From Cephalotus follicularis (Eukaryota > Streptophyta > Magnoliopsida > Oxalidales > Cephalotaceae), in contig BDDD01000714.1 in NCBI GenBank assembly GCA_001972305.1, positions 76,874 to 140,873 on the forward strand: 64,000 bases of DNA, given 5' to 3'. Positions 1 through 64,000 of this stretch are shown piece by piece; the stretch's first letter is position 1; each line of letters starts with the position of its first letter. Both the position numbers and the translations under genes were made by a program. A model generated the notes under the pieces. It was not told the origin of the DNA. It did not search any database and saw only the letters and a program-made list of their open reading frames with translations.

Positions 1-6
1 GCGGGG

Positions 7-2555
7 TGTCACACCCTTAGGTTCAATCCCTTAGTTCCTTAACCATACATTAGTCGTTAATTCCTTAACCCTCCTTTAATGCTAGTCCCCTTAGGTTCCA
101 GCCTTTAATTCCTTAACCCTCCCTTAGCCTTTAATTCCTTAACCCTCCTTTAATGCTAGTCCCTTTAGGTTCCAACTTGTAATTCCTTAACCCTCATTTA
201 ATGTTAGTCCCCTTAGGTTCTAGGCTTTAATTAAATACAATTGTCCTATAGGTCAATCCACAATGTAGTGTCTCTCCATAGGTTCACCCCTAAAGTGGTT
301 CCTATAGGTCCATACAACTTTCATACTGTGTGGTCAATACCCCTAACCTCCATGATGGGTGAAGATTGGAATTAGTTATCTCGTCAAAACCCTTTTTATA
401 TCCTTTTTGTAATGCTAGTCCTCAAAGGTTCTAGCCCCTAAAGGTATTCCCTGAGGTCCAACCATACCCTGCCATAACCCTATCTGGATTCCTATCGAAG
501 TTCATAAAAACATTTATTGAAACATTGTTGTAATCCATTGAAAATCAATTTGAAAATCATATGTGTTTAAAATAAGGTTCCCATAGGTTACACAGACTTA
601 GGGTGCCTTCCTATGGATCCCATTGGGTATACCAAGATTCATAATTGAAAAGGGGTTGAAAACACATCATTTTGTATAAGAACAAGGTGCTAAGCGTTGC
701 CCGTTTCGTGTAAGGTGTCGACGGTTAAGGCGTTACGCCTTAAGCATCGATAGGTGTAGGAAGCATCGACCATTTGGAAACACATAAAGCGTCGACGCCT
801 TAACCAAAAGGGTCGACGGTTTGACTATTTTTCCTTAAGCATCAACGATTGCACGAGGCATCGACAGTTCATCCCTTAAGCAAAGTGCCAACGCTTTAAC
901 AAAAGCGTCAATGGTTTGCGGCCTGAGCAAAACGTCGAAAACGACTGCTAACAGCCCAAAATCGATATAAATCCCTTTAAAACTTGGTCCAAAGGAAGCT
1001 ATGAGCTCCAATGATCGATTGCAGCTTGAAAATAACTTTAAACCCTTAGATCCATAATCGAGACAGAGAAGATATTAGGCCTATAAACCTAAAACTCTCA
1101 ATTCTCTCTCTGATTTAAATCTTAATCCGTTATTAACCATACCACTTACCCTAACTCATCCATCTAGCCCCGATCTATCAAACCATACCCATACCATCAT
1201 GCAATTTAGCTCTAGATGCAAATTCAAAGCATATATGTAGAACCTACCTCGGTAACTGTCGAGCTATAGATCTAGAAGGATTTGCTATTGAAACCTTGAT
1301 CTGATCCTGCTTTCAAGCTCTAAACTCTACCACGAATCCAACGGCTCATTCCTTACTTGATTTTGACCTCTATCTCTCTAATTCCCTCTCTCACTATCTC
1401 TCTAGAATATGGAATGAGAATAGAAGAGTCGGCTCGCCTATATATAGGCTTCCTTGGGTGAAAAACCCAAAAGCTCACCCTAGGTTCTATCGAACCCCCA
1501 TAATCCATAAACATCCATAAAAAGGAGAATACCATAATATATTACGCTATCCATACCATCCGTAAATACCATAGGGTATGATACTACATATGAATACTTG
1601 GAATTCCATACACCAAAACTCGGGGATTATAATTCTCATAGGTGGAAGCTAGGGTTACACAACCTGAGCTTCGGGTACAAGAAACAACAATCCTAGGGTT
1701 TGCTTAGCAAACCCTAGTAAACCTGTGGCCATCAAGGAAACAAACAACATGGGTTTTGTTAGGGTTTCAACTAGAAACCCTAAGGATTCGGCTAGGGTTT
1801 CTACTAATAAAACCTAGCTAAACACAAAAGACCAAAGAGAGAAAAACAAGGAGTTTAGCATTTCAATAGAAAAGGTGATGGCTCCTTCCTTCAAGAATGC
1901 TCCCTCTAAACTTTTAGGCACTTGCTGCTTCTCCAAGCTCTAAAACGTGAGCTCCAAAGCACCTCGAACCCATCACCAAAAGGATCCATAAAAGGGCAAA
2001 AACTAAAATAGGGAGCAAAATAGATGAAGTTACAATACAATGTGTAAAGTAACTCTACCTACAGTGATCAAAGGCAAGAGTGAGAAGAGATGTGTGTGTT
2101 TTTAACTTTCTTCTTGAAGCTCTAAGCTCTTTGACAATGGCTACCAATGGGGATGAAGAAAGGTGTAAGATGAGAGAATAAAACGAGAAAGAGACTTGAC
2201 CAAAACTACAAAAAAGGGAGAGTGTGTGTAATGTTACTAATGAGGCTCTAAGTCTCTCAATATTCTCTCATAAGGCCAATCATGTGTAGACAAGAATGAC
2301 ACAAGCCATACTTCATCCCATACTCTCCTTACAAGGCCATACTTTGAGCCATACCTCCCACCTTACCATCACATGGGTCTTGAGTGTTCTACACACAAAG
2401 TTGACCACATTTGAATGTCACAAGAATACAAGAGAGAGGCGACCGAATGTGCATCCTTGCACACTCTCAAATTCGGCTGCCACACATATGCACACAATGC
2501 ACACATTTCTCAATTTAACATTTATTCTTATACACCCATGTGATTAATTGTTACA
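7..2555 (-). mobile_element. Candidate minus-strand LTR or LTR fragment
   Basis: The stretch opens with TGTCACACCC and closes with TTACA, which read on the minus strand as TGTAACA...GGGTGTGACA, the terminal pattern of the other LTRs in the window. It contains a GTCGAC-rich patch at 690-960 and no convincing ORF. The bases on either side (CGGGG and CGCCC) are not a clear target duplication, and no primer site or polypurine tract is visible. It may be a composite of fragments rather than one LTR. Confidence 0.3.
690..960. repeat. GTCGAC-core repeat module (first patch)
   Basis: About ten degenerate copies of a motif with core GTCGA or TCGAC are spaced 20-40 bases apart (AAGGTGTCGACGG, AAAGCGTCGACGCC, AAGCATCGACC and similar). 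The motif is the one that dominates the family B LTRs at 40-46 kb and 50-58 kb, here in the middle of a candidate minus-strand LTR. Confidence 0.65.
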
Positions 2556-4971
2556 CGCCCAACCTTTGACCAGAATGCTTGATTGTGATGACGTCAAGAC
2601 TACACCTTCATGAGCTGATAAGTGTCCAGCAAATCCAAGCACTTATGCAAAGTAGCATCACTAAGATGCTATCCTCCCACTAAATGACACATGTATAACA
2701 TATGTCAATAATTCCAATAATCATGAGGGACCCGGAAGACCGGTTTAAAATCCAGCATGACTATAAATTTCTGGAACATTCCCAGGTTCCGGTACAACCA
2801 TCTAAAATAATCATGGACTATTAAATAGTCCCGTAATGATAACTAATATCCCTCTGGATCCGTAAAATTAATTCTAAATTAATTTCCACGTAAATAATCG
2901 GATTTGTGATCGACCGGTACTGTATCCTGTCCTCAGTTTGCGTGTAGTGTTTCCCTCATCATCCTTGCCTCCGACTGCGGACTAGGGTAAGGATGCGTGT
3001 CAACCCTATATGTGTCACGATGACTATGATCCCGTAAACATATTACGACTATCGACAAATCTCCCCGGAAACCTAGTTTCAGGTCCATCGACAACTGGCC
3101 ACTTTTTTCAAAGTTTGCAATGGATACAAGTAATATATAGTTTATCACTCTCACAATGAGTGTGACGATCTCTTATTGTGCAATTGCTCGTACTCGCATA
3201 TAGATTCCATAAGATCCAAAGATAACCCGTATGCCAGCTCGTGACTAGAGCTAGGTAAGGCAGAAATCAAAGCCAGATAGTCCTTATACAATGCCAAGTA
3301 GCCGCTCAAGTCTAAGGAATAGCGCAGGTCATGTATGCCCCGACTATACACTATCGATATAGATAGGAATTACTACTGACATGAGGTTTGTGACTATCCA
3401 AATAGGATTCCTATGGTGGGTCAAGTTTAGTGAACATGCTCCAAACATGCACCCCATATTAGCCCTGGGGCTCCAACCCAAATGGCAATGAGATACTTCA
3501 TCCTCCACTGTTGGGACGCAGGCATAATCATGGCAACTCTACTCTGGTTTCAGTATTTGCCCAAGTAATTGAACCTATGACTTGGAACGTTTGTCACGGG
3601 AGTAAGGTAGTTGTTCTCATAGCCTTCCCAGCATGACATCCAACTCTTTGTGTGATGGGCGCCATATGTGTAAAGAAATAATAAAATAAACTAATTCAAT
3701 AAGGGGATAACACACACGGCATGCCATAAACTATAGAATTTTGCACAGTGTAACATAAATGGAATTCAGATTGTATATTAAGAGTAATGTACAATATACA
3801 ATTAGCCACCTCATGGCTTGTAGAGTCACCCCTAATCTAACAATTAAGCCATGTATAAAACACATTTAAAGAATCATCACTCAATGTAAAATATGTTTAC
3901 ATAAATTAGATTCACATTAGAAAGCTTTCGAAGAAGATCGTTTGAGAGAAACAAGTGAAAGATCTCAAACGAGCTACTTTAGAGAAAAATTTCGTAAGAC
4001 ATTTCATTTCAAATACTTTTAATCCATTGGTCAAACAATTTGATAAACCTTTTGAAATATGGCAAAACATTTTTAAAGGAAAGTAATTTGGGCCTTGGAA
4101 GGCTCCCGTAGAATATTGTTTGAGGAAAATAATTGAAAAACCTCCAACGAGTCATTTCGGAGAAAACCTTCGTAAAACTTTACATTTCAAAACCCTTTTC
4201 TACATTTGATCAAATATTGGTTTAAACAAGTATAAATGTGTCAAAACATGTTTAAAATACTTTCATTTGAGCCTTGAAAGAATCCCATTGAAAACCATTT
4301 GAGAAAACATGTAAAAACAACATTTTTGGGTGAAAACCATCAGAGTAGTCGACTGGTAGTTGCTCATAGTCAACTAAGAAGCATCATTAGTCAATTAAGA
4401 AGCACCATTAGTCAGCTAATATCTGGTCCCAGTTGGCTGGAGTGGGCGAGAGAGCAGGTTTATTCTTGAACAAACCGAGCTTCACTTGGGATTTTGACCT
4501 CCTTTCCATAAATCGTTTGAAACAAAACTTTAAGGGTATCTTGTATACATGTATAACAATAAAAACTCTCAATTTTAAAGTATTTGGACCATCATAAGGT
4601 CACTAGATCTAAAAGGGGGTAAAATAGATCTAAAAACTCATTTTCAACAAAAAAAAAAACTCATTTTAATTCGTTTTAATTCGTTCTAATCAATCCTATC
4701 ACATCCATACTCAAGTACTCATCAAAGGCACCACAATTCATGCATATATAAAGCAATATATCATTCCAAATTCATTTTAGGTAGAAAAATTCCTACTTAG
4801 ACACTTTGAAGCTTCAGTTGATGAATCTATAAGATAGAGGAGAAGAGACTCAAGTGTCTAGCTTCTATCAACTACCCCTTGTTCCCATGATCATTTAGGT
4901 TCTAAGTTTGCAAGATTTTGAGAAGATTTGGACAGAGACAAAGAGAGAGGAAATCAACTAGACAGAGAGAG

Positions 4972-5018
<47 letters not shown>

Positions 5019-5390
5019 AGAAATTAATGGGAAAGGCTCCTAATTATAGGTTTTCTCATTTTTTTTCTCTTAAATTCAAAACACTCACATCTCTCATATG
5101 CCACTCGTTACTTCCATATCATCCCCCATGCATGCATATAAAACATTTAAATATCTCTAATACATGCATATACATGTATATGCTCAATTACTGGCAATTA
5201 ATGACCCATCACCGCAAAACATTTCATATACACACTTATAAATCCATATGGGTATTAAAAACCCCAATCCATATCATAATCACATGTACAATCATTTTCA
5301 TAATATTTCTATGCCATGACAATATGATGCATTATATGCTAAAGCCAGTAGCTAGTCATTTCGGGGTGTTGCAAATGCCAACAATTTTTT
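2556..5390. other. Non-coding repeat debris, no gene recognised
   Basis: No ORF here resembles a known protein. The sequence is AT-rich with simple runs, a GA microsatellite at 4963-5011 and, near 5365-5376, CGGGGTGTTGCAA, which on the minus strand resembles a decayed LTR start of the TGTAACACCCCG type. 2556-3660 is less AT-rich and looks like the untranslated interior of a retroelement, but I cannot assign it. Confidence 0.45.
4963..5011 (+). repeat. GA microsatellite
   Basis: Nearly pure (GA)n with a few interruptions. It creates an Arg/Glu-rich spurious ORF. Confidence 0.9.
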
Positions 5391-6286
5391 TTTTAATTTC
5401 ATGTTTTTTATTTTTATTTAAATACAAAATTGACATTTTAAGAATCTATTAAGAGGTTCATTCCATTTCTTATTCTCTCAAATTCTCTCAACTCCAACTA
5501 TCTCTCTACTACTCCACTCTCTTAAATTCTCAATTATCAGTATTTAAGTTTTGTTTGATTAATTTTATTTACTTACTTAATTATTTATAAACATCAAATG
5601 TCAAGCTCTCACAATGAAATCGGCACATCTGCTTCAAGGAAGCGTCTTCATACAATACTAATTGGTAGCCCATCTTTATCTGTGACATCTCAAATTGAAT
5701 CTACACACCCCAACAAAAACTATTTCAAAGATGGAAACCTTGTCGCCCGACCCAGAAGACCAATTCGATCCATTATTGAACGCTAATCTTGTGCACGACC
5801 ATCTTAAAAGAATATACATGAAGAGGGTGCGGAATAATGAATATTTTAAAAATTTGCAAACCAATTCAAGATGATAACAATAAAATTCCCAACCAAAGTA
5901 CAATTCACAATCAAATAAAACAAAATGATTGTAATAAGTAAATGTGCTTGAAAGTAAATTGCAAGCAAAGAGTTAAAGAATAGAGGAATGCAAACACGAT
6001 TATAGTGGTTTGGTCAAACTCCCTACATCCACTCCCCATGGGACCTCCTTGAGATTTCACTAGTATTCACCTTAATACAACCTCTATTTGGTTTTCGGGT
6101 ACAACTCGGAAAACCTTACATCTAGGGAGAACTCCTAGAAGACTGTTTCATCACCGAGTACAAATCGTAACACCTTACAACATTGTGATTGACCTCAACT
6201 ACTAGACTTCTTCACTTATAGCAATCAAGGGTTCACTCCCCTTGATTACAAAACTCTCAATTTCATGTGTAAAGTTTAAGTGTTTG
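5391..6286. other. Unassigned segment with one short ORF
   Basis: A 62-codon ORF (5598-5786, starting MSSSHNEIG) is preceded by a CT-rich leader-like stretch at 5460-5530. I do not recognise the protein and give it low weight. 5930-6280 looks like an interspersed non-coding repeat (TATAGTGGTTTGGTCAAACT...). No TIRs or target duplications were found. Confidence 0.25.
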
Positions 6287-6459
6287 TGTCACGAGCCGTC
6301 CCTTAAACCTTAGCCCCACCAGACGAGCCATGCCATACTTTACTTAACCTTAATTCTTCCAAATTTATTCCATGTATTTAACCTCAATTCTAACTACGTA
6401 CGCCAACAATGTGTTTAGCAGAGAGCAAGGCGCTAAGCACCGAGGTCTGCCTTAGCTTT

Positions 6460-6840
6460 TTGAGCTCTGCATTGCTTCTCTACTTCAAGGCTGATCTCTA
6501 CCTATGAGGTCTGCCACAAAGCTTAAGCTCTGGTCTCTACGTCTGACCTCTACTTTCGAGGTCTGCCATCAATGCACCGAGGTCTAACCTCTTCCTCTGG
6601 TCTCTTCCCCTGAGATCAGCCTTTTGGTACATCGGTCTGACTTTGAGCTCGGAGCTCTAACGTCTTCCTCCGAGGTCTACTCTGACATTCGGAGCTCTGC
6701 CTTCCATCATCTGAGCTCTAACGTACATAGTCTGAGCTTTGCGTTACATTATCCGAGCTTTGTCTTCCATTATTTGAGCTCTGCCTTATCGTTTTTGAGC
6801 TCTTCCTTCAGCTCTTCGAGCTCAGACTAGCATAATATCA
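6460..6840. repeat. GAGCTC / GAGGTCTGCC repeat module
   Basis: More than fifteen degenerate copies of a 10-14 base unit with core GAGCTC or GAGGTC followed by TGCC, TAAC or TTCC. It matches in style the TCTGCTCTG array at 18390-18690 in the other part of the same probable LTR. Confidence 0.7.
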
Positions 6841-6872
6841 ATTCAGCTACTAACAGTCTGCAGTTCAACCAC

Positions 6873-6904
6873 TATATATATATATATATATAGATAGATA
6901 GATA
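6873..6904. repeat. (TA)n(GATA)n microsatellite
   Basis: A run of TA followed by three GATA units. Confidence 0.9.
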
Positions 6905-7915
6905 TTCCGTACTCCTGAATGAGGAAATCAGTAGTTAATACCACAATCACTTAAGATACTCTATTTCAACGTATTAATTATCCAGAACCATTAATACTCT
7001 TAGTATATCAACATTTCATAAAAATGCCAATTATCATACATGAATAAAAATAATAATTCCTGCATGTCCCCATGTATACATGTGTTCCTGGCCAACTTTG
7101 CCAGTGTATGGTGCCTGGACTTTCGTGGTCTACCTTTAATAAAATCGACTGCTATTAACTGGTGGATCAGGTGGATCGTTCTCTGCCTCCTCAACTGAAA
7201 AATGTAAATAAGCGTGTAACACCCCGAAATTTGTATGGAAATATGTGTATAAAAATATACTCCTTATGGTGAAAATGGCATATTGGGCTTTGAAATAGTT
7301 TCCTTGACATTGGGCCGAACCTGGTCTAGGAGATAAAGGAATGATGGGCAACCTATCACAAATTATTAGCCCACATTTTGAAGGAAACAACGACAAGTGT
7401 CCAGGGAATTCTAGAGCCTTCCATTTCAGCTATAAAAGAGAAAGTGGTGAGTGTGGGGACGGTTGTTGCTGATTTGGAGAGAAAGAGACAAGGGAAGCAG
7501 ACGAGATAATGTCATTGTCTAGAGAGTTATTGTCTTTTCTTTCCACTCTCGATTTAATCCCCTAACTTCCAACCATGAGAGGGACACGGAGAGAGAAACC
7601 CGAGGAAGCGAAAAGAGAAACAGTGAAGGAAAGAGCTTAGCTTAAAGGCATGAAAGCAATTGTTCGTGTTTAACCGAGGAAAAGGGAAGTGTAAATCGAG
7701 ACTCAACAGTGTTGAGGTAGGATCTACTTCCTACTCTAAGCACCTACATTTTATATAATGGTTATGAATGTTATGTACTGATAATGTTATTACTTAGGCT
7801 AAAGTAAGCTGAATGAGTTAAAGGTAGAATGGTTGGGATGAGTATAATCGCTCCATGGAACCTATAGTTATTGAATTAAGTGATTACTGGCCTGTTAAAG
7901 CTTAGATGGTTGGTG

Positions 7916-8112
7916 ATACGTCCGAGTATGTAAGACCATGTGTCCGACCAGGACAAAGCATGCGTCCGAGCATGCCAGACCATGTGTCCGACCAGGACAA
8001 AGCATGCGTCCGAGCATGCCAGACCATGTGTCCGACTATGCCAAAGCATGCGTTTGAGCATGCCAGACCATATGTCCGACCATACCAAGGCATACGTCCG
8101 AGCAAGACTAGT
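7916..8112. repeat. Tandem GCGTCCGAGCATGCCAGACC-type repeats
   Basis: Alternating units of CATGTGTCCGACC and CATGCGTCCGAGCATGCC are repeated about four times at roughly 43-46 base spacing. The core GCATGC is a six-base palindrome. The array reads open on both strands, which produces spurious ORFs. Confidence 0.9.
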
Positions 8113-8261
8113 GTGACCGAGTAAAATAAAATGTAGTTAGGGAAAGGATTAATGAATGTACTGTAATGTAGACTAAATACAAAGGCAGAGTAAATGTAAA
8201 GGAGACAGACCTCTTAAAAGGAAATAGAGTTATAATGTTAGTCCAATTAATGTGTAATGTA

Positions 8262-8448
8262 ATGGGTCACCAACTAAGATGAACCCTACGAGGGTCACCT
8301 GCTGAGATGAACCAGAAAGGCTATTACCCGAGATGAACCAATGGGTCACCAATTGAGATGAACCATAAGGGTCACCAAGATAGATAGCCCAAGGGTATCA
8401 CCGATTTAGATGAGCTTGAAGGATCACCAATCGAGATGAGCCATAAAT
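8262..8448. repeat. GGGTCACC..GAGATGAACC tandem repeats
   Basis: Five to six units of about 30 bases containing GGGTCACCAA and GAGATGAACC or GAGATGAGCC. The same block occurs at 49180-49360 in the second family C LTR, so it is a conserved part of that LTR. Confidence 0.9.
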
Positions 8449-9404
8449 GTTAAACGAATGTTACTGTGTAGTGTAAGGCTAAAGGTATAAATGATATAAC
8501 TATGATGAGGTCTAACCTAGGGTAATGTAAATGTGCATGTTCCTCTCCTCTGCCTATAACGCCTAGAGCGCGTATGTTGCTCTTCCTTAAGCCGAGGAAT
8601 CCGAGGATCCCTGTCTGCCTAAAAATATAATACTTGTTCCATCTAGGCTCCTCTGCCTGTAACGCCTGGAGTGCATATTCAGGTCCTCCTTAAGCAAGGG
8701 AGATCGAAGAATATAAAGGACTATGAATGGTTCTTGGAATGATATGAATGCTTGTATTGTTTGGTTTAGCTTTTACTTGCATCTCCCATGACATACATGC
8801 TTATACTTGCTACACTTCACACATGCATGAGTAGTAGTTCCTACACAACCAGTGGTTGCTGACCCATTCTCGGTAACGGGTTAGATGCAGGTGGAGTTTC
8901 GCAACAAGCAGAGGATTAAGGTAGCGAGTAAGTCTTCTCCTACAATGCAGTCCGACAACCCAAGAGTATGAAAATGAAATTGTATATTGTTTTATGGCCT
9001 ACCGGGTTGTGGCTGAGCTTATTTTGAACAGTATTGTATACATTGGGTCTTATACACATAAGTTGTGGTTTCATTTGGTTTTTTTGCACGTACTGTTATA
9101 TGTTAAATGTTTTAATTATGCTGCTAGATTATTGGCGAACTTGTATGGTACGGTTTTAACGTGGCAAGCCTTGGGGAATAATCCTTGGGGTTTGGGGCGT
9201 TACAAAGAGGGGGTTAGTCTGAATGACTAAGAGAGATGGGACAAGTCATTCCCTATGGCATTGTAACGCCCGGGATTTTCATTTAGTGTAATATTGCTTT
9301 TCCAATGTAATTTTACACCTTGTGTTAATGAGAATCGTGTTTTCCCTCTTTCCCGTGTTGAAATGTTGCATGAAAGCGTGTGTTGTTGTGCGTTTTTGTG
9401 CAGG

Positions 9405-9490
9405 GCCAGCCGACTGCCGTGAGGAGGCAGCCGACTAGTGGGAGTGTCGGCAGAAACAGCCGACTGCCAGGCAAGGCAGTCGACTGCCAT
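9405..9490. repeat. CAGTCGACTG-like palindromic repeats, block 1
   Basis: Five copies of CAGCCGACTG, CAGTCGACTG or close variants spaced about 15-25 bases apart. Confidence 0.9.
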
Positions 9491-10014
9491 GCGCCAGGAA
9501 GCCCACGTGTTTTCTGCCTTAAATGAGAAAAGGGGGGAGTGTTTTGGCTTTATTGCTTTTGGCAGAGGAGGGGCCAGAGGTATTCTCCATAAAACACCAC
9601 ATTTCTCTCTTCTTTCTCCATAATTCTTTGTGTTCCAAGAGTGTTAGAGAGTTTTTGAGAGTGAAAGTGTGTGTGAGTGTTGAGCTTTGAGGTGTTTGTG
9701 AAGAAAACCGAAAGTTGGAGGCTTGGCAGTGGGATTTCGGGCTTGTTGAAGGTGGCTGATCATGTTGGGGTTGCAAGGGCTTCAGATTTAAGCTTAAAGA
9801 GGTGGATTGAAACTCCTAACTTGGAGTTCTAAGGTAGGGGGAAGTCACTTTTGCAACATAATTACAATTGTAAATGTTTTTGATGAAATAAAATGCATGT
9901 TTATGTTATATTGTGAGCTTGGAACGTGTATGTGCATAAATATGTAATTTTGGGGTTTGTTGGGTGTGTGATTGAGGCTGTTTTAGCAGCTGGTTTTTAA
10001 ACCTGCTGCAGAAT

Positions 10015-10330
10015 CCAGCCGACTGCCCACCTTGGGCAGTCGACTGCATAGGGGTCCAACCGACTGTTCTTGAGAGGCCAGTCAACTGCCCCCTTTCGTT
10101 TCCCAAAAATGTGTGCAGGAGTTGTGTAGTCGACTGTCGTAGGTCGACAGCTGACTGTGGGGGTGTGGGCAGCCGACTATCCTGAGGGCCAGCCGACTGT
10201 CGAGAGTGGGCAGCCGACTGTCTGTGTAGACAGCCGACTGCCTGGTCATGTAGCCGACTGCCTGGGACTGGCAGCTGACTACTTTGAGGGGGACAACCGA
10301 CTGCCAGTGGTGGGCAGCCGACTGTTGGGG
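10015..10330. repeat. CAGTCGACTG-like palindromic repeats, block 2
   Basis: About sixteen copies of CAGCCGACTG/CAGTCGACTG/CAACCGACTG, many spaced 17-22 bases apart and separated by G-rich spacers. The perfect form is a ten-base palindrome. The array keeps several frames open on both strands, so the long ORFs over it are not genes. Confidence 0.92.
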
Positions 10331-11508
10331 GCCTGTTTTGCCCGGGAACATATGTATGCATCGTGTATTGTGATGTTTTGCTTCGTGAAGCTTTATGAAC
10401 TGTTTTGAGTATTGTGGATATTGAGATTAAACCGTTATAACATGTTATGGAAGTGCATTGTAGTTAATGAAAGATCATTACTTTACACGAAATTATATGT
10501 TTTGAGAAATATATACTTTCAAACTGTGAAAATGGCTTCCAAAAACACCGTGAACAGAGTTTTATGATATCGAGAACCGTGAAACGTGACATCGTGAAAA
10601 TGAGTTTATTTTCAGGTATTTTGTTTTATAAACTACTTGGAAAACAATTTTGAGCATCGAGATGATTGTGATTGAGCTTGACTGTGATTGCTGATTGTGA
10701 TTGTGATTGTGGCCGTACTAGTTGCGTGGCGGAGGTGCTAGCGATGGCTAGTGGCCGGGTTGACTCAGGGGCCAGGAGTTGGCGGTGTGACTCACTGCAT
10801 TGTGACCTGCTTCGTGCCGCCCGGAGTCGGGGCCGATGACGGGATGTACGACGTTGGGGCCAGGAGTTGGCGACACTCTTCGTACCCATTGTGAACCGTG
10901 TATTGTGGACTTGTTTGAGACCGTGCTTTGTGATATTGTGATATTGTGATATTGTGACACCGTGATTTCGGTGATATCGTGACACCGTGTTTTTGGAATA
11001 TGCATATCTATATATATATATATGCATCGAGATATAGTATGTACTGCATCATGCTGCTTTCATACTTTGGTTTTATTGATATTGTGTTGTTCTTATGACT
11101 TTGGCCGAGTGAGGACAAAGGCTAACCCCCTACTGTTGAAGATTGATGCTGCGTTTTGGAATGTAGCCGAGCATGGTTATGCTGGACAGTGATATGTCGG
11201 AGTTTGATGTTTTAAGTGCTTTGTTAAGCAGGGTAGCGAACATGTTGTACTTGTTTTATGTACTAATGTTTTGCTACTGTTGATGTTGTATAAACTTTGG
11301 ATCATGCTCCGCTTGTGGGCTGTTTAACATGTTATGATGAGGTTTTGTGTGGATCATGCGGTATGGGACGCATGTTTCCGTTCGTTTCAGCTTATATATA
11401 TATATGTGTGCTTCCACAAGATGATGTATGTTTAAAACTTTAAATTTTATCGTTCTCTGTTAAATTGCCATGTTGTATGTTGTTAATGCAAGCGGGGTGT
11501 GACAGCAG

Positions 11509-11520
11509 TGGTATCAGAGC
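11509..11520 (+). promoter_or_regulatory. Primer binding site (initiator tRNA-Met)
   Basis: TGGTATCAGAGC lies four bases after the 5' LTR. This is the usual plant Ty3/gypsy and Ty1/copia site complementary to the 3' end of initiator tRNA-Met. Confidence 0.93.
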
Positions 11521-11612
11521 TTATATCCATTTATATGCTTAGCTTGGATACTATCCTTGGCAGTTAACATGTTTCCTCAAGAGGACTAATGACATCTTTC
11601 TTATAGGAACCT

Positions 11613-12701
11613 ATGGACGGTCGAAGGAGACGCGCAAGGCGTAAGGCCGTAAACGAGGACGTTCCTGAGGAAACGAATGTTGGCGGAGATCATAATGCTC
11701 CACCAGAGGCAGTGCCGAATGTGAGAGACCCCATGGACCGCATCGCTGACTACATTCAGCAGCAGATAACTGCCAACCAGGAACTGATGGCCGCTAATGC
11801 AGCCAATATGGAGGAGATGCGGAGGTTATATGTACAGGCTCAGCCGATAGCTCCCGCTCAGGGTGCTCTAGATGATGGTAGCAGGTTTGGAAGAAACATA
11901 GAGAGGTTTATGAGGCAGAACCCACCTAGCTTCAGGGGAGAGTTGGATGCTACCTGCCGCTGAGAGATGGCTGCAGGACCTTGAGAAGATTTTCGAGGTA
12001 ATGGAGTGTTCTGACGGACAGAAATTGAGGTTTGCTGTGTATCGGCTATGGGGAGAGGCCACTCACTAGTGGGAGATGGTCTGTGCTAAATGGGAAGATA
12101 CAGGAGTTGTAGGCACCTGGGAGGGTTTCCAGGAAGAGTTTCTAGCCGCGTATGTGCCACGCATTGAGCGTGAGCGGAGAGAGACGGGGTTCCTGGAGCT
12201 TTGTCAGGGGGATATGACTGTGGCCGAGTACCAGGCCAGATTTGTTGAGCTTGCCAGACATTCAGCCTACTTGGTTGCAGATGAGGAGAAGAAGGTCCGG
12301 AGGTTCTTGAGGGGTTTGCGGCCGGATCTTCGGTCACGGATCAGAGTGATGGAGCTTGGTACCTTTGTGGAGGTTACCCAGAAGGCAAGATTGTTGGAAA
12401 GTGTGTTAAATGAGGATAGGGCCGAGAGGGCCCGAGCACAGCAGAACAGACAGACACAGAGTCAGTCTAGACCCGCATCATCCAAAAGGCAAGGCAGTGG
12501 TTCCCCGACGAAGTCTCCGAGGAACAGAAATCAGCAGACAGCTTCATAGGGTGCTCCTAGCCAGGGGAGTGATGCTAGGACCGGGGTTTGTTACCACTGT
12601 GGTCGCGCAGGTCATCAGCAGAAGGAATGTTGGGCAAAGAAAGGGTTGTGTTTAAGGTGTGGCACAGCGGGGCATTCTGTGAGGGATTGCCCGAGGAGAA
12701 C
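11613..12701 (+). pseudogene. gag: Broken gag of family A element
   Basis: Gag would form the capsid-like particle and bind the element RNA. The reading frame starts MDGRRRRARR at 11613 and matches the gag at 35653. An insertion near 11955 shifts the frame. In the next frame TAG at 12067-12069 replaces a Trp codon present in the second copy, and TAG at 12547-12549 replaces a Gln. The nucleocapsid part still has two CCHC zinc knuckles ([14 protein letters not shown] and [14 protein letters not shown], about 12590-12690). Gag runs into pol in the same frame. Confidence 0.88.
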
Positions 12702-14844
12702 AGAGACAGCGCCTACAGGGCCAGCTGGTGGTAGTGCTTCCGCAGCAGGGCCGTCACAGCGCAGAGATACTGGAAAAGGCATCATGAAAGGTAGAGTTTT
12801 CGTTCTCACTCAGACAGAGGTTCCAGAGTCTACTTCTGTTGTGGGAGGTACTGTATATGTTTATGGTTTCTCTGCTAGAGCTTTGATGGATTCAGGAGCA
12901 TCACATTCTTTCATTGCTTCCCGTTTTGCATCATGTTTGAGTGTGTCCCCTGTTTGTATGCCTTTTGTTCTTGATGTGAGCACACCCTCTGGGGGTTCTA
13001 TGTGCGCAGACTCGGTGTACCGAGGTTGTGAGCTTTCTGTTGCAGGTGTTATGTTGTGTGCAGACTTGATCGTGCTACCCCTTTTTGACTTTGATATTAT
13101 CTTGGGTATGGACTGGCTGTCAGCCTACCGTGCACAACTGGACTGTTACAACAAGGTGGTGGATCTTTGCTTGCCTGATGGGACTACTTTCCAGTTCCAG
13201 GGAGACCGAGGCTTCTCGATGCCGATTATATCCTTTATTCGTGCATCGAGGTATCTGGAAAAAGGGTGCGAAGGGTTCCTTGCGCATGTAGTTGACACAA
13301 GGAAGGAGAAGGGCGAAAGTCTGGAGGAGGTTCCTGTTGTAAGTGAGTTTCCGGATGTGTTTCCTCCAGATCTAGTGTCCTTGCCGCCGAGGAGGAGTAT
13401 GGAGTTTGTGATCAATCTAGTACCGGGTACGGCTCCTGTTTCTAAGGCGCCTTACCGTATGGCTCCTGCCGAGCTGCGAGAGTTGAAGTTGCAGTTGCAA
13501 GACTTGATCGATAAGGGTTTTGTGCGACCCAGTGTTTCTCCTTGGGGTGCGCTCGTGCTTTTTGTGAAGAAGAAGGATGGGTCGATGAGGCTTTGCATCG
13601 ACTACAGGATGCTGAACAAGGTGACTATCAAAAACAAATATCCTCTTCCGCACATCGAGGATCTGTTTGACCAGTTGCAAGGGTCGAGTGTGTTTTCTAA
13701 ACTCGATCTGAAGTCGGGTTATCACCAGCTGAGGGTGAAGGAAGGAGATGTAGAGAAGACTGCTTTCCGAACGAGGTATGGTCACTATGAATTCTTGGTT
13801 ATGCGTTTTGGTGTCACCAACGCACCAGCAGCGTTCATGTCCTTGATGAACGACGTGTTCCGACCATATCTGGACCAGTTTGTGGTGGTGTTTATAGATG
13901 ACATACTGGTGTTCTCAAGGAGTGAGGAAGAGCATGTCTATCATCTGAGGCTAGTTTTGCAGACTCTCCGAGAGCATAAGTTGTATGCTAAGTTTGGCAA
14001 GTGCGAGTTCTGGCTCGACCATGTGATCTTCTTGGGTCACATTGTGTCTGGAGAGGGTTTGGCGGTGGATCCGTCGAAGACAGAGGTAGTGCGAGATTGG
14101 CCACGTCCGAAAAATGTGATAGAGGTGCGTAGTTTCCTTGGTTTGGCGGGATACTACCGGAGGTTCATCCAGAACTTCTTGAGGATAGCAGTACCTTTGA
14201 CAAGGCTGACTCAGAAGAAAACCTTGTTTGTTTGGGATGATGACTGTCAAACCAGTTTCCGTGATCTGAAGGATCGGCTGATCTCCGCTCCTGTTCTGGC
14301 ATTACCTGAGGGTAATGAGGGCTTTACAGTGTACAGTGATGCTTCGGGCAAGGGCCTGGGTTGCGTGTTGATGCAACGAGGCAGGGTGATCGCTTATGCT
14401 TCGCGGAAACTGAAACCATATGAGGAGAACTATCCGACTCATGATCTCGAGCTAGTGGCTATCGTTTTTGCTCTTCAGAAATGGAGCCATTACCTGTATG
14501 GAGCACAGTTTGAGATCTATACCGATCACAAGAGCCTGAGGTACTTGTTTAGTCAGGATGATTTGAATATGAGCCAGCGTCGTTGGGTTGAGTTCTTTAA
14601 TGACTACGACTGCAGTATTCAGTACCATCCAGGGAAGGCGAATGTTGTCGCGGATGCCCTAAGTCGTAAGGCCATGGTTGCCAATGCCATGGTGTCTCAG
14701 TGGAAGTTGTTGGAGGACTTTCAGGAATGGTCTCCATTCAATCAGTCACCGGGAATCTTTCTGGCCAACATGCGGATAGAACCAGAGTTGCTGCATTACA
14801 TCAAGGATGCACAACCACATGATCCGGAGTTGCAACGGATCTGA
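12702..14844 (+). pseudogene. pol: pol: protease, reverse transcriptase, RNase H (truncated by stop)
   Basis: A long open stretch (open from 12646) encodes protease with active site DSGASHSF (about 12888), RT with catalytic FIDD (13891-13902, the YxDD-type box) and [16 protein letters not shown] (about 13560), then RNase H with VYSDASG (about 14329) and DHKSLRYLF (about 14527). These domains would process the polyprotein, copy element RNA and remove the RNA strand. The frame ends at TGA 14842-14844, where related copies read on. The enzymatic motifs look intact, so the decay is recent. Confidence 0.92.
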
Positions 14845-16208
14845 GAGAATCTGGATTCGGAGTCTGATTTTAGAGTGCACGATGATGGCATTATGAGATA
14901 TCGGGGACGTGTGTGTCTTCCGAATGAACCGGAGTTGAAGAGTAGGTTGCTTCACGGGGCCCATAAATCCCTGTACAATTACATCCTGGTAGCACCAAGA
15001 TGTATCAAGACATGAGCAAGTGTTACTGGTGGCACGGCATGAAGCGGGAGATTGCCGAGTATGTGGCAAAGTGTTTGACTTGCCAGACAGTGAAGGCCGA
15101 GCACCAGAGACCGGCAGGTTTGTTGTAACCCTTACCGATTCCAGAGTGGAAGTGGGAGCATGTGACGATGGATTTTGTTTCAGGTTTTCCTTTGACTCGG
15201 AACCGCCACAATGCAGTGTGGGTAATTGTGGATCGACTCACGAAGTTGGCTCACTTTCTGCCTACTCATGTTTCTGACTCTGCGAGCAAGTTGGCTCGGT
15301 TGTATGTGAAGGAGATCGTAAGACTGCACGGTGTTCCGGTGAGTATAATCTGTGACAGAGACTCAATCTTCACTTCCAACTTTTGGAGGAGGTTTCAGAC
15401 AGCGTTTGGGACAAAGCTGAACTTGAGCACAGCTTTCCACCCACAGACGGATGGCCAGTCAGAGCGTACTATCCAGACCCTGGAGGATATGCTCCGAGCT
15501 TGTATTGTTGATTTTGCTGGTACTTGGGAGGATCATGTTCCTTTGATAGAATTTTCTTACAATAACAGCTATCATTCCAGTATCGGCATGGCGCCATTTG
15601 AGGCTTTGTATGGGAGGAAGTGTAGGTCCCCTGTGTGTTGGGACGAGGTTGGCGAACGACCTTTGTTGGGCTCAGATCTGGTGGAAGAGACTTCTGAGAA
15701 GGTCAGGTTTATAAAGGAGAAACTGCTTGCTGCTCAGAGCCGACAGAAGAGCTATATTGACAGTGTAAAGAGAAGGCCTTTAACCTTCGACGTCGGTGAT
15801 CATGTTTTCTTGAAGGTTTCACCATGGAATGGCGTTCAGAGGTTTGGGAAGAAGGGCAAGTTAGCTCCACGCTACATCGGTCCCTTTGAGATTCTGGAGA
15901 GAGTTGGGGAGGTGGCTTACCAGCTTGCTTTACCTCCTGCACTGTCAAGTGTGCGTGATGTCTTTCATGTATCCATGTTGCGGGGATATGTTCGAGATCC
16001 TTCGCATGTTCTGGATTTTGCTTCAGTTCCGGTGCGACATGACCTATCTTACGAGGAATTACCTGTGCGGATCCTGGATTGGAAGACGCAGGTGTTGAGG
16101 AACCGAACCATCCCTATGGTAAAGGTTCAGTGGCAGTTTCACCGTCCTGAAGAGGCAACTTGGGAACGTGAAGAGGAGATGAGGGAGCGTTACTCTCACT
16201 TGTTCTAG
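14845..16208 (+). pseudogene. int: pol: integrase with C-terminal chromodomain (frameshifted)
   Basis: Coding continues from 14845 to about 14976, where one missing base shifts the frame. Then the zinc-finger CLTC box (about 15070), TAA at 15126-15128 in place of Gln, and an open run to 16208. The core D-D-E triad is in DFVSGFP (about 15171), CDRDSIFTS (about 15351) and QTLEDMLRA (about 15474). The C-terminus KVQWQFHRPEEATWERE is a chromodomain of the plant chromovirus type, thought to steer insertion to heterochromatin. Tekay/Del assignment rests on this domain plus the long LTR. Confidence 0.9.
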
Positions 16209-16239
16209 TACCACCTTTATTTCGGGGACGAAATTCCTT

Positions 16240-16253
16240 GAAGGAGGGGTGGA
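16240..16253 (+). promoter_or_regulatory. Polypurine tract
   Basis: GAAGGAGGGGTGGA lies immediately before the 3' LTR, preceded by GGGGACGAAATTCC, the common end of plant Ty3/gypsy interiors. It would prime plus-strand synthesis. Confidence 0.88.
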
Positions 16254-16619
16254 TGTAACGCCCGGGATTTTCATTTGAGTGTAATATTGCTTTTCCAATG
16301 TAATTTTACACCTTGTGTTAATGAGAATCGTGTTTTCCCTCTTTCCCGTGTTGAAATGTTGCATGAAAGCGTGTTTATGTACTAATGTTTTGCTACTGTT
16401 GATGTTGTATTAACTTTGGATCATGCTCCGCTTGTGGGATGTTTAACATGTTATGATGAGGTTTTGTGTGGATCATGCGGTATGGGACGCATGTTTCCGT
16501 TTGTTTCAGCTTATATATATGTGTGCTTCCGCAAGATGATGTCTGTTTAAAAGTTTAAATTTTATCGTTCTCTGTTAAATTTCCATGTTGTATGTTGTTA
16601 ATGCAAGCGGGGTGTGACA
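16254..16619 (+). repeat. 3' LTR of family A element, internally deleted
   Basis: The first about 120 bases match 9262-9383 and the last about 245 match 11260-11504. The join is at GCGTGT/TTATGTAC near 16374. The missing 1.9 kb contains all the palindromic repeat blocks and the paired GGCCAGGAG module. Confidence 0.92.
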
Positions 16620-18389
16620 TGCATCCATGCTAAAACGGGATGTGCTGAAGAAAAAGGATATGAAAAAATATAAAACCATAAACAAAATAAGATAATGCTA
16701 GGGAATGAATATATAATCAATGAGAATCCAAGAGAAAGGAACTTTTAACTCAACAAATCTCAATAACCATCAGAATGCAATAAAATATCAAGAATTTCAA
16801 TATGATGCATGGTCAAGAAAATGGGCCCAAATAATCATAAATTCTGAGGATGCTGGTACAACCATACTGTCATCATCATATCTCATGTCAACCGCCATAC
16901 TTCATGGCAATACTGCTCTGTCACCATATCTAATGGCAATGCTGCTCTGCCGCCATATCTAATGGCAATACTGTTCAGTCGATGCAGCAATATATATGTA
17001 TTTAGGTTATAGGCTACAAGATGTGGACATATCCTTCATATACCGGTATAGAGTGCCTATACCTCTGCCTCATCCGAGCGGCTGGCACGATCAGTGCACG
17101 GACCCAGCCCTCGTCCGATAAATCTCAGCCCCGTCCGAGGGGCCTGCAAACACCACAAGGACCTAGCCCTCATTCAATAAACCGGTACGATAGGTGAGTA
17201 ACGGAGCTATATTACGCCCACACTCAGCATACCATCATAGACCAATGGTAAGCCGCAGATCCAGGCTATGGACACCCAGGGGCAGTTCCCACATAACACC
17301 CCATCATAGACAATAAGCCTATTAAGGAGAGATGAGCGACGTACGTACACCTCACCCTTTACCAAAAGTCCCATATGACATATCATAGAGTACCAGCGTC
17401 AGAGTACAAGTACAATACCATAATCACAGTGATACAGAAATACGAAGGTGACCTAGTCACCCAGAACCCGAGCCTTATATGATCGTGAATCATATCAGAA
17501 TCAAGGGACATGCTCAACAAAAGACATACGGGACTAAATCCCCAGTAAATCATCATATAAAACAAGTACAACAGGGCCCATATCAAACAGGAGTCTCAAG
17601 AAAATAAAAAGGAAGGGAATGTTCCACTCACAAATTTGCCAAAAGCAACTATCGCGGACTAATTCTTGAACGTTCCGGATCAGCTGTCGGATCCACGTCT
17701 ACAAGTCATAATATTACGGAATCAGTAAGCATATTTCCTATGCTTATATGAGAAGATAATGGATATATATTCCATACCAAGACTATACTCCCATATTACC
17801 TTTTTAACCTTACCATAACTTAATATTCAATTCTTTACACTATCTAATATCTCCATCGATACTAATTACTGTTCAACTCATCACTATATCATAATTTTCT
17901 TTAGTTAACTTCAATATCCCACTATTTCTCACAAAGTCGCTATCATTCTAACCTTAGGAGAACTTGATGGCTTCAATCCTTAATATAAATATCAACTTCT
18001 ATTTCCCAAAGCTTAGGGAACTTACAATATTACGTTAGAAGGGTGAAGGATGAGTCACCTCCACACTTATATTCCTTGAAAGTTCTTGGATAAATGGAGA
18101 AAAAAATGAGAGCTCGCACAAAATAATTGTTTCGGCCAAGAAAAGAAATGAGAATGTCCTTCGTTTCCTCTTTATAAACTTATAACTTGATTAGTCATGA
18201 ATAATCTAGAAACTTTGAGATAATTAGAGACAAATCCAAATAATTCCTGACTTATATAAGTAATTGAGCCGGATCTTTGGGCCTTACCGAGTCTTTGTGC
18301 CATAAGGCTGCTTAAATCCTTTATCATACATGACTTAACCGTGGTTACGCCAATCCACTCCAGAGCAGCCCTAATATCCCATATACTAC

Positions 18390-18690
18390 CCAGTCAACTC
18401 TCAGGTCTGCTCTACATACATCAAGTATGCTCTGCATATGTGAAGTCTACTCTGCATATGTCAAGACTGCTCTGCATATGTAATGCCTACTCAGCATATA
18501 TCAAGTCTGCTCAAAGAGGCATAGAGTAGGTCTGTTCCTCCCAAACCAAGTCAGCTCCTAGTTCTTCTCAACCAAGTCTGCCCAACCTAGACCAGGTCTG
18601 CTTCACTCTAGTCAGGTCTACTCAACCAAGACGAGGTCTACTTCGCTCTAGCCTGGTCTGCTCTGCTCTGCCCTGCTCTGGTCTGATGCC
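18390..18690. repeat. TCTGCTCTGCATATGT / GGTCTGCT repeats
   Basis: About six units with CTGCTCTGCATATGTCAAG, then degenerate GGTCTGCTC and GGTCTACT units. They lie near the start of the probable minus-strand family D LTR. Confidence 0.8.
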
Positions 18691-18752
18691 AAAAGTATGA
18701 ATAGTATGCTAACTTAGTAATTATACTCCAAAATATGTAATGTGGTATTACA

Positions 18753-18764
18753 ATAACCCCCCTT
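18753..18764 (-). promoter_or_regulatory. Polypurine tract of family D element
   Basis: The plus strand ATAACCCCCCTT reads AAGGGGGGTTAT on the minus strand, directly before TGTAATACCACA. This fixes the orientation and the 3' LTR junction of the minus-strand element. Confidence 0.75.
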
Positions 18765-18799
18765 TTTGAGAATTTTTTCCTTAAAATTCACATATGCAT

Positions 18800-21688
18800 T
18801 TAATCAAAGAGTTCTGGGTAACATTTTCTCATCTCATCTTCACGCTCCCAGGTGGCCTCTTCTACGGCCTGCTTTCTCCACAAGACCTTAACCAATGAAA
18901 AGGTCTTGGTCCTCAACACTTGATCTCTACGATTCAAAATTTGCACATGAATTTCTTCATAAGCTAAGCCTGGTAAATCTTCATCGGTCAAATCAATCAG
19001 AATCTCTAGAATATGAAAAGGGTCTAGGATGTATTTCCTCAGCACTGATATGTGAAATACATCATGAATTCGAGCCAGCTCTGGTGGCAAAGCCAAATGA
19101 TATGCAACAGGTCCAATCCTTTGTAGAATCTCAAAGGGTCAAACATATCAAGGACTTAGCTTGCCATGCCTACCAAACCGAATAACTCCTGTATAAGGAG
19201 ATACTCAAAGGAATACTTTATCGCCCACTTCGAATTCTAATTCCTTGCAGCGTTTGTCCACCTAGCTCTTTTGCCTACTCTGAGATGCTCGCAATCTATC
19301 CTAGATGATCTTAGGATAATTAAGTTCGTGTCTTTTCAACTGTCTCAATGCATAAGCTATTACCTTCTCATGCTGCATCAACATGCCCCCCAAGCCTTAC
19401 CTAGAGGCATCACTATACACTAAAAATTCACCACATGGAGATGGAAGAGTTAAAACTGGAGGTGCGGTCAACCTACTCATGAGCTCCTAAAAACTTTGCT
19501 CACATTCATCAGCCCATTCAAACTTAGATTCCTTCCTTGTTAGCTTGGATAGAGGTAACACTAACGAGGAAAAGACTTCAATAGATATTATATAATATCC
19601 TGTCAAACCCAGAAAACTGCGTACTTCTATAACATTTCTAGGTCGTTCCTAAGCCAACACAGCTTCTACTTTCTTCGGGTCCACTTCAATATCCTGACCC
19701 GAGATCACATGTCCCAGAAATACAACTTTATCAAGACAAAATTTGCATTTACTGATTTTGGCATATAACTTATGATCTTTCAACGCCTGTAAGACAATTC
19801 TCAATTGTTCTCCATGATTGTCCTTACTATGTGAATATACCATCACATCATCAATGAATACCACTACAAAATTGTCTAGAAAAGGCCAGAAAATCCGATT
19901 CATCAAATCCATAAATACTTCCGGCGCACTAGTCAGCCCAAATGGCATGACCAAAAATTTGTAGTGGCCATATCGAGTTCTAAAACATGTCTTCATTATA
20001 TCCTGTTCTCATATTCTCAACTGATGGTACCCAGATCGGAGATCTATCTTCGAGAATACACAGGGCCCTTGCAACTGATCAAATAGATCATCAATACGTG
20101 GTAAAGGCTATTTATTCCTTATTGTGACCTTATTAAGTTGCCTGTAGCCAATACATAGTCGAAGTGTACCATCTTTCTTTTTAACGAATAATACTCAAGC
20201 GCCCCAGGGAGAACTATTGGGTCTTATAAATCCTTTCTCCATTAATTATTGCAATTGGACCTTTAGTTCCTTCAATTCAACTGGTGTCATCCTATACGAT
20301 GTGAGGGATATAGGGACTGTACCAGGGATTAGCTCTATAGCAAAATATGTCTCCCTTTCTGGTGGTAGTCCCAGCAACTCCTCCGAAAATACATCTAGAA
20401 ACTCACAGACTACGGGTATATCCTCCAACTTTGGCTCAGACACCCTTGTGTCTACCACATAATCCAGATATCCATGTCCACCTGCCTGTAAAATCTTATG
20501 TGCTGTCATTGCTGGGATTACCATGATTGATACCATGCGTCATTCGCCCACCGGCTCCATACTAGACTCGTCGGGCATACGAAAAGTAACTACTCTCTTA
20601 GAACAATCCACCAATGCCCGATGAGCTGTCAACTAGTCCATATCAAGGATAACATAAAATTCCTCAATATGAAAGGGTATGAGGTCTGGAGGGAATCTCT
20701 ATCCTCCAATTACCACATCACAACATCGATATACAAGATCTACTTGATAAGCTTGTCCCGTAAGGACTTATACTACTACGTTGACGTCTAAGGGTCTCAG
20801 CTCCTGGTCAGCGTGAACATAAAATGTTTGAGCAAGAAAAGACAAAGTAGATCCTGTATCAAACAAAACTACTGTATCCTTTCCAAATATAGTGGTCATA
20901 CCTATTGCCACATTGGGAGCTGCCAAAGCCTCTTCTCAGAACAAAGTATATACTATGGCTGCTGCTGCAGGCCTGCCTGCCTGCCTGCCACTGCCAGCTC
21001 TGGATGTAGTAGCCTGTGGTGTCGTAGTCCCGCTCCTCGGCAAGCCTGATTGCTACCTTGCACGAACTGCTCCTCTGCCCGTAGGTTGTCTATCCGTAGG
21101 GACAGGTTTCAGTGGCATTACTGAGCTCTATGGTGCAAGTTGTGAACAATCTTTCCTAATATGTCCAGTCTGGCCACACCGATAACATGCTCGGATCCCA
21201 CTACAACACTCCCTAAAATGGAACTGGCCACATGTCTTACATTGCGGTGGCCATGAGGAAACTGCTTCACTTTGAGTGCAGGTCTGCCTGCCACCCTGAT
21301 AAGTCCTCTCTCACAGACCATTGGTAGTTGAGGTCTGCATCTGTGGCTGGGAGACTGTTCTTGGTCCTTCTGACCTAGTTGGTCTACGACTCTCCCCGCT
21401 AGCAGATCTGCTAGAAGGCAGGGGTCTCTATCGTCTTTTTCCCCTGGAAGAACTTTCCCCCTACTCAAAATATGATGCAAATCATTTTCTACTCTGATCT
21501 TGTCGGAGTCTCTGATCCGACATACTCTGTTCTACTCTCTTGGTAGACTCCACCAAATCGTCGAAGACAATCCACTGTGTGACTGCTACTGTGTGTCTAA
21601 TCTCCGGCCTCAGTCTGTCTAAGAATTTCTGGCATCTTTCACACTAGTCTACAACTAATGCAGGAGCATAATGGGACAACTCCATAAA
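18800..21688 (-). pseudogene. pol: Decayed gag-pol of minus-strand family D Ty3/gypsy
   Basis: Read 5' to 3' on the minus strand: part of gag (about 21688-21490), two CCHC knuckles (CKTCGQFHFREC and CYRCGQTGHIRKDC, about 21245-21150), protease with FDTGSTLSF (about 20860), a linker ending ELKELKVQLQ (20536-20246), RT with FIDDVMVYS (about 19860), the start of RNase H (YSDAS near 19410), then the integrase end and chromodomain (19096-18800, SLVKVLWRKQAVEEATWERE). Most of RNase H and the integrase core are deleted near 19320. Several stops and frameshifts are present. The 5' part is cut at 21688 by the family E LTR. Confidence 0.88.
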
Positions 21689-23445
21689 TGTAACACCCCT
21701 GATTCGAAACTGGGATCACTCCCGATTTGGGATCGGTGTGTCACACTAAACTAAACTTACAGATTCATAACTAAAGGGTAAACATTTTCTCCAAAATATA
21801 TTTATTCAAATCATCAATACGTGGTGGTTTTAAAATTCTGAAACTACAAAATATCATTCTTAACATAAATTTCAAAATGAAAAGTTGTTCACAACACCGG
21901 TCAACAATGATCATAATACAACTATTATTCAATTGACATAATCAAACTCCTAGGTGATCCGCAAACCCAAGGTATTTTTCTCTCATCACACTTGCCCCAG
22001 ATACTCCTGATAACCTGCCACATGGAAAACAAAAACGCGGCTGAGCAAACCTCAGTACGGATATAGAAATATAAAACAGTTTACGAACAAAACAGTTTAC
22101 AAATCAGAACAGAACATCATACAAAACAAAACAGTTTACGAAACAGAGCAATCACGATACAAAACCGTACAAACCTTTTTCAAAAATAGAACTATTCATA
22201 AATAAACTAAATTTATGCAATTGAAATGATGCTCATGTAAAATCATATATATAAATAGATTTGTAACCTTTCATAAAATTTATATACATTTTCGTTCATA
22301 TCAGTTTCCAAAACTTTCCCAAACAGTGATTTATACTGAGATGTGTAATACACGGTTTAAATACATACATATATGCAAGGGGTTTGCAATGCCCACATGC
22401 TCCAATGGAATGACATGTACGGCACTACACAATCAATTCTCATAACATAATATAACATACATATAACTTAGGGCTGACCCATACACCTCTATCAGAAAGG
22501 GGATGGACCTTATGATTGTTTGACACATGGTATGGTTATGGATTGTTTTATGGAGTGTCTGCAGGCCTATGGCCTTTGATGTGATTAGGACTAGCCAAGT
22601 ATATCACCGTTTAGAGACGGTTGATATACTGAAGCTGTCCGTAATTCTCATTCATACATATGACATGCCATACATATTGTTATATATGTTGCATGCATGA
22701 CATATCGTTATATATGCTGCATACATAGCATATAGTATACCTACCTGACTATATGTCGCTGACCCATTTCATTGTATTGGAATGGGTCAGGCATAGGTGA
22801 CAGATTGTAATAAGACAGACCAGGATGGATGGGATATCTAAGGTAGATTTTGGATAGTAAATTAGATTTTGTTATCTATCTTGTATATGGTCTCGCTTAC
22901 GGTCACGTATATGGATGTAGCTTTGATGAATTGTATAAAAGGGGCCTTGTGTTTATAAATGGTCTGTACGGATTTATATGCCTTGATATGTATAAGAGAC
23001 ATTCCAAAGACAATATTAGAGATATGTTTTATTTCAGCTATCGACCTGCCGACTTGTGGCAGTGCTTAAAATAAATGTGTGTTGATGTATTGGATATGGA
23101 TGGGCATCATTTGAAGTGTTAGGATGATATAATTCTAATTTTTGTGGTTTGCTGAGGGCTGAGCCCATTTATAACTGTTGATTCCTCCTTCGGGAGTGTG
23201 GTTATATAAAATGTTTTTCTTTACAGGGGGCATAGTCCGATAAACGAATACTACATGCCCAATTTTTGTAAAATTATAAGAGTTAGAATATATACATGAA
23301 TGATAATTCCGCTTGCATGGCTTTGATTTAAAGTTTTAAATTTATAGCACTTTTGGAGTATGATTTATATATGAATGAATGGATTGAACGGATGGTATAT
23401 CACGCGTTGAGTCATGGGGGGTTCCTCACGGTTTAGTGCGAGACA
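21689..23445 (+). repeat. Family E 5' LTR
   Basis: Begins TGTAACACCCCTGATTCG and ends TTTAGTGCGAGACA just before a primer-site-like sequence. It matches the LTR starting at 25007, both in its first 800 bases and in the block at 22860-23445, which recurs at 32880-33369. It is shorter than the 25007 copy, which suggests internal deletion. It sits inside the gag of the D element, and the left flank is ATAAA. Confidence 0.8.
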
Positions 23446-23449
23446 GATT

Positions 23450-23462
23450 TCGGTATCAGAGT
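23450..23462 (+). promoter_or_regulatory. Primer binding site of family E element
   Basis: TCGGTATCAGAGT is one base off the standard TGGTATCAGAG at its start and lies a few bases after the LTR end. Confidence 0.7.
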
Positions 23463-23712
23463 CGGCGTATTCTGGATATGCCAGGTTAGAGTCCTTGGCT
23501 ATTGGGAAATGCGGATGATTGATGGAGATAAAGTGCTAATTGGAGTTGCGGAAATAATAAGTACTATATTGAGTTTCTTTGAAATTAAGTGATTTGGGTA
23601 AGTTTGCTCTTAATGGAATTGAGTGATATTGATGAATTGTGATTCTGTGATTGTCTTGGATTATGATTATGCAAATTGATAGCTAATTCTATTGTCTCTT
23701 ATACAAGTACAT

Positions 23713-24388
23713 ATGGAAGGGAAAAGCAGGGGGGCTACCAAGGGTAGGAAAATCGACCTAGACTTATGGTTTTATGGTATGGATTGATGGCATATGGTTA
23801 ACTACTTAAATATACTGGTATGGGACAGTATATATATTTAGCTAACCTCTTTATTGTTATCGAATGGATTGTTATAGAATGGATTGTTATTAAATGGACT
23901 ATCTTCTATGAGACTTTAAGGATTGTTTATAGACTAGAATCTATGTGGAACTAGTGAATTGATGGATATTGAGATCTCAATACTAGAATAGTCTCCCTTT
24001 ATGAAATGGATCGTTATGGGATGGATTGGTTAGCAGCACATTATGCCCATGTGAATTGTTGAGGGAAGGTCATGATCTTCAATATGCCAGGATAGTCTCA
24101 ATTTCAGTATATTGGGACGTTAGATCATCAACCAGTTCGGATGATATCGACCCTTCATGCAGATAGGCTTATGAGACAGGGTTGCAGTGGTTTCCTGGCG
24201 CATATGGCGGATAACGAGAAATGGATACAGAGGTTGGAGGATGTTCCAGTTGATGAATACCCGGATGTGTTTTCGGATGAGTTGACATCCTTACATCCAG
24301 ATAGGGATTTAGAGTTTGTGATTGATTTGCTTCCAGGGACGGCACCGATATTGAGAGCTCCTATCATATGGCCCCTCCTTAGTTGAAG
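23713..24388 (+). pseudogene. Remnant gag/pol of family E element
   Basis: A gag-like start (MEGKSRGATKGRK, 23713) stops soon after. From about 24000 the sequence resumes as the end of protease and the protease-RT linker (MDWLAAH, then SGFLAHMAD, YPDVFSDEL, FVIDLLPGTAPI). A missing base near 24361 shifts the frame, and the coding similarity ends abruptly near 24388. Most of gag, RT, RNase H and integrase is absent, so the element cannot move by itself. Confidence 0.82.
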
Positions 24389-25006
24389 CCCAATGACTCA
24401 TTGTCTTATAAGGCCCAATTGATTATTGAAGCCCAATGAATGTCCAATTCAATAAAGGCCAAATATGCTTATGGACGCCAGCATTTTAAAGCATTACTGA
24501 AAGAAAAGACAAAGGGTGCTTTTCATTCTAGAGAGTTCGACTCTCACACTATAAAGCCTGGCCACCTGGAAAGAAACAAGGAAAGAAAACAAGGAAACGG
24601 GAGAAGAGAAGGGAAGAAGAAAATGGAAGAAGAGAGGAAGAAGGAAGAAAAAGAAAGAAAGAAAGAAAGAAAAGGGGAGGTGAAGGTGGAGAACGGTAGA
24701 GCAACAGCAGAAATGGGAGCTTGGTAGCGCAAGAAGGTAGCGACGCGGCAGATTGTGAGAAGGAAGGGGAGCAGCAGTTCACCGATCCTGCTGCAATTCC
24801 TCTCAATTTTCTAGCTCCATTTACAAATTACATATGCTTTGAAATGAACTGAAATGGTTTTGATTTTGGTTTTTTGCGCTGATTCATCGAACCTCTGCCT
24901 CACACAATCCGTTGACGCTTTCGCTAAAGTGTCGATGCTTTGTGTCGACCACTTGACGCTTAGGCGCAAAAGCATCAACGCTTAGGCACTAAGCATCGAC
25001 GCCTAG
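24389..25006 (-). mobile_element. Distal part of minus-strand copia 3' LTR
   Basis: Inferred continuation of the LTR piece 33370-33829 across the inserted family E LTR. Both sides of the insertion carry GTCGAC/AGCATCGACGCC-type repeats (24900-25006 and 33400-33720). The left boundary near 24388 is where gypsy coding similarity stops. A purine-rich tract at 24561-24690 (GGAAGAAAAAGAAAGAAAG) lies in it and gives a spurious Lys/Glu-rich ORF. Confidence 0.5.
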
Positions 25007-25767
25007 TGTAACACCCCCGATTCGGGATCGGTGTGCCACACAAAACTTACAGATACGTAACTAAAAGGGTAAACAGTTACTCCAAAACATCATTATATTT
25101 ATTCAATTGATCAATACGTTTGTTCTAAAATTCTGAAACTGCAATTATAATCCTTAACAAAATTTTCAAGATCAAAATATTGTTCATAACACCGGTTAAC
25201 ATATGATCATAATACTATTATTCAATTGACAGAATCAAACTCCTAAGTGATCCACAAACCCAAGGTGTTTTTCTCTCATCACACTTGCCCCAGATGCTCC
25301 TGAAAACCTGCCACATGAAAAACAAAAATGCGGCTGATCAAACCTCAGTACGGATATAGAATAATAAAACAGTTACGAATCAGAACAGAACATTTTACAA
25401 AACAAAACAGTTTACGAAATAGAGCAATTACGAAATAAAACCGTACAAACTTTTTTATGAAAACAGAACTATTCATAAATAAACTGAATTTCTGCAATTC
25501 AAACGGCTTTCATTTCAAACTCATACATATATATAGATTCACAAATTTTCAAAAAATAATATATATATATACACGTATTCGGTCATATCCGATTCCAAAG
25601 CTTTTTCCAAATCAATGTTTTATACTGAGATATGCAATCACGGTTTAAATACATACATATATGCAAGGGATCCTGCAGAATCCACATGCCATACAGAATG
25701 ACGTGTACGACACTACACAATCAATTCACATAATATAACATAACATACATATATCCTAGGGCCGACC

Positions 25768-28410
25768 TGTCAAGACCACGTTGCCGCTAACTCTATGGGA
25801 CACAAGCCCTGACCGGGGATGACGCTTCTCTTGCCAACAACCCTCTTAAACTAAAACTGCCCAAGGAGAAAGCCTGGTCTGGGCTGGGCGCACAGCTAAC
25901 TTGCCAGTCGGGGTACAGGATCTAAGCCCTCTCCTGCTCAAGCCCCGCACACAACTTAAGACCAAAACTCCAAACGCGTTGTATCACAACGCCCAAGGCT
26001 TTACTTAACCAAAGCTCCAAAACGCACCACATTACTTAAGCCCCACATGCCCATTACATGGACTTAACATAACGCGCAAAGCATGCCTGGGGAGAGCACA
26101 CGCGTGCAACACACGAGCACACTAAGCAACATGCCCATGGACACTCCTTGTCCTTGGGTCTTTCTCCTTGCCTGGCTAAAACATCCTTAACGCAACTCCA
26201 CTACACTGCGCATGACTAACGCCTGGGGAGAAAACCACGCACTCTTCATGTGCCCACTTAACTCCCCTGGAGACTACGCATACATAAGTTGTTCCCGAGC
26301 GTACAACCCTGCTCAACAAAACAACAACTAACAACAAACATATGCCCTTCCCAGGCCTTCTTCTAACCAGCCTTCCCTGGCATCTGCCTGAGGACTCCTT
26401 CTGAGCGTCATACCTCAAAAGCAACCTTACCCGGGGACAACCTACCTCCACAGGTAACACTCTAAAAACTTAAGGCAACCACCTTAGCCCTAAACATACT
26501 CCCCCGCTAAGCTTATCCCCCGCCACTAGCCCGGGGACTCCCTAGCTCCCCCGCGAGGCCTGGTATCACAAAACTCAAAACATGAAACATTCATAAAAAC
26601 ACATAATAAAGACATCTATGAACTTAAAACATACATATCAAAACTTGAAATCATCAAACTAATACATATATCATCCCTGGCATGTACACACTGCCTCCTC
26701 TGGCAGGTAAAAGAATAACTTATCTTTACATAAGAAAACTCTCAACTACCCTACTTCAAAAGAAGGGTAACATAACCCAAAGTATTCCCCATGCTATGCA
26801 ATGCTAAGGCCCGAGCTGATGTTCCCTGGCGCTGAGCTCAAAACTACCTTGCTAGCTATCTACTGCTGGCCTGGAGGGTCTCCTCCGGCTGGCTGGTGTG
26901 CAAAACAGTTTGTGAGGGGATTAGTCCAACTAAGTAAGTGAAATGAGAACAAAACATCCTCTGGTACATTCTTAAAATGAATGCGCATGAACATGAATAT
27001 CTATCCCAACTGGGGAAAAAAGCTATGGAAAAATATATGTCATGGCATACAATAAAGACACGCTCAAAGTACTTGAAAGAAAAGCTTACTATTTCTCTGC
27101 TTAGCTGGTTCTAGAACGTTCATAAAGCTGAAAAGAACTTAAGATACAACTCATTGAAAGAAAGATAACTAAGAAAGGGCCGGGGTTCTTCCCAGCTAAA
27201 CACCCGAGGAGAACAACTAAGCTAGGAACTGGCTTTTCTATGCTGATCTAGGCCAAAGCCTATTGTTTACATTATATATACCTGCCAACTTATAGTGGCG
27301 CTGAGCTGATCTAGGCCGAAGCCTGCTTGGCAGTATCTGTTGAGAACCCATGGTTCCCTTCTGTGCTTGCTATTCTTGCTTTTCTTACTTAACTGGGCGG
27401 ATGGCATTGCTGCCGAGGACAAAGTCCTCCTCTAGAAGACTTACTGAAAGGCTCTAATCTCTACTCAGGCAACTTAGCTCTGCTGCACTCAAACCCTAAA
27501 TACCATCATAGACAATAGCATAAAGGAGATCCAGGTAGGACCTGGGGACAGTCTCGCCCGGCTTCCTAGACAATAGTAGACCGAAGAGGTTGGAGCTATA
27601 TACATAGTGCTCGGCTGCACTCATACCCTAAACACCATCATAGACAATAACGTAAAGGAGATCCAGGTATGAAACCCGGGGGCAGACTCGCTCAACTTCC
27701 CATCATAGACAACAGTTGACCGAGGAGTTGGTTTGAGCACGGACGCGTTACCTTACTGGAAAGTGACTAGCTCACTTGAAGAACTTGAGCTCTAGTGCTC
27801 GAGAAACTCTCTTTTTCTCTCTTTCTTTCATGGGAAACATACAAAGACGCTAGGGGAAACAAATTCCCATTAGAAGGCTCTCACTGTACTGTGGATTAGA
27901 AACTGAAAGAGTTATCAAGAACATCATGAAACAACTAGAAACATAGAAAGGATGTCCCACTCACAGTTCTTGGCTACGTTCTTACTGGCTTCCTCAGACG
28001 AGAACTTCTCCTCTATCTCCTCGCCTGCTGCTACGCCTGGCTGCTTCTCCACTAAGCTTTGAAAGATTTGAACTGCTGCTCTCCTCCCACTCGTCAATGA
28101 AGAAGAAGAAGAAGAAGAAGAAGAACCAAAGCTCTCTCTCTCTCACTCTAAAACTCTCTTTAATCTGCCGAAACTAAAAGAAAGAAAAGACTACAACTCC
28201 CAACATAAGCCATCATTTGCCTTGGGATATGGAAGCTTCCTCAACAGGCTTTGCACTTAAGTCCCTTAACTTCCTCTAATCATGATTTAAACTTGGGCTT
28301 ATAACACTTAACTTCCTTTCATTTCTCAATTAAGTCCGAAGCCCAAAAAAAAAATCATTCTCCATAGAAAAAGTTGTCTTAGGCTCCCAAAGCAGCTATG
28401 GGGCGTTACA
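25768..28410 (-). mobile_element. Solo LTR, family D-like, minus strand
   Basis: Plus-strand ends are TGTCAAGACCACG and GGGGCGTTACA, flanked by an exact duplication CGACC (25763-25767 and 28411-28415). There is no coding interior. Repeated CCATCATAGACAATA..GGAGATCCAGG segments (27500-27740) resemble 17220-17340 in the probable D LTR. A GAA microsatellite lies at 28099-28125. Confidence 0.88.
28099..28125 (+). repeat. GAA microsatellite
   Basis: Eight to nine GAA units. Confidence 0.92.
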
Positions 28411-29434
28411 CGACCCATACGCCTCTATCAAAAAGGGGATCCAAATCATATTCACATGATATCATAAACATGGAGAGATGCCATAGACTAATCACACCAC
28501 TACGAAAAGTGTCATGTCCCCGTGTCAGGCCTACTACATGCCTATGGCAGCTCCATAGGTAGGAAACATATATTCTCAGTATTTTGAAAATAATGATTTT
28601 ATCAAAAATCATTTCCAATTATTGGTTTACTCCCAAAACCAGTCCAAAACATATCATAAAACCAGCATACTCCGTAATTGAAAATCATGCTCATTTAATA
28701 ACAAAATCTGTATCATAAAAATTAGCATACTTTCATGAGTGAAAATCATGCTGAATTTATAAAATCGGTAATATTCAACTTTACTCAATAAGTAATAAAA
28801 CAAACTTTCTTCAAAACATATCAAAACGAGGAATCCGTACGAAAAACATATCTGAATTCATTTCAATAAAATCAGAGGACAAAAATTAAGAATGAAGAAT
28901 AATTCCGTACTAAAAGAAAAACTGATTTCAAAACCGAAGATGTCCAAAACGGAGAATAAATTCGTACGTTATTCATTAAAAACATAGATGTGATTTGTTT
29001 CAATAAAATGAAGAATAAAATCCGTACTTTATTCACTAAAAAGTAAAACCGAATTCATTTCAATAAAACCGATGGAGAAATCCAAGAAAGAATAAATTCG
29101 TATTCAAAGCAAAAATTGAAATCATTTGAATAAAATCAGAATGGGGGAAATCAAAGACGAAATATCTGTAGTTGTTCAAAAACCATTTGCTAATAAAATC
29201 AGTAAGATAACCAAAAATGAAAGTATCCGTACTTGCTTCATAAAATAAGACTGAAATTTATTATTTAACAAAATCAATAGGATTTAATCCAAAACCATTT
29301 CAAAACAGTATTTCCGAACAAAATCCAAAAACGATATCAAAACATATTTCCATATCCAAAAACCATATTCATTTAATTTTCACAATAATTAAAAGAGGTG
29401 ATTATAGTAAAATCGGTATATAAAACAATGTTAT

Positions 29435-31967
29435 TGTCACGCCCCCGTTTTCCAAGAAGACAACATTAAAGTGATAAGGCAATCAACACAACATAATTCA
29501 GCTTATGCGATATTACGAATAAACAAAAACCTTCAGTAGCGGAAGCAATAACATGAAGTAAGCTGAATTAAAATATGTATCACGTATCCCATACTACGTG
29601 ATACCCACAGAGTTTATATAAAACCCAACATCATTGTCGATCGCCCATAAACGGAGCGTGATGATACAGTACGAAATAAAATAAACCCACGTTACAATAA
29701 TTCAGTTTACATAGTCATTGTTCAGTAATCCAGTACACAAAATAAGCGAAATAACTTAGTCTTCTCTTTAAGTCTCCTTGCATGCTCCATATCAAAACCC
29801 ACTCCATCAATCTGTTACAGTAGGGGGTTAGCCTTTGTCCTCACTCGGCTAAGTAGAAAAGTTTATGTATACAGTTCAAGGTCAAAGGTAATGTGTATCA
29901 TGAATGAATGCATAGTGATGCAGTATGACATGTAATTTTCACAGTAATTATATCTCCGTATGTACATATAAAAACATATGCATGTTCACAGTACGAGTAT
30001 AACCTCATAAGGTTATATCAAACACAGGTAGTAAGTATGTCCCCAAAAGGAACCAGACAAGTAGGTCCTCATAACTGTCGCCACCTCTTGGCCCCAACGT
30101 CATGCCCTCTTACCCCATCCCCGTTTGCGAAAGGCTTGGAGCAAGTCCTCCGTATGTTGCTTAGCACGGCGGCTAAACCAACAACAGGTTACTAGCACAG
30201 TGGCTGAGTAATCAATAGGTTACAAACACAGTACAATACAAGTCAAGCAACAAAATATGATTACTTGATCAAAATATATTTGTTTAAAATATATTACTCC
30301 ATTATCGGGTTGTTATAAGTTGTAATACTTAAAACAATACATTTCTCTGTCGTTGGGAACACTTTCCCAGTCATTTGAGAATAAAGTTTTGTCAATTATA
30401 CATTTTCCCCCAAAATGATTGTAATAATCATGCAAGTTTTCAAGATGGTTAACACATTTAAAAATCCACCACAACCAATCACAGTACATTAACAGTTCAA
30501 ATGCAGGGCAAACATAGGCTCAGAATGCACCTAGGGTTGTTGGTAATTAACCTAGGCCTATCACCTTCTCTAAAGGTCCAATTTATGCTGTAACAGACGA
30601 CTGTTTTTCCATAACAGCCGACTGGATCCTTGAGTCAGTCGACTGTTCTTCCCCAACAGTCGACTTGTTCATCCCGAGTAATCAGTAGTCGGCTGTCTTC
30701 CTTCGACAGTCGACTATTTTGGGCAAAAACGCATGCACAGTCGACTGTTCTTACATGACAGTCGGCTAGATGATCGAGTAGTCGACTGTTTTACTTAAAC
30801 AGTCGGCTGTTCTGGGCTGGACAGTACCAGTAATTCACTTCTAAATCCATTCAACAAGCAATTGAAACTTATCCACACGTATTCAGACCCCAGAATATCA
30901 CCAGTAGTCATATCATGGTCTAAAATACAACTCAATTCATGCATTATTCTCCGTTTTCATCGTAGTTCAAATGAAATCCAAACATGGTATTGCATGAAAC
31001 CCAATCCAAAACTCAGTGTGCATGTCAGGTTATTTATTAACAGTAACCACAACATTAATACAGAAATCCACAGCCAAACAACTACACCATTCATTTATAA
31101 CATCATTACTCTTAAACTCAAAATGCATGCATAGAATTCTCTACCATTTCCCCTACCTTTGATTTCAAGTTAGAAATCGAAAGTCCACCTCTTTGTGTCT
31201 CCTTTCCAGTATCTTTGAGCCTCCCAGTAGCTCCAAGAACAGTCCAATAGCTCCAATCCGAGCACCAAGCTTAACAATGGAGAATCCTCTCAATTTCTCA
31301 CTATTTCTCTCTCAATTTCTCACTATCTCCTCTCTCAATTTCTCTGGTTCTTTCTTATCAGGTTGCAGAGTGAGAGAGACGAAGGGAAAAGAGCATTTAT
31401 GCAGTCCCCTCTCCCTCAACCCGTTTTTCATGGCACTAAGGGCCCTTCTCTCCCATTATCACTTGCATGCACACACACTTGTCACTCTTTCTCTTCCCCT
31501 CTGTCCTTGCAGGTCCTGGCATGGTGGTGCATGCTCAACACGTTTTATTGCATGTGATGGCTTCTGAAGATGCTCTTCCCATGTCAGTTTGCATGTGATT
31601 TTGCCATTTGTCATAAAAACAGAGCATGAACCAGTCGGCTGCCCTTCCCTGGCAGTCGGCTGTTCACCTGGAAATCTGTTGCCAAGTGTCACGACAGTTG
31701 GCCAGTCGGCTGGCTCCTGACGCCAGTCGATTACCCCATACTTCAGCCCAACAGTCGATTGGTATATCGCACCAGTCGGCTGGTATATCGCACCAGTCGG
31801 CTGTCCAAGCCAAAATTGCCACAATTATACTTAGAATCACACTTCTAAATGCTCTAAATTAATTTAAATTCAAGATATCAACCAGGAAATTCACCTTTTA
31901 TTAATTCAAGGTAAAAATTACATCGAGGATTACAATAATACATGAAATTGAATTTTCGGGCGTTACA
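29435..31967 (-). repeat. 3' LTR of minus-strand family A element
   Basis: On the minus strand it starts TGTAACGCCCGAAAATTC at 31967 and ends GGGGGCGTGACA at 29435. It carries CAGTCGACTG-like repeats at 30593-30825 and 31630-31805, and CGCCACCTCTTGGCCCC near 30069, the reverse complement of the paired module in the 9262 LTR. The internal side abuts a polypurine tract and integrase. Confidence 0.87.
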
Positions 31968-31985
31968 ATCCCCCCTCCTTCAAAG
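31968..31985 (-). promoter_or_regulatory. Polypurine tract
   Basis: The plus strand ATCCCCCCTCCTTCAAAG reads as a purine run ending GGAGGGGGGAT on the minus strand, adjacent to the LTR start. It is homologous to 16236-16253. Confidence 0.85.
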
Positions 31986-32010
31986 GAATTCGTCCTCGAA
32001 TTTACATATA

Positions 32011-32577
32011 CTAAAACAAGTGAGGATAACTCTCCCGAATATCCTCTTCTCATTCCCAAGTTGCCTCATCCAGATGATGAAACTGCCATTGAACCTTTAC
32101 CATCGGAATGATTCGGTTCCTCAATACTTGTGTCTTCTGATCCAGGATTCTCACGGGTGACTCCTCGCAAGAAAGATCATCCCTCACCATAACCGAGTCA
32201 CAATCCAAGACATGTGATGGGTCTCAGATATAACCTCGTAGCATCGATACATGGAAGACATCTTGTACACTCGACAATGTATGAGGCAAGGCTAGCTGAT
32301 AAGCTACTTCCCCAACCCTCTCCAGAATCTCAAAAGGACCAATATAGCGTGGCGCTAACTTGCCCTTCCTCCCGAATCTTTGTACCCCTTTCCACGGAGA
32401 CACCTTCAAAAACACGTGATCTCCCACACTGAAGGTCAAAGGCCTTCTCATCACACTGTTGACATAGCTCTTTTGCCGACTCTATGCTGCTAGTAACTTC
32501 TCTTTGATGAACTTGACTTTCTCCAAAGTATCCTCCACCAAATCCGACCCAAGCAATGGTCGTTCACCAACCTCGTC
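32011..32577 (-). pseudogene. int: Integrase C-terminal part and chromodomain, family A minus-strand copy
   Basis: Encodes the end of integrase (RRPLTFSVGDHVFLKVSPW, about 32450-32390; LAPRYIGPFEILERVGEVAY, about 32360-32300) and the chromodomain (MVKVQWQFH then EATWE). Compared with 15640-16208, three in-frame stops are present at 32482-32484 (Gln position), 32224-32226 and 32050-32052 (Arg positions). All are explained by C-to-T changes. Everything upstream of about residue DEVGERP is missing, cut at 32577. Confidence 0.88.
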
Positions 32578-32871
32578 TGTCTATTTTCTAACGTTCGACT
32601 GCTTCCTTTGGACAGTCGGTTGTTCGTTCATTAGTCATCTAGTTGACTGTTTCTATAACAGTCGGTTGTTGCCACCTCAACTTCCCAGTCGACTGTCATA
32701 CCAAGCAGTCGGTTGTTTGGGAATCCCTCATTAGCTTAATGCCATACAAATAAGTTTCACCTTAATCCAGTATCAACACATTGCTCAATTAAAAGACAAT
32801 TAGGCAGAAATCCTCAGTTCAATGTATACTTAATCATTAATTGTAAAATATACAAAATTGTGAGTATTACA
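32578..32871 (-). repeat. Truncated LTR fragment joined to integrase
   Basis: Contains six CAGTCGGTTG/CAGTCGACTG-like units (32595-32715). On the minus strand it starts TGTAATACTCACAATTTTG at 32871. It is probably what is left of the 5' LTR of the same or a related element after deletion of the interior. Flanks GTTAT (29430-29434) and GAAAC (32872-32876) do not match. Confidence 0.55.
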
Positions 32872-33369
32872 GAAACACAACAAGGATCAAATGACAATGT
32901 ATCTCCTCCGACCTACTTTGTATAAATGTGGTTAATGTAAATGAACAGATGTTGTGTAGGAGACATGGTTTATTTCAGCTATCGACCTACTGGCTTGTGG
33001 CAATGCTTAACATATGTGTGTTTATGCATTGGATATGGATGGGTTCATCATTTGAGGTATTAGAATGTATATTTCTGAATTTTCTCCTATGGGAGTGTGG
33101 TTTACTGAGGGCTGAGCCCAACATATAAACTGTGGTTTTCTTTATAGGGGGCACAGTCCGATAAATTGATACTACATGCCTGATTTTTGTAAAATTATAA
33201 GAGTTAGAATATTCAATTGATTATCCCACTGACATGATATGATTTATTAAAGTGTTAAATTCATAGCACTTTTTTTTGGAGTATGATTAATATATGAGTT
33301 GCATAGATTGAAGAGACGGTGTATCACGAGTCGGGTCGTGGGGGTTTCCTCGCAGTTCAGGGTGTGGCA

Positions 33370-33829
33370 GTCGATTAGTGCACCTTATTCAATCTTGAGT
33401 TCTTAACCGTTGAAGCTTTGTGAACATTGTCCGCGGTTTGCATTAAGCACTGACGGTGTCATTAAAGTATCAATGCTTAAAGCATTTTAGCAGATTCCTA
33501 CATTCACTGTATCAAAGCGCTGATATAACCTTTCTAAACTTTTGGCGTTTTGTCACTAACCGTTGACGATTTCTCTTGACTATCGATGCTTTGTGCAATA
33601 TGTCTTGGTTTCAAAGACTTAACTGTTGAAGCTTTGAAAATAAATTTCAACGGGTTGCCTAAGCGCTGACGTTTACTTTGTAACTGTCAACGCTTTGTCC
33701 TGTTTTGCCAAGTGCTTGAAATTCTTCTTTGTTGGATTTTTCTTGTAATCCTTAGCATTTCTAATATCTTTCATAACAAATAAATAATGTTTAGATGCAA
33801 ATATGTTAATTGAGACAAAAATGTCAACA
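33370..33829 (-). repeat. Copia (Sirevirus-like) 3' LTR, proximal part
   Basis: The minus-strand LTR starts TGTTGACATTTTTGTC at 33829, just after AAAGTGGGAGAT, the typical Ty1/copia tract-LTR junction. It contains degenerate GTCGAC/TTGACGCTT repeats at 33400-33720. It is cut at 33370 by the family E LTR. Confidence 0.8.
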
Positions 33830-33841
33830 ATCTCCCACTTT
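33830..33841 (-). promoter_or_regulatory. Copia polypurine tract, LTR-proximal
   Basis: ATCTCCCACTTT on the plus strand reads AAAGTGGGAGAT on the minus strand, next to the LTR start. This is the canonical position. Confidence 0.85.
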
Positions 33842-34263
33842 TTTATGATGACAAAATTTTTTTATATATGAGCACAATTTGAGAAATAGTTAAATATATA
33901 CGCTCTTTACGAAAAATAGTTTAAAGAAATAGTTAAGAAGATAAGATATACTCTCCCCCTTAGCCTTTACTCCCCATCAACTCGTGCGTGGCATTTATTC
34001 TGCCGCTTTTATGTATACCATCAAAAATTCGAGAACAACAAAAGTTATGATAACAAAATAACTTAAACAATTTACTGTAAATTTAATCATTCCATATAAG
34101 TTGCAAGAAATACAAAGTTATTTAATCATTAAGCGTAAACATTCATTCAACGAATTGCATTTTAACAAAGACTTTTGAGTTATAGATCAAAATACAAACA
34201 CAAACATAAGATGCGAGAAATAACAAAACAAGACTAATGATGAATGATGTGTAATGCAAATGA
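33842..34263 (-). other. Copia 3' non-coding region with a second polypurine tract
   Basis: No ORF. At 33951-33965 the minus strand reads GGCTAAGGGGGAGAG, a second purine tract. Repeated purine tracts before the 3' LTR are described for Sireviruses, which agrees with the pol type at 59549-60367. The rest is AT-rich. Confidence 0.65.
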
Positions 34264-34369
34264 TCAATCCTCATCATCACCTCCAACATCTTCGATATCG
34301 GTGTCGTGACCTTCTTCTTGATTTTCTTCTTCATTTTGTGTGTTATCTTCGCCTTGTTGACTAGATGAA
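34264..34369 (-). pseudogene. Copia additional ORF, C-terminal piece (piece 3)
   Basis: Read from 34369 towards 34264 (one base, then 34 codons and TGA) it encodes a very acidic tail (SSSQQGEDNTQNEEENQEEG, then ending GGDDED). The piece ends at the LTR boundary 34370. It fits the end of piece 2 at 46349, which stops in an equally Glu-rich stretch (EEGEEVQGQEE). It is followed downstream by the copia purine tracts and LTR, so the protein lies between pol and the 3' LTR. The join to piece 2 has no target duplication, so a few residues may be lost. Confidence 0.75.
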
Positions 34370-34511
34370 TGTAACGCCCGGGATTTTCATTAATGTAATG
34401 TTGTAATTTTCAATGCGTTTATGCATTTAATTAATGAGAATTATGACTTTTCCCCACTTTGTAATGTTAAGATTTGAGCAAAAGTTGAAGTGTGGAAAGT
34501 GCTGAAACAGG

Positions 34512-34652
34512 GCAGGCAGCCGACTGTCCAAGAGGGACAGTCGACTGGACCCCCCTTTTAATGGGACCAGCCGACTGCTGTGAGGGACAGCCAGCTGGGG
34601 ATGATGACGATAGAGACAGCCTACTGCCGAGGCAAGGTAGTCGATTGCCATG
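34512..34652. repeat. CAGTCGACTG-like repeats
   Basis: About six copies (GCAGCCGACTGTCC, ACAGTCGACTGG, CCAGCCGACTGC and similar). Confidence 0.88.
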
Positions 34653-34967
34653 GGATAGGTCAGTTAAAAACGTGTTGGCAGTCTGTTTTTGGCAGAGAGA
34701 AAGGGGGAGAGAACAAAATTGCTCAGTTGTGGGGTTGTGAGGAGAGAGGCACGAAAATGCCCATAAATACACATGTCTCTTCCCGTCATTCCATCAACAT
34801 TGCATTAAGAAAGAGAGATAGATAGTTATGAAAGAAAAGGGAGAGAAAAGAGAAGAGAGAAGTTGTATCTCTCCAATTTTGAGCTTGGAATCTGGACTTG
34901 GAGCTCGAACCAGACCTAGTGGAGTTGCTGGACGGATTCAGAAGCTTGGAAACTCGGATTGGGACTG

Positions 34968-34970
<3 letters not shown>

Positions 34971-35016
<46 letters not shown>
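34971..35016. repeat. TA/TATG microsatellite
   Basis: Three (TA)n runs separated by TG. Confidence 0.93.
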
Positions 35017-35515
35017 GTCTTGTGATCTATTATGTACTGCATCATGGATGCATTCATTACATGACTTTCTTTATCTTTGATCATAAATTTCACTTATGAT
35101 TTAGCCGAGTGAGGACAAAGGCTCACCCCCAACTATTACAGATTGATGCAGTGACTTGGATATCGACCGTGCATGGCCGAATCAGAGGAGAGACGGAGTT
35201 TTATCTGCTTAAATAAATGTTAAACCATGTATTAAAACATGTTTTGTTTCGGATTACTATACTAATGTTTTAATGATGTTAATCGACTTCGATCATGCTC
35301 CGGTTGTGGGAAGTTGACATGACTTGTTAATGTTAAATGATGGAATCATGTGGTATGGGACGCATGATTCGGTTTATTTTCAGCTTATATTTAAATTCTT
35401 CCACAAGATGTTAATGGTATTTAAAGTTTTAAATTTACCGTATTTGCATAAGCTGAATATTTATGTTAAATTGCCATGACCTTTATCTTGTCAATGAAGC
35501 GGGGTGTGACAGCAG

Positions 35516-35527
35516 TGGTATCAGAGC
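35516..35527 (+). promoter_or_regulatory. Primer binding site (initiator tRNA-Met)
   Basis: TGGTATCAGAGC, four bases after the LTR end, as in the first element. Confidence 0.93.
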
Positions 35528-35652
35528 ATATAGCCATTATATGCTTAGCTGGGATATTATCCTTGGCAATTAAATAAGTGTTCCTGTAAGGAAAGTTCAT
35601 TAATGATTTAAGATTCTTCATGATTATTAATGTCATTTTATTATAGCAACAA

Positions 35653-36872
35653 ATGGACGGTCGAAGAAGACGTGGAAGGCGTAGAGTTATTGATAAGGAT
35701 GTTCCCGAGGAGGTGAATCTTGGGGTAGATCCAATGAATGATGTTCCACAGGGGGCTGCCAATATGAATGTTCCCGAGGTGGCGCCTAATGCGAGAGATC
35801 CAATGGACCGCATCGCTGACTACATCCAGCAGCAGAGAGCTGCTAATCAGAAACAGATGGCCGCTAATGCAGCGAACATGGAGAAGATGCGGAGATTGTA
35901 TGCTCAAGCTCAGCCTCAGCATATGGCTCATCCTCAAGGCGTACATGATGACGGTAATCAGTTTGGAAGGAACCTTGAGAGATTCATGAGACAGAATCCT
36001 CCCAGTTTCAAAGGGGAGCTGGATGCCACTATTGCTGAGAGATGGTTACAGGATCTAGAGAAGATCTTCGAGGTGATAGAATGCACCGACAGGCAGAAAC
36101 TGAGATTTACTGTGTACCGACTATGGGGTGAGGCCACCCACTGGTGGGAGATGGTTAAAGCAAAATGGGAAGCAACCGGAGTTGCTAGTACTTGGGAAGG
36201 GTGTCAGGAGGAGTTCCTGGCGACTTATATACCCCCGATAGTGCGAGAAAGGAGAGAGACGGAGCTCTTGGAGCTGCGGCAGGGTGACATGACTGTGGCC
36301 AAGTATCAGGCCATATTTGTGGAGCTTGGCAGACATTCGGCTTATCTGGTGGCAGATGAGGAAAAGAAGATCCGGGGGTTTTGAGGGGTTTACGACCGAA
36401 TCTTTGGTCTTGGATTAGAGCTATGGAGCTTGGTACTTTTGTTGAGGTCGCTCAGAAGGCGAGATTGAAGGAGAGTATATCGAGTGAAGACTGGGCCGAG
36501 AGGGCCCGAGCACAACAGAATAAACAGACATCTACTCAGTCTAGGCCAGCATCATGGAAATGGCAGGGCAGCGGTTCTCCAACAAAGTCACCAAAGAATA
36601 GATCCAACCAGTCTGCCAGTCAAGGGAGTAACACGAGGCTCAGAGCTTGTTCTTCCTGCGGCCGTATGTGTCTCATTCAGAAAGACTGTTGGTTGAAGAA
36701 AGGGCTGTGTATGAGATATGGGGAGTCTGGCCACATGGCGAGGGATTGCCCGAGCGGTCAGACGATAGCACCTACTGGGCCAACGTGTGGTACCGGTTCT
36801 GCACCTGGACCGTCACAGTGGAAAGATACCGGCAAGGGTATCGTGAAAGGTAGAGTTTCCAGTCTCACTTAG
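35653..36872 (+). pseudogene. gag: gag of second family A element, one frameshift and one stop
   Basis: Starts MDGRRRRGRRRVIDKDVPEE and runs 243 codons. A missing base at about 36378 moves coding to the frame of 36381-36872, which ends at TAG 36870-36872 in place of the Gln seen in the first copy. Both zinc knuckles are damaged: CSSCGRMCLIQKDC lacks the His and CMRYGESGHMARDC has Tyr for the second Cys. The capsid part is the best-preserved gag in the window, because the first copy is frameshifted earlier. Confidence 0.88.
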
Positions 36873-38954
36873 ATAGAGGTTCCAGAGTCTACTTCTGTTG
36901 TGGGAGGTACTATATATGTTTACAGCTTTTCTGCTAGAGTGTTGATGGACTCGGGAGAATCGCATTCTTTTATTGCATCCCGTTTTGTATCATGTTTCAA
37001 TGTGTTTCTTGACTGCATGCCTTATGTTCTTGATGTGAGTACACCTACCGGAGGTTCCATGTGTACAGATTCAGTGTATAGAGGTTGCGAGATTTCCATG
37101 GCAAGTGTTCCAGTATATGCAGATTTGATTGTATTGCCCATACATGATTTTGACGTCATCTTGGGTATGGACTGGTTGTCAGCTTACCGTGCATGCATGG
37201 ACTGTTACAACAAGACTGTGGATTTTTGCTTACCAGATGGAACCACTATACAGTTCAAAGGAAACAAAGGGTTCTCGATGCCAATTATATCTTTTATTCG
37301 GGCATCGAGGTACCTAGAAAAAGGGTGTGAAGGGTTTCTGGCTCACGTGGTTGATAGAAGAAAGGAGAAAGGTAAGAGCCTAGAAGAAGTTCCGGTTGTG
37401 AATGGATTTCTAGATGTGTTTCCTACAGACTTGGTGTCTTTACAACTGAGGAGGAGCATGGAGTTTGTGATTGACCTAGTACCAGGTACAACTCCTATCT
37501 CTAAGGCGCCTTACCGAATGGCTCCTGCGGAGTTGAGAGAGTTGAAGTTACAACTGCAAGACCTGATTGATAAGGGTTTTGTACAGCCCAGTGTTTCTCC
37601 GTGGGGTGCGCCAATGTTGTTTGTGAAAAAGAAGGATGGGTCGATGAGGCTTTGCATCGACTACAGGATGTTGAATAAGGCTACTATCAAGAATAAGTAT
37701 CCTCTTCCACATATTGAGGATTTGTTTGACCAGTTACAAGGGTCAAGGGTGTTCTCCAAACTCGATCTGAAGTCAGGTTATCACCAGCTGAGAGTGAAGG
37801 AAGGAGATATAGAGAAGACTACCTTCCGGACTAGGTATGGTCATTATGAGTTCTTGGTAATGCCGTTTTGTGTCACTAACGCACCGGCAGCGTTTATGTC
37901 ACTGATGAACGATGTGTTTCGACCGTACCTGGATCAGTTTGTAGTAGTGTTTATTGATGACATACCGGTGTACTCAATGAGTGAGGAGGAGCACGCCTAT
38001 CATCTGAGATTAATTTTGCAGATTCTCAAAGAGCATCGGTTGTATGCGAAGTTTGGCAAGTGTGAGTTTCGGCTCGATCATGGGATTTTTGTTGGTCATA
38101 TTGTATCCGGAGAGGGTTTGGCGGTGGATCCGTCGAAGACTGAGGTGGTGCGAGACTGGCCACAACCAAGGAATGTGACTGAGGTGCTTGGCTTGGCAGG
38201 ATATTATCGGAGGTTCATTCATAACTTTTCGTGGATTGCCAAAACTTTGACAAGACTGACCCAGAAGAAGACCTTGTTTGTCTGGGATGATGAATGTGAA
38301 GCCAATTTTTGTGATCTGAAGGATCGGTTGGTTTCCGCTCCTGTTTTTGCGTTACCTGAGGGCAACGAGGGCTTTGCAGTCTATAGTGATGCTTCGGGTA
38401 AGGGTTTCGGTTGCGTTTTGATGCAACGAGGCATAGTGATCACTTATGCTTCACGGAAGCTAAAGCTGTATGAGGAGAACTACCCGACGCATGATCTTGA
38501 ATTGGTCGCGATTATCTTTGCTGTTCAGAAATGGAGACATTACTTATATGGGGCACGGTTTGAGATTTTCAATGACCACAAGAGTTTGAGGTATCTTTTC
38601 TTTCAAGATACACTGAACATGAGACAACGGTGATGGGTTGAGTTCTTTAATGACTATGACTGCAGTATTCAGTACCATCCCAGGAAAGCGAATGTGGTCG
38701 CGGATGCCTTAAGTCATAAGGCTATGATTGCTAATACGATGATATCTCAGTGCAAGATGCTAGAGGATTTCCAACAATGGTCTCCGTTTAATCAGTCACC
38801 GGGGGTCTTTGTGGCTAGCATGCAGGCACAGCCGGCGCTATTGGACCATATAAAGGATGCACAGTTGCGTGATCCTGAGTTACTGAAGATTCATGAGAAT
38901 CTGGAGTCCGAGTCTGATTTTCAGATGCATCCTAACGGCATTCTAAGATTTTGA
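36873..38954 (+). pseudogene. pol: pol: protease, RT, RNase H of second family A element
   Basis: The protease box reads DSGESHSF (about 36950), with Glu where the first copy has the conserved Ala. RT has [16 protein letters not shown] and FIDD (37950-37961), and VMPFC replaces the usual VMPFG. RNase H has VYSDASG (about 38381), but YTDHKS has become FNDHKS. TGA at 38631-38633 and 38952-38954 interrupt the frame, both at probable Arg codons. All coding from 36381 to 39890 stays in one frame, so after the gag shift only substitutions damaged it. Confidence 0.9.
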
Positions 38955-39999
38955 GGTCGAGTATGTGTTCCTGATGAGGCTTGGATAAGAAGTGAGTTGT
39001 TATATGCATCACATAAATCACAGTATAGCATACATCCTAGCAGCACAAAAATGTATCAAGATATGAGAAGGAACTTTCGGTGGTCCGGTGTGAAGAAAGA
39101 GATTGCTGATTATGTTCCAAAGTGTTATACTTGTCAGACTGTCAAGGCTGAGCACCAGAGGCCAGCGGGGTTGTTACAGCCCTTACCAATTCCAGAGTGG
39201 AAATGGGAGCATATGATGATGGATTTTGTTTTAGGTTTTCCCTTGGCTCGGAACCGCCACAATGCGGTTTGGGTCATTGTGGATCGGCTTACCAAATCGG
39301 CTCACTTTTTGCCTACTCATGTTACTGATTCTGTGAGCAAGTTGGATCGGTTGTATATGAAGGAGATAGTGAGACTACACGGTGTTGCCGTGAGCATAGT
39401 CTGTGACAGAGACTCGATTTTCACTTCCAACTTCTGGAAGAGGTTTCAGACAGCTTTTGGGATGAACCTGAACCTTAGCACTGCCTCCTACCCACAGACT
39501 GATGGCCAGACAGAGCGTACCATCTAGACCTTGAAGGATATGCTCCGAGCTTGCATTATTGACTTTACTGGTACTTGGGAGGACCACATTCCTATGATAG
39601 AGTTTTCTTATAACAACAGTTATCACTCTAGTATCGGTATGGCTCCGTATGAGGCTTTGTATGGGAGAAAGTGTAGATCACCCATTTGTTGGGATGAGGT
39701 TGGTGAGCGACCTTTGCTTGGATCAGATCTGGTGGAGGAGACTTCTGAGGAAGTCAAATTCATCAGGGAGAAACTGCTTGCTGCTCAGAGCCGGCAGAAG
39801 AGCTATTTGGATAGCGTCAAAAGGAGGCCTCTGACCTTCGACGTTGGTGATCATGTGTTTTTGAAAGTTTCACCGTGGAAGGGTGTATAGAGATTTGGGA
39901 AGAAGGGCAAGTTAGCTCCGCGCTACATCGGTCCTTTTGAGATTTTGGAGAGAGTTGGGGAGGTAGCTTATCAGCTTGCCTTACCTCCTGCACTGTCAA
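38955..39999 (+). pseudogene. int: pol: integrase, truncated before the chromodomain
   Basis: Contains the zinc-binding part (YVPKCYTCQT, about 39110), MDFVLGFP, CDRDSIFTS and a Glu in TLKDMLRA replaced by Lys, so the catalytic triad is probably broken. Stops are TAG 39525-39527 and TAG 39888-39890, both Gln positions in the first copy. Similarity ends at QLALPPALS. Confidence 0.88.
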
Positions 40000-40013
40000 A
40001 TGCAATCATATTA

Positions 40014-42960
40014 TGCATTAATGAAGATTATGGATTTCCAGTTTGTAATGTTGGATCTTGAGTAAAGAGTGTTAAGGAATGTTTTGATGTGTTAAAAAAA
40101 TAAGGAAAAGAGACGCTTTAAGCATCGACTCCAACAGATAGCGTCGATGCCAAGAAGGAAAGCAACACGCTTTAGGGTTCTTGCCCTAACACTTCGACGC
40201 CAAGAGATTAGCGTTAACGCTGTTTGTGGAACCTGTAAGCGCTACGGAGGATAGTCAACGCGTAGACACGCATCTCAATACATTAACGCCTAAACATGAT
40301 GACAGATGAAACTAAGGAACCGACAGAAGCTACGCTAAGGACAGGTGCACCCATTGATCAAGCTCCTTGTCATGCAAGAGGTATCGTGTTAGACATGACA
40401 CCAGTTCCCTATTCCTGTAACTGCAGAAAGTGGGAAAGAAGGGGGCAGAGTGCGTATGCGGGCAGGTGAGAAGAGAGAGAAAGAGACGCAACTTCTCCAT
40501 AAAGCACGCCTCTCATCTTCCTTTTCAACCGATACCTAATAAAAGAATGAAAGAAAAAAAGTGAGAAAACAAAAAATGGAGAAGACAATGTTTTGGTTTC
40601 ACTGGACCGTCGACGCTTAGAGGAATAGCGTCGATGCTTTGGCTTGTTATGCGAGGAAGAAGATGCTTAAAGCATCGATGCTAAGAGGTAAGACATTGAA
40701 GCCTAAGGTTCCTACCTCAAAGCGTCGACGCCAAGTAGATAAACATTGATGCCTAGAAGGTCTGTCATAAACGTGGTCCGCCATAAACGTTGACGCCTAG
40801 AGGGTATGTTGTAACGCCCAGGATTTTCATATGTTGTAATTTCATGATGTAAATATACTTTTATTATGGAATTAATAAAATGATGGATTTCCCGACTTTG
40901 ATGATGTTTTCTCTTTTGAACAATGTTGATTTTGGGATAAGAAATACCAAGAAATGTTAAGATTTTGCCTTACTTTAAAAATTGAAGAAAAGGGCAAAAG
41001 TATTGACGCCTTAAACCTATAGCGTCGATGCCTTTCCATCTAACGCATGCGTATTTCCAACTCGTCAAAATGACGACACACAGTATACGTGCGATGCCTT
41101 CGCGTAAATGTGTAAAGACGTCGACGTGAAGAAAAAGACGTCGACGCCTTGTGTCATGTTTCTGATGCGCACTAACAACAGATGGACGTGTCGCATGGAC
41201 GGTTTTTCATGCCACTCATCCGGCACCTTGGCAGACCCTTTTGTGACATGGTATGCATGCCTGTAATGTCTGGCTTACAAACAAAAAGCTCCGGAGGATA
41301 GTCAACGCCAAGATGCATTAATGAAGATTATGGATTTCTAGTTTGTAATGTTGGATCTTGAGTAAATAGTTTTAAGGAATGTTGTGATGAGTTAAAAAAA
41401 ATAAGGAAAAGAGACGCTTTAAGCATCGACTCCAACAGATAGTGTCGACGCCAAGAAGTAAAGCAATACGCTTTAGGGTTCTTACCCTAATACGTTGACG
41501 CCAAGAGATAAGCGTTAACGCGGTTCATGGAACCTGTACGCACTACAGAGGATAGTCAACGCGTAGACATGCATCTCCTTACGTTGACGCCTAAACATGA
41601 TGACAGATGAAACTAAGGCACCGATAGAAGCTACGCTAAGCACAGGTGTCACCCACTGATCAAGCTCCTTGTCATGCTAGAGGTATCGTGTTAGACATGA
41701 CACCAGTTCCCTATTCTTGTAACTGCAGAAAGTGGGAAAATAGGGAATAGAGTGCGTATGCGGGTAGGTGACAAGAGAGAGAAAAAGACGCAACTTCTCC
41801 ATAAAGCACGCCTCTCATCTTCCTTTTCAACTGATACCTAATAAAAGAATGAAAGAAAAAAAGTGAGAAAACAAAAAAGAAAGGAGAAGGAGAGAGAGCA
41901 TATCCTCCATACTTGAACTCGGAGCTAAGGGTTGGAGGCTTGGAAACGGAGGTTGGAGTTGAACCTGGATTGGAGTTTCTGTGCTGGACCTGGGAGCTAA
42001 AGCGCTACTGGTCTGTGATCTTGAAGAGGTGGACTACGGTTCCTAACATGGAATCTAAGGTAGGGATTATATAACAGTGTTTTGAGCTTAATTATAGTGG
42101 ATGCATGAATGGTGGATTGTGATTTGAGCATGTGGTTTGCCATTAATGGATAAACTGTTATGCATGTTTGATTGGAAATGAAATGGATTGGGTTGTATGT
42201 GTTGATCTGTTGGTTCCACTGGTATTGGACATGGTTGTGTTTTACAAATAGAGAAGACAATGTTTTGGTTTCACTGGACCGTCGACGCTTAGAGGAATAG
42301 CGTCCATGCTTTGGCTTGTTATGCGAGGAAGAAGACGCTTAAAGCATCGACCCTGAGAGGTAAGACATTGACGCATAAGGTTCCTACCTCAAAGCGTCAA
42401 CACCAAGCAGATAAACATTGACGCCTAGAAGGTCTGGCATAAACGTGGTCCGCCATAAACGTTGACGCCAAGAGGGTATGTTGTAACTCCCAGAATTTTC
42501 ATATGTTGTAATTTCACGATGTAAATGTACTTTTATTGTGGTTTTAATAAAATGATGGATTTCCCGACTTTTATGACGTTTTCTCTTTTGAACAATGTTG
42601 ATTTTGGGATAAGAAATACCAAGACATGTTAAGCTTTTGCCTTACTTTAAAAATTGAAGAAAAGGGCAAAAGCATTGACGCCTTAAACCTATAGCGTCGA
42701 TGCCTTTCCAACTAACGCATGCGTATTTCAAACTCGTCAAAACGACGACACATAGTATACGTGCGATGCCTTCGCGTAAATGTGTAAAGACGTCGACATG
42801 AAGAAAAAGACATCGACGCCTTGTGTCGTGTTTCTGATGCACACTAACAACATATGGACGTGTCGCATGGAGGGTTTTTCATGCCACTCATCCGGCACCT
42901 TGGTAGACCCTTTTGTGACGTGGTATGCATGCCTGTAATGTCTAGCTTACAAACAACAAA
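40014..42960 (+). repeat. Tandem duplication across an LTR junction
   Basis: 40014-41287 is repeated as 41314-42960. Both copies hold the end of the outer LTR, the TATGT target copy and the first about 480 bases of the inner LTR. The second copy has about 370 extra bases (about 41877-42248). The copies differ at many positions, so the duplication is old. Because TATGT precedes both LTR starts (40810 and 42482), the duplication came after the inner insertion. Confidence 0.88.
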
Positions 42961-45181
42961 AAGAGACTGAAGAGAAAAAGAATCTCTGAGTGTATGAACT
43001 GTGAGGAGGAAGAATGCAACACATGTTGCATCAGGTTTGCAATAGAGAGAGAGAGAGTTGAGCTGGTGGACGCATGCAGATGAAACAAAAACGAGAATTA
43101 CATAAGTTTTAGTTCTCTCACTTTCCTCTAGTCTGTTACTGAAAGAGAAAGACAGAGAGTGAGAGAGAGCAGAAGGGTAGAGAGAGAAAGCTCAACTTCC
43201 ATTATTGAGCAAGGGAGAGCATAGAGCTTGGACAGAAATTGTTGGAATGAACCAGGGAGCATTCAAGCCGTACATGGGAGCTCAAAAGGGACTATTGAAT
43301 ACTAAAAGAGGTGGACTTTCAGCTTCTAACTTGAGGCCAGAGGTATGGGAAGCCATAATTGTAATTTTGAGCTTAATATTCATGCCTGGACAGTGATTTT
43401 TGTGCATAGTTTTCATGGTTAATTGAACTATTTTAGGTCACTGGATTTATGTCATGTTGTACTGGATGTGTAATATGATGTTGCATGTCGGTTTTCTGGG
43501 CTTAATGCATCTTGGTTTACATGTTGTTGAGTTGGAGAGGTTTCTGTTTGTCATGTCGTGAGGAAGAAGACGACTGATGCTCAAAAAACGTCGACGCCTT
43601 TGGGAAACATCGACGCCTTTGGGTTGTCTGCTTGGATACTGACGTATTATACGTCGATGCCTAAGGTTCCTACCTTAACGCATTGACGCCTTAAGCAATA
43701 CACTGGCGTTTAAGGTTCCATATCTTGAACGCTGACGCGTATGAGTTAGACATCAACGTCTTCGGAACAGTGGAAAGCGCTGGCGTTAAGGAGTTGAGCG
43801 TCGATGCTTACGGGACAAAAACATCACGCCTAAGGATAGACATCGACGCCTTCTTGTACTGTTTGGAAGTTTTCATACTTAAATGATACGAAACGATCCC
43901 GATTCCAATTAAGGTGCATTAGAGCATTTGTATGCATTGCATATGTACTATTTACTGCCTTTTTATTAACTGTTTAAGATTTCTAAATTGTTATATTAGT
44001 TAGAAATGCATATATGAGTTTGAAAATCACTGTGTTTGAGTACAAAAATATATAATGGATAATGACATATTTTCGAACATACCGGGAAAGAAATTTCACT
44101 AGTAAACTGTTTAAAGTATTTCCTACTTACTGAAAATGCACATTTCAAGTGTTTATGACTTTTAAAAAATGTCTTGAATTGAACTGCCTTTTTACTGATC
44201 CAGCTATCATTTTGTAAAATGACTGGAACTACTACTGCATTGTTTACTGTGACTGCTTTGTGCTTGGTTTGTGGTTGTGTTTGCACCGTACTAGTTGCGT
44301 GGCGGGGACTGCCAGCGTTGACTAGTAGCAAGGTTGACCTAGGGGCCAGGAGTTTGCTGGGTAACTCACTGTACTGTACTGTTGACTTGCTTGGTTTTCT
44401 GGAGACGAGACCGAAGCTAGAGTGCAACGTGGGGCCAAGAGTTGGCGGCGTTGTACATACTGATTGCCTATTTGTTGGTCCCTTTGTGGACACACTGTTT
44501 ACTGTATAGTGGTCCTATGCAGACGCTACTGTGCCTGTTTGATTTAGCCCTGGTTGGGTTACTACTGTACTGTTGATGCATATATATATATATATATATA
44601 TATCCACTGTTATTTTACTATACTGCTGACTTATATATATTTTCATATATATATATATATAAACCGATATTTTTTACTGTACTGCATCACTATGCATACA
44701 TCTCATGACATGCATCTAATGTTAATCCCGACTTACTCTTATGACATAGACGAGTGAGGACAACGGCTAACCCCCTACTTTACAGATTGATGCAGTGGAC
44801 CGGTTTTGGACCAGCATGGACGAAGAACAAGCTTTAATAAAGTTTTTACTTGGGTTATGTCCTTTTGGGATTTTGTTAAGCTGGTTATGTATTGGAAGGG
44901 TGTTGTGTACCATACTTCCGGTTTACTTGTTTTATAATGTTGCTGGATAATGTATTTTGGATCACGCTCCGTTTTGTGGGCTTTTAACTATGACAGACAT
45001 GTGTTTGGTAACGTGTAGTATGGGATGCACGTTACCTGCTTTTCAGCTTATGGGTTTTTAATGCTTCCGCAACTGATATCATGTTTGAAAAGTTTAATTT
45101 TTTATGGTATTTGCATAAGCTGAATCTTAAATGTTAATTGCCTTTACCATATCTACTGTTTCCTGAAAACGGGGTGTGACA
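42482..45181 (+). mobile_element. Family B solo LTR, exact TATGT duplication
   Basis: 2700 bases from TGTAACTCCCAGAATTTT to AAACGGGGTGTGACA, flanked by TATGT (42477-42481 and 45182-45186). It has GCGTCGACGCC repeats near 42280-42480, 42660-42830 and 43570-43860, a paired GGGGCCAGGAGT module (44341 and 44433) and TA microsatellites at 44578-44602 and 44630-44660. There is no coding interior. Confidence 0.87.
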
Positions 45182-46348
45182 TATGTGTTGACGCCTAAGA
45201 GGACTGTCATGCACGTTGACGCCTAGAGGTTATGTGTTGACGCCTAGGAGGACTGCCATGCACGTCGACGCTTAGAGGGTATATGTTGACGCCAAAAGGG
45301 TATGTTTGCATTTTGAGCATATGGTTTCTTGCATATTACTATGGATTGAACTGTGGATTGATTGTTATTGATTATAAAGTGTTTTATCATTTTAGAAAAA
45401 GTGCATACATTATTTTATTACAAATCATTATTTTACATGGAAATATTATATCTCAAAAGATTGAAATAATGTTTTAAAGGCTGATTATACATTTTGAACA
45501 AATGTGTTATTTCAAGTATTTTATAACTTATAAACTGTTTGAAACGGATTGATTGTTGGACTGTGATTTGGATTGATGCCATATTAGTCGTGGTGGCGGA
45601 GGTTGTCACTGATGACTAATGGCGGGTTGGGCTCTAGGTGCCAGGAGATGGCTAAGGACACCCAAACTGGTTACTTGCCCTTATGCGATTAACATTGGAT
45701 TGACTGACCTGCTTCATGTCGGCCAGAGACGGGGTTGAAGTAGGAGTACAACATCGGTGCCAGGAGATGGCGATGCGCTTCGTAAGTACGGATGGATTGA
45801 TTGGTCCTTTGTGACATGATTGATGGATTGTATTGATGTAGCCACTTGGCATGGTTGCTTATATATTGACAGATATACATATATATATATATATATTATG
45901 TATTGCAGCACGATGTATTCATTTCATGACATTTATTATCGTTGACTTCAAGTGCTTTTATATCTTTCCTACTTAGCCAGTGGATTCGACTAACCCTATC
46001 AATTTCAGATTGATGCAATGGGATCGATATTGGCAAGCGTGGTATGACCGAAGAGAAGATAGAGTTGTTTTTCCTTTGGAGAAATGTTAAATGGTTATTG
46101 TAATCGATGAATAATAGTTCATGCTCCGTTTGAGGGTGATTAACGATGATTTTATGTATTGTTGTTGAACAATTGGTAACATGCAATATGGGATGCATGT
46201 TACGTTATTTAAATTCAGCTTATATTTAAATGATTCCGCAAGAATTTATATGATTGGAAAGTTTTTAATTTTACTCGATTTTTGTTTAAGCTGAATATAT
46301 GTTAATTGCCATGACCTTCGGGTCATATATGTTAAACAGGGTGTGACA

Positions 46349-47149
46349 CTCTTCTTGGCCTTGTACTTCTTCTCCTTCTTCGCTTATTCTATTGGAATCC
46401 TCTTCTTTAGGAATCCATGTCCCAAGTCTCTTATGCTTCTTGAACCCCATCCTACCAAGGGTTTCTTTTCCCTGCTTATCAGTATTTTGAAGTGCATGGT
46501 GCACTTCTCAATCTAGAGCAACATCAAAATGCATCAGAATCTTAGTTATTATGTTTCCATAGGGGAGCCTTGCATTTTCTCTTGCTTGCATATCTTTCAT
46601 ATGCTTCAGAATAAGTTGAGGCACATATATCCTCCTACCAGTAATAATACGAAACAAAGTGAAGGCCTCCATGTGAGTGACTTCATCATATCCACTGGCC
46701 TTCGATAGAATATGAGTGGCAACAGCTCGATGCAAAAAACGATAATCCAGCCTAAGATTCTTTGAATACATTTTCTCCACCACTTGTGCATTCTCGCCAA
46801 ACAGTAAATGCACACTATCTTCTCTACTAAAACCTTCTTCTACAACCCAACCCCTATGTGACCACTCCCGGGTGACATCATTGGGAATGCTCAAAATAGA
46901 TGCTAGTGTGGAGGAACTCACGTCAATATTTCTATTCTTCACCCTAGTGGACAAACTAAAGATACTATTGCCAAGAATATTTTCATAAAATTCCTTTATC
47001 AATTCTGGGTAATGCGGGAGGTTTATAGTGAATGGAGGTCCTAAATCAAGTGCATTCAACCAATCCACTATAGGAAAACCTTTCCCTATGAAAAAGTCAA
47101 AATCTAGGGTTTTACCAACAAGAATTTTTCTCTCAAAATAGGCTTGAGG
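46349..47149 (-). pseudogene. Copia additional ORF, central piece (piece 2)
   Basis: Open on the minus strand from 47149 (PQAYFERKILVGK) through 47068-46511, with TGA at 46508-46510, then open again to the LTR boundary at 46349. The core (PELIKEFYEN, VTHMEAFTLFRIITG, RLPYGNIITKILMHF) resembles the plant 'putative plant transposon protein' domain (PF20167). That is my recognition and not a search result. The molecular role of that family is unknown. Piece 2 follows piece 1 in frame if one copy of the ATACT duplication is removed. The single internal TGA is followed by 53 more good codons, so it looks like a late mutation. Confidence 0.8.
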
Positions 47150-48099
47150 ATACTTCTAATGCCCAAAAATTCCATTAATGTATTATTGTAATTTTCCTTG
47201 TAATCTTATGGAGAATTAATAAGAATTATGAATTTTCAGCTTAATGTTGAATTTGAATGGAAGGTGTTAAAGAGTATTGTGTTGAATCAAGAAATACAAG
47301 AAAAAGGGCGATAAGCGTCGACACCAAGAGATAACATCGACATCGATATGTAACACCCGAAATTTTACAATAAAAGGAATGGTTTTGGGCTTGGAAATAA
47401 GCCTTATGGTGTTTGGGCTTAAAATATGTTAATGTTGCTTTTGGGCCGAAACATGATAAATGGAGAAAGGAAGCCTTGGACTGAATCTGGTCCAAGGAAG
47501 AGAAAGAAATGCTTATTGTTATTGTTGGGCTGGAAACGGATTTAAGAGGGAAAAGGAGTGTTGGGCTGACATCCCTAGCTCTCAGCCCATATTGTGAAAG
47601 GAAATGGTAAAAATGTGTAGGAAATTCCAGAGTCTTCCACTGGGTGCCTATGAAAAAGGAAAGAGGAGTGAGTGGGACAGCTGATGTTATGTTGGAGAGA
47701 AAGAGACAACGAGATGGCATTTATATGGAGACTTCCTGTCTCCCTTCTTACTCTCTTCTAATCCCCTCACCTCCAACCTTGGAAGAGATAAAGAAAGAAC
47801 GCCCCTGGAAGCAAAGGAGAAGCAAGTGGTGCCTGACTAGCCTAGAAAAGGAAAGCACAATCAAACTCCAGAGGATTTAAGGTAGGATCCACTTCCTACT
47901 CAGAGCCTTTATTCTTATTATGTATTGTCTGTTATGATTATTGTGAGAATGTGGTTGCTCAGGCTAGAGTTAGATTAATAATGTTAAGGATTGAATGATT
48001 GACATGTGTGCAACGTTCCTCTAAATGTTAATGAGTTATGGGCCTGAAGAGTGTTCATGTGTATCCCATCTGTATCACACCATGCCAGGCTTGCCACAC

Positions 48100-48960
48100 T
48101 ATGTCATGCGCCGATCTCGCGACCGCATACACTCGAGCTCTCCAAGCATGCCCCCGAGTGTGCAACATCACACACCTGAGCTCCCTAAGCATGCATCTCG
48201 AGCATGTGTCTTGTGTGTGCATGTCATGCCCGAGCATATCATAGCACCGAGCTTTCCACTGCATGCATCCTAAGCATGCAAAGGCATCGAGCTCTCCACT
48301 TTGAGCGACCTAAGCATGAAATGGTGTCGAGCTTTCCACTGCATGCATCCTGAGCATGCAAGGCACCCAACCACTGTCCAAGATGCTGAGATGGTGCCTA
48401 AGCAAGCCATGCCTGGGTCTGAGCATGCATTCGTCCGAGCATGCCAAGATGTCAAGATGGCGTCTAAGCAAGCCATCCCTGCATCCCAGCATGCATACGT
48501 CCGAGCATGCCGAGATGGCACCTATGCAAGCCATGCCTGCGTCCGAGCATGCATATGTCCGAGCATGCCGAGATGGCGTCAAAGTATACCATGCATGTGT
48601 CCGAGTATGCATGCGTCCAAGCTGTGCACCTTAACATGATGTAGCACGCCTTCTGAGCATGCCATGCAACAAATCCAAGCTCTCCACTGTATGCGTCCAA
48701 TGCGTGCCTTCTGAGCATGCCATGCAACGCATCCGAGCTCCCCATCCCAAGTATGCATGGTACATGCCAAACTCTCCATCCTAAGCATGCCTGGTGAATG
48801 TCGAGGTCTCCATCCCGAGCATGCATGGTGAGTGCTGAGTTCTCCATCCCGAGCATGCAATGGTAAGTACCGAGCTTTCCACTGTACAGCATGCGTGTCA
48901 ACCATGCAAGCAAGGCGATGTCCACTGCGCAGCATGCGTCTCGGACATGCAATGCCTGGG
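48100..48960. repeat. GAGCATGC / CCGAGCTC repeat array
   Basis: More than thirty copies of GAGCATGC, AAGCATGC or close variants, often next to CCGAGCT or CGTCCGAG, at 20-45 base spacing. This is an expanded form of the array at 7916-8112. Both strands stay open, giving overlapping Met/His/Cys-rich ORFs that are not genes. Confidence 0.9.
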
Positions 48961-49149
48961 TTCATTACACCATACGCATCCAACATGCCCAACCTTAGAT
49001 GCCGAGAAGGATTAAATGTGGCTAAGTGAATAAACGTGTTAACTACAGAGGGATAAATGAGTGTAGTGTAGTGTAATGAAGGCAAACTAAGTGTAACATT
49101 GTCAGACCTCTTAAGGACCCGGGCTCCCTACTCTAGTCCAATTAATGGT

Positions 49150-49360
49150 AGTGTAGTGTAATGTAATGTAATGTAATGTAATGCACTCGGTCACAAAAGA
49201 TGAACCCTATGGGGGTCACCACTGAGATGAACCAGTAAGGCTATCCTTGAGATGAACCAATGGGTCACCAACTGAGATGAACCAGGAGGGTCACCAAGAT
49301 AGCCCAGTGGATCACCGATTGAGATGAGCCTGATAGATCACCAATCGAGATGAGCCATAA
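49150..49360. repeat. (TGTAA)n run and GGGTCACC..GAGATGAACC tandem repeats
   Basis: About five ATGTA/TGTAA units (to about 49184), then five to six units of about 30 bases matching 8262-8448. Confidence 0.88.
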
Positions 49361-52300
49361 ATGTTAAGTGAATGTTAATGTTTAGTGTAATGTATAATGT
49401 TATATCTGATAAGGTCTAACTAGAGGAAAGTGAAAGAGTGTATGTTCCTCTCCTCTGCCTATTACCTCTAGAGCGCGTATATTGCTCTTCCCCAAGCTGA
49501 GGAGTCCAAGGAACCATGTCTGCCTAAAAATGTAATGTTATTCCATCCCGGCTGCTCTGCCTTTAACGTTTGGAGTGCGTCTACCGCTCCTCCCTAAGTA
49601 GGGGATGCCGAGGAAGAATGAAAATGATTTTTAATGTACTGTAAATGACTGTTATTGATACTGTTAATGTCATGAATGCTTGTACTGTATGGATTGCTTA
49701 TATATTGCATCTCTCATTGCATGCCTGCTACATTGCACTCCACATATTCATGGGTAGTAGTTCCTACACAACCAGTGGTTGCTGACCCATTGCATTGTCA
49801 TGTAATGGGTCAGGTGCAGCTGGAGCTTCGCAGCAAACAGAGGATTGAAGCATTGTGTAAGTCTCCTCCTTCCAGTGGCTGTTCGATGACCCAAGGATAT
49901 TATAATGAGATTGTATTTCTTTTCTGACTTGCCGGGTTGTGGCAGAGCTAGACCTTAAACAGCATTGTATACATTGGATTTTATCCACATAAGTGATGTT
50001 TTATTGGATTTTCGCATGCATTATTATATTGTTAAATGTTTTAATCATTCTGCTAAATTGTTATATACATGATATGGTACTGTTGTAGCGCACCAGGCCT
50101 TGGGAGTTCACCCTTGGGGTTTGGGGCGTTACACGATATGTGAAGCTATATGCTTAAGGCTTCTGTCCTTATAACGTTGACGCCATGAAATAGCGTCAAC
50201 GCCAGGATGTGAGGTGCGAAACTAAGGGTCCTTGCCCGAACGCGTCGCCACCAAGAGATGAGTGTTAACGCGCTTTGTGGAACCTGTTAGCACTAAGAAG
50301 GATGGTCAATGCGTCAACACCTAAGAGTTGACGTCGACGCCTACAACTGTCGGCATAATGAGTTAAAGCACTGACAAAAGATGTGTGAAGGACAAGTGTG
50401 AGACACTTTACCATTTCCCCATGCCTAAACTGACAGAGGGGGACAGAGATGGGACTGATGGGTGTCATGTCGGGAGGTGAGAGAAGAGAGAAAGAGAGGC
50501 GAGGTTCCCATAAAGCACACTCCTTCCTCCTCAAACCTTCAATGCCTACAAAAGAAATAAAGAGAAAGGAAAATAGAGAGAAATAGAAGGAAAACAGTGA
50601 GAAAAGAGAGAAACGGGAGAAAAGAGAAGCCATACCTCTCCATTGTTGAACCTGGAAGCTTTGGAGTTCAAACCAGTTGGAGTCGAGCTTGGATTTGGGG
50701 TCCCTGTGCCAAACTTGGAGCTCAAGAGGAGTGCCATGGGATTGTGATCTTGAAGAGGTGGACTTCGATTCCTAACTTGGAATCCGAGGTAGGGATCATA
50801 TAACTGTAATTTTGAGTTCGGTTATAATAAGAGTCGTTTGGTGAAATGCATGAATGGTGGGTTTGTGGATTGAGTGAATGCTGTGGTTTGTCTTTGAATG
50901 ATAAACTGTTATGGATATCCTGTTTGGAAGCATATGGACTAAGTATTGCACGTATTGTTTTTATCAGACCCATTGTTTTGTGACATGGTTGTGCGTTGCA
51001 ATGGAAGAGACGCTGTTATGGTCTCACATTCGTTGAGGCCTAGAGTGCGCGTCGACGCCTTGGTCTATTATATGAGAGAAACACGCTTAAAGCGTTGACG
51101 CCAAAGTTTCATTACCTTAAAGCGTCGACGCCAAGAGGTAAAGCGCTCATGCCCAAGGATCCTTGCCTTGAAGTGTAACGACTTGCATTGATTTTTGGAT
51201 AAATTAATGTTTGGACCCTGGGGAAAATTTTTCTTTTTCTCCTTGCTTGGGTTCGGTTTTGGACTTGTGGCATAAGGCCCTTTGGACATGTGTTGAGTGA
51301 AGAGTTGGACAAGTGTTGAATGAAGAATGAAGAGATGGAAGATATTTTGTGTGGTGCCTTGGGAGGGTTGTAAAGCTTCTTAAGGAAGTTTTGGTAGTTG
51401 ACTCTGGCTAATGTGAAGGGACAGTGATCATTTCTATCAGTTCACATTGGAATGAGCAGTTGCTAAAGATTTCTTTCCTTTCTTCTTCTTCTCCCTGAAG
51501 CTTCGTTCGTCATCTGAGGTTGGAACTACCCTACCAGTCTACACGTTTAGCAGGTGAGTGTTCTCCTCAGGTTGGTTATGGTGTGAAGCTTCGACAGAAG
51601 AGTAATGGTTTGTGAGACCGAGGAAGAGCTTGGCTCTAGTTCTTGTACATGTGTGTGGTTCATGCATGCTCCTCGGACGTTTGTTGGTTAGTTATAGCTA
51701 AGCTGTGTGATTTTTAATGAGTTATTTGTTATATTTTTATGCTTGGAATAGACTACTGTGGTTGTGTTTATTTGATTTTCAGGTATTATGTCTATTATTG
51801 AGGAATAAGAGAAAATGAAGCTAAAATGCTATTTTTTGAGTCAAAGTGGTTTGAAGTAAAAAATCGGTTCAAAAGTACACCCACTTAAGCGAGAGAAGTC
51901 AAAATTTAAAGCTCAGAAGATATTGAATATTGGGCTCATTTTATTCATAAAATTATCTGGAGCACTTTTCGTTCTTGGGCTAACTCATTTTGAAGATCCG
52001 AAGAAGAGATGTTGCAAGAAAACAAACATTGAAGCATTTGTTGTCAAGCTGCCACGTGTCACCATCAGATTTGCTCTTCCAATTTCAATTTTGCCAAAGC
52101 CTTCATCACACGCCAACATCCACTTACATTCATCAATCCATGCACCATCAATTCTTCAGCCATGCCTTGATGTCCATGCATTCAGCAGTCTTCAATCAGC
52201 CCATGCATGCAATACATAGACTCAAGTCAGCAGCCCACATGTGCAACATGCATCAAGTTTAATTCCATCTGCCAAAAGCCCATGTCATGCAACCAACGTC

Positions 52301-52574
52301 CACGCGTCTTTGATTTATATTTTAGGGCATAAATCGGCTGGTTGTATGCATATATATATACTGCTTAGCAAAGTAGAAAAAAAGGAGAAGGCAATAGAGA
52401 ACACTAGCAGTCGCCGATTTTCTTCTTCGTTTTTTTCTTTCAATTTTTAGTTTAGTTTTTCTTAATGTTTTGTAGCTAGTTTCTTAAGGTTTTTGGGTTA
52501 GAACAAAGCCTATATTGTTATTGTTTCAATTCCATCAATAAAAATCCTTGAATATTTTATTTGTTCTTCAATTT

Positions 52575-52642
52575 TTCTGCCTTCGTACACACTTTGTTTA
52601 TCTGATTAAAATCCACACTCATCTTGTCGGTGAAGCTGAAAG
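52575..52642 (+). repeat. Direct repeat upstream of gag (partner 55283-55350)
   Basis: CTTCG(T/C)ACACACTTTGTTT(A/G)TCTGATTAAAATCCACACTC, continuing through GAAGCTGAAAGTT, occurs at both places about 2.7 kb apart with few differences. Confidence 0.88.
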
Positions 52643-52678
52643 TTACAAAACCAATTCCAAAATCAACAATCACCTGGA

Positions 52679-53382
52679 TTGTTGAACCAAAGGGAAGATA
52701 CATCTAGGATTTCATCATTAGAGAAGAACATTGAGCTTTTTAGGAGCACTATGATGACTAGTCAGCACAACCTAGAAAAGCAAATCTCTCAGCTAGCATC
52801 TGCGGTGCATACAAGAGAAAAAGGGAATATGTCTTCTCAACCCGAACTGAATCCTAGGACGAATATGATTCAGCCCGATCGTATCCAACCACAACCTAAT
52901 CCACAATGCTCATCTTCCTCCGGACCATCCGATCAAGCATTTTCCTTGCGAAGTGGAAGTGAGTACCAACCAGCGGAAAAAACGGAAAATTCGAGCGAGG
53001 AGTTGGTTGAGACATTTGAGAATGAAGAAGCAAAAAATAGTTGGTAGACTCCTTTGCGCAACCAACAAATTTAAATGTGCAAGAAGAAGTTATGGAAGAG
53101 AAAGAAAAAGAGGAAAAGGAACAATTATTGGAAATACCTAAACGTTCATTTGATCCCCCAGTTCCTTTTCCAAAGAGATTAGAGAAAAATAAGAAAGCCT
53201 CCGCAATGGAAAAGATCATCAATACATTTAAACAAGTTCAAATCAATATCCCATTGCTTGAAGCTATTGAGCAGGTTCCCTCTTACGCAAAAGTCCTTAA
53301 AGACTTATGCACGAAAAAGAGGATCCTTCAGACTCCGAAAAAGGATTTCTTGGCAGCCAACATTAGTGCACTGTTTTCGTAA
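52679..53382 (+). pseudogene. gag: gag C-terminal part, frameshifted
   Basis: 52679-53047 (LNQREDTSRISSLEKNIELF; then LEKQISQLASAV) resembles the end of gag in Athila/Tat-type elements. The frame shifts near an A-run at about 53030, and 53041-53382 continues in another frame (PVPFPKRLEKNKK, then FKQVQINIPLLEAIEQVPSY), the typical segment just before protease. It ends in TAA at 53380. The first part of gag is missing. Confidence 0.8.
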
Positions 53383-53388
53383 CCCACG

Positions 53389-54456
53389 ATGCGAAAGTAT
53401 AAAGATCCTGGTTGCCCGACAATCTCTTGTGTTATTGGTAACACCAAAATCGATCATGCCTTGCTCGATTTAGGAGCAAGTGTGAATTTGTTGCCTTCGT
53501 CAGATTTTGAGCAACTAGGTTTAGGAGAGTTGCACTCGACCAATACGACTTTGCAATTAGCTGACAGGTCGGTAAAAGTACCAAAAGGGAAAATTGAGGA
53601 TGTTTTGATAAAGGTTGGTGAGTTTTTCTTTTCTGTCGACTTTGTCGTATTAGATACCCAGCCTGTTGTGAATATAAAAGACCAAATCCCAGTTATCCTT
53701 AGTAGACCATTCTTGGCCACAAGTAATGCATTGATCAATTGCCGAAATGGTCTCATGAAGTTGAGTTTTGGAGAGTCGTCTATGGACTTTAACATTTTTC
53801 GTTTGGGAAAGCATCAATCTGACTTTGATGATGTCTATGTGATTCGCTCGATTCCTGATACCATAGATTCGTATTTTAATATCGACTTTGATTGCAATTT
53901 CAAGAGGGAATTCGAGATAGAGGAAATTAAACAAAAGGATAGATTGATGTGGCTAGAAAACGAGGAAGCATTGGCATGGTTAAAAAGTAAGCTCAATGAG
54001 CCAACATCGGATAGTGAATGGGATCATCTATCCCATTACACACACAAACTCGTTACGTCTGACCAAACATACTTTGACGAAGACTTTGAGAACAACTTCA
54101 TGGAATGCTTGAGAGAGTTCGAGGAATTGGAGGCCACACAAAAGGAGATATTAAGTTGGTTGGACGATGGGGATGTTGATTCAATTTTGGAAGTTCAATG
54201 GGATGATCTGTCCCATTTCACACACAAACTTAGCACGCCATCCCACCCTCACACCATCCTCGAAAATAACTGTTTCTTTACTCAAGATCAATTAGGATGG
54301 AGGGTGTGCACTCGTTGGACCATGTGTGTAATTGGTTGGTTGGCCGTGATTATTCGTGTTTTCTTCATTATTTCTATTGGTGGAGATCTTGTTGGGATTG
54401 TTCTTATATTGTTAAAATTGTTTTCCCATGTGGTATGTTTAAAATTGCTAAGATAA
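53389..54456 (+). CDS. Retropepsin-like protease of Athila/Tat-type element with divergent tail
   Basis: Aspartic protease, which would cut the Gag polyprotein. Seen directly: IGNTKIDHALLDLGASVNLL with active site D-L-G-A (about 53466), where most retropepsins have D-T/S-G. This variant is common in plant Athila/Tat-type elements. Then QLGLGELHSTNTTLQLADRS and PVILSRPFLATSNALINCR. After the protease, about 200 residues are acidic with two repeated units (EWDHLSHYTHKL and QWDDLSHFTHKL). The frame is the same as 53041-53382, with only TAA between, so the true start is upstream. The RT expected next is absent. Confidence 0.82.
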   Translation: MRKYKDPGCPTISCVIGNTKIDHALLDLGASVNLLPSSDFEQLGLGELHSTNTTLQLADRSVKVPKGKIEDVLIKVGEFFFSVDFVVLDTQPVVNIKDQIPVILSRPFLATSNALINCRNGLMKLSFGESSMDFNIFRLGKHQSDFDDVYVIRSIPDTIDSYFNIDFDCNFKREFEIEEIKQKDRLMWLENEEALAWLKSKLNEPTSDSEWDHLSHYTHKLVTSDQTYFDEDFENNFMECLREFEELEATQKEILSWLDDGDVDSILEVQWDDLSHFTHKLSTPSHPHTILENNCFFTQDQLGWRVCTRWTMCVIGWLAVIIRVFFIISIGGDLVGIVLILLKLFSHVVCLKLLR

Positions 54457-57400
54457 GCTTAGGTGATGCATTCAAATGTTTTTGTTCTCTAGATGGTTTC
54501 TATTGGTGGACATCCTTTTGGGATGTCGCTTATATTAGTAAACCTATGCCTTCACGTGGTGTTTTTGAGTTTGTTAAGACAGGTATTGGAGACGCGCGAG
54601 CACTAACATTTTTGGATTTTCAAGCTGCATTGATAGAAGAGGCCATGGACTTTCATGAGCCTCGTTATTTTGAGCCTCCATGATCATATCCGGTAAACCC
54701 TACCCCTTTGTTCTTTATTTTATTGCATTGTTTCTTATATTTTTACTGTTCATGCATATTTCTTTTCTTTAGTTTGTTTTTAGTGCATTGAGGACAATGC
54801 AAGATTTAAGTATGGGGGGTTTAGATCGAAGTTCATTTTAATTTTGAAAGTAGGAATAAGTGTTGATATACTTAGAGATAACAGAAAAACCCCATAGGAG
54901 ATAATAAAATTTTTGTTTTCAAGGAAAAGAAAAGGAATGCATCTCGAGGTAAGAATTTTGTGCGAAAATTAAAATGTTAAATGAATAAAAGACCGATCTT
55001 TATATGTTTTCAAAGTTTCATAAGATTTTATGGAGGAGGAGGATATGGAATTGAGGTTCTTGTATATATGTGTATATATATATGTTCTAAAAAAAAGAAA
55101 AGAAAAAAATATAAAAAAATATAAAAAAAAATCGGTCTTAGTCTGAAGCCTATTTGGTTCGAGTAATTAAACCTGAGGGGTGTTTTACACCTAGTTCCTT
55201 AAAGCCAACTGGTTTGAGATAACTGGTCGAAAGCTCGCTACATGGACCTTATAGAAAGCTTAAAAGGCTAAGACCTATATAAAAATCTTCGCACACACTT
55301 TGTTTGTCTGATTAAAATCCACACTCATCTTGTCGGTGAAGCTGAAAGTTGTCGAATAAATGGAGCTTAATTCAACGGAGTCTACTCATACGATTTGTCG
55401 CTATGAACACACTTCGTATAGACCTAGCATAACTACTCATACGTCTTGTCAGCAATGTCGCACTCCGTATAGACCTAGCTGTCGTTGTTTACCAATGTAT
55501 GATCGTTCAATTAAATGGAATTGTTCAATACAATCTATGGTGAGTTTCTATACCCTAAAACTAATTTTCTATTATATATATTTTTTAGTTTTATTTATTG
55601 CTTTAATTAGTTTTAATTTGCACGTGTTATTTTCTGTTATTTTATTTTAGTCTGTTATTTTATTTTATTTATTTCCTGTCTATTTTCAATTGTTTTATTA
55701 TTTTTGCATAATTAGGAGTAGTTTTTGATAGTTTATCTCAAATTTGGTATACTTCTCCTAGGTTGGATAAATTACAACTAGTTTACGTTTCCCTGCGTTC
55801 GACCCGTTACTGCATGATCCGTGCACTTGCGGCTATAAATTTTAAAACATCACATTCTTTTTACGTGAACACGTATATGAGGGATGTGTACAGTCCTGTA
55901 GCCCATGACCTCGCTGATGGATTTCAGCGGAGCTGTTACTTGTGTTTGCCGAGGTGGTTCCGGCTAGGGAAATGTGTGAGTATGATGTGTGCATGAATGT
56001 GTGGGGTATGTGCATGTGATTTATACAGTACCAGTAGTCCTCTTGTTGATTGTGATCCTAGGAGTCTTGATCATTTTGTTGATCCTTGGATCCTCGGCAT
56101 ATTTATTATAACTTGTTGTTATTATCTTTCCTTGAGGTCAGTCATTGAGTTTGGTAGCTCTGACGTCTCCTCAGACTCTCATTTGTTGTTGATATTTATG
56201 TGCATTTTCACCTCTGCCTTATTCTTGTTGAATAGTGGATATGTGGTGTCCTCGGCCCAGTTGGGGCTTAGCACGTTTGCCTTGTTCTTAGCTCCCAGTG
56301 GTGGTGGGTTGCCCTTGAAGTTCCCTAATCTTACTCACTAGTCAGTTGGACTAATCCCCTCTTAGTTTTATGTGCAGAGGAAGCAGGGTTGTAGAGTTCT
56401 TGAGATCCACTAAGAGAAAGCGTGTTGACAGAGGTAGACATCCGACGCAAGCACCTTAGGATGGATCCTCGGCGTTGCTCGACCCTCATGCATTTTGGGG
56501 CATTCTTGGGGGTTTTTGTATAGATTTTATGATCTTAAGATCTGTAGCCTCTTTTATCATCTATGTATATGAATCTTAGAGAATGAGAGTCCTCGGTATT
56601 TTTGAGGTATTTTTCCAGAGGATCATATATGGTTTACCTGATGTTTTTATATGCTTATATATGTCATGTGATCTTCCTCTGACGGATGTGGATGTTTTTC
56701 TCTAAGTGTGTAGATGTCGAGATGACCAGGGTGTGTGCTTGGGAGTCCTCTGACCTTGCTAGCGGAGTAGGCCTCCTCAGCCCATGCCTTAAATGAGAAC
56801 ATAGGAGATCCTTCTTGGATCTTTAGAGAGCTACTGACACCTTGCCGAGATGCCGAGGAGGGGATGATGAGGTTCATAGACTAGGCAGACCTTAGGTTGA
56901 CCCCTTTCAACTCGGGTTAGTTTGACCTTAGAGTTGAAGTCTGGTGGCGTCCTAGGGTGTTTTGCCCGACCTCCAACCCCTGACCAGCAAAGTTCCTTGA
57001 GATGTTTTGATGTATGAACCCAGGTGGATCTTTTGAGTGCACGGACATCGTGAGATTTTATCTCCTTAGTGTAAGTTGAACGTTTGGAGGACCTAGGGTT
57101 GTTTTCCTCTGCAAGGAGTTTGTCCCCGGGCCTTAGAGTTGATCCCAGGATTAAGGCTTATCTATACGATGTCATTTCCTGTGCTCGGGCATTGCTTTGT
57201 TTTAATGCATTATGGTGTGTGGTTATTTGGAGAGCTTGGTTCTCCTCCGTAGCGTGTTTCCACATCTGCTCCTTTATCCTTGAGTGTTAGGCTTAAATTT
57301 TGGTGTTTTGGTGACCAAGGTTAGGGATCTAGGTGGAGGATCCTTCCTCCTGGCACGGCCGTCCTTCTACGGGGGTGGTCGGGAACGGGGCGTGTCATGA

Positions 57401-58134
57401 AGTGCCGACGCCAAAGAGGCGAGACGTTGACGCCTAAGTGTTTGCCATAGACATTGTGCGCTACTAACGTTAACACCTGGAAGATGTATTGACGCCTAGA
57501 GCGAGTGTTGGCGCCTGTGAGGATTTCCATGCATGTTGACGCATAGGGTAGACGTTGACGCCTAAGAGAGCTGCTATAAACGTTGACGCGTATAGGGTAT
57601 ACATTGACGCCAAAAGAGACTGATTACGTTTTGGAGCACAAGGTGCCGTATACGTTGACGCCTTGAGTTAGGTGTTGACGTCAAAAGGGTTTGTTTGCAT
57701 TTTGAGCATATGCTTTCATATTGCTATTATTTGGTCAAGCTTTCCTTGCCATGTGCCGGTTAGCGTTGATACATGTATGGATTGAATTGAGTAAATGATT
57801 TCTAAAATGTTTTGTCATTTTGTAAAAGTATATGCATGATTTTATTATAAAACATTATTTGATATGAAATATTACGTTTCAACGAATTTGAAACGAGGTT
57901 TCAGGGATTGATACATATTTTGAATAAATATGTTTTGGCAAGTATTTTATGATGCATAAATTACTTGATGATGATTTTGGAAAGAATTTATTATACAAAT
58001 AGCCAAAAGTGTTTATGATTTCAAGCATTTATGAATAAATTAATTACTTGAAGCATAATTGATTGATTTGATTGGATGAGCTTTCCGAGCACCACCGGGA
58101 CGGTTAGCTTACGATCTTTCCCAGCTCGGGAAGA

Positions 58135-58330
58135 GCCGGTTAGCATGATTGGATTGTTGAGCTTTCCTCGCCTTGGACAGTCAGCCTACGTGCCTTCCCC
58201 GCCTTGGACGGTTAGCATTATTTGATTGTGGGATGTTGTTCCTCGCCTTGGACGGTCAGCCTGCGAGCTTTCCTCGCCTTGGATGGTTAGCATCTTTTGA
58301 GTAGTCGAGCTTTCCTAACCTTGTACCGGT
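58135..58330. repeat. CGCCTTGGACGGTCAGCC repeats
   Basis: About five units of TTCC(T/C)CGCCTTGGACGGTTAGC-like sequence. In the sister family B LTRs the corresponding position holds the GCCAGGAGATGGCG module, so this copy carries a different module. Confidence 0.8.
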
Positions 58331-58940
58331 TAGCCTCGATACATATGGATTGTCTGGTCCTTTGCGACATGACTGATTGGTTGTGTGGTTTAGCCACTTG
58401 GCATGATTGTCGCCTATTGATAGATACATACATATATATATATATATATATTGTGCATTGCATCATGAATGCATTCATTTCATGACATCTGTTATCGTTG
58501 TCCCAAAAGTACCTTTATATTTTCTCCACTTAACCAGGTGATTCGGCTAACCCTATCAATTGCATATTGATGCAGTGGATTGACATCGCTGAGCGTAGGG
58601 AACGAAGTGAAGAGTTTAAGTTGTATTTTCTTTAAGGAAATGTTAATTTGGATATTGTGTAACGGATTATGTATTATCAGAAATTGTTAAAAATGGATTA
58701 ATGTACTTGACTGAATTAGTTCATGCTCCGTTTTGAGGGCAATTAACAATGATAATGTTATATTGTTGCAACATGTAGTATGGGATGCATGTTACGCGTT
58801 TAAATTCAGCTTATGATTTATATGCTTCCGCAATGAAATGATATGATTAGAAAGTTTTAAATTTTTTGTATTTTCATATAAGCTGAATATATGTTGATTG
58901 CCATGACCTCCGAGTCGGATGTTGAGAACGGGGTATGACA

Positions 58941-59078
58941 ATACTTTATACCTTCTTGAGCAACTTCTTGGTGAGCTCTTACTCGCTCAGCCCTAGCAGC
59001 CCTTGCCCTATTTGCCCTTGTACCCATTCCCCTTGAGCTTTCTCCTTCCACAACATTTGGGTGCTTTGTTCTTGCCAT
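58941..59078 (-). pseudogene. Copia additional ORF, N-terminal piece (piece 1)
   Basis: 46 codons from ATG at 59078 (MARTKHPNVVEGESSRGMG, then an Arg/Ala-rich stretch RANRARAARAERVRAHQ, ending AQEGIKY) to the ATACT target copy at 58941-58945. Reading continues in frame into piece 2 at 47149. The ATG is chosen because the sequence upstream (59079-59548) is non-coding and the N-terminus is basic, as in other proteins of this type. The full product would be about 350 residues: basic N-terminus, conserved core, acidic tail. No signal peptide or membrane segment is visible, so it does not look like an envelope protein. Confidence 0.8.
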
Positions 59079-59548
59079 TTTGTTGAGAATCTTGAGTGGA
59101 GAGGATGTTTTGATGTAATGAATGATATGCGATGATGTTTATGAGATGTTTTGTAGTGATTTTCGGTTTGATTTTAGCTCAAAATCGCCAGAGAAAACGT
59201 TTAGAAATTTTAGTGTTTGTAAAATGAGGTAATTGACTGCAATTAACACTGATAAGCGCGACCTAAGCGACGACGCTTTTACCTAAGCGGCCTCACTTTG
59301 TGTAAAAGAAACCCTAAATTCGAAGCGTTAACCGCTGATGCTTATTGATTAAGCGTCGGCGTTTAATCCAGTTTTCTGCGTATATATGATTGATAAAAGA
59401 TTTTCAAAATCCATCCTAAGTTTGAATGCAAGATCATTTTTTCAAAGTTTACCAAATATGATGTATATGATTATAAATGATGCATGAATAATGACATTAT
59501 CATTTAAAAATCAAAATATCAAACAAAAACACATAATCACATAATCAT
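59079..59548 (-). other. Copia spacer between pol and the additional ORF
   Basis: No ORF. 59250-59365 has AAGCGACGACGCTT, AAGCGTTAACCGCTGATGCTT and AAGCGTCGGCGTTTAA, degenerate members of the GCGTCGACGC palindrome family found in the family B gypsy LTRs. The rest is AT-rich. Confidence 0.7.
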
Positions 59549-60367
59549 TTATTTAATATCACATAAACCTAATTCCATTCTAAGTTTAGAGAAAGTTTGT
59601 TCATCAAGGGGTTTAGTGAAAATATCTGCAATTTGATCTTGGGTATGTACAAAAATCAAAGCGACATCTCTTTTTTCTAAGTGATCTTTTATGAAATGAT
59701 TTTTTATGTCCATATGTTTTGTTCTAGAGTGATGTACAGGATTTTTACCTAAACATATAGTGCTACTGTCGTCACATTTTATAGGCACATTGTTAAAGTT
59801 AAAACCATAATCTACAAGTTGTTGTTTCATCCAAATAACTTGTGCACAACAACTTCCATCCGCAATATACTAGGCTTCGGTAGTGGAAAGTGCTACCAAA
59901 TTCTGTTTCTTACTAAACAAAGATATGACCATATTGCCTAGAAATCGGCAAGTGACACTAGTGCTTTTACGATCTACCTTATAACCACCAAAATTGACAT
60001 CCGAGTATGTATTTAAATCAAATGTTTATTCTCGGGGATACCAAAGACCTAAGATAGGTAGATATGCTAAATACTTAAAAATTCATTTCACAGCATGTAA
60101 ATGAAATTCTTTTAGACATGCTTGAAAACGAGCACAAAGACACACGCCGAATAAAATGTCAGGTCTACTAGTGGTAAGACAAAGCAATGAGCCAATCATA
60201 GTTCTATAAAGTTTTTTGTCAACGATTTTACCTTGCTCATCCTTGTCTTACCTTGTAGTTGTGCTCATTGGAGTTTTGTTTTTCTTTACATTTTTCATCC
60301 CAAACATTTTGAGTAGATCTTTGACGTACTTGAATTAGTTGACGAAAATTCCATCCTTGAGTTGTTT
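59549..60367 (-). pseudogene. pol: Ty1/copia pol: end of RT and RNase H (Sirevirus-like), decayed
   Basis: On the minus strand: KYVKDLLKMFGM, MIGSLLCLTTSRPDILFGVC, CARFQACLKEFHLHAVK, DRKSTSVTCRFLGN, KKQNLVALSTTEA, SCCAQVIWMKQQL and the terminal ADIFTKPLDEQTFSKLRMEL. The order and boxes are those of copia RT/RNase H. CARFQ and the QTFSKLR end suggest the Sirevirus group. Five stops interrupt the upstream part, and only the last 93 codons (59830-59549) are open. It is cut at 60367 by the family F LTR, and the rest of pol is not in the window. Confidence 0.88.
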
Positions 60368-63233
60368 TGTAACGACCCAGGTCCATTTTGGCATTGGACT
60401 TTTTGGTTTGGGCCTTAAAAATTTTTCTTTGTGAAGAATTGGGCCTTGGTGGTTTGGGCTGGTTGGATGGGTTTTGCTGTTGCTTTAGCTGTTTTCGGAG
60501 GGATGGCGTTGAAATAGTATGCACGTGCGTGTGGCAGGTTGTGTAAGGAATTTTAGTGTCCCATCTTGTCAACCACACAACTTTCACGTCAAGACAGTAT
60601 AAGCAGTAAGGAGCTGTTGTATAAGTTGTTTGTGCCAGAAGCGTTAGTTGAGAGAAGTGTGTGTCCTTTTGAAGTTTCCTTTGACGAAGGCAAGTTTTGC
60701 TTGAATATCTTGGACCTTGAGTTAGTCGAGGTGAGCTCTTCTTTCTTCATCTTCTTTCCTCTGTTAGTATGGCAATGTGCGTGCTAAACCTCCAGTTCCC
60801 AGTGGAGACAGAGATAACGGTGGTGATCATTGGGTGATCCATGGTGGCATGTTGAGCAATGTGGATGGTCAGGATGACTATCCGAGGAGACGATCATGCA
60901 TGTAGGCTTCATGCATTTCTTGCTCTATTTTCATACAGAGTGTGCTAAGTCTGTGCTATTTGTTTTTGTTGTTGTTCTGGTAGCTGAGGAGCAGAGCGTT
61001 GATCCAGAGCTATAAGAGCTGTGCGGAGGTGTGTGGTTTAGTGGTGAGTGGGTCATTCCTTTCTTTTACCTTAAACAATCGAGAGTTTTAAGCTTATTTT
61101 GTGCCCTCTAAATATATTCTCTTTCATGGTGTCTTAATTTTGGGAGTTATTCCTTTCTCTGGTTTTGACATGTTTCAGTTTATATTGATTTCCGAGCTGG
61201 TGTGCTCGATGTTCTGGGATGTGTTTTCCCTTTATTTATCCTATTTATATATTTGTCATAACTCTTGTGATACCTTGTGTTGTTGGATTATGGATACTGG
61301 GTACTGGGAAATGGTGATGACCGAGCACAACTTGGTGAGGGCGAGAAAGCGTGGATTCCCCTCTCACAACTGCAGTGGCATTGTCTATGGTGCACTGTAA
61401 GTTTGACTGCCCCCAGGTTCCTCTACCTAGATCTGCACATTTCCATTGTCCATGATGGGATGTGAGTGTGAGTGCAGTTGAGGATCCGCTCCTCTTCACA
61501 ACAGGCCTTGTAGGATGCTCTACTATGAGATTTCTGACGATGGATGGCTTGTATGGTGATTTGCCGACCTCTCAGTCGATGTTCTTATACTTGATTGCCA
61601 ATGAGGGTGGTGCCTGAGCGGTGATTATCTAGCCCCTCAGTTGATGTTCATGATTTGCAATGTCTCCCAAGGGTTGGGTTCAACACTGATCAATCGTCAC
61701 CTCTAATGGAAGACCAAGATTTGTGGTTCTCTGTACCGGTATATGACAGGTGGTGCACTTCCTGTAAGCTTATGATCTTCATCTCCAGTTCTGTTTGGTG
61801 GACTGTGCGAGATTACCGCCGTGAAATCCGACGCTAGAAGATGTATTGGATATGGCCGGGATGATTTGGCCGAGGTGGCTGGGGTAACATGACAGGTACC
61901 AGTATTCCTCTGATCAATTGATCCCTGGAGTCTAAGATCCTTTGATGGGTTCTCGGGAAAATTGGGTTGGACACTTGCTTTATTTTATCTCTTCTTCTTG
62001 TCCTTGGCATTATTGCTTTTATATGCCTCTTGCTATTTTATGCTCCAAGTAGTCTGTTTGATTCTTGTTGAGTATCCTCGGATGATGAGCCGTGGTTATT
62101 TGTTGGCCAGTTGGGCATAACCTTTTGCTCAGCGTCCAGTGCTCGTCGGGCGCTAAAGGAATGCTTCTTTTCCCCTCTCACTAGTCTTTGGACTAACCCC
62201 CTCCCAGGTTGTTTTGTAGTTGAGGAAGCAGGTTAAGTTTCCTTCTCGTCGTACCACATTTAAGAACTTTCGAGAGGTAGACCGTGGAGCAGGCACCTCT
62301 CCTAGCCTTCTCGGTTAGTTCCTCCTTCATGTATTGGGGACATCTTTTTCGGTAGTTTTGTAAATGTTTTTGTAAACATCTTATGTATAAACCTTTGGAG
62401 AATATTGGTGTATGTTCTTTTTATGGTTATGGATAATATTTCCTCTCGGCCTTTGTATTATTGGTGATGCTTGAGGTTCTAGGTGGTGTAGACCTTAGTT
62501 CTGATCTCCTGAGCTGAGGTAAGGATGAGTGTTGGTACTGAGGATAGTGGTTGGGAGTTGGATCAACCTTAGGATAGATCTTGGTGCGCGGTAGGCTTCC
62601 TCGGCATGAAGTCAGACCATCACGGTCATTGTCTGAGCATGTTTCAGGTCCTAGGGAAGTAGAAGTCAAACCACTAGGTTAGTTGGCAGTCCTCGGATGT
62701 GAGGGGTGCATGGATCCTTGTTTCCACGTGTGTCTTGGGACGTTAGTGAGTCCTCGGACATTCGTGTGCCCCTGGACGTTGGTGAGTCCTCAAAATTTTG
62801 GCGTGTCCCCGGACTTTTGCAAGTCCTCAGGCATTTTGGTGTACTTGGGTTCCACAGACGTTTGGTTCGTGTTGAAGCCTAAGTGCTTGTGAGTTTTGTT
62901 GCTGAGGTGAGGAGCGTTGTGCTTGGTTCCTCGGTGCCTTAGCCAACCTTGAGGTTTAGTGTGATCACGTGTAGAACATGTGTGGGGTTTCCACGGGCTT
63001 AAGTGATACGGGGCATTTGGGTTCCTCGGTAGTTTCTTTTAAGTCCTTTGTTCTTTATCCTCAGTGGTATTACGCGTCCCCAGCCCTGACTTCCTCTTCG
63101 GGCATTCGGGTAATAGACCCCGGGCGTTATGCAGGTTGGTCAGGTCGGGTAGTTTGAGGTTTGGAGGGTTGTTGGCAGGTGTGCCTTCCTCAGCAGAGCT
63201 CGTGTCCTTGTGGAACGGGAACGGGTCGTGTTA
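60368..63233 (+). repeat. Family F 5' LTR
   Basis: TGTAACGACCCAGGTCC to GGGAACGGGTCGTGTTA (CA changed to TA), 2866 bases. The start and last third match the F LTR at 51174-57397. A primer-site-like sequence follows, so this copy kept some interior. Left flank is TGTTT. No ORF in it looks genuine. 62690-62860 has several CCTCGGACNTT / TGTCCCCGGAC units. Confidence 0.8.
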
Positions 63234-63236
63234 GCT

Positions 63237-63250
63237 TGGTATCAAAGATC
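63237..63250 (+). promoter_or_regulatory. Primer-binding-site-like sequence
   Basis: TGGTATCAAAGATC starts three bases after the LTR end. The first eight bases match the initiator-Met site and the rest diverges. Confidence 0.6.
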
Positions 63251-64000
63251 ATGGTTTAGTGGTGTATAAGCGGTGGGATGAAGCCCTAGCTTAGATGAGG
63301 GTTTTGTTGTTGGCGAGAATCCTGGGAGGAGTGTGCTTCCTTGGTATTCTTGGGTTCCATGGGTTGTGCATTGCCCGCATCGCATATAGAGTATATTGCT
63401 TAGTAATCCCCTAACCTTGCATGTGAAGGATGGTTGTGATGGAAACGAAAAAACGTCTCTGAAGCCAAAAATGGACTTAGGGTTAAAGGGTGTAGAACAA
63501 AACTTAAAAACATAATCTTGGTAGCGCAAAAAACACCCTAAACAAACAAAACCAGTCCATAATGGCAAGAACACAAGCCACAAGGATCACCTTATCATCA
63601 ACAATAGTTGAATTGGTGTCACCAAAGACAAGCAACGGTGATACACAAGAAGACAAAACATAGCAGCCAAAGGGAAGACATAGATTTTATACCTTCGGCT
63701 GGTGGCTCCTCCTTTCTCTGCCGCAACAGGCTTCAGAAGACAACCTCAAGAATGCTCCCAACGACCTTAGTACAGATACTACTCCAGCCCAGCAAGGAAG
63801 AAGCAAACACACAAAGCTCACGCACTCTCTCACTAAGCATAGGTAAGGTAAATTGAGATTGACAAGAGAAGTCAAAATCAATCCACCCTAGATAAGAAAA
63901 CTGCTTGGTGAATATCCAGAGAAGAGAACTCCCAATATTTGCAGAGAGAACTCTCAAGTTTTTTCCCAGAAAAACATCTTATGAAAACTGACCAATATCC
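63251..64000. other. Unassigned end of window
   Basis: 63251-63440 is probably the untranslated start of the family F element, but no gag begins. From about 63445 the composition changes (A-rich on the plus strand) and the sequence may be another insertion on the minus strand. No conserved protein box was found in either strand. Confidence 0.35.

What the first reader, a model, noticed from the sequence alone, without database searches (positions are those of the whole stretch)
34264..59078. Copia retrotransposon extra ORF recoverable across 24 kb of nested insertions
Three minus-strand pieces (59078-58941, 47149-46349, 34369-34264) together read as one protein of about 350 residues. The first join is exact: with one copy of the ATACT duplication removed, the frame runs on without gap. 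The ORF lies between copia RNase H (ends 59549) and the copia purine tract and LTR (33829), in the same strand as pol, so it is an additional ORF of the element. It has a basic Arg/Ala N-terminus, a core like PF20167 and an acidic tail, and no membrane segment. It is therefore not an obvious envelope. A Sirevirus-like element carrying a protein of this plant-specific family would be a cargo or accessory gene of unknown role.
Basis: partly seen in the sequence, partly recalled or inferred. Interest (0 to 1): 0.87.

Follow-up and report, generated by a model that had tools for sequence, protein, structure and literature searches.

The report
Retrotransposon extra gene, possibly VANC-like
A broken copia-type jumping gene in this plant genome carries an extra gene of the kind long called "envelope-like"; related copies show that it was kept by selection, and its predicted fold and DNA surroundings suggest a DNA-binding protein that may help the element escape silencing.

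Summary
The pieces belong to one open reading frame (ORF) of a Sirevirus (Ty1/copia), between RNase H and the 3' LTR, split by two nested insertions; a related copy is colinear, without the inserts. Of 29 other copies found by RNase H alone, 22 have the ORF, 3 a diverged relative, 1 its start, 1 none seen and 2 none. Corrections: the middle piece has a stop, the second join lacks about 186 bp, intact proteins have about 410 residues. The ORF shows purifying selection (dN/dS about 0.14; other frames at least 0.94).

The parts
59552..60247 (-). End of copia pol (RT end and RNase H) in three open stretches (59552-59869, 59873-60025, 60086-60247)
   Evidence: the 106-aa RNase H stretch matches 149 other scored places in the genome at 74-87% identity; no Pfam family was reported for the three stretches themselves
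59079..59551 (-). Linker between pol and the ORF: CpG observed/expected 1.43, two palindromic boxes at 59365-59348 and 59279-59262; putative internal promoter of the ORF
   Evidence: in 30 loci the box density in the 480 bp after RNase H is 3.40/kb against 0.04/kb in pol
58941..59078 (-). ORF piece 1: start codon and 46 codons, basic N-terminus
47155..58940 (.). Insert 1 (nested mobile-element sequence) flanked by target-site duplication ATACT (47150-47154 and 58941-58945); its two ends share no LTR similarity, so it is probably composite
   Evidence: (uninterrupted in L039)
46349..47153 (-). ORF piece 2: PF20167 core (46520-47032) with an in-frame stop at 46510-46508
34370..46348 (.). Insert 2 (Ty3/gypsy sequence on the + strand, coding parts 35653-39524), no target-site duplication; about 186 bp of the ORF lost at this point
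34264..34369 (-). ORF piece 3: acidic C-terminal tail and stop codon
33832..34263 (-). Linker after the ORF with an exact Sirevirus PPT octamer (33960-33953) and the terminal PPT AGTGGGAG (33839-33832, one mismatch to AGGGGGAG)
   Evidence: motif from PMC2829016 section 6
33390..33829 (-). Start of the 3' LTR (TGTTGACATT...), truncated; alignable to L039 down to 33503, lower limit uncertain; boxes at 33675-33658 and 33572-33555

Best explanation
The pieces are a decayed copy of a gene of about 410 codons that a Sirevirus (SIRE) lineage carries between pol and the 3' LTR in this genome. Shown: position, recurrence, selection, Sirevirus cis motifs, palindromic boxes shared by the LTR and the region just before the ORF, and ORF types that go with box types. 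Inferred: the boxes (and, in type C, a TATA-like stretch) form an internal promoter of the ORF; the PF20167 core is a DNA-binding domain with the VANC21 fold; the protein may dimerise through its C-terminal coiled coil on the palindromic boxes of its own LTR and own promoter, and there counters silencing and/or activates transcription, as VANC does for VANDAL DNA transposons. In this reading the 'envelope-like' gene of this Sirevirus lineage is not an envelope but a sequence-specific regulator of the element itself.
Confidence: 0.5

Rival explanations
1. The boxes are sites of host transcription factors that drive the LTR and an internal promoter of the ORF; the ORF product does something else (particle assembly, RNA-silencing suppression, movement).
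For: Bousios et al. (PMC2829016) proposed regulatory roles of such boxes, with stress-related host factors and an internal ENV promoter. A TATATA stretch follows the C boxes before the ORF in L001 and L078 (by eye).
Against: In one host genome the boxes differ between lineages in step with the ORF type, which a common host factor does not require; the predicted fold points to DNA binding.
Confidence: 0.3
2. An envelope-like protein for passage of particles between cells, the historical reading of Sirevirus and Athila 3' ORFs.
For: Position between pol and 3' LTR; the historical label 'envelope-like' (PMC3599292, passages).
Against: No clear membrane-spanning stretch in types A, B, C (maximum 19-residue Kyte-Doolittle mean 0.83, 1.51, 1.47; B and C sequences incomplete; 2.05 in type D, inside the conserved core; usual limit about 1.6, recalled). 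Basic start and coiled coil. A sunflower Athila PF20167 ORF is predicted nuclear (PMC11728184, passages). No significant match in the viral structure library (best E 1.6).
Confidence: 0.07
3. A captured host gene or passive cargo without use to the element.
For: Two of 29 copies lack it (L010, L012).
Against: dN/dS between copies well below 1 and recurrence after RNase H in 25 of 29 copies; 13348 first-look candidates in the genome, 150 scored.
Confidence: 0.05

Closest known systems
VANC21/VANC6, anti-silencing proteins of Arabidopsis VANDAL DNA transposons (PMC5735166, passages; PDB 9lnj)
   Same: Element-encoded protein; short repeated motifs in non-coding parts of the same element; motif differs between related elements with diverged proteins; predicted fold of the core
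   Different: No sequence similarity found; LTR retrotransposon, not Mutator-like DNA transposon; palindromic CpG boxes, not YAGTATTAY; no functional test; DUF1985 not found
Sirevirus ENV-like ORF with palindromic repeated motifs (RM) in LTR and 5' of ENV (PMC2829016, passages and sections 6, 12, 20)
   Same: ORF position, boxes in LTR and just before the ORF, CpG-rich; the four Sireviruses without ENV in that paper also lack linker boxes
   Different: Box cores here are GTCGAC- or GTCAAC-like, not CGG-CCG; ORF identified as PF20167 and linked to a DNA-binding fold; that paper could not name a single factor for the boxes
SIRE eORF-3'F of REXdb (PMC6317226, passages)
   Same: Extra ORF 3' of pol in the same strand, found in 74% of SIRE elements
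   Different: There, 19 groups with little or no mutual similarity and no known function; here at least three diverged types share one Pfam domain
Sunflower Athila 14 3' aORF with Transposase_32/PF20167 (PMC11728184, passages)
   Same: Same Pfam domain, 3' position, predicted nuclear
   Different: Ty3/gypsy element; no box arrays or VANC-like fold reported in the passages seen

Membership tests
PF20167 (Transposase_32) | Score over Pfam gathering cut-off (45 bits) | tested here: met
   Window piece 70.2 bits; L043 74.9, L033 75.9, L026 70.7, L001 100.8 bits; 93 of 93 aligned homologues match
Sirevirus (SIRE) genus of Ty1/copia | Multiple PPT octamers AGGGGGAG before the 3' LTR, the terminal one 10 bp upstream of it (PMC2829016) | tested here: met
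   terminal octamer exact in L039, L040, L042, L043, with 2, 4, 4 and 3 octamers before the LTR; L041, L044 and the window have a variant terminal PPT and 1, 2 and 1 exact octamers before it
Sirevirus (SIRE) genus of Ty1/copia | 5' LTR end CA + ATTGG + 9-bp PBS TATCAGAGC; poly-C integrase signal near the LTR end | tested here: met
   L060: poly-C signal, then TTCA-ATTGC-TATCAGAGC; PBS exact, spacer differs at one base; seen in this one copy (not in L045 or L059)
Sirevirus (SIRE) genus of Ty1/copia | Palindromic repeated motif with CGG-CCG core | tested here: not met
   Boxes are palindromic but with cores such as GCGTCGACGC, CAGTCGACTG, GGCGTCAACG; the paper's Tnd-1 also lacks CGG-CCG, so not decisive
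Sirevirus (SIRE) genus of Ty1/copia | Place in RT/RNase H phylogeny | not tested
   No named reference sequences at hand
VANC family | DUF1985 / sequence homology to VANC | tested here: not met
   DUF1985 absent from the full lists (16 proteins; 8 proteins) and from the 25 of 42 families shown (93 proteins); no VANC chain to E 10
VANC family | Encoded by a VANDAL Mutator-like DNA transposon | tested here: not met
   Element is an LTR retrotransposon
VANC family | VANC DNA-binding fold | tested here: inconclusive
VANC family | Repeated short motifs in the element's own non-coding regions, different between relatives | tested here: met
   (that they are targets is not shown)
VANC family | Sequence-specific DNA binding and hypomethylation of the element | not testable with these tools
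   Needs binding and methylation assays
Retroviral-type envelope | Transmembrane segment | tested here: not met
   Hydropathy of types A-C below the usual limit (B and C sequences incomplete); type D has a 2.05 peak inside the core

The most novel reading that the evidence does not exclude
The 'envelope-like' genes of Sireviruses, and perhaps the PF20167 3' ORFs of Athila elements, encode VANC-like sequence-specific anti-silencing factors whose targets are the long-known palindromic repeat boxes in LTRs and in front of the ORF; ORF and cognate boxes form a selfish recognition module that is exchanged as a unit between elements with nearly identical pol genes.
Probability: 0.42. Interest if true: 0.93.

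Novelty: new variant of a known kind. Interest (0 to 1): 0.8.

Why it matters
The role of the envelope-like gene of plant LTR retrotransposons has been open and controversial (stated in PMC2829016 and PMC6317226), and PMC2829016 could not name a single factor for the Sirevirus repeat boxes. If one protein answers both, very abundant plant retrotransposons carry self-specific anti-silencing systems like those described in VANDAL DNA transposons; a 2026 paper leaves open whether Tork and Athila ORFs shape their own methylation (PMC12844716). It would explain fast ORF divergence, box divergence and module exchange, and is testable by binding assays with one protein and three box types.

Tried and rejected
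Athila as the carrier of the highest-scoring PF20167 copies (L001-L008), suggested by PMC11728184: L001 instead has Sirevirus PPTs and the same LTR start; the others were not resolved (about 5 kb further upstream of L003, L004 and L008 showed, by eye, no recognisable pol among the longer open stretches of one strand; not Pfam-scanned).

Relatives in other plants: the three protein searches listed Cephalotus follicularis proteins only (120 of 121, 120 of 153 and 4 of 4 hits were listed). The method needs shared 5-residue words, so absence elsewhere is not shown.

First structure model from 16 sequences: pLDDT 39, not used. Viral structure library: best E 1.6. PDB by sequence: nothing, or chance matches with E 1.7 or more.

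tRNA scan of the window: none. Literature searches: PF20167 (1 paper), Transposase_32 with copia, the Pfam/InterPro names, Sirevirus with envelope-like, VANC21 structure, VANC with retrotransposon, Sirevirus with anti-silencing or VANC (61 papers, 20 listed), VANC with DUF1985/Athila, Cephalotus with retrotransposon. In the listings and passages seen, no paper linked Sirevirus 3' ORFs to VANC or PF20167; this covers only the held open-licence library and not every paper listed was opened.

Papers: PMC11728184, PMC6317226, PMC3599292, PMC12844716, PMC8756742, PMC13317346, PMC12859917, PMC10398659, PMC5735166: passages only. PMC2829016: passages and sections 6, 12, 20. Kyte-Doolittle values with their limit and general knowledge of LTR elements are recalled.
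Full report
What the window is. The genome search places the window in a 1.58-Gb plant assembly, and the listed protein relatives are all from Cephalotus follicularis, so I take the genome to be that of the Albany pitcher plant or a very close relative (inference).

The observation. The middle piece is PF20167 (E 2.7e-19); the first piece reads 46 codons with a basic start. Copy L039 elsewhere in the genome is colinear with the pieces and has no insert at the first split; a 5-bp duplication ATACT flanks insert 1. L039 also links the third piece and the LTR at 33829 to the same element. Corrections: stop codon in the middle piece; insert 2 lacks a duplication and about 186 bp of the gene are gone there; the third piece is in frame as 34386-34267, not from 34369.

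Is the ORF part of the element? I searched the genome with the RNase H stretch only (150 scored of 28172 first-look candidates) and looked downstream of the 29 best other copies. 22 have the ORF in the same strand. 3 (L026, L028, L033) have a far diverged ORF; the two submitted to Pfam, L026 and L033, score as PF20167, and L028 matches L033's ORF. L025 shows the N-terminus at the locus end (by eye); L023 shows none; L010 and L012 have PPTs about 0.3-0.4 kb after RNase H and no ORF. These copies are the best-scoring ones, so the fractions are not genome-wide rates. The reverse search with the PF20167 piece (150 scored of 13348 candidates) gave 9 further loci; 5 have the copia RNase H within 1.5 kb upstream, 4 have not.

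Lineage. Repeated PPT octamers AGGGGGAG, the terminal one 10 bp before the LTR in four of six copies, the 9-bp PBS, the poly-C signal (one copy) and LTRs of about 1.1-1.2 kb match the Sirevirus description in PMC2829016. LTR pairs are 93.9, 97.1 and 96.4% identical in three copies. An RT tree was not made.

Selection. Among 24 copies (23 loci found by RNase H, plus the window piece), median dN/dS is 0.27 (dS below 0.3), 0.14 (0.3-0.7), 0.15 (0.7-1.2) and 0.09 (above 1.2, saturated); the two other frames give 0.94 to 1.76; RNase H gives 0.04-0.13. Only 113 of 276 pairs gave usable values in frame; the rest had too few shared codons or saturated sites. 12 of the 24 have at least one stop, so many copies are dead; the constraint dates from their common past.

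Boxes. A palindromic CpG motif (A type, about AAGCGTCGACGCTT) occurs 2-7 times in the first 600 bp of the LTR and 0-3 times in the linker before the ORF in six copies, and twice in each in the window. In 30 loci, 49 of 55 hits fall within the 480 bp after RNase H (3.40/kb), against 2 in pol (0.04/kb; both in truncated L037, where they lie at the same relative place) and 4 beyond (0.14/kb). CpG observed/expected before the ORF is 0.98-1.67 in four of five measured copies (0.46 in L041; the L040 value includes part of its ORF) and 0.21-0.57 in the ORF. A test by shared 9-mers was equivocal: upstream linker and LTR share more than shuffles in 4 of 6 copies, but so does the control region after the ORF in 4 of 6. 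Such boxes in LTR and before ENV were described for other Sireviruses, with no single factor identified (PMC2829016).

Types. The diverged ORF (B) goes with another box (CCAGTCGACTGCC) before the ORF and in the LTR, and the L001 type (C) with a third (GGCGTCAACGCC). The count over all loci has 38 A, 20 B and 8 C rows, with no hits of any type inside the ORF part examined. The rows contain overlapping fetches of the same copies: L039-L044 repeat six of the A loci L011-L038; L061, L062 and L063 repeat L026, L033 and L028; and L064 repeats L033. Loci not used to define the motifs: L065-L077, B upstream (13 of 13) and in held LTRs (11 of 11); L050-L058, A upstream in 4 of 9 and in 3 of 5 held LTRs; L078, C upstream. 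Exceptions: L005 (C ORF, B boxes upstream); L003, L004, L006, L007 and L008 (C ORF) show both A- and C-pattern hits, since these two patterns are close. Pol of three B elements is 75-95% identical to eight others, up to 94.9% over 978 nt (L026 and L031), while the DNA after RNase H shows no match longer than 22 bp: the 3' part has been exchanged as a block or replaced. Because linker, ORF and 3' LTR adjoin, this is few events; what needs explaining is that LTR and linker boxes agree within each lineage.

Interpretation. Most likely the ORF makes a nuclear, sequence-specific DNA-binding protein that acts on the element's own boxes; whether it removes silencing marks like VANC or activates transcription is open. 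The window copy itself is dead: stop, deletion and two insertions.

Noticed in passing
P0100 (annotated Cephalotus protein): Mosaic of two ORF types: its N-terminal half follows P0156-type, its C-terminal half P0012-type, switching near the conserved motif LHYRFLHRAV, a sign of recombination between ORF types.
   Followed up: partly
window 11255-16623 and 34370-46348: Two related Ty3/gypsy elements on the + strand (80% identical over 4.3 kb): one with RVP_2, RT, RNase H and SH3_Tf2-1 plus sub-threshold integrase-core and chromodomain matches, the other with gag, RVP_2, RT, RNase H, Integrase_H2C2 and a sub-threshold integrase core.
   Followed up: partly
window 40013-42960: Duplicated stretches inside insert 2: 40013-40576 with 41313-41878 (92.6%) and 40574-41287 with 42246-42960 (94.4%).
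   Followed up: no
L010 and L012: Copies without the ORF; L010 has the RNase H most similar to the window copy (87%). ORF loss or an ORF-less subfamily.
   Followed up: partly
L001, L078: C-type boxes are followed by a TATATA stretch about 150 bp before the ORF start, promoter-like anatomy (by eye).
   Followed up: partly
L005: C-type ORF preceded by ten B-type boxes, unexplained exception or local rearrangement.
   Followed up: no
P0142: Annotated protein with PF20167 followed by part of a gypsy-type RNase H domain (PF17917), probably a nested-insertion fusion.
   Followed up: no
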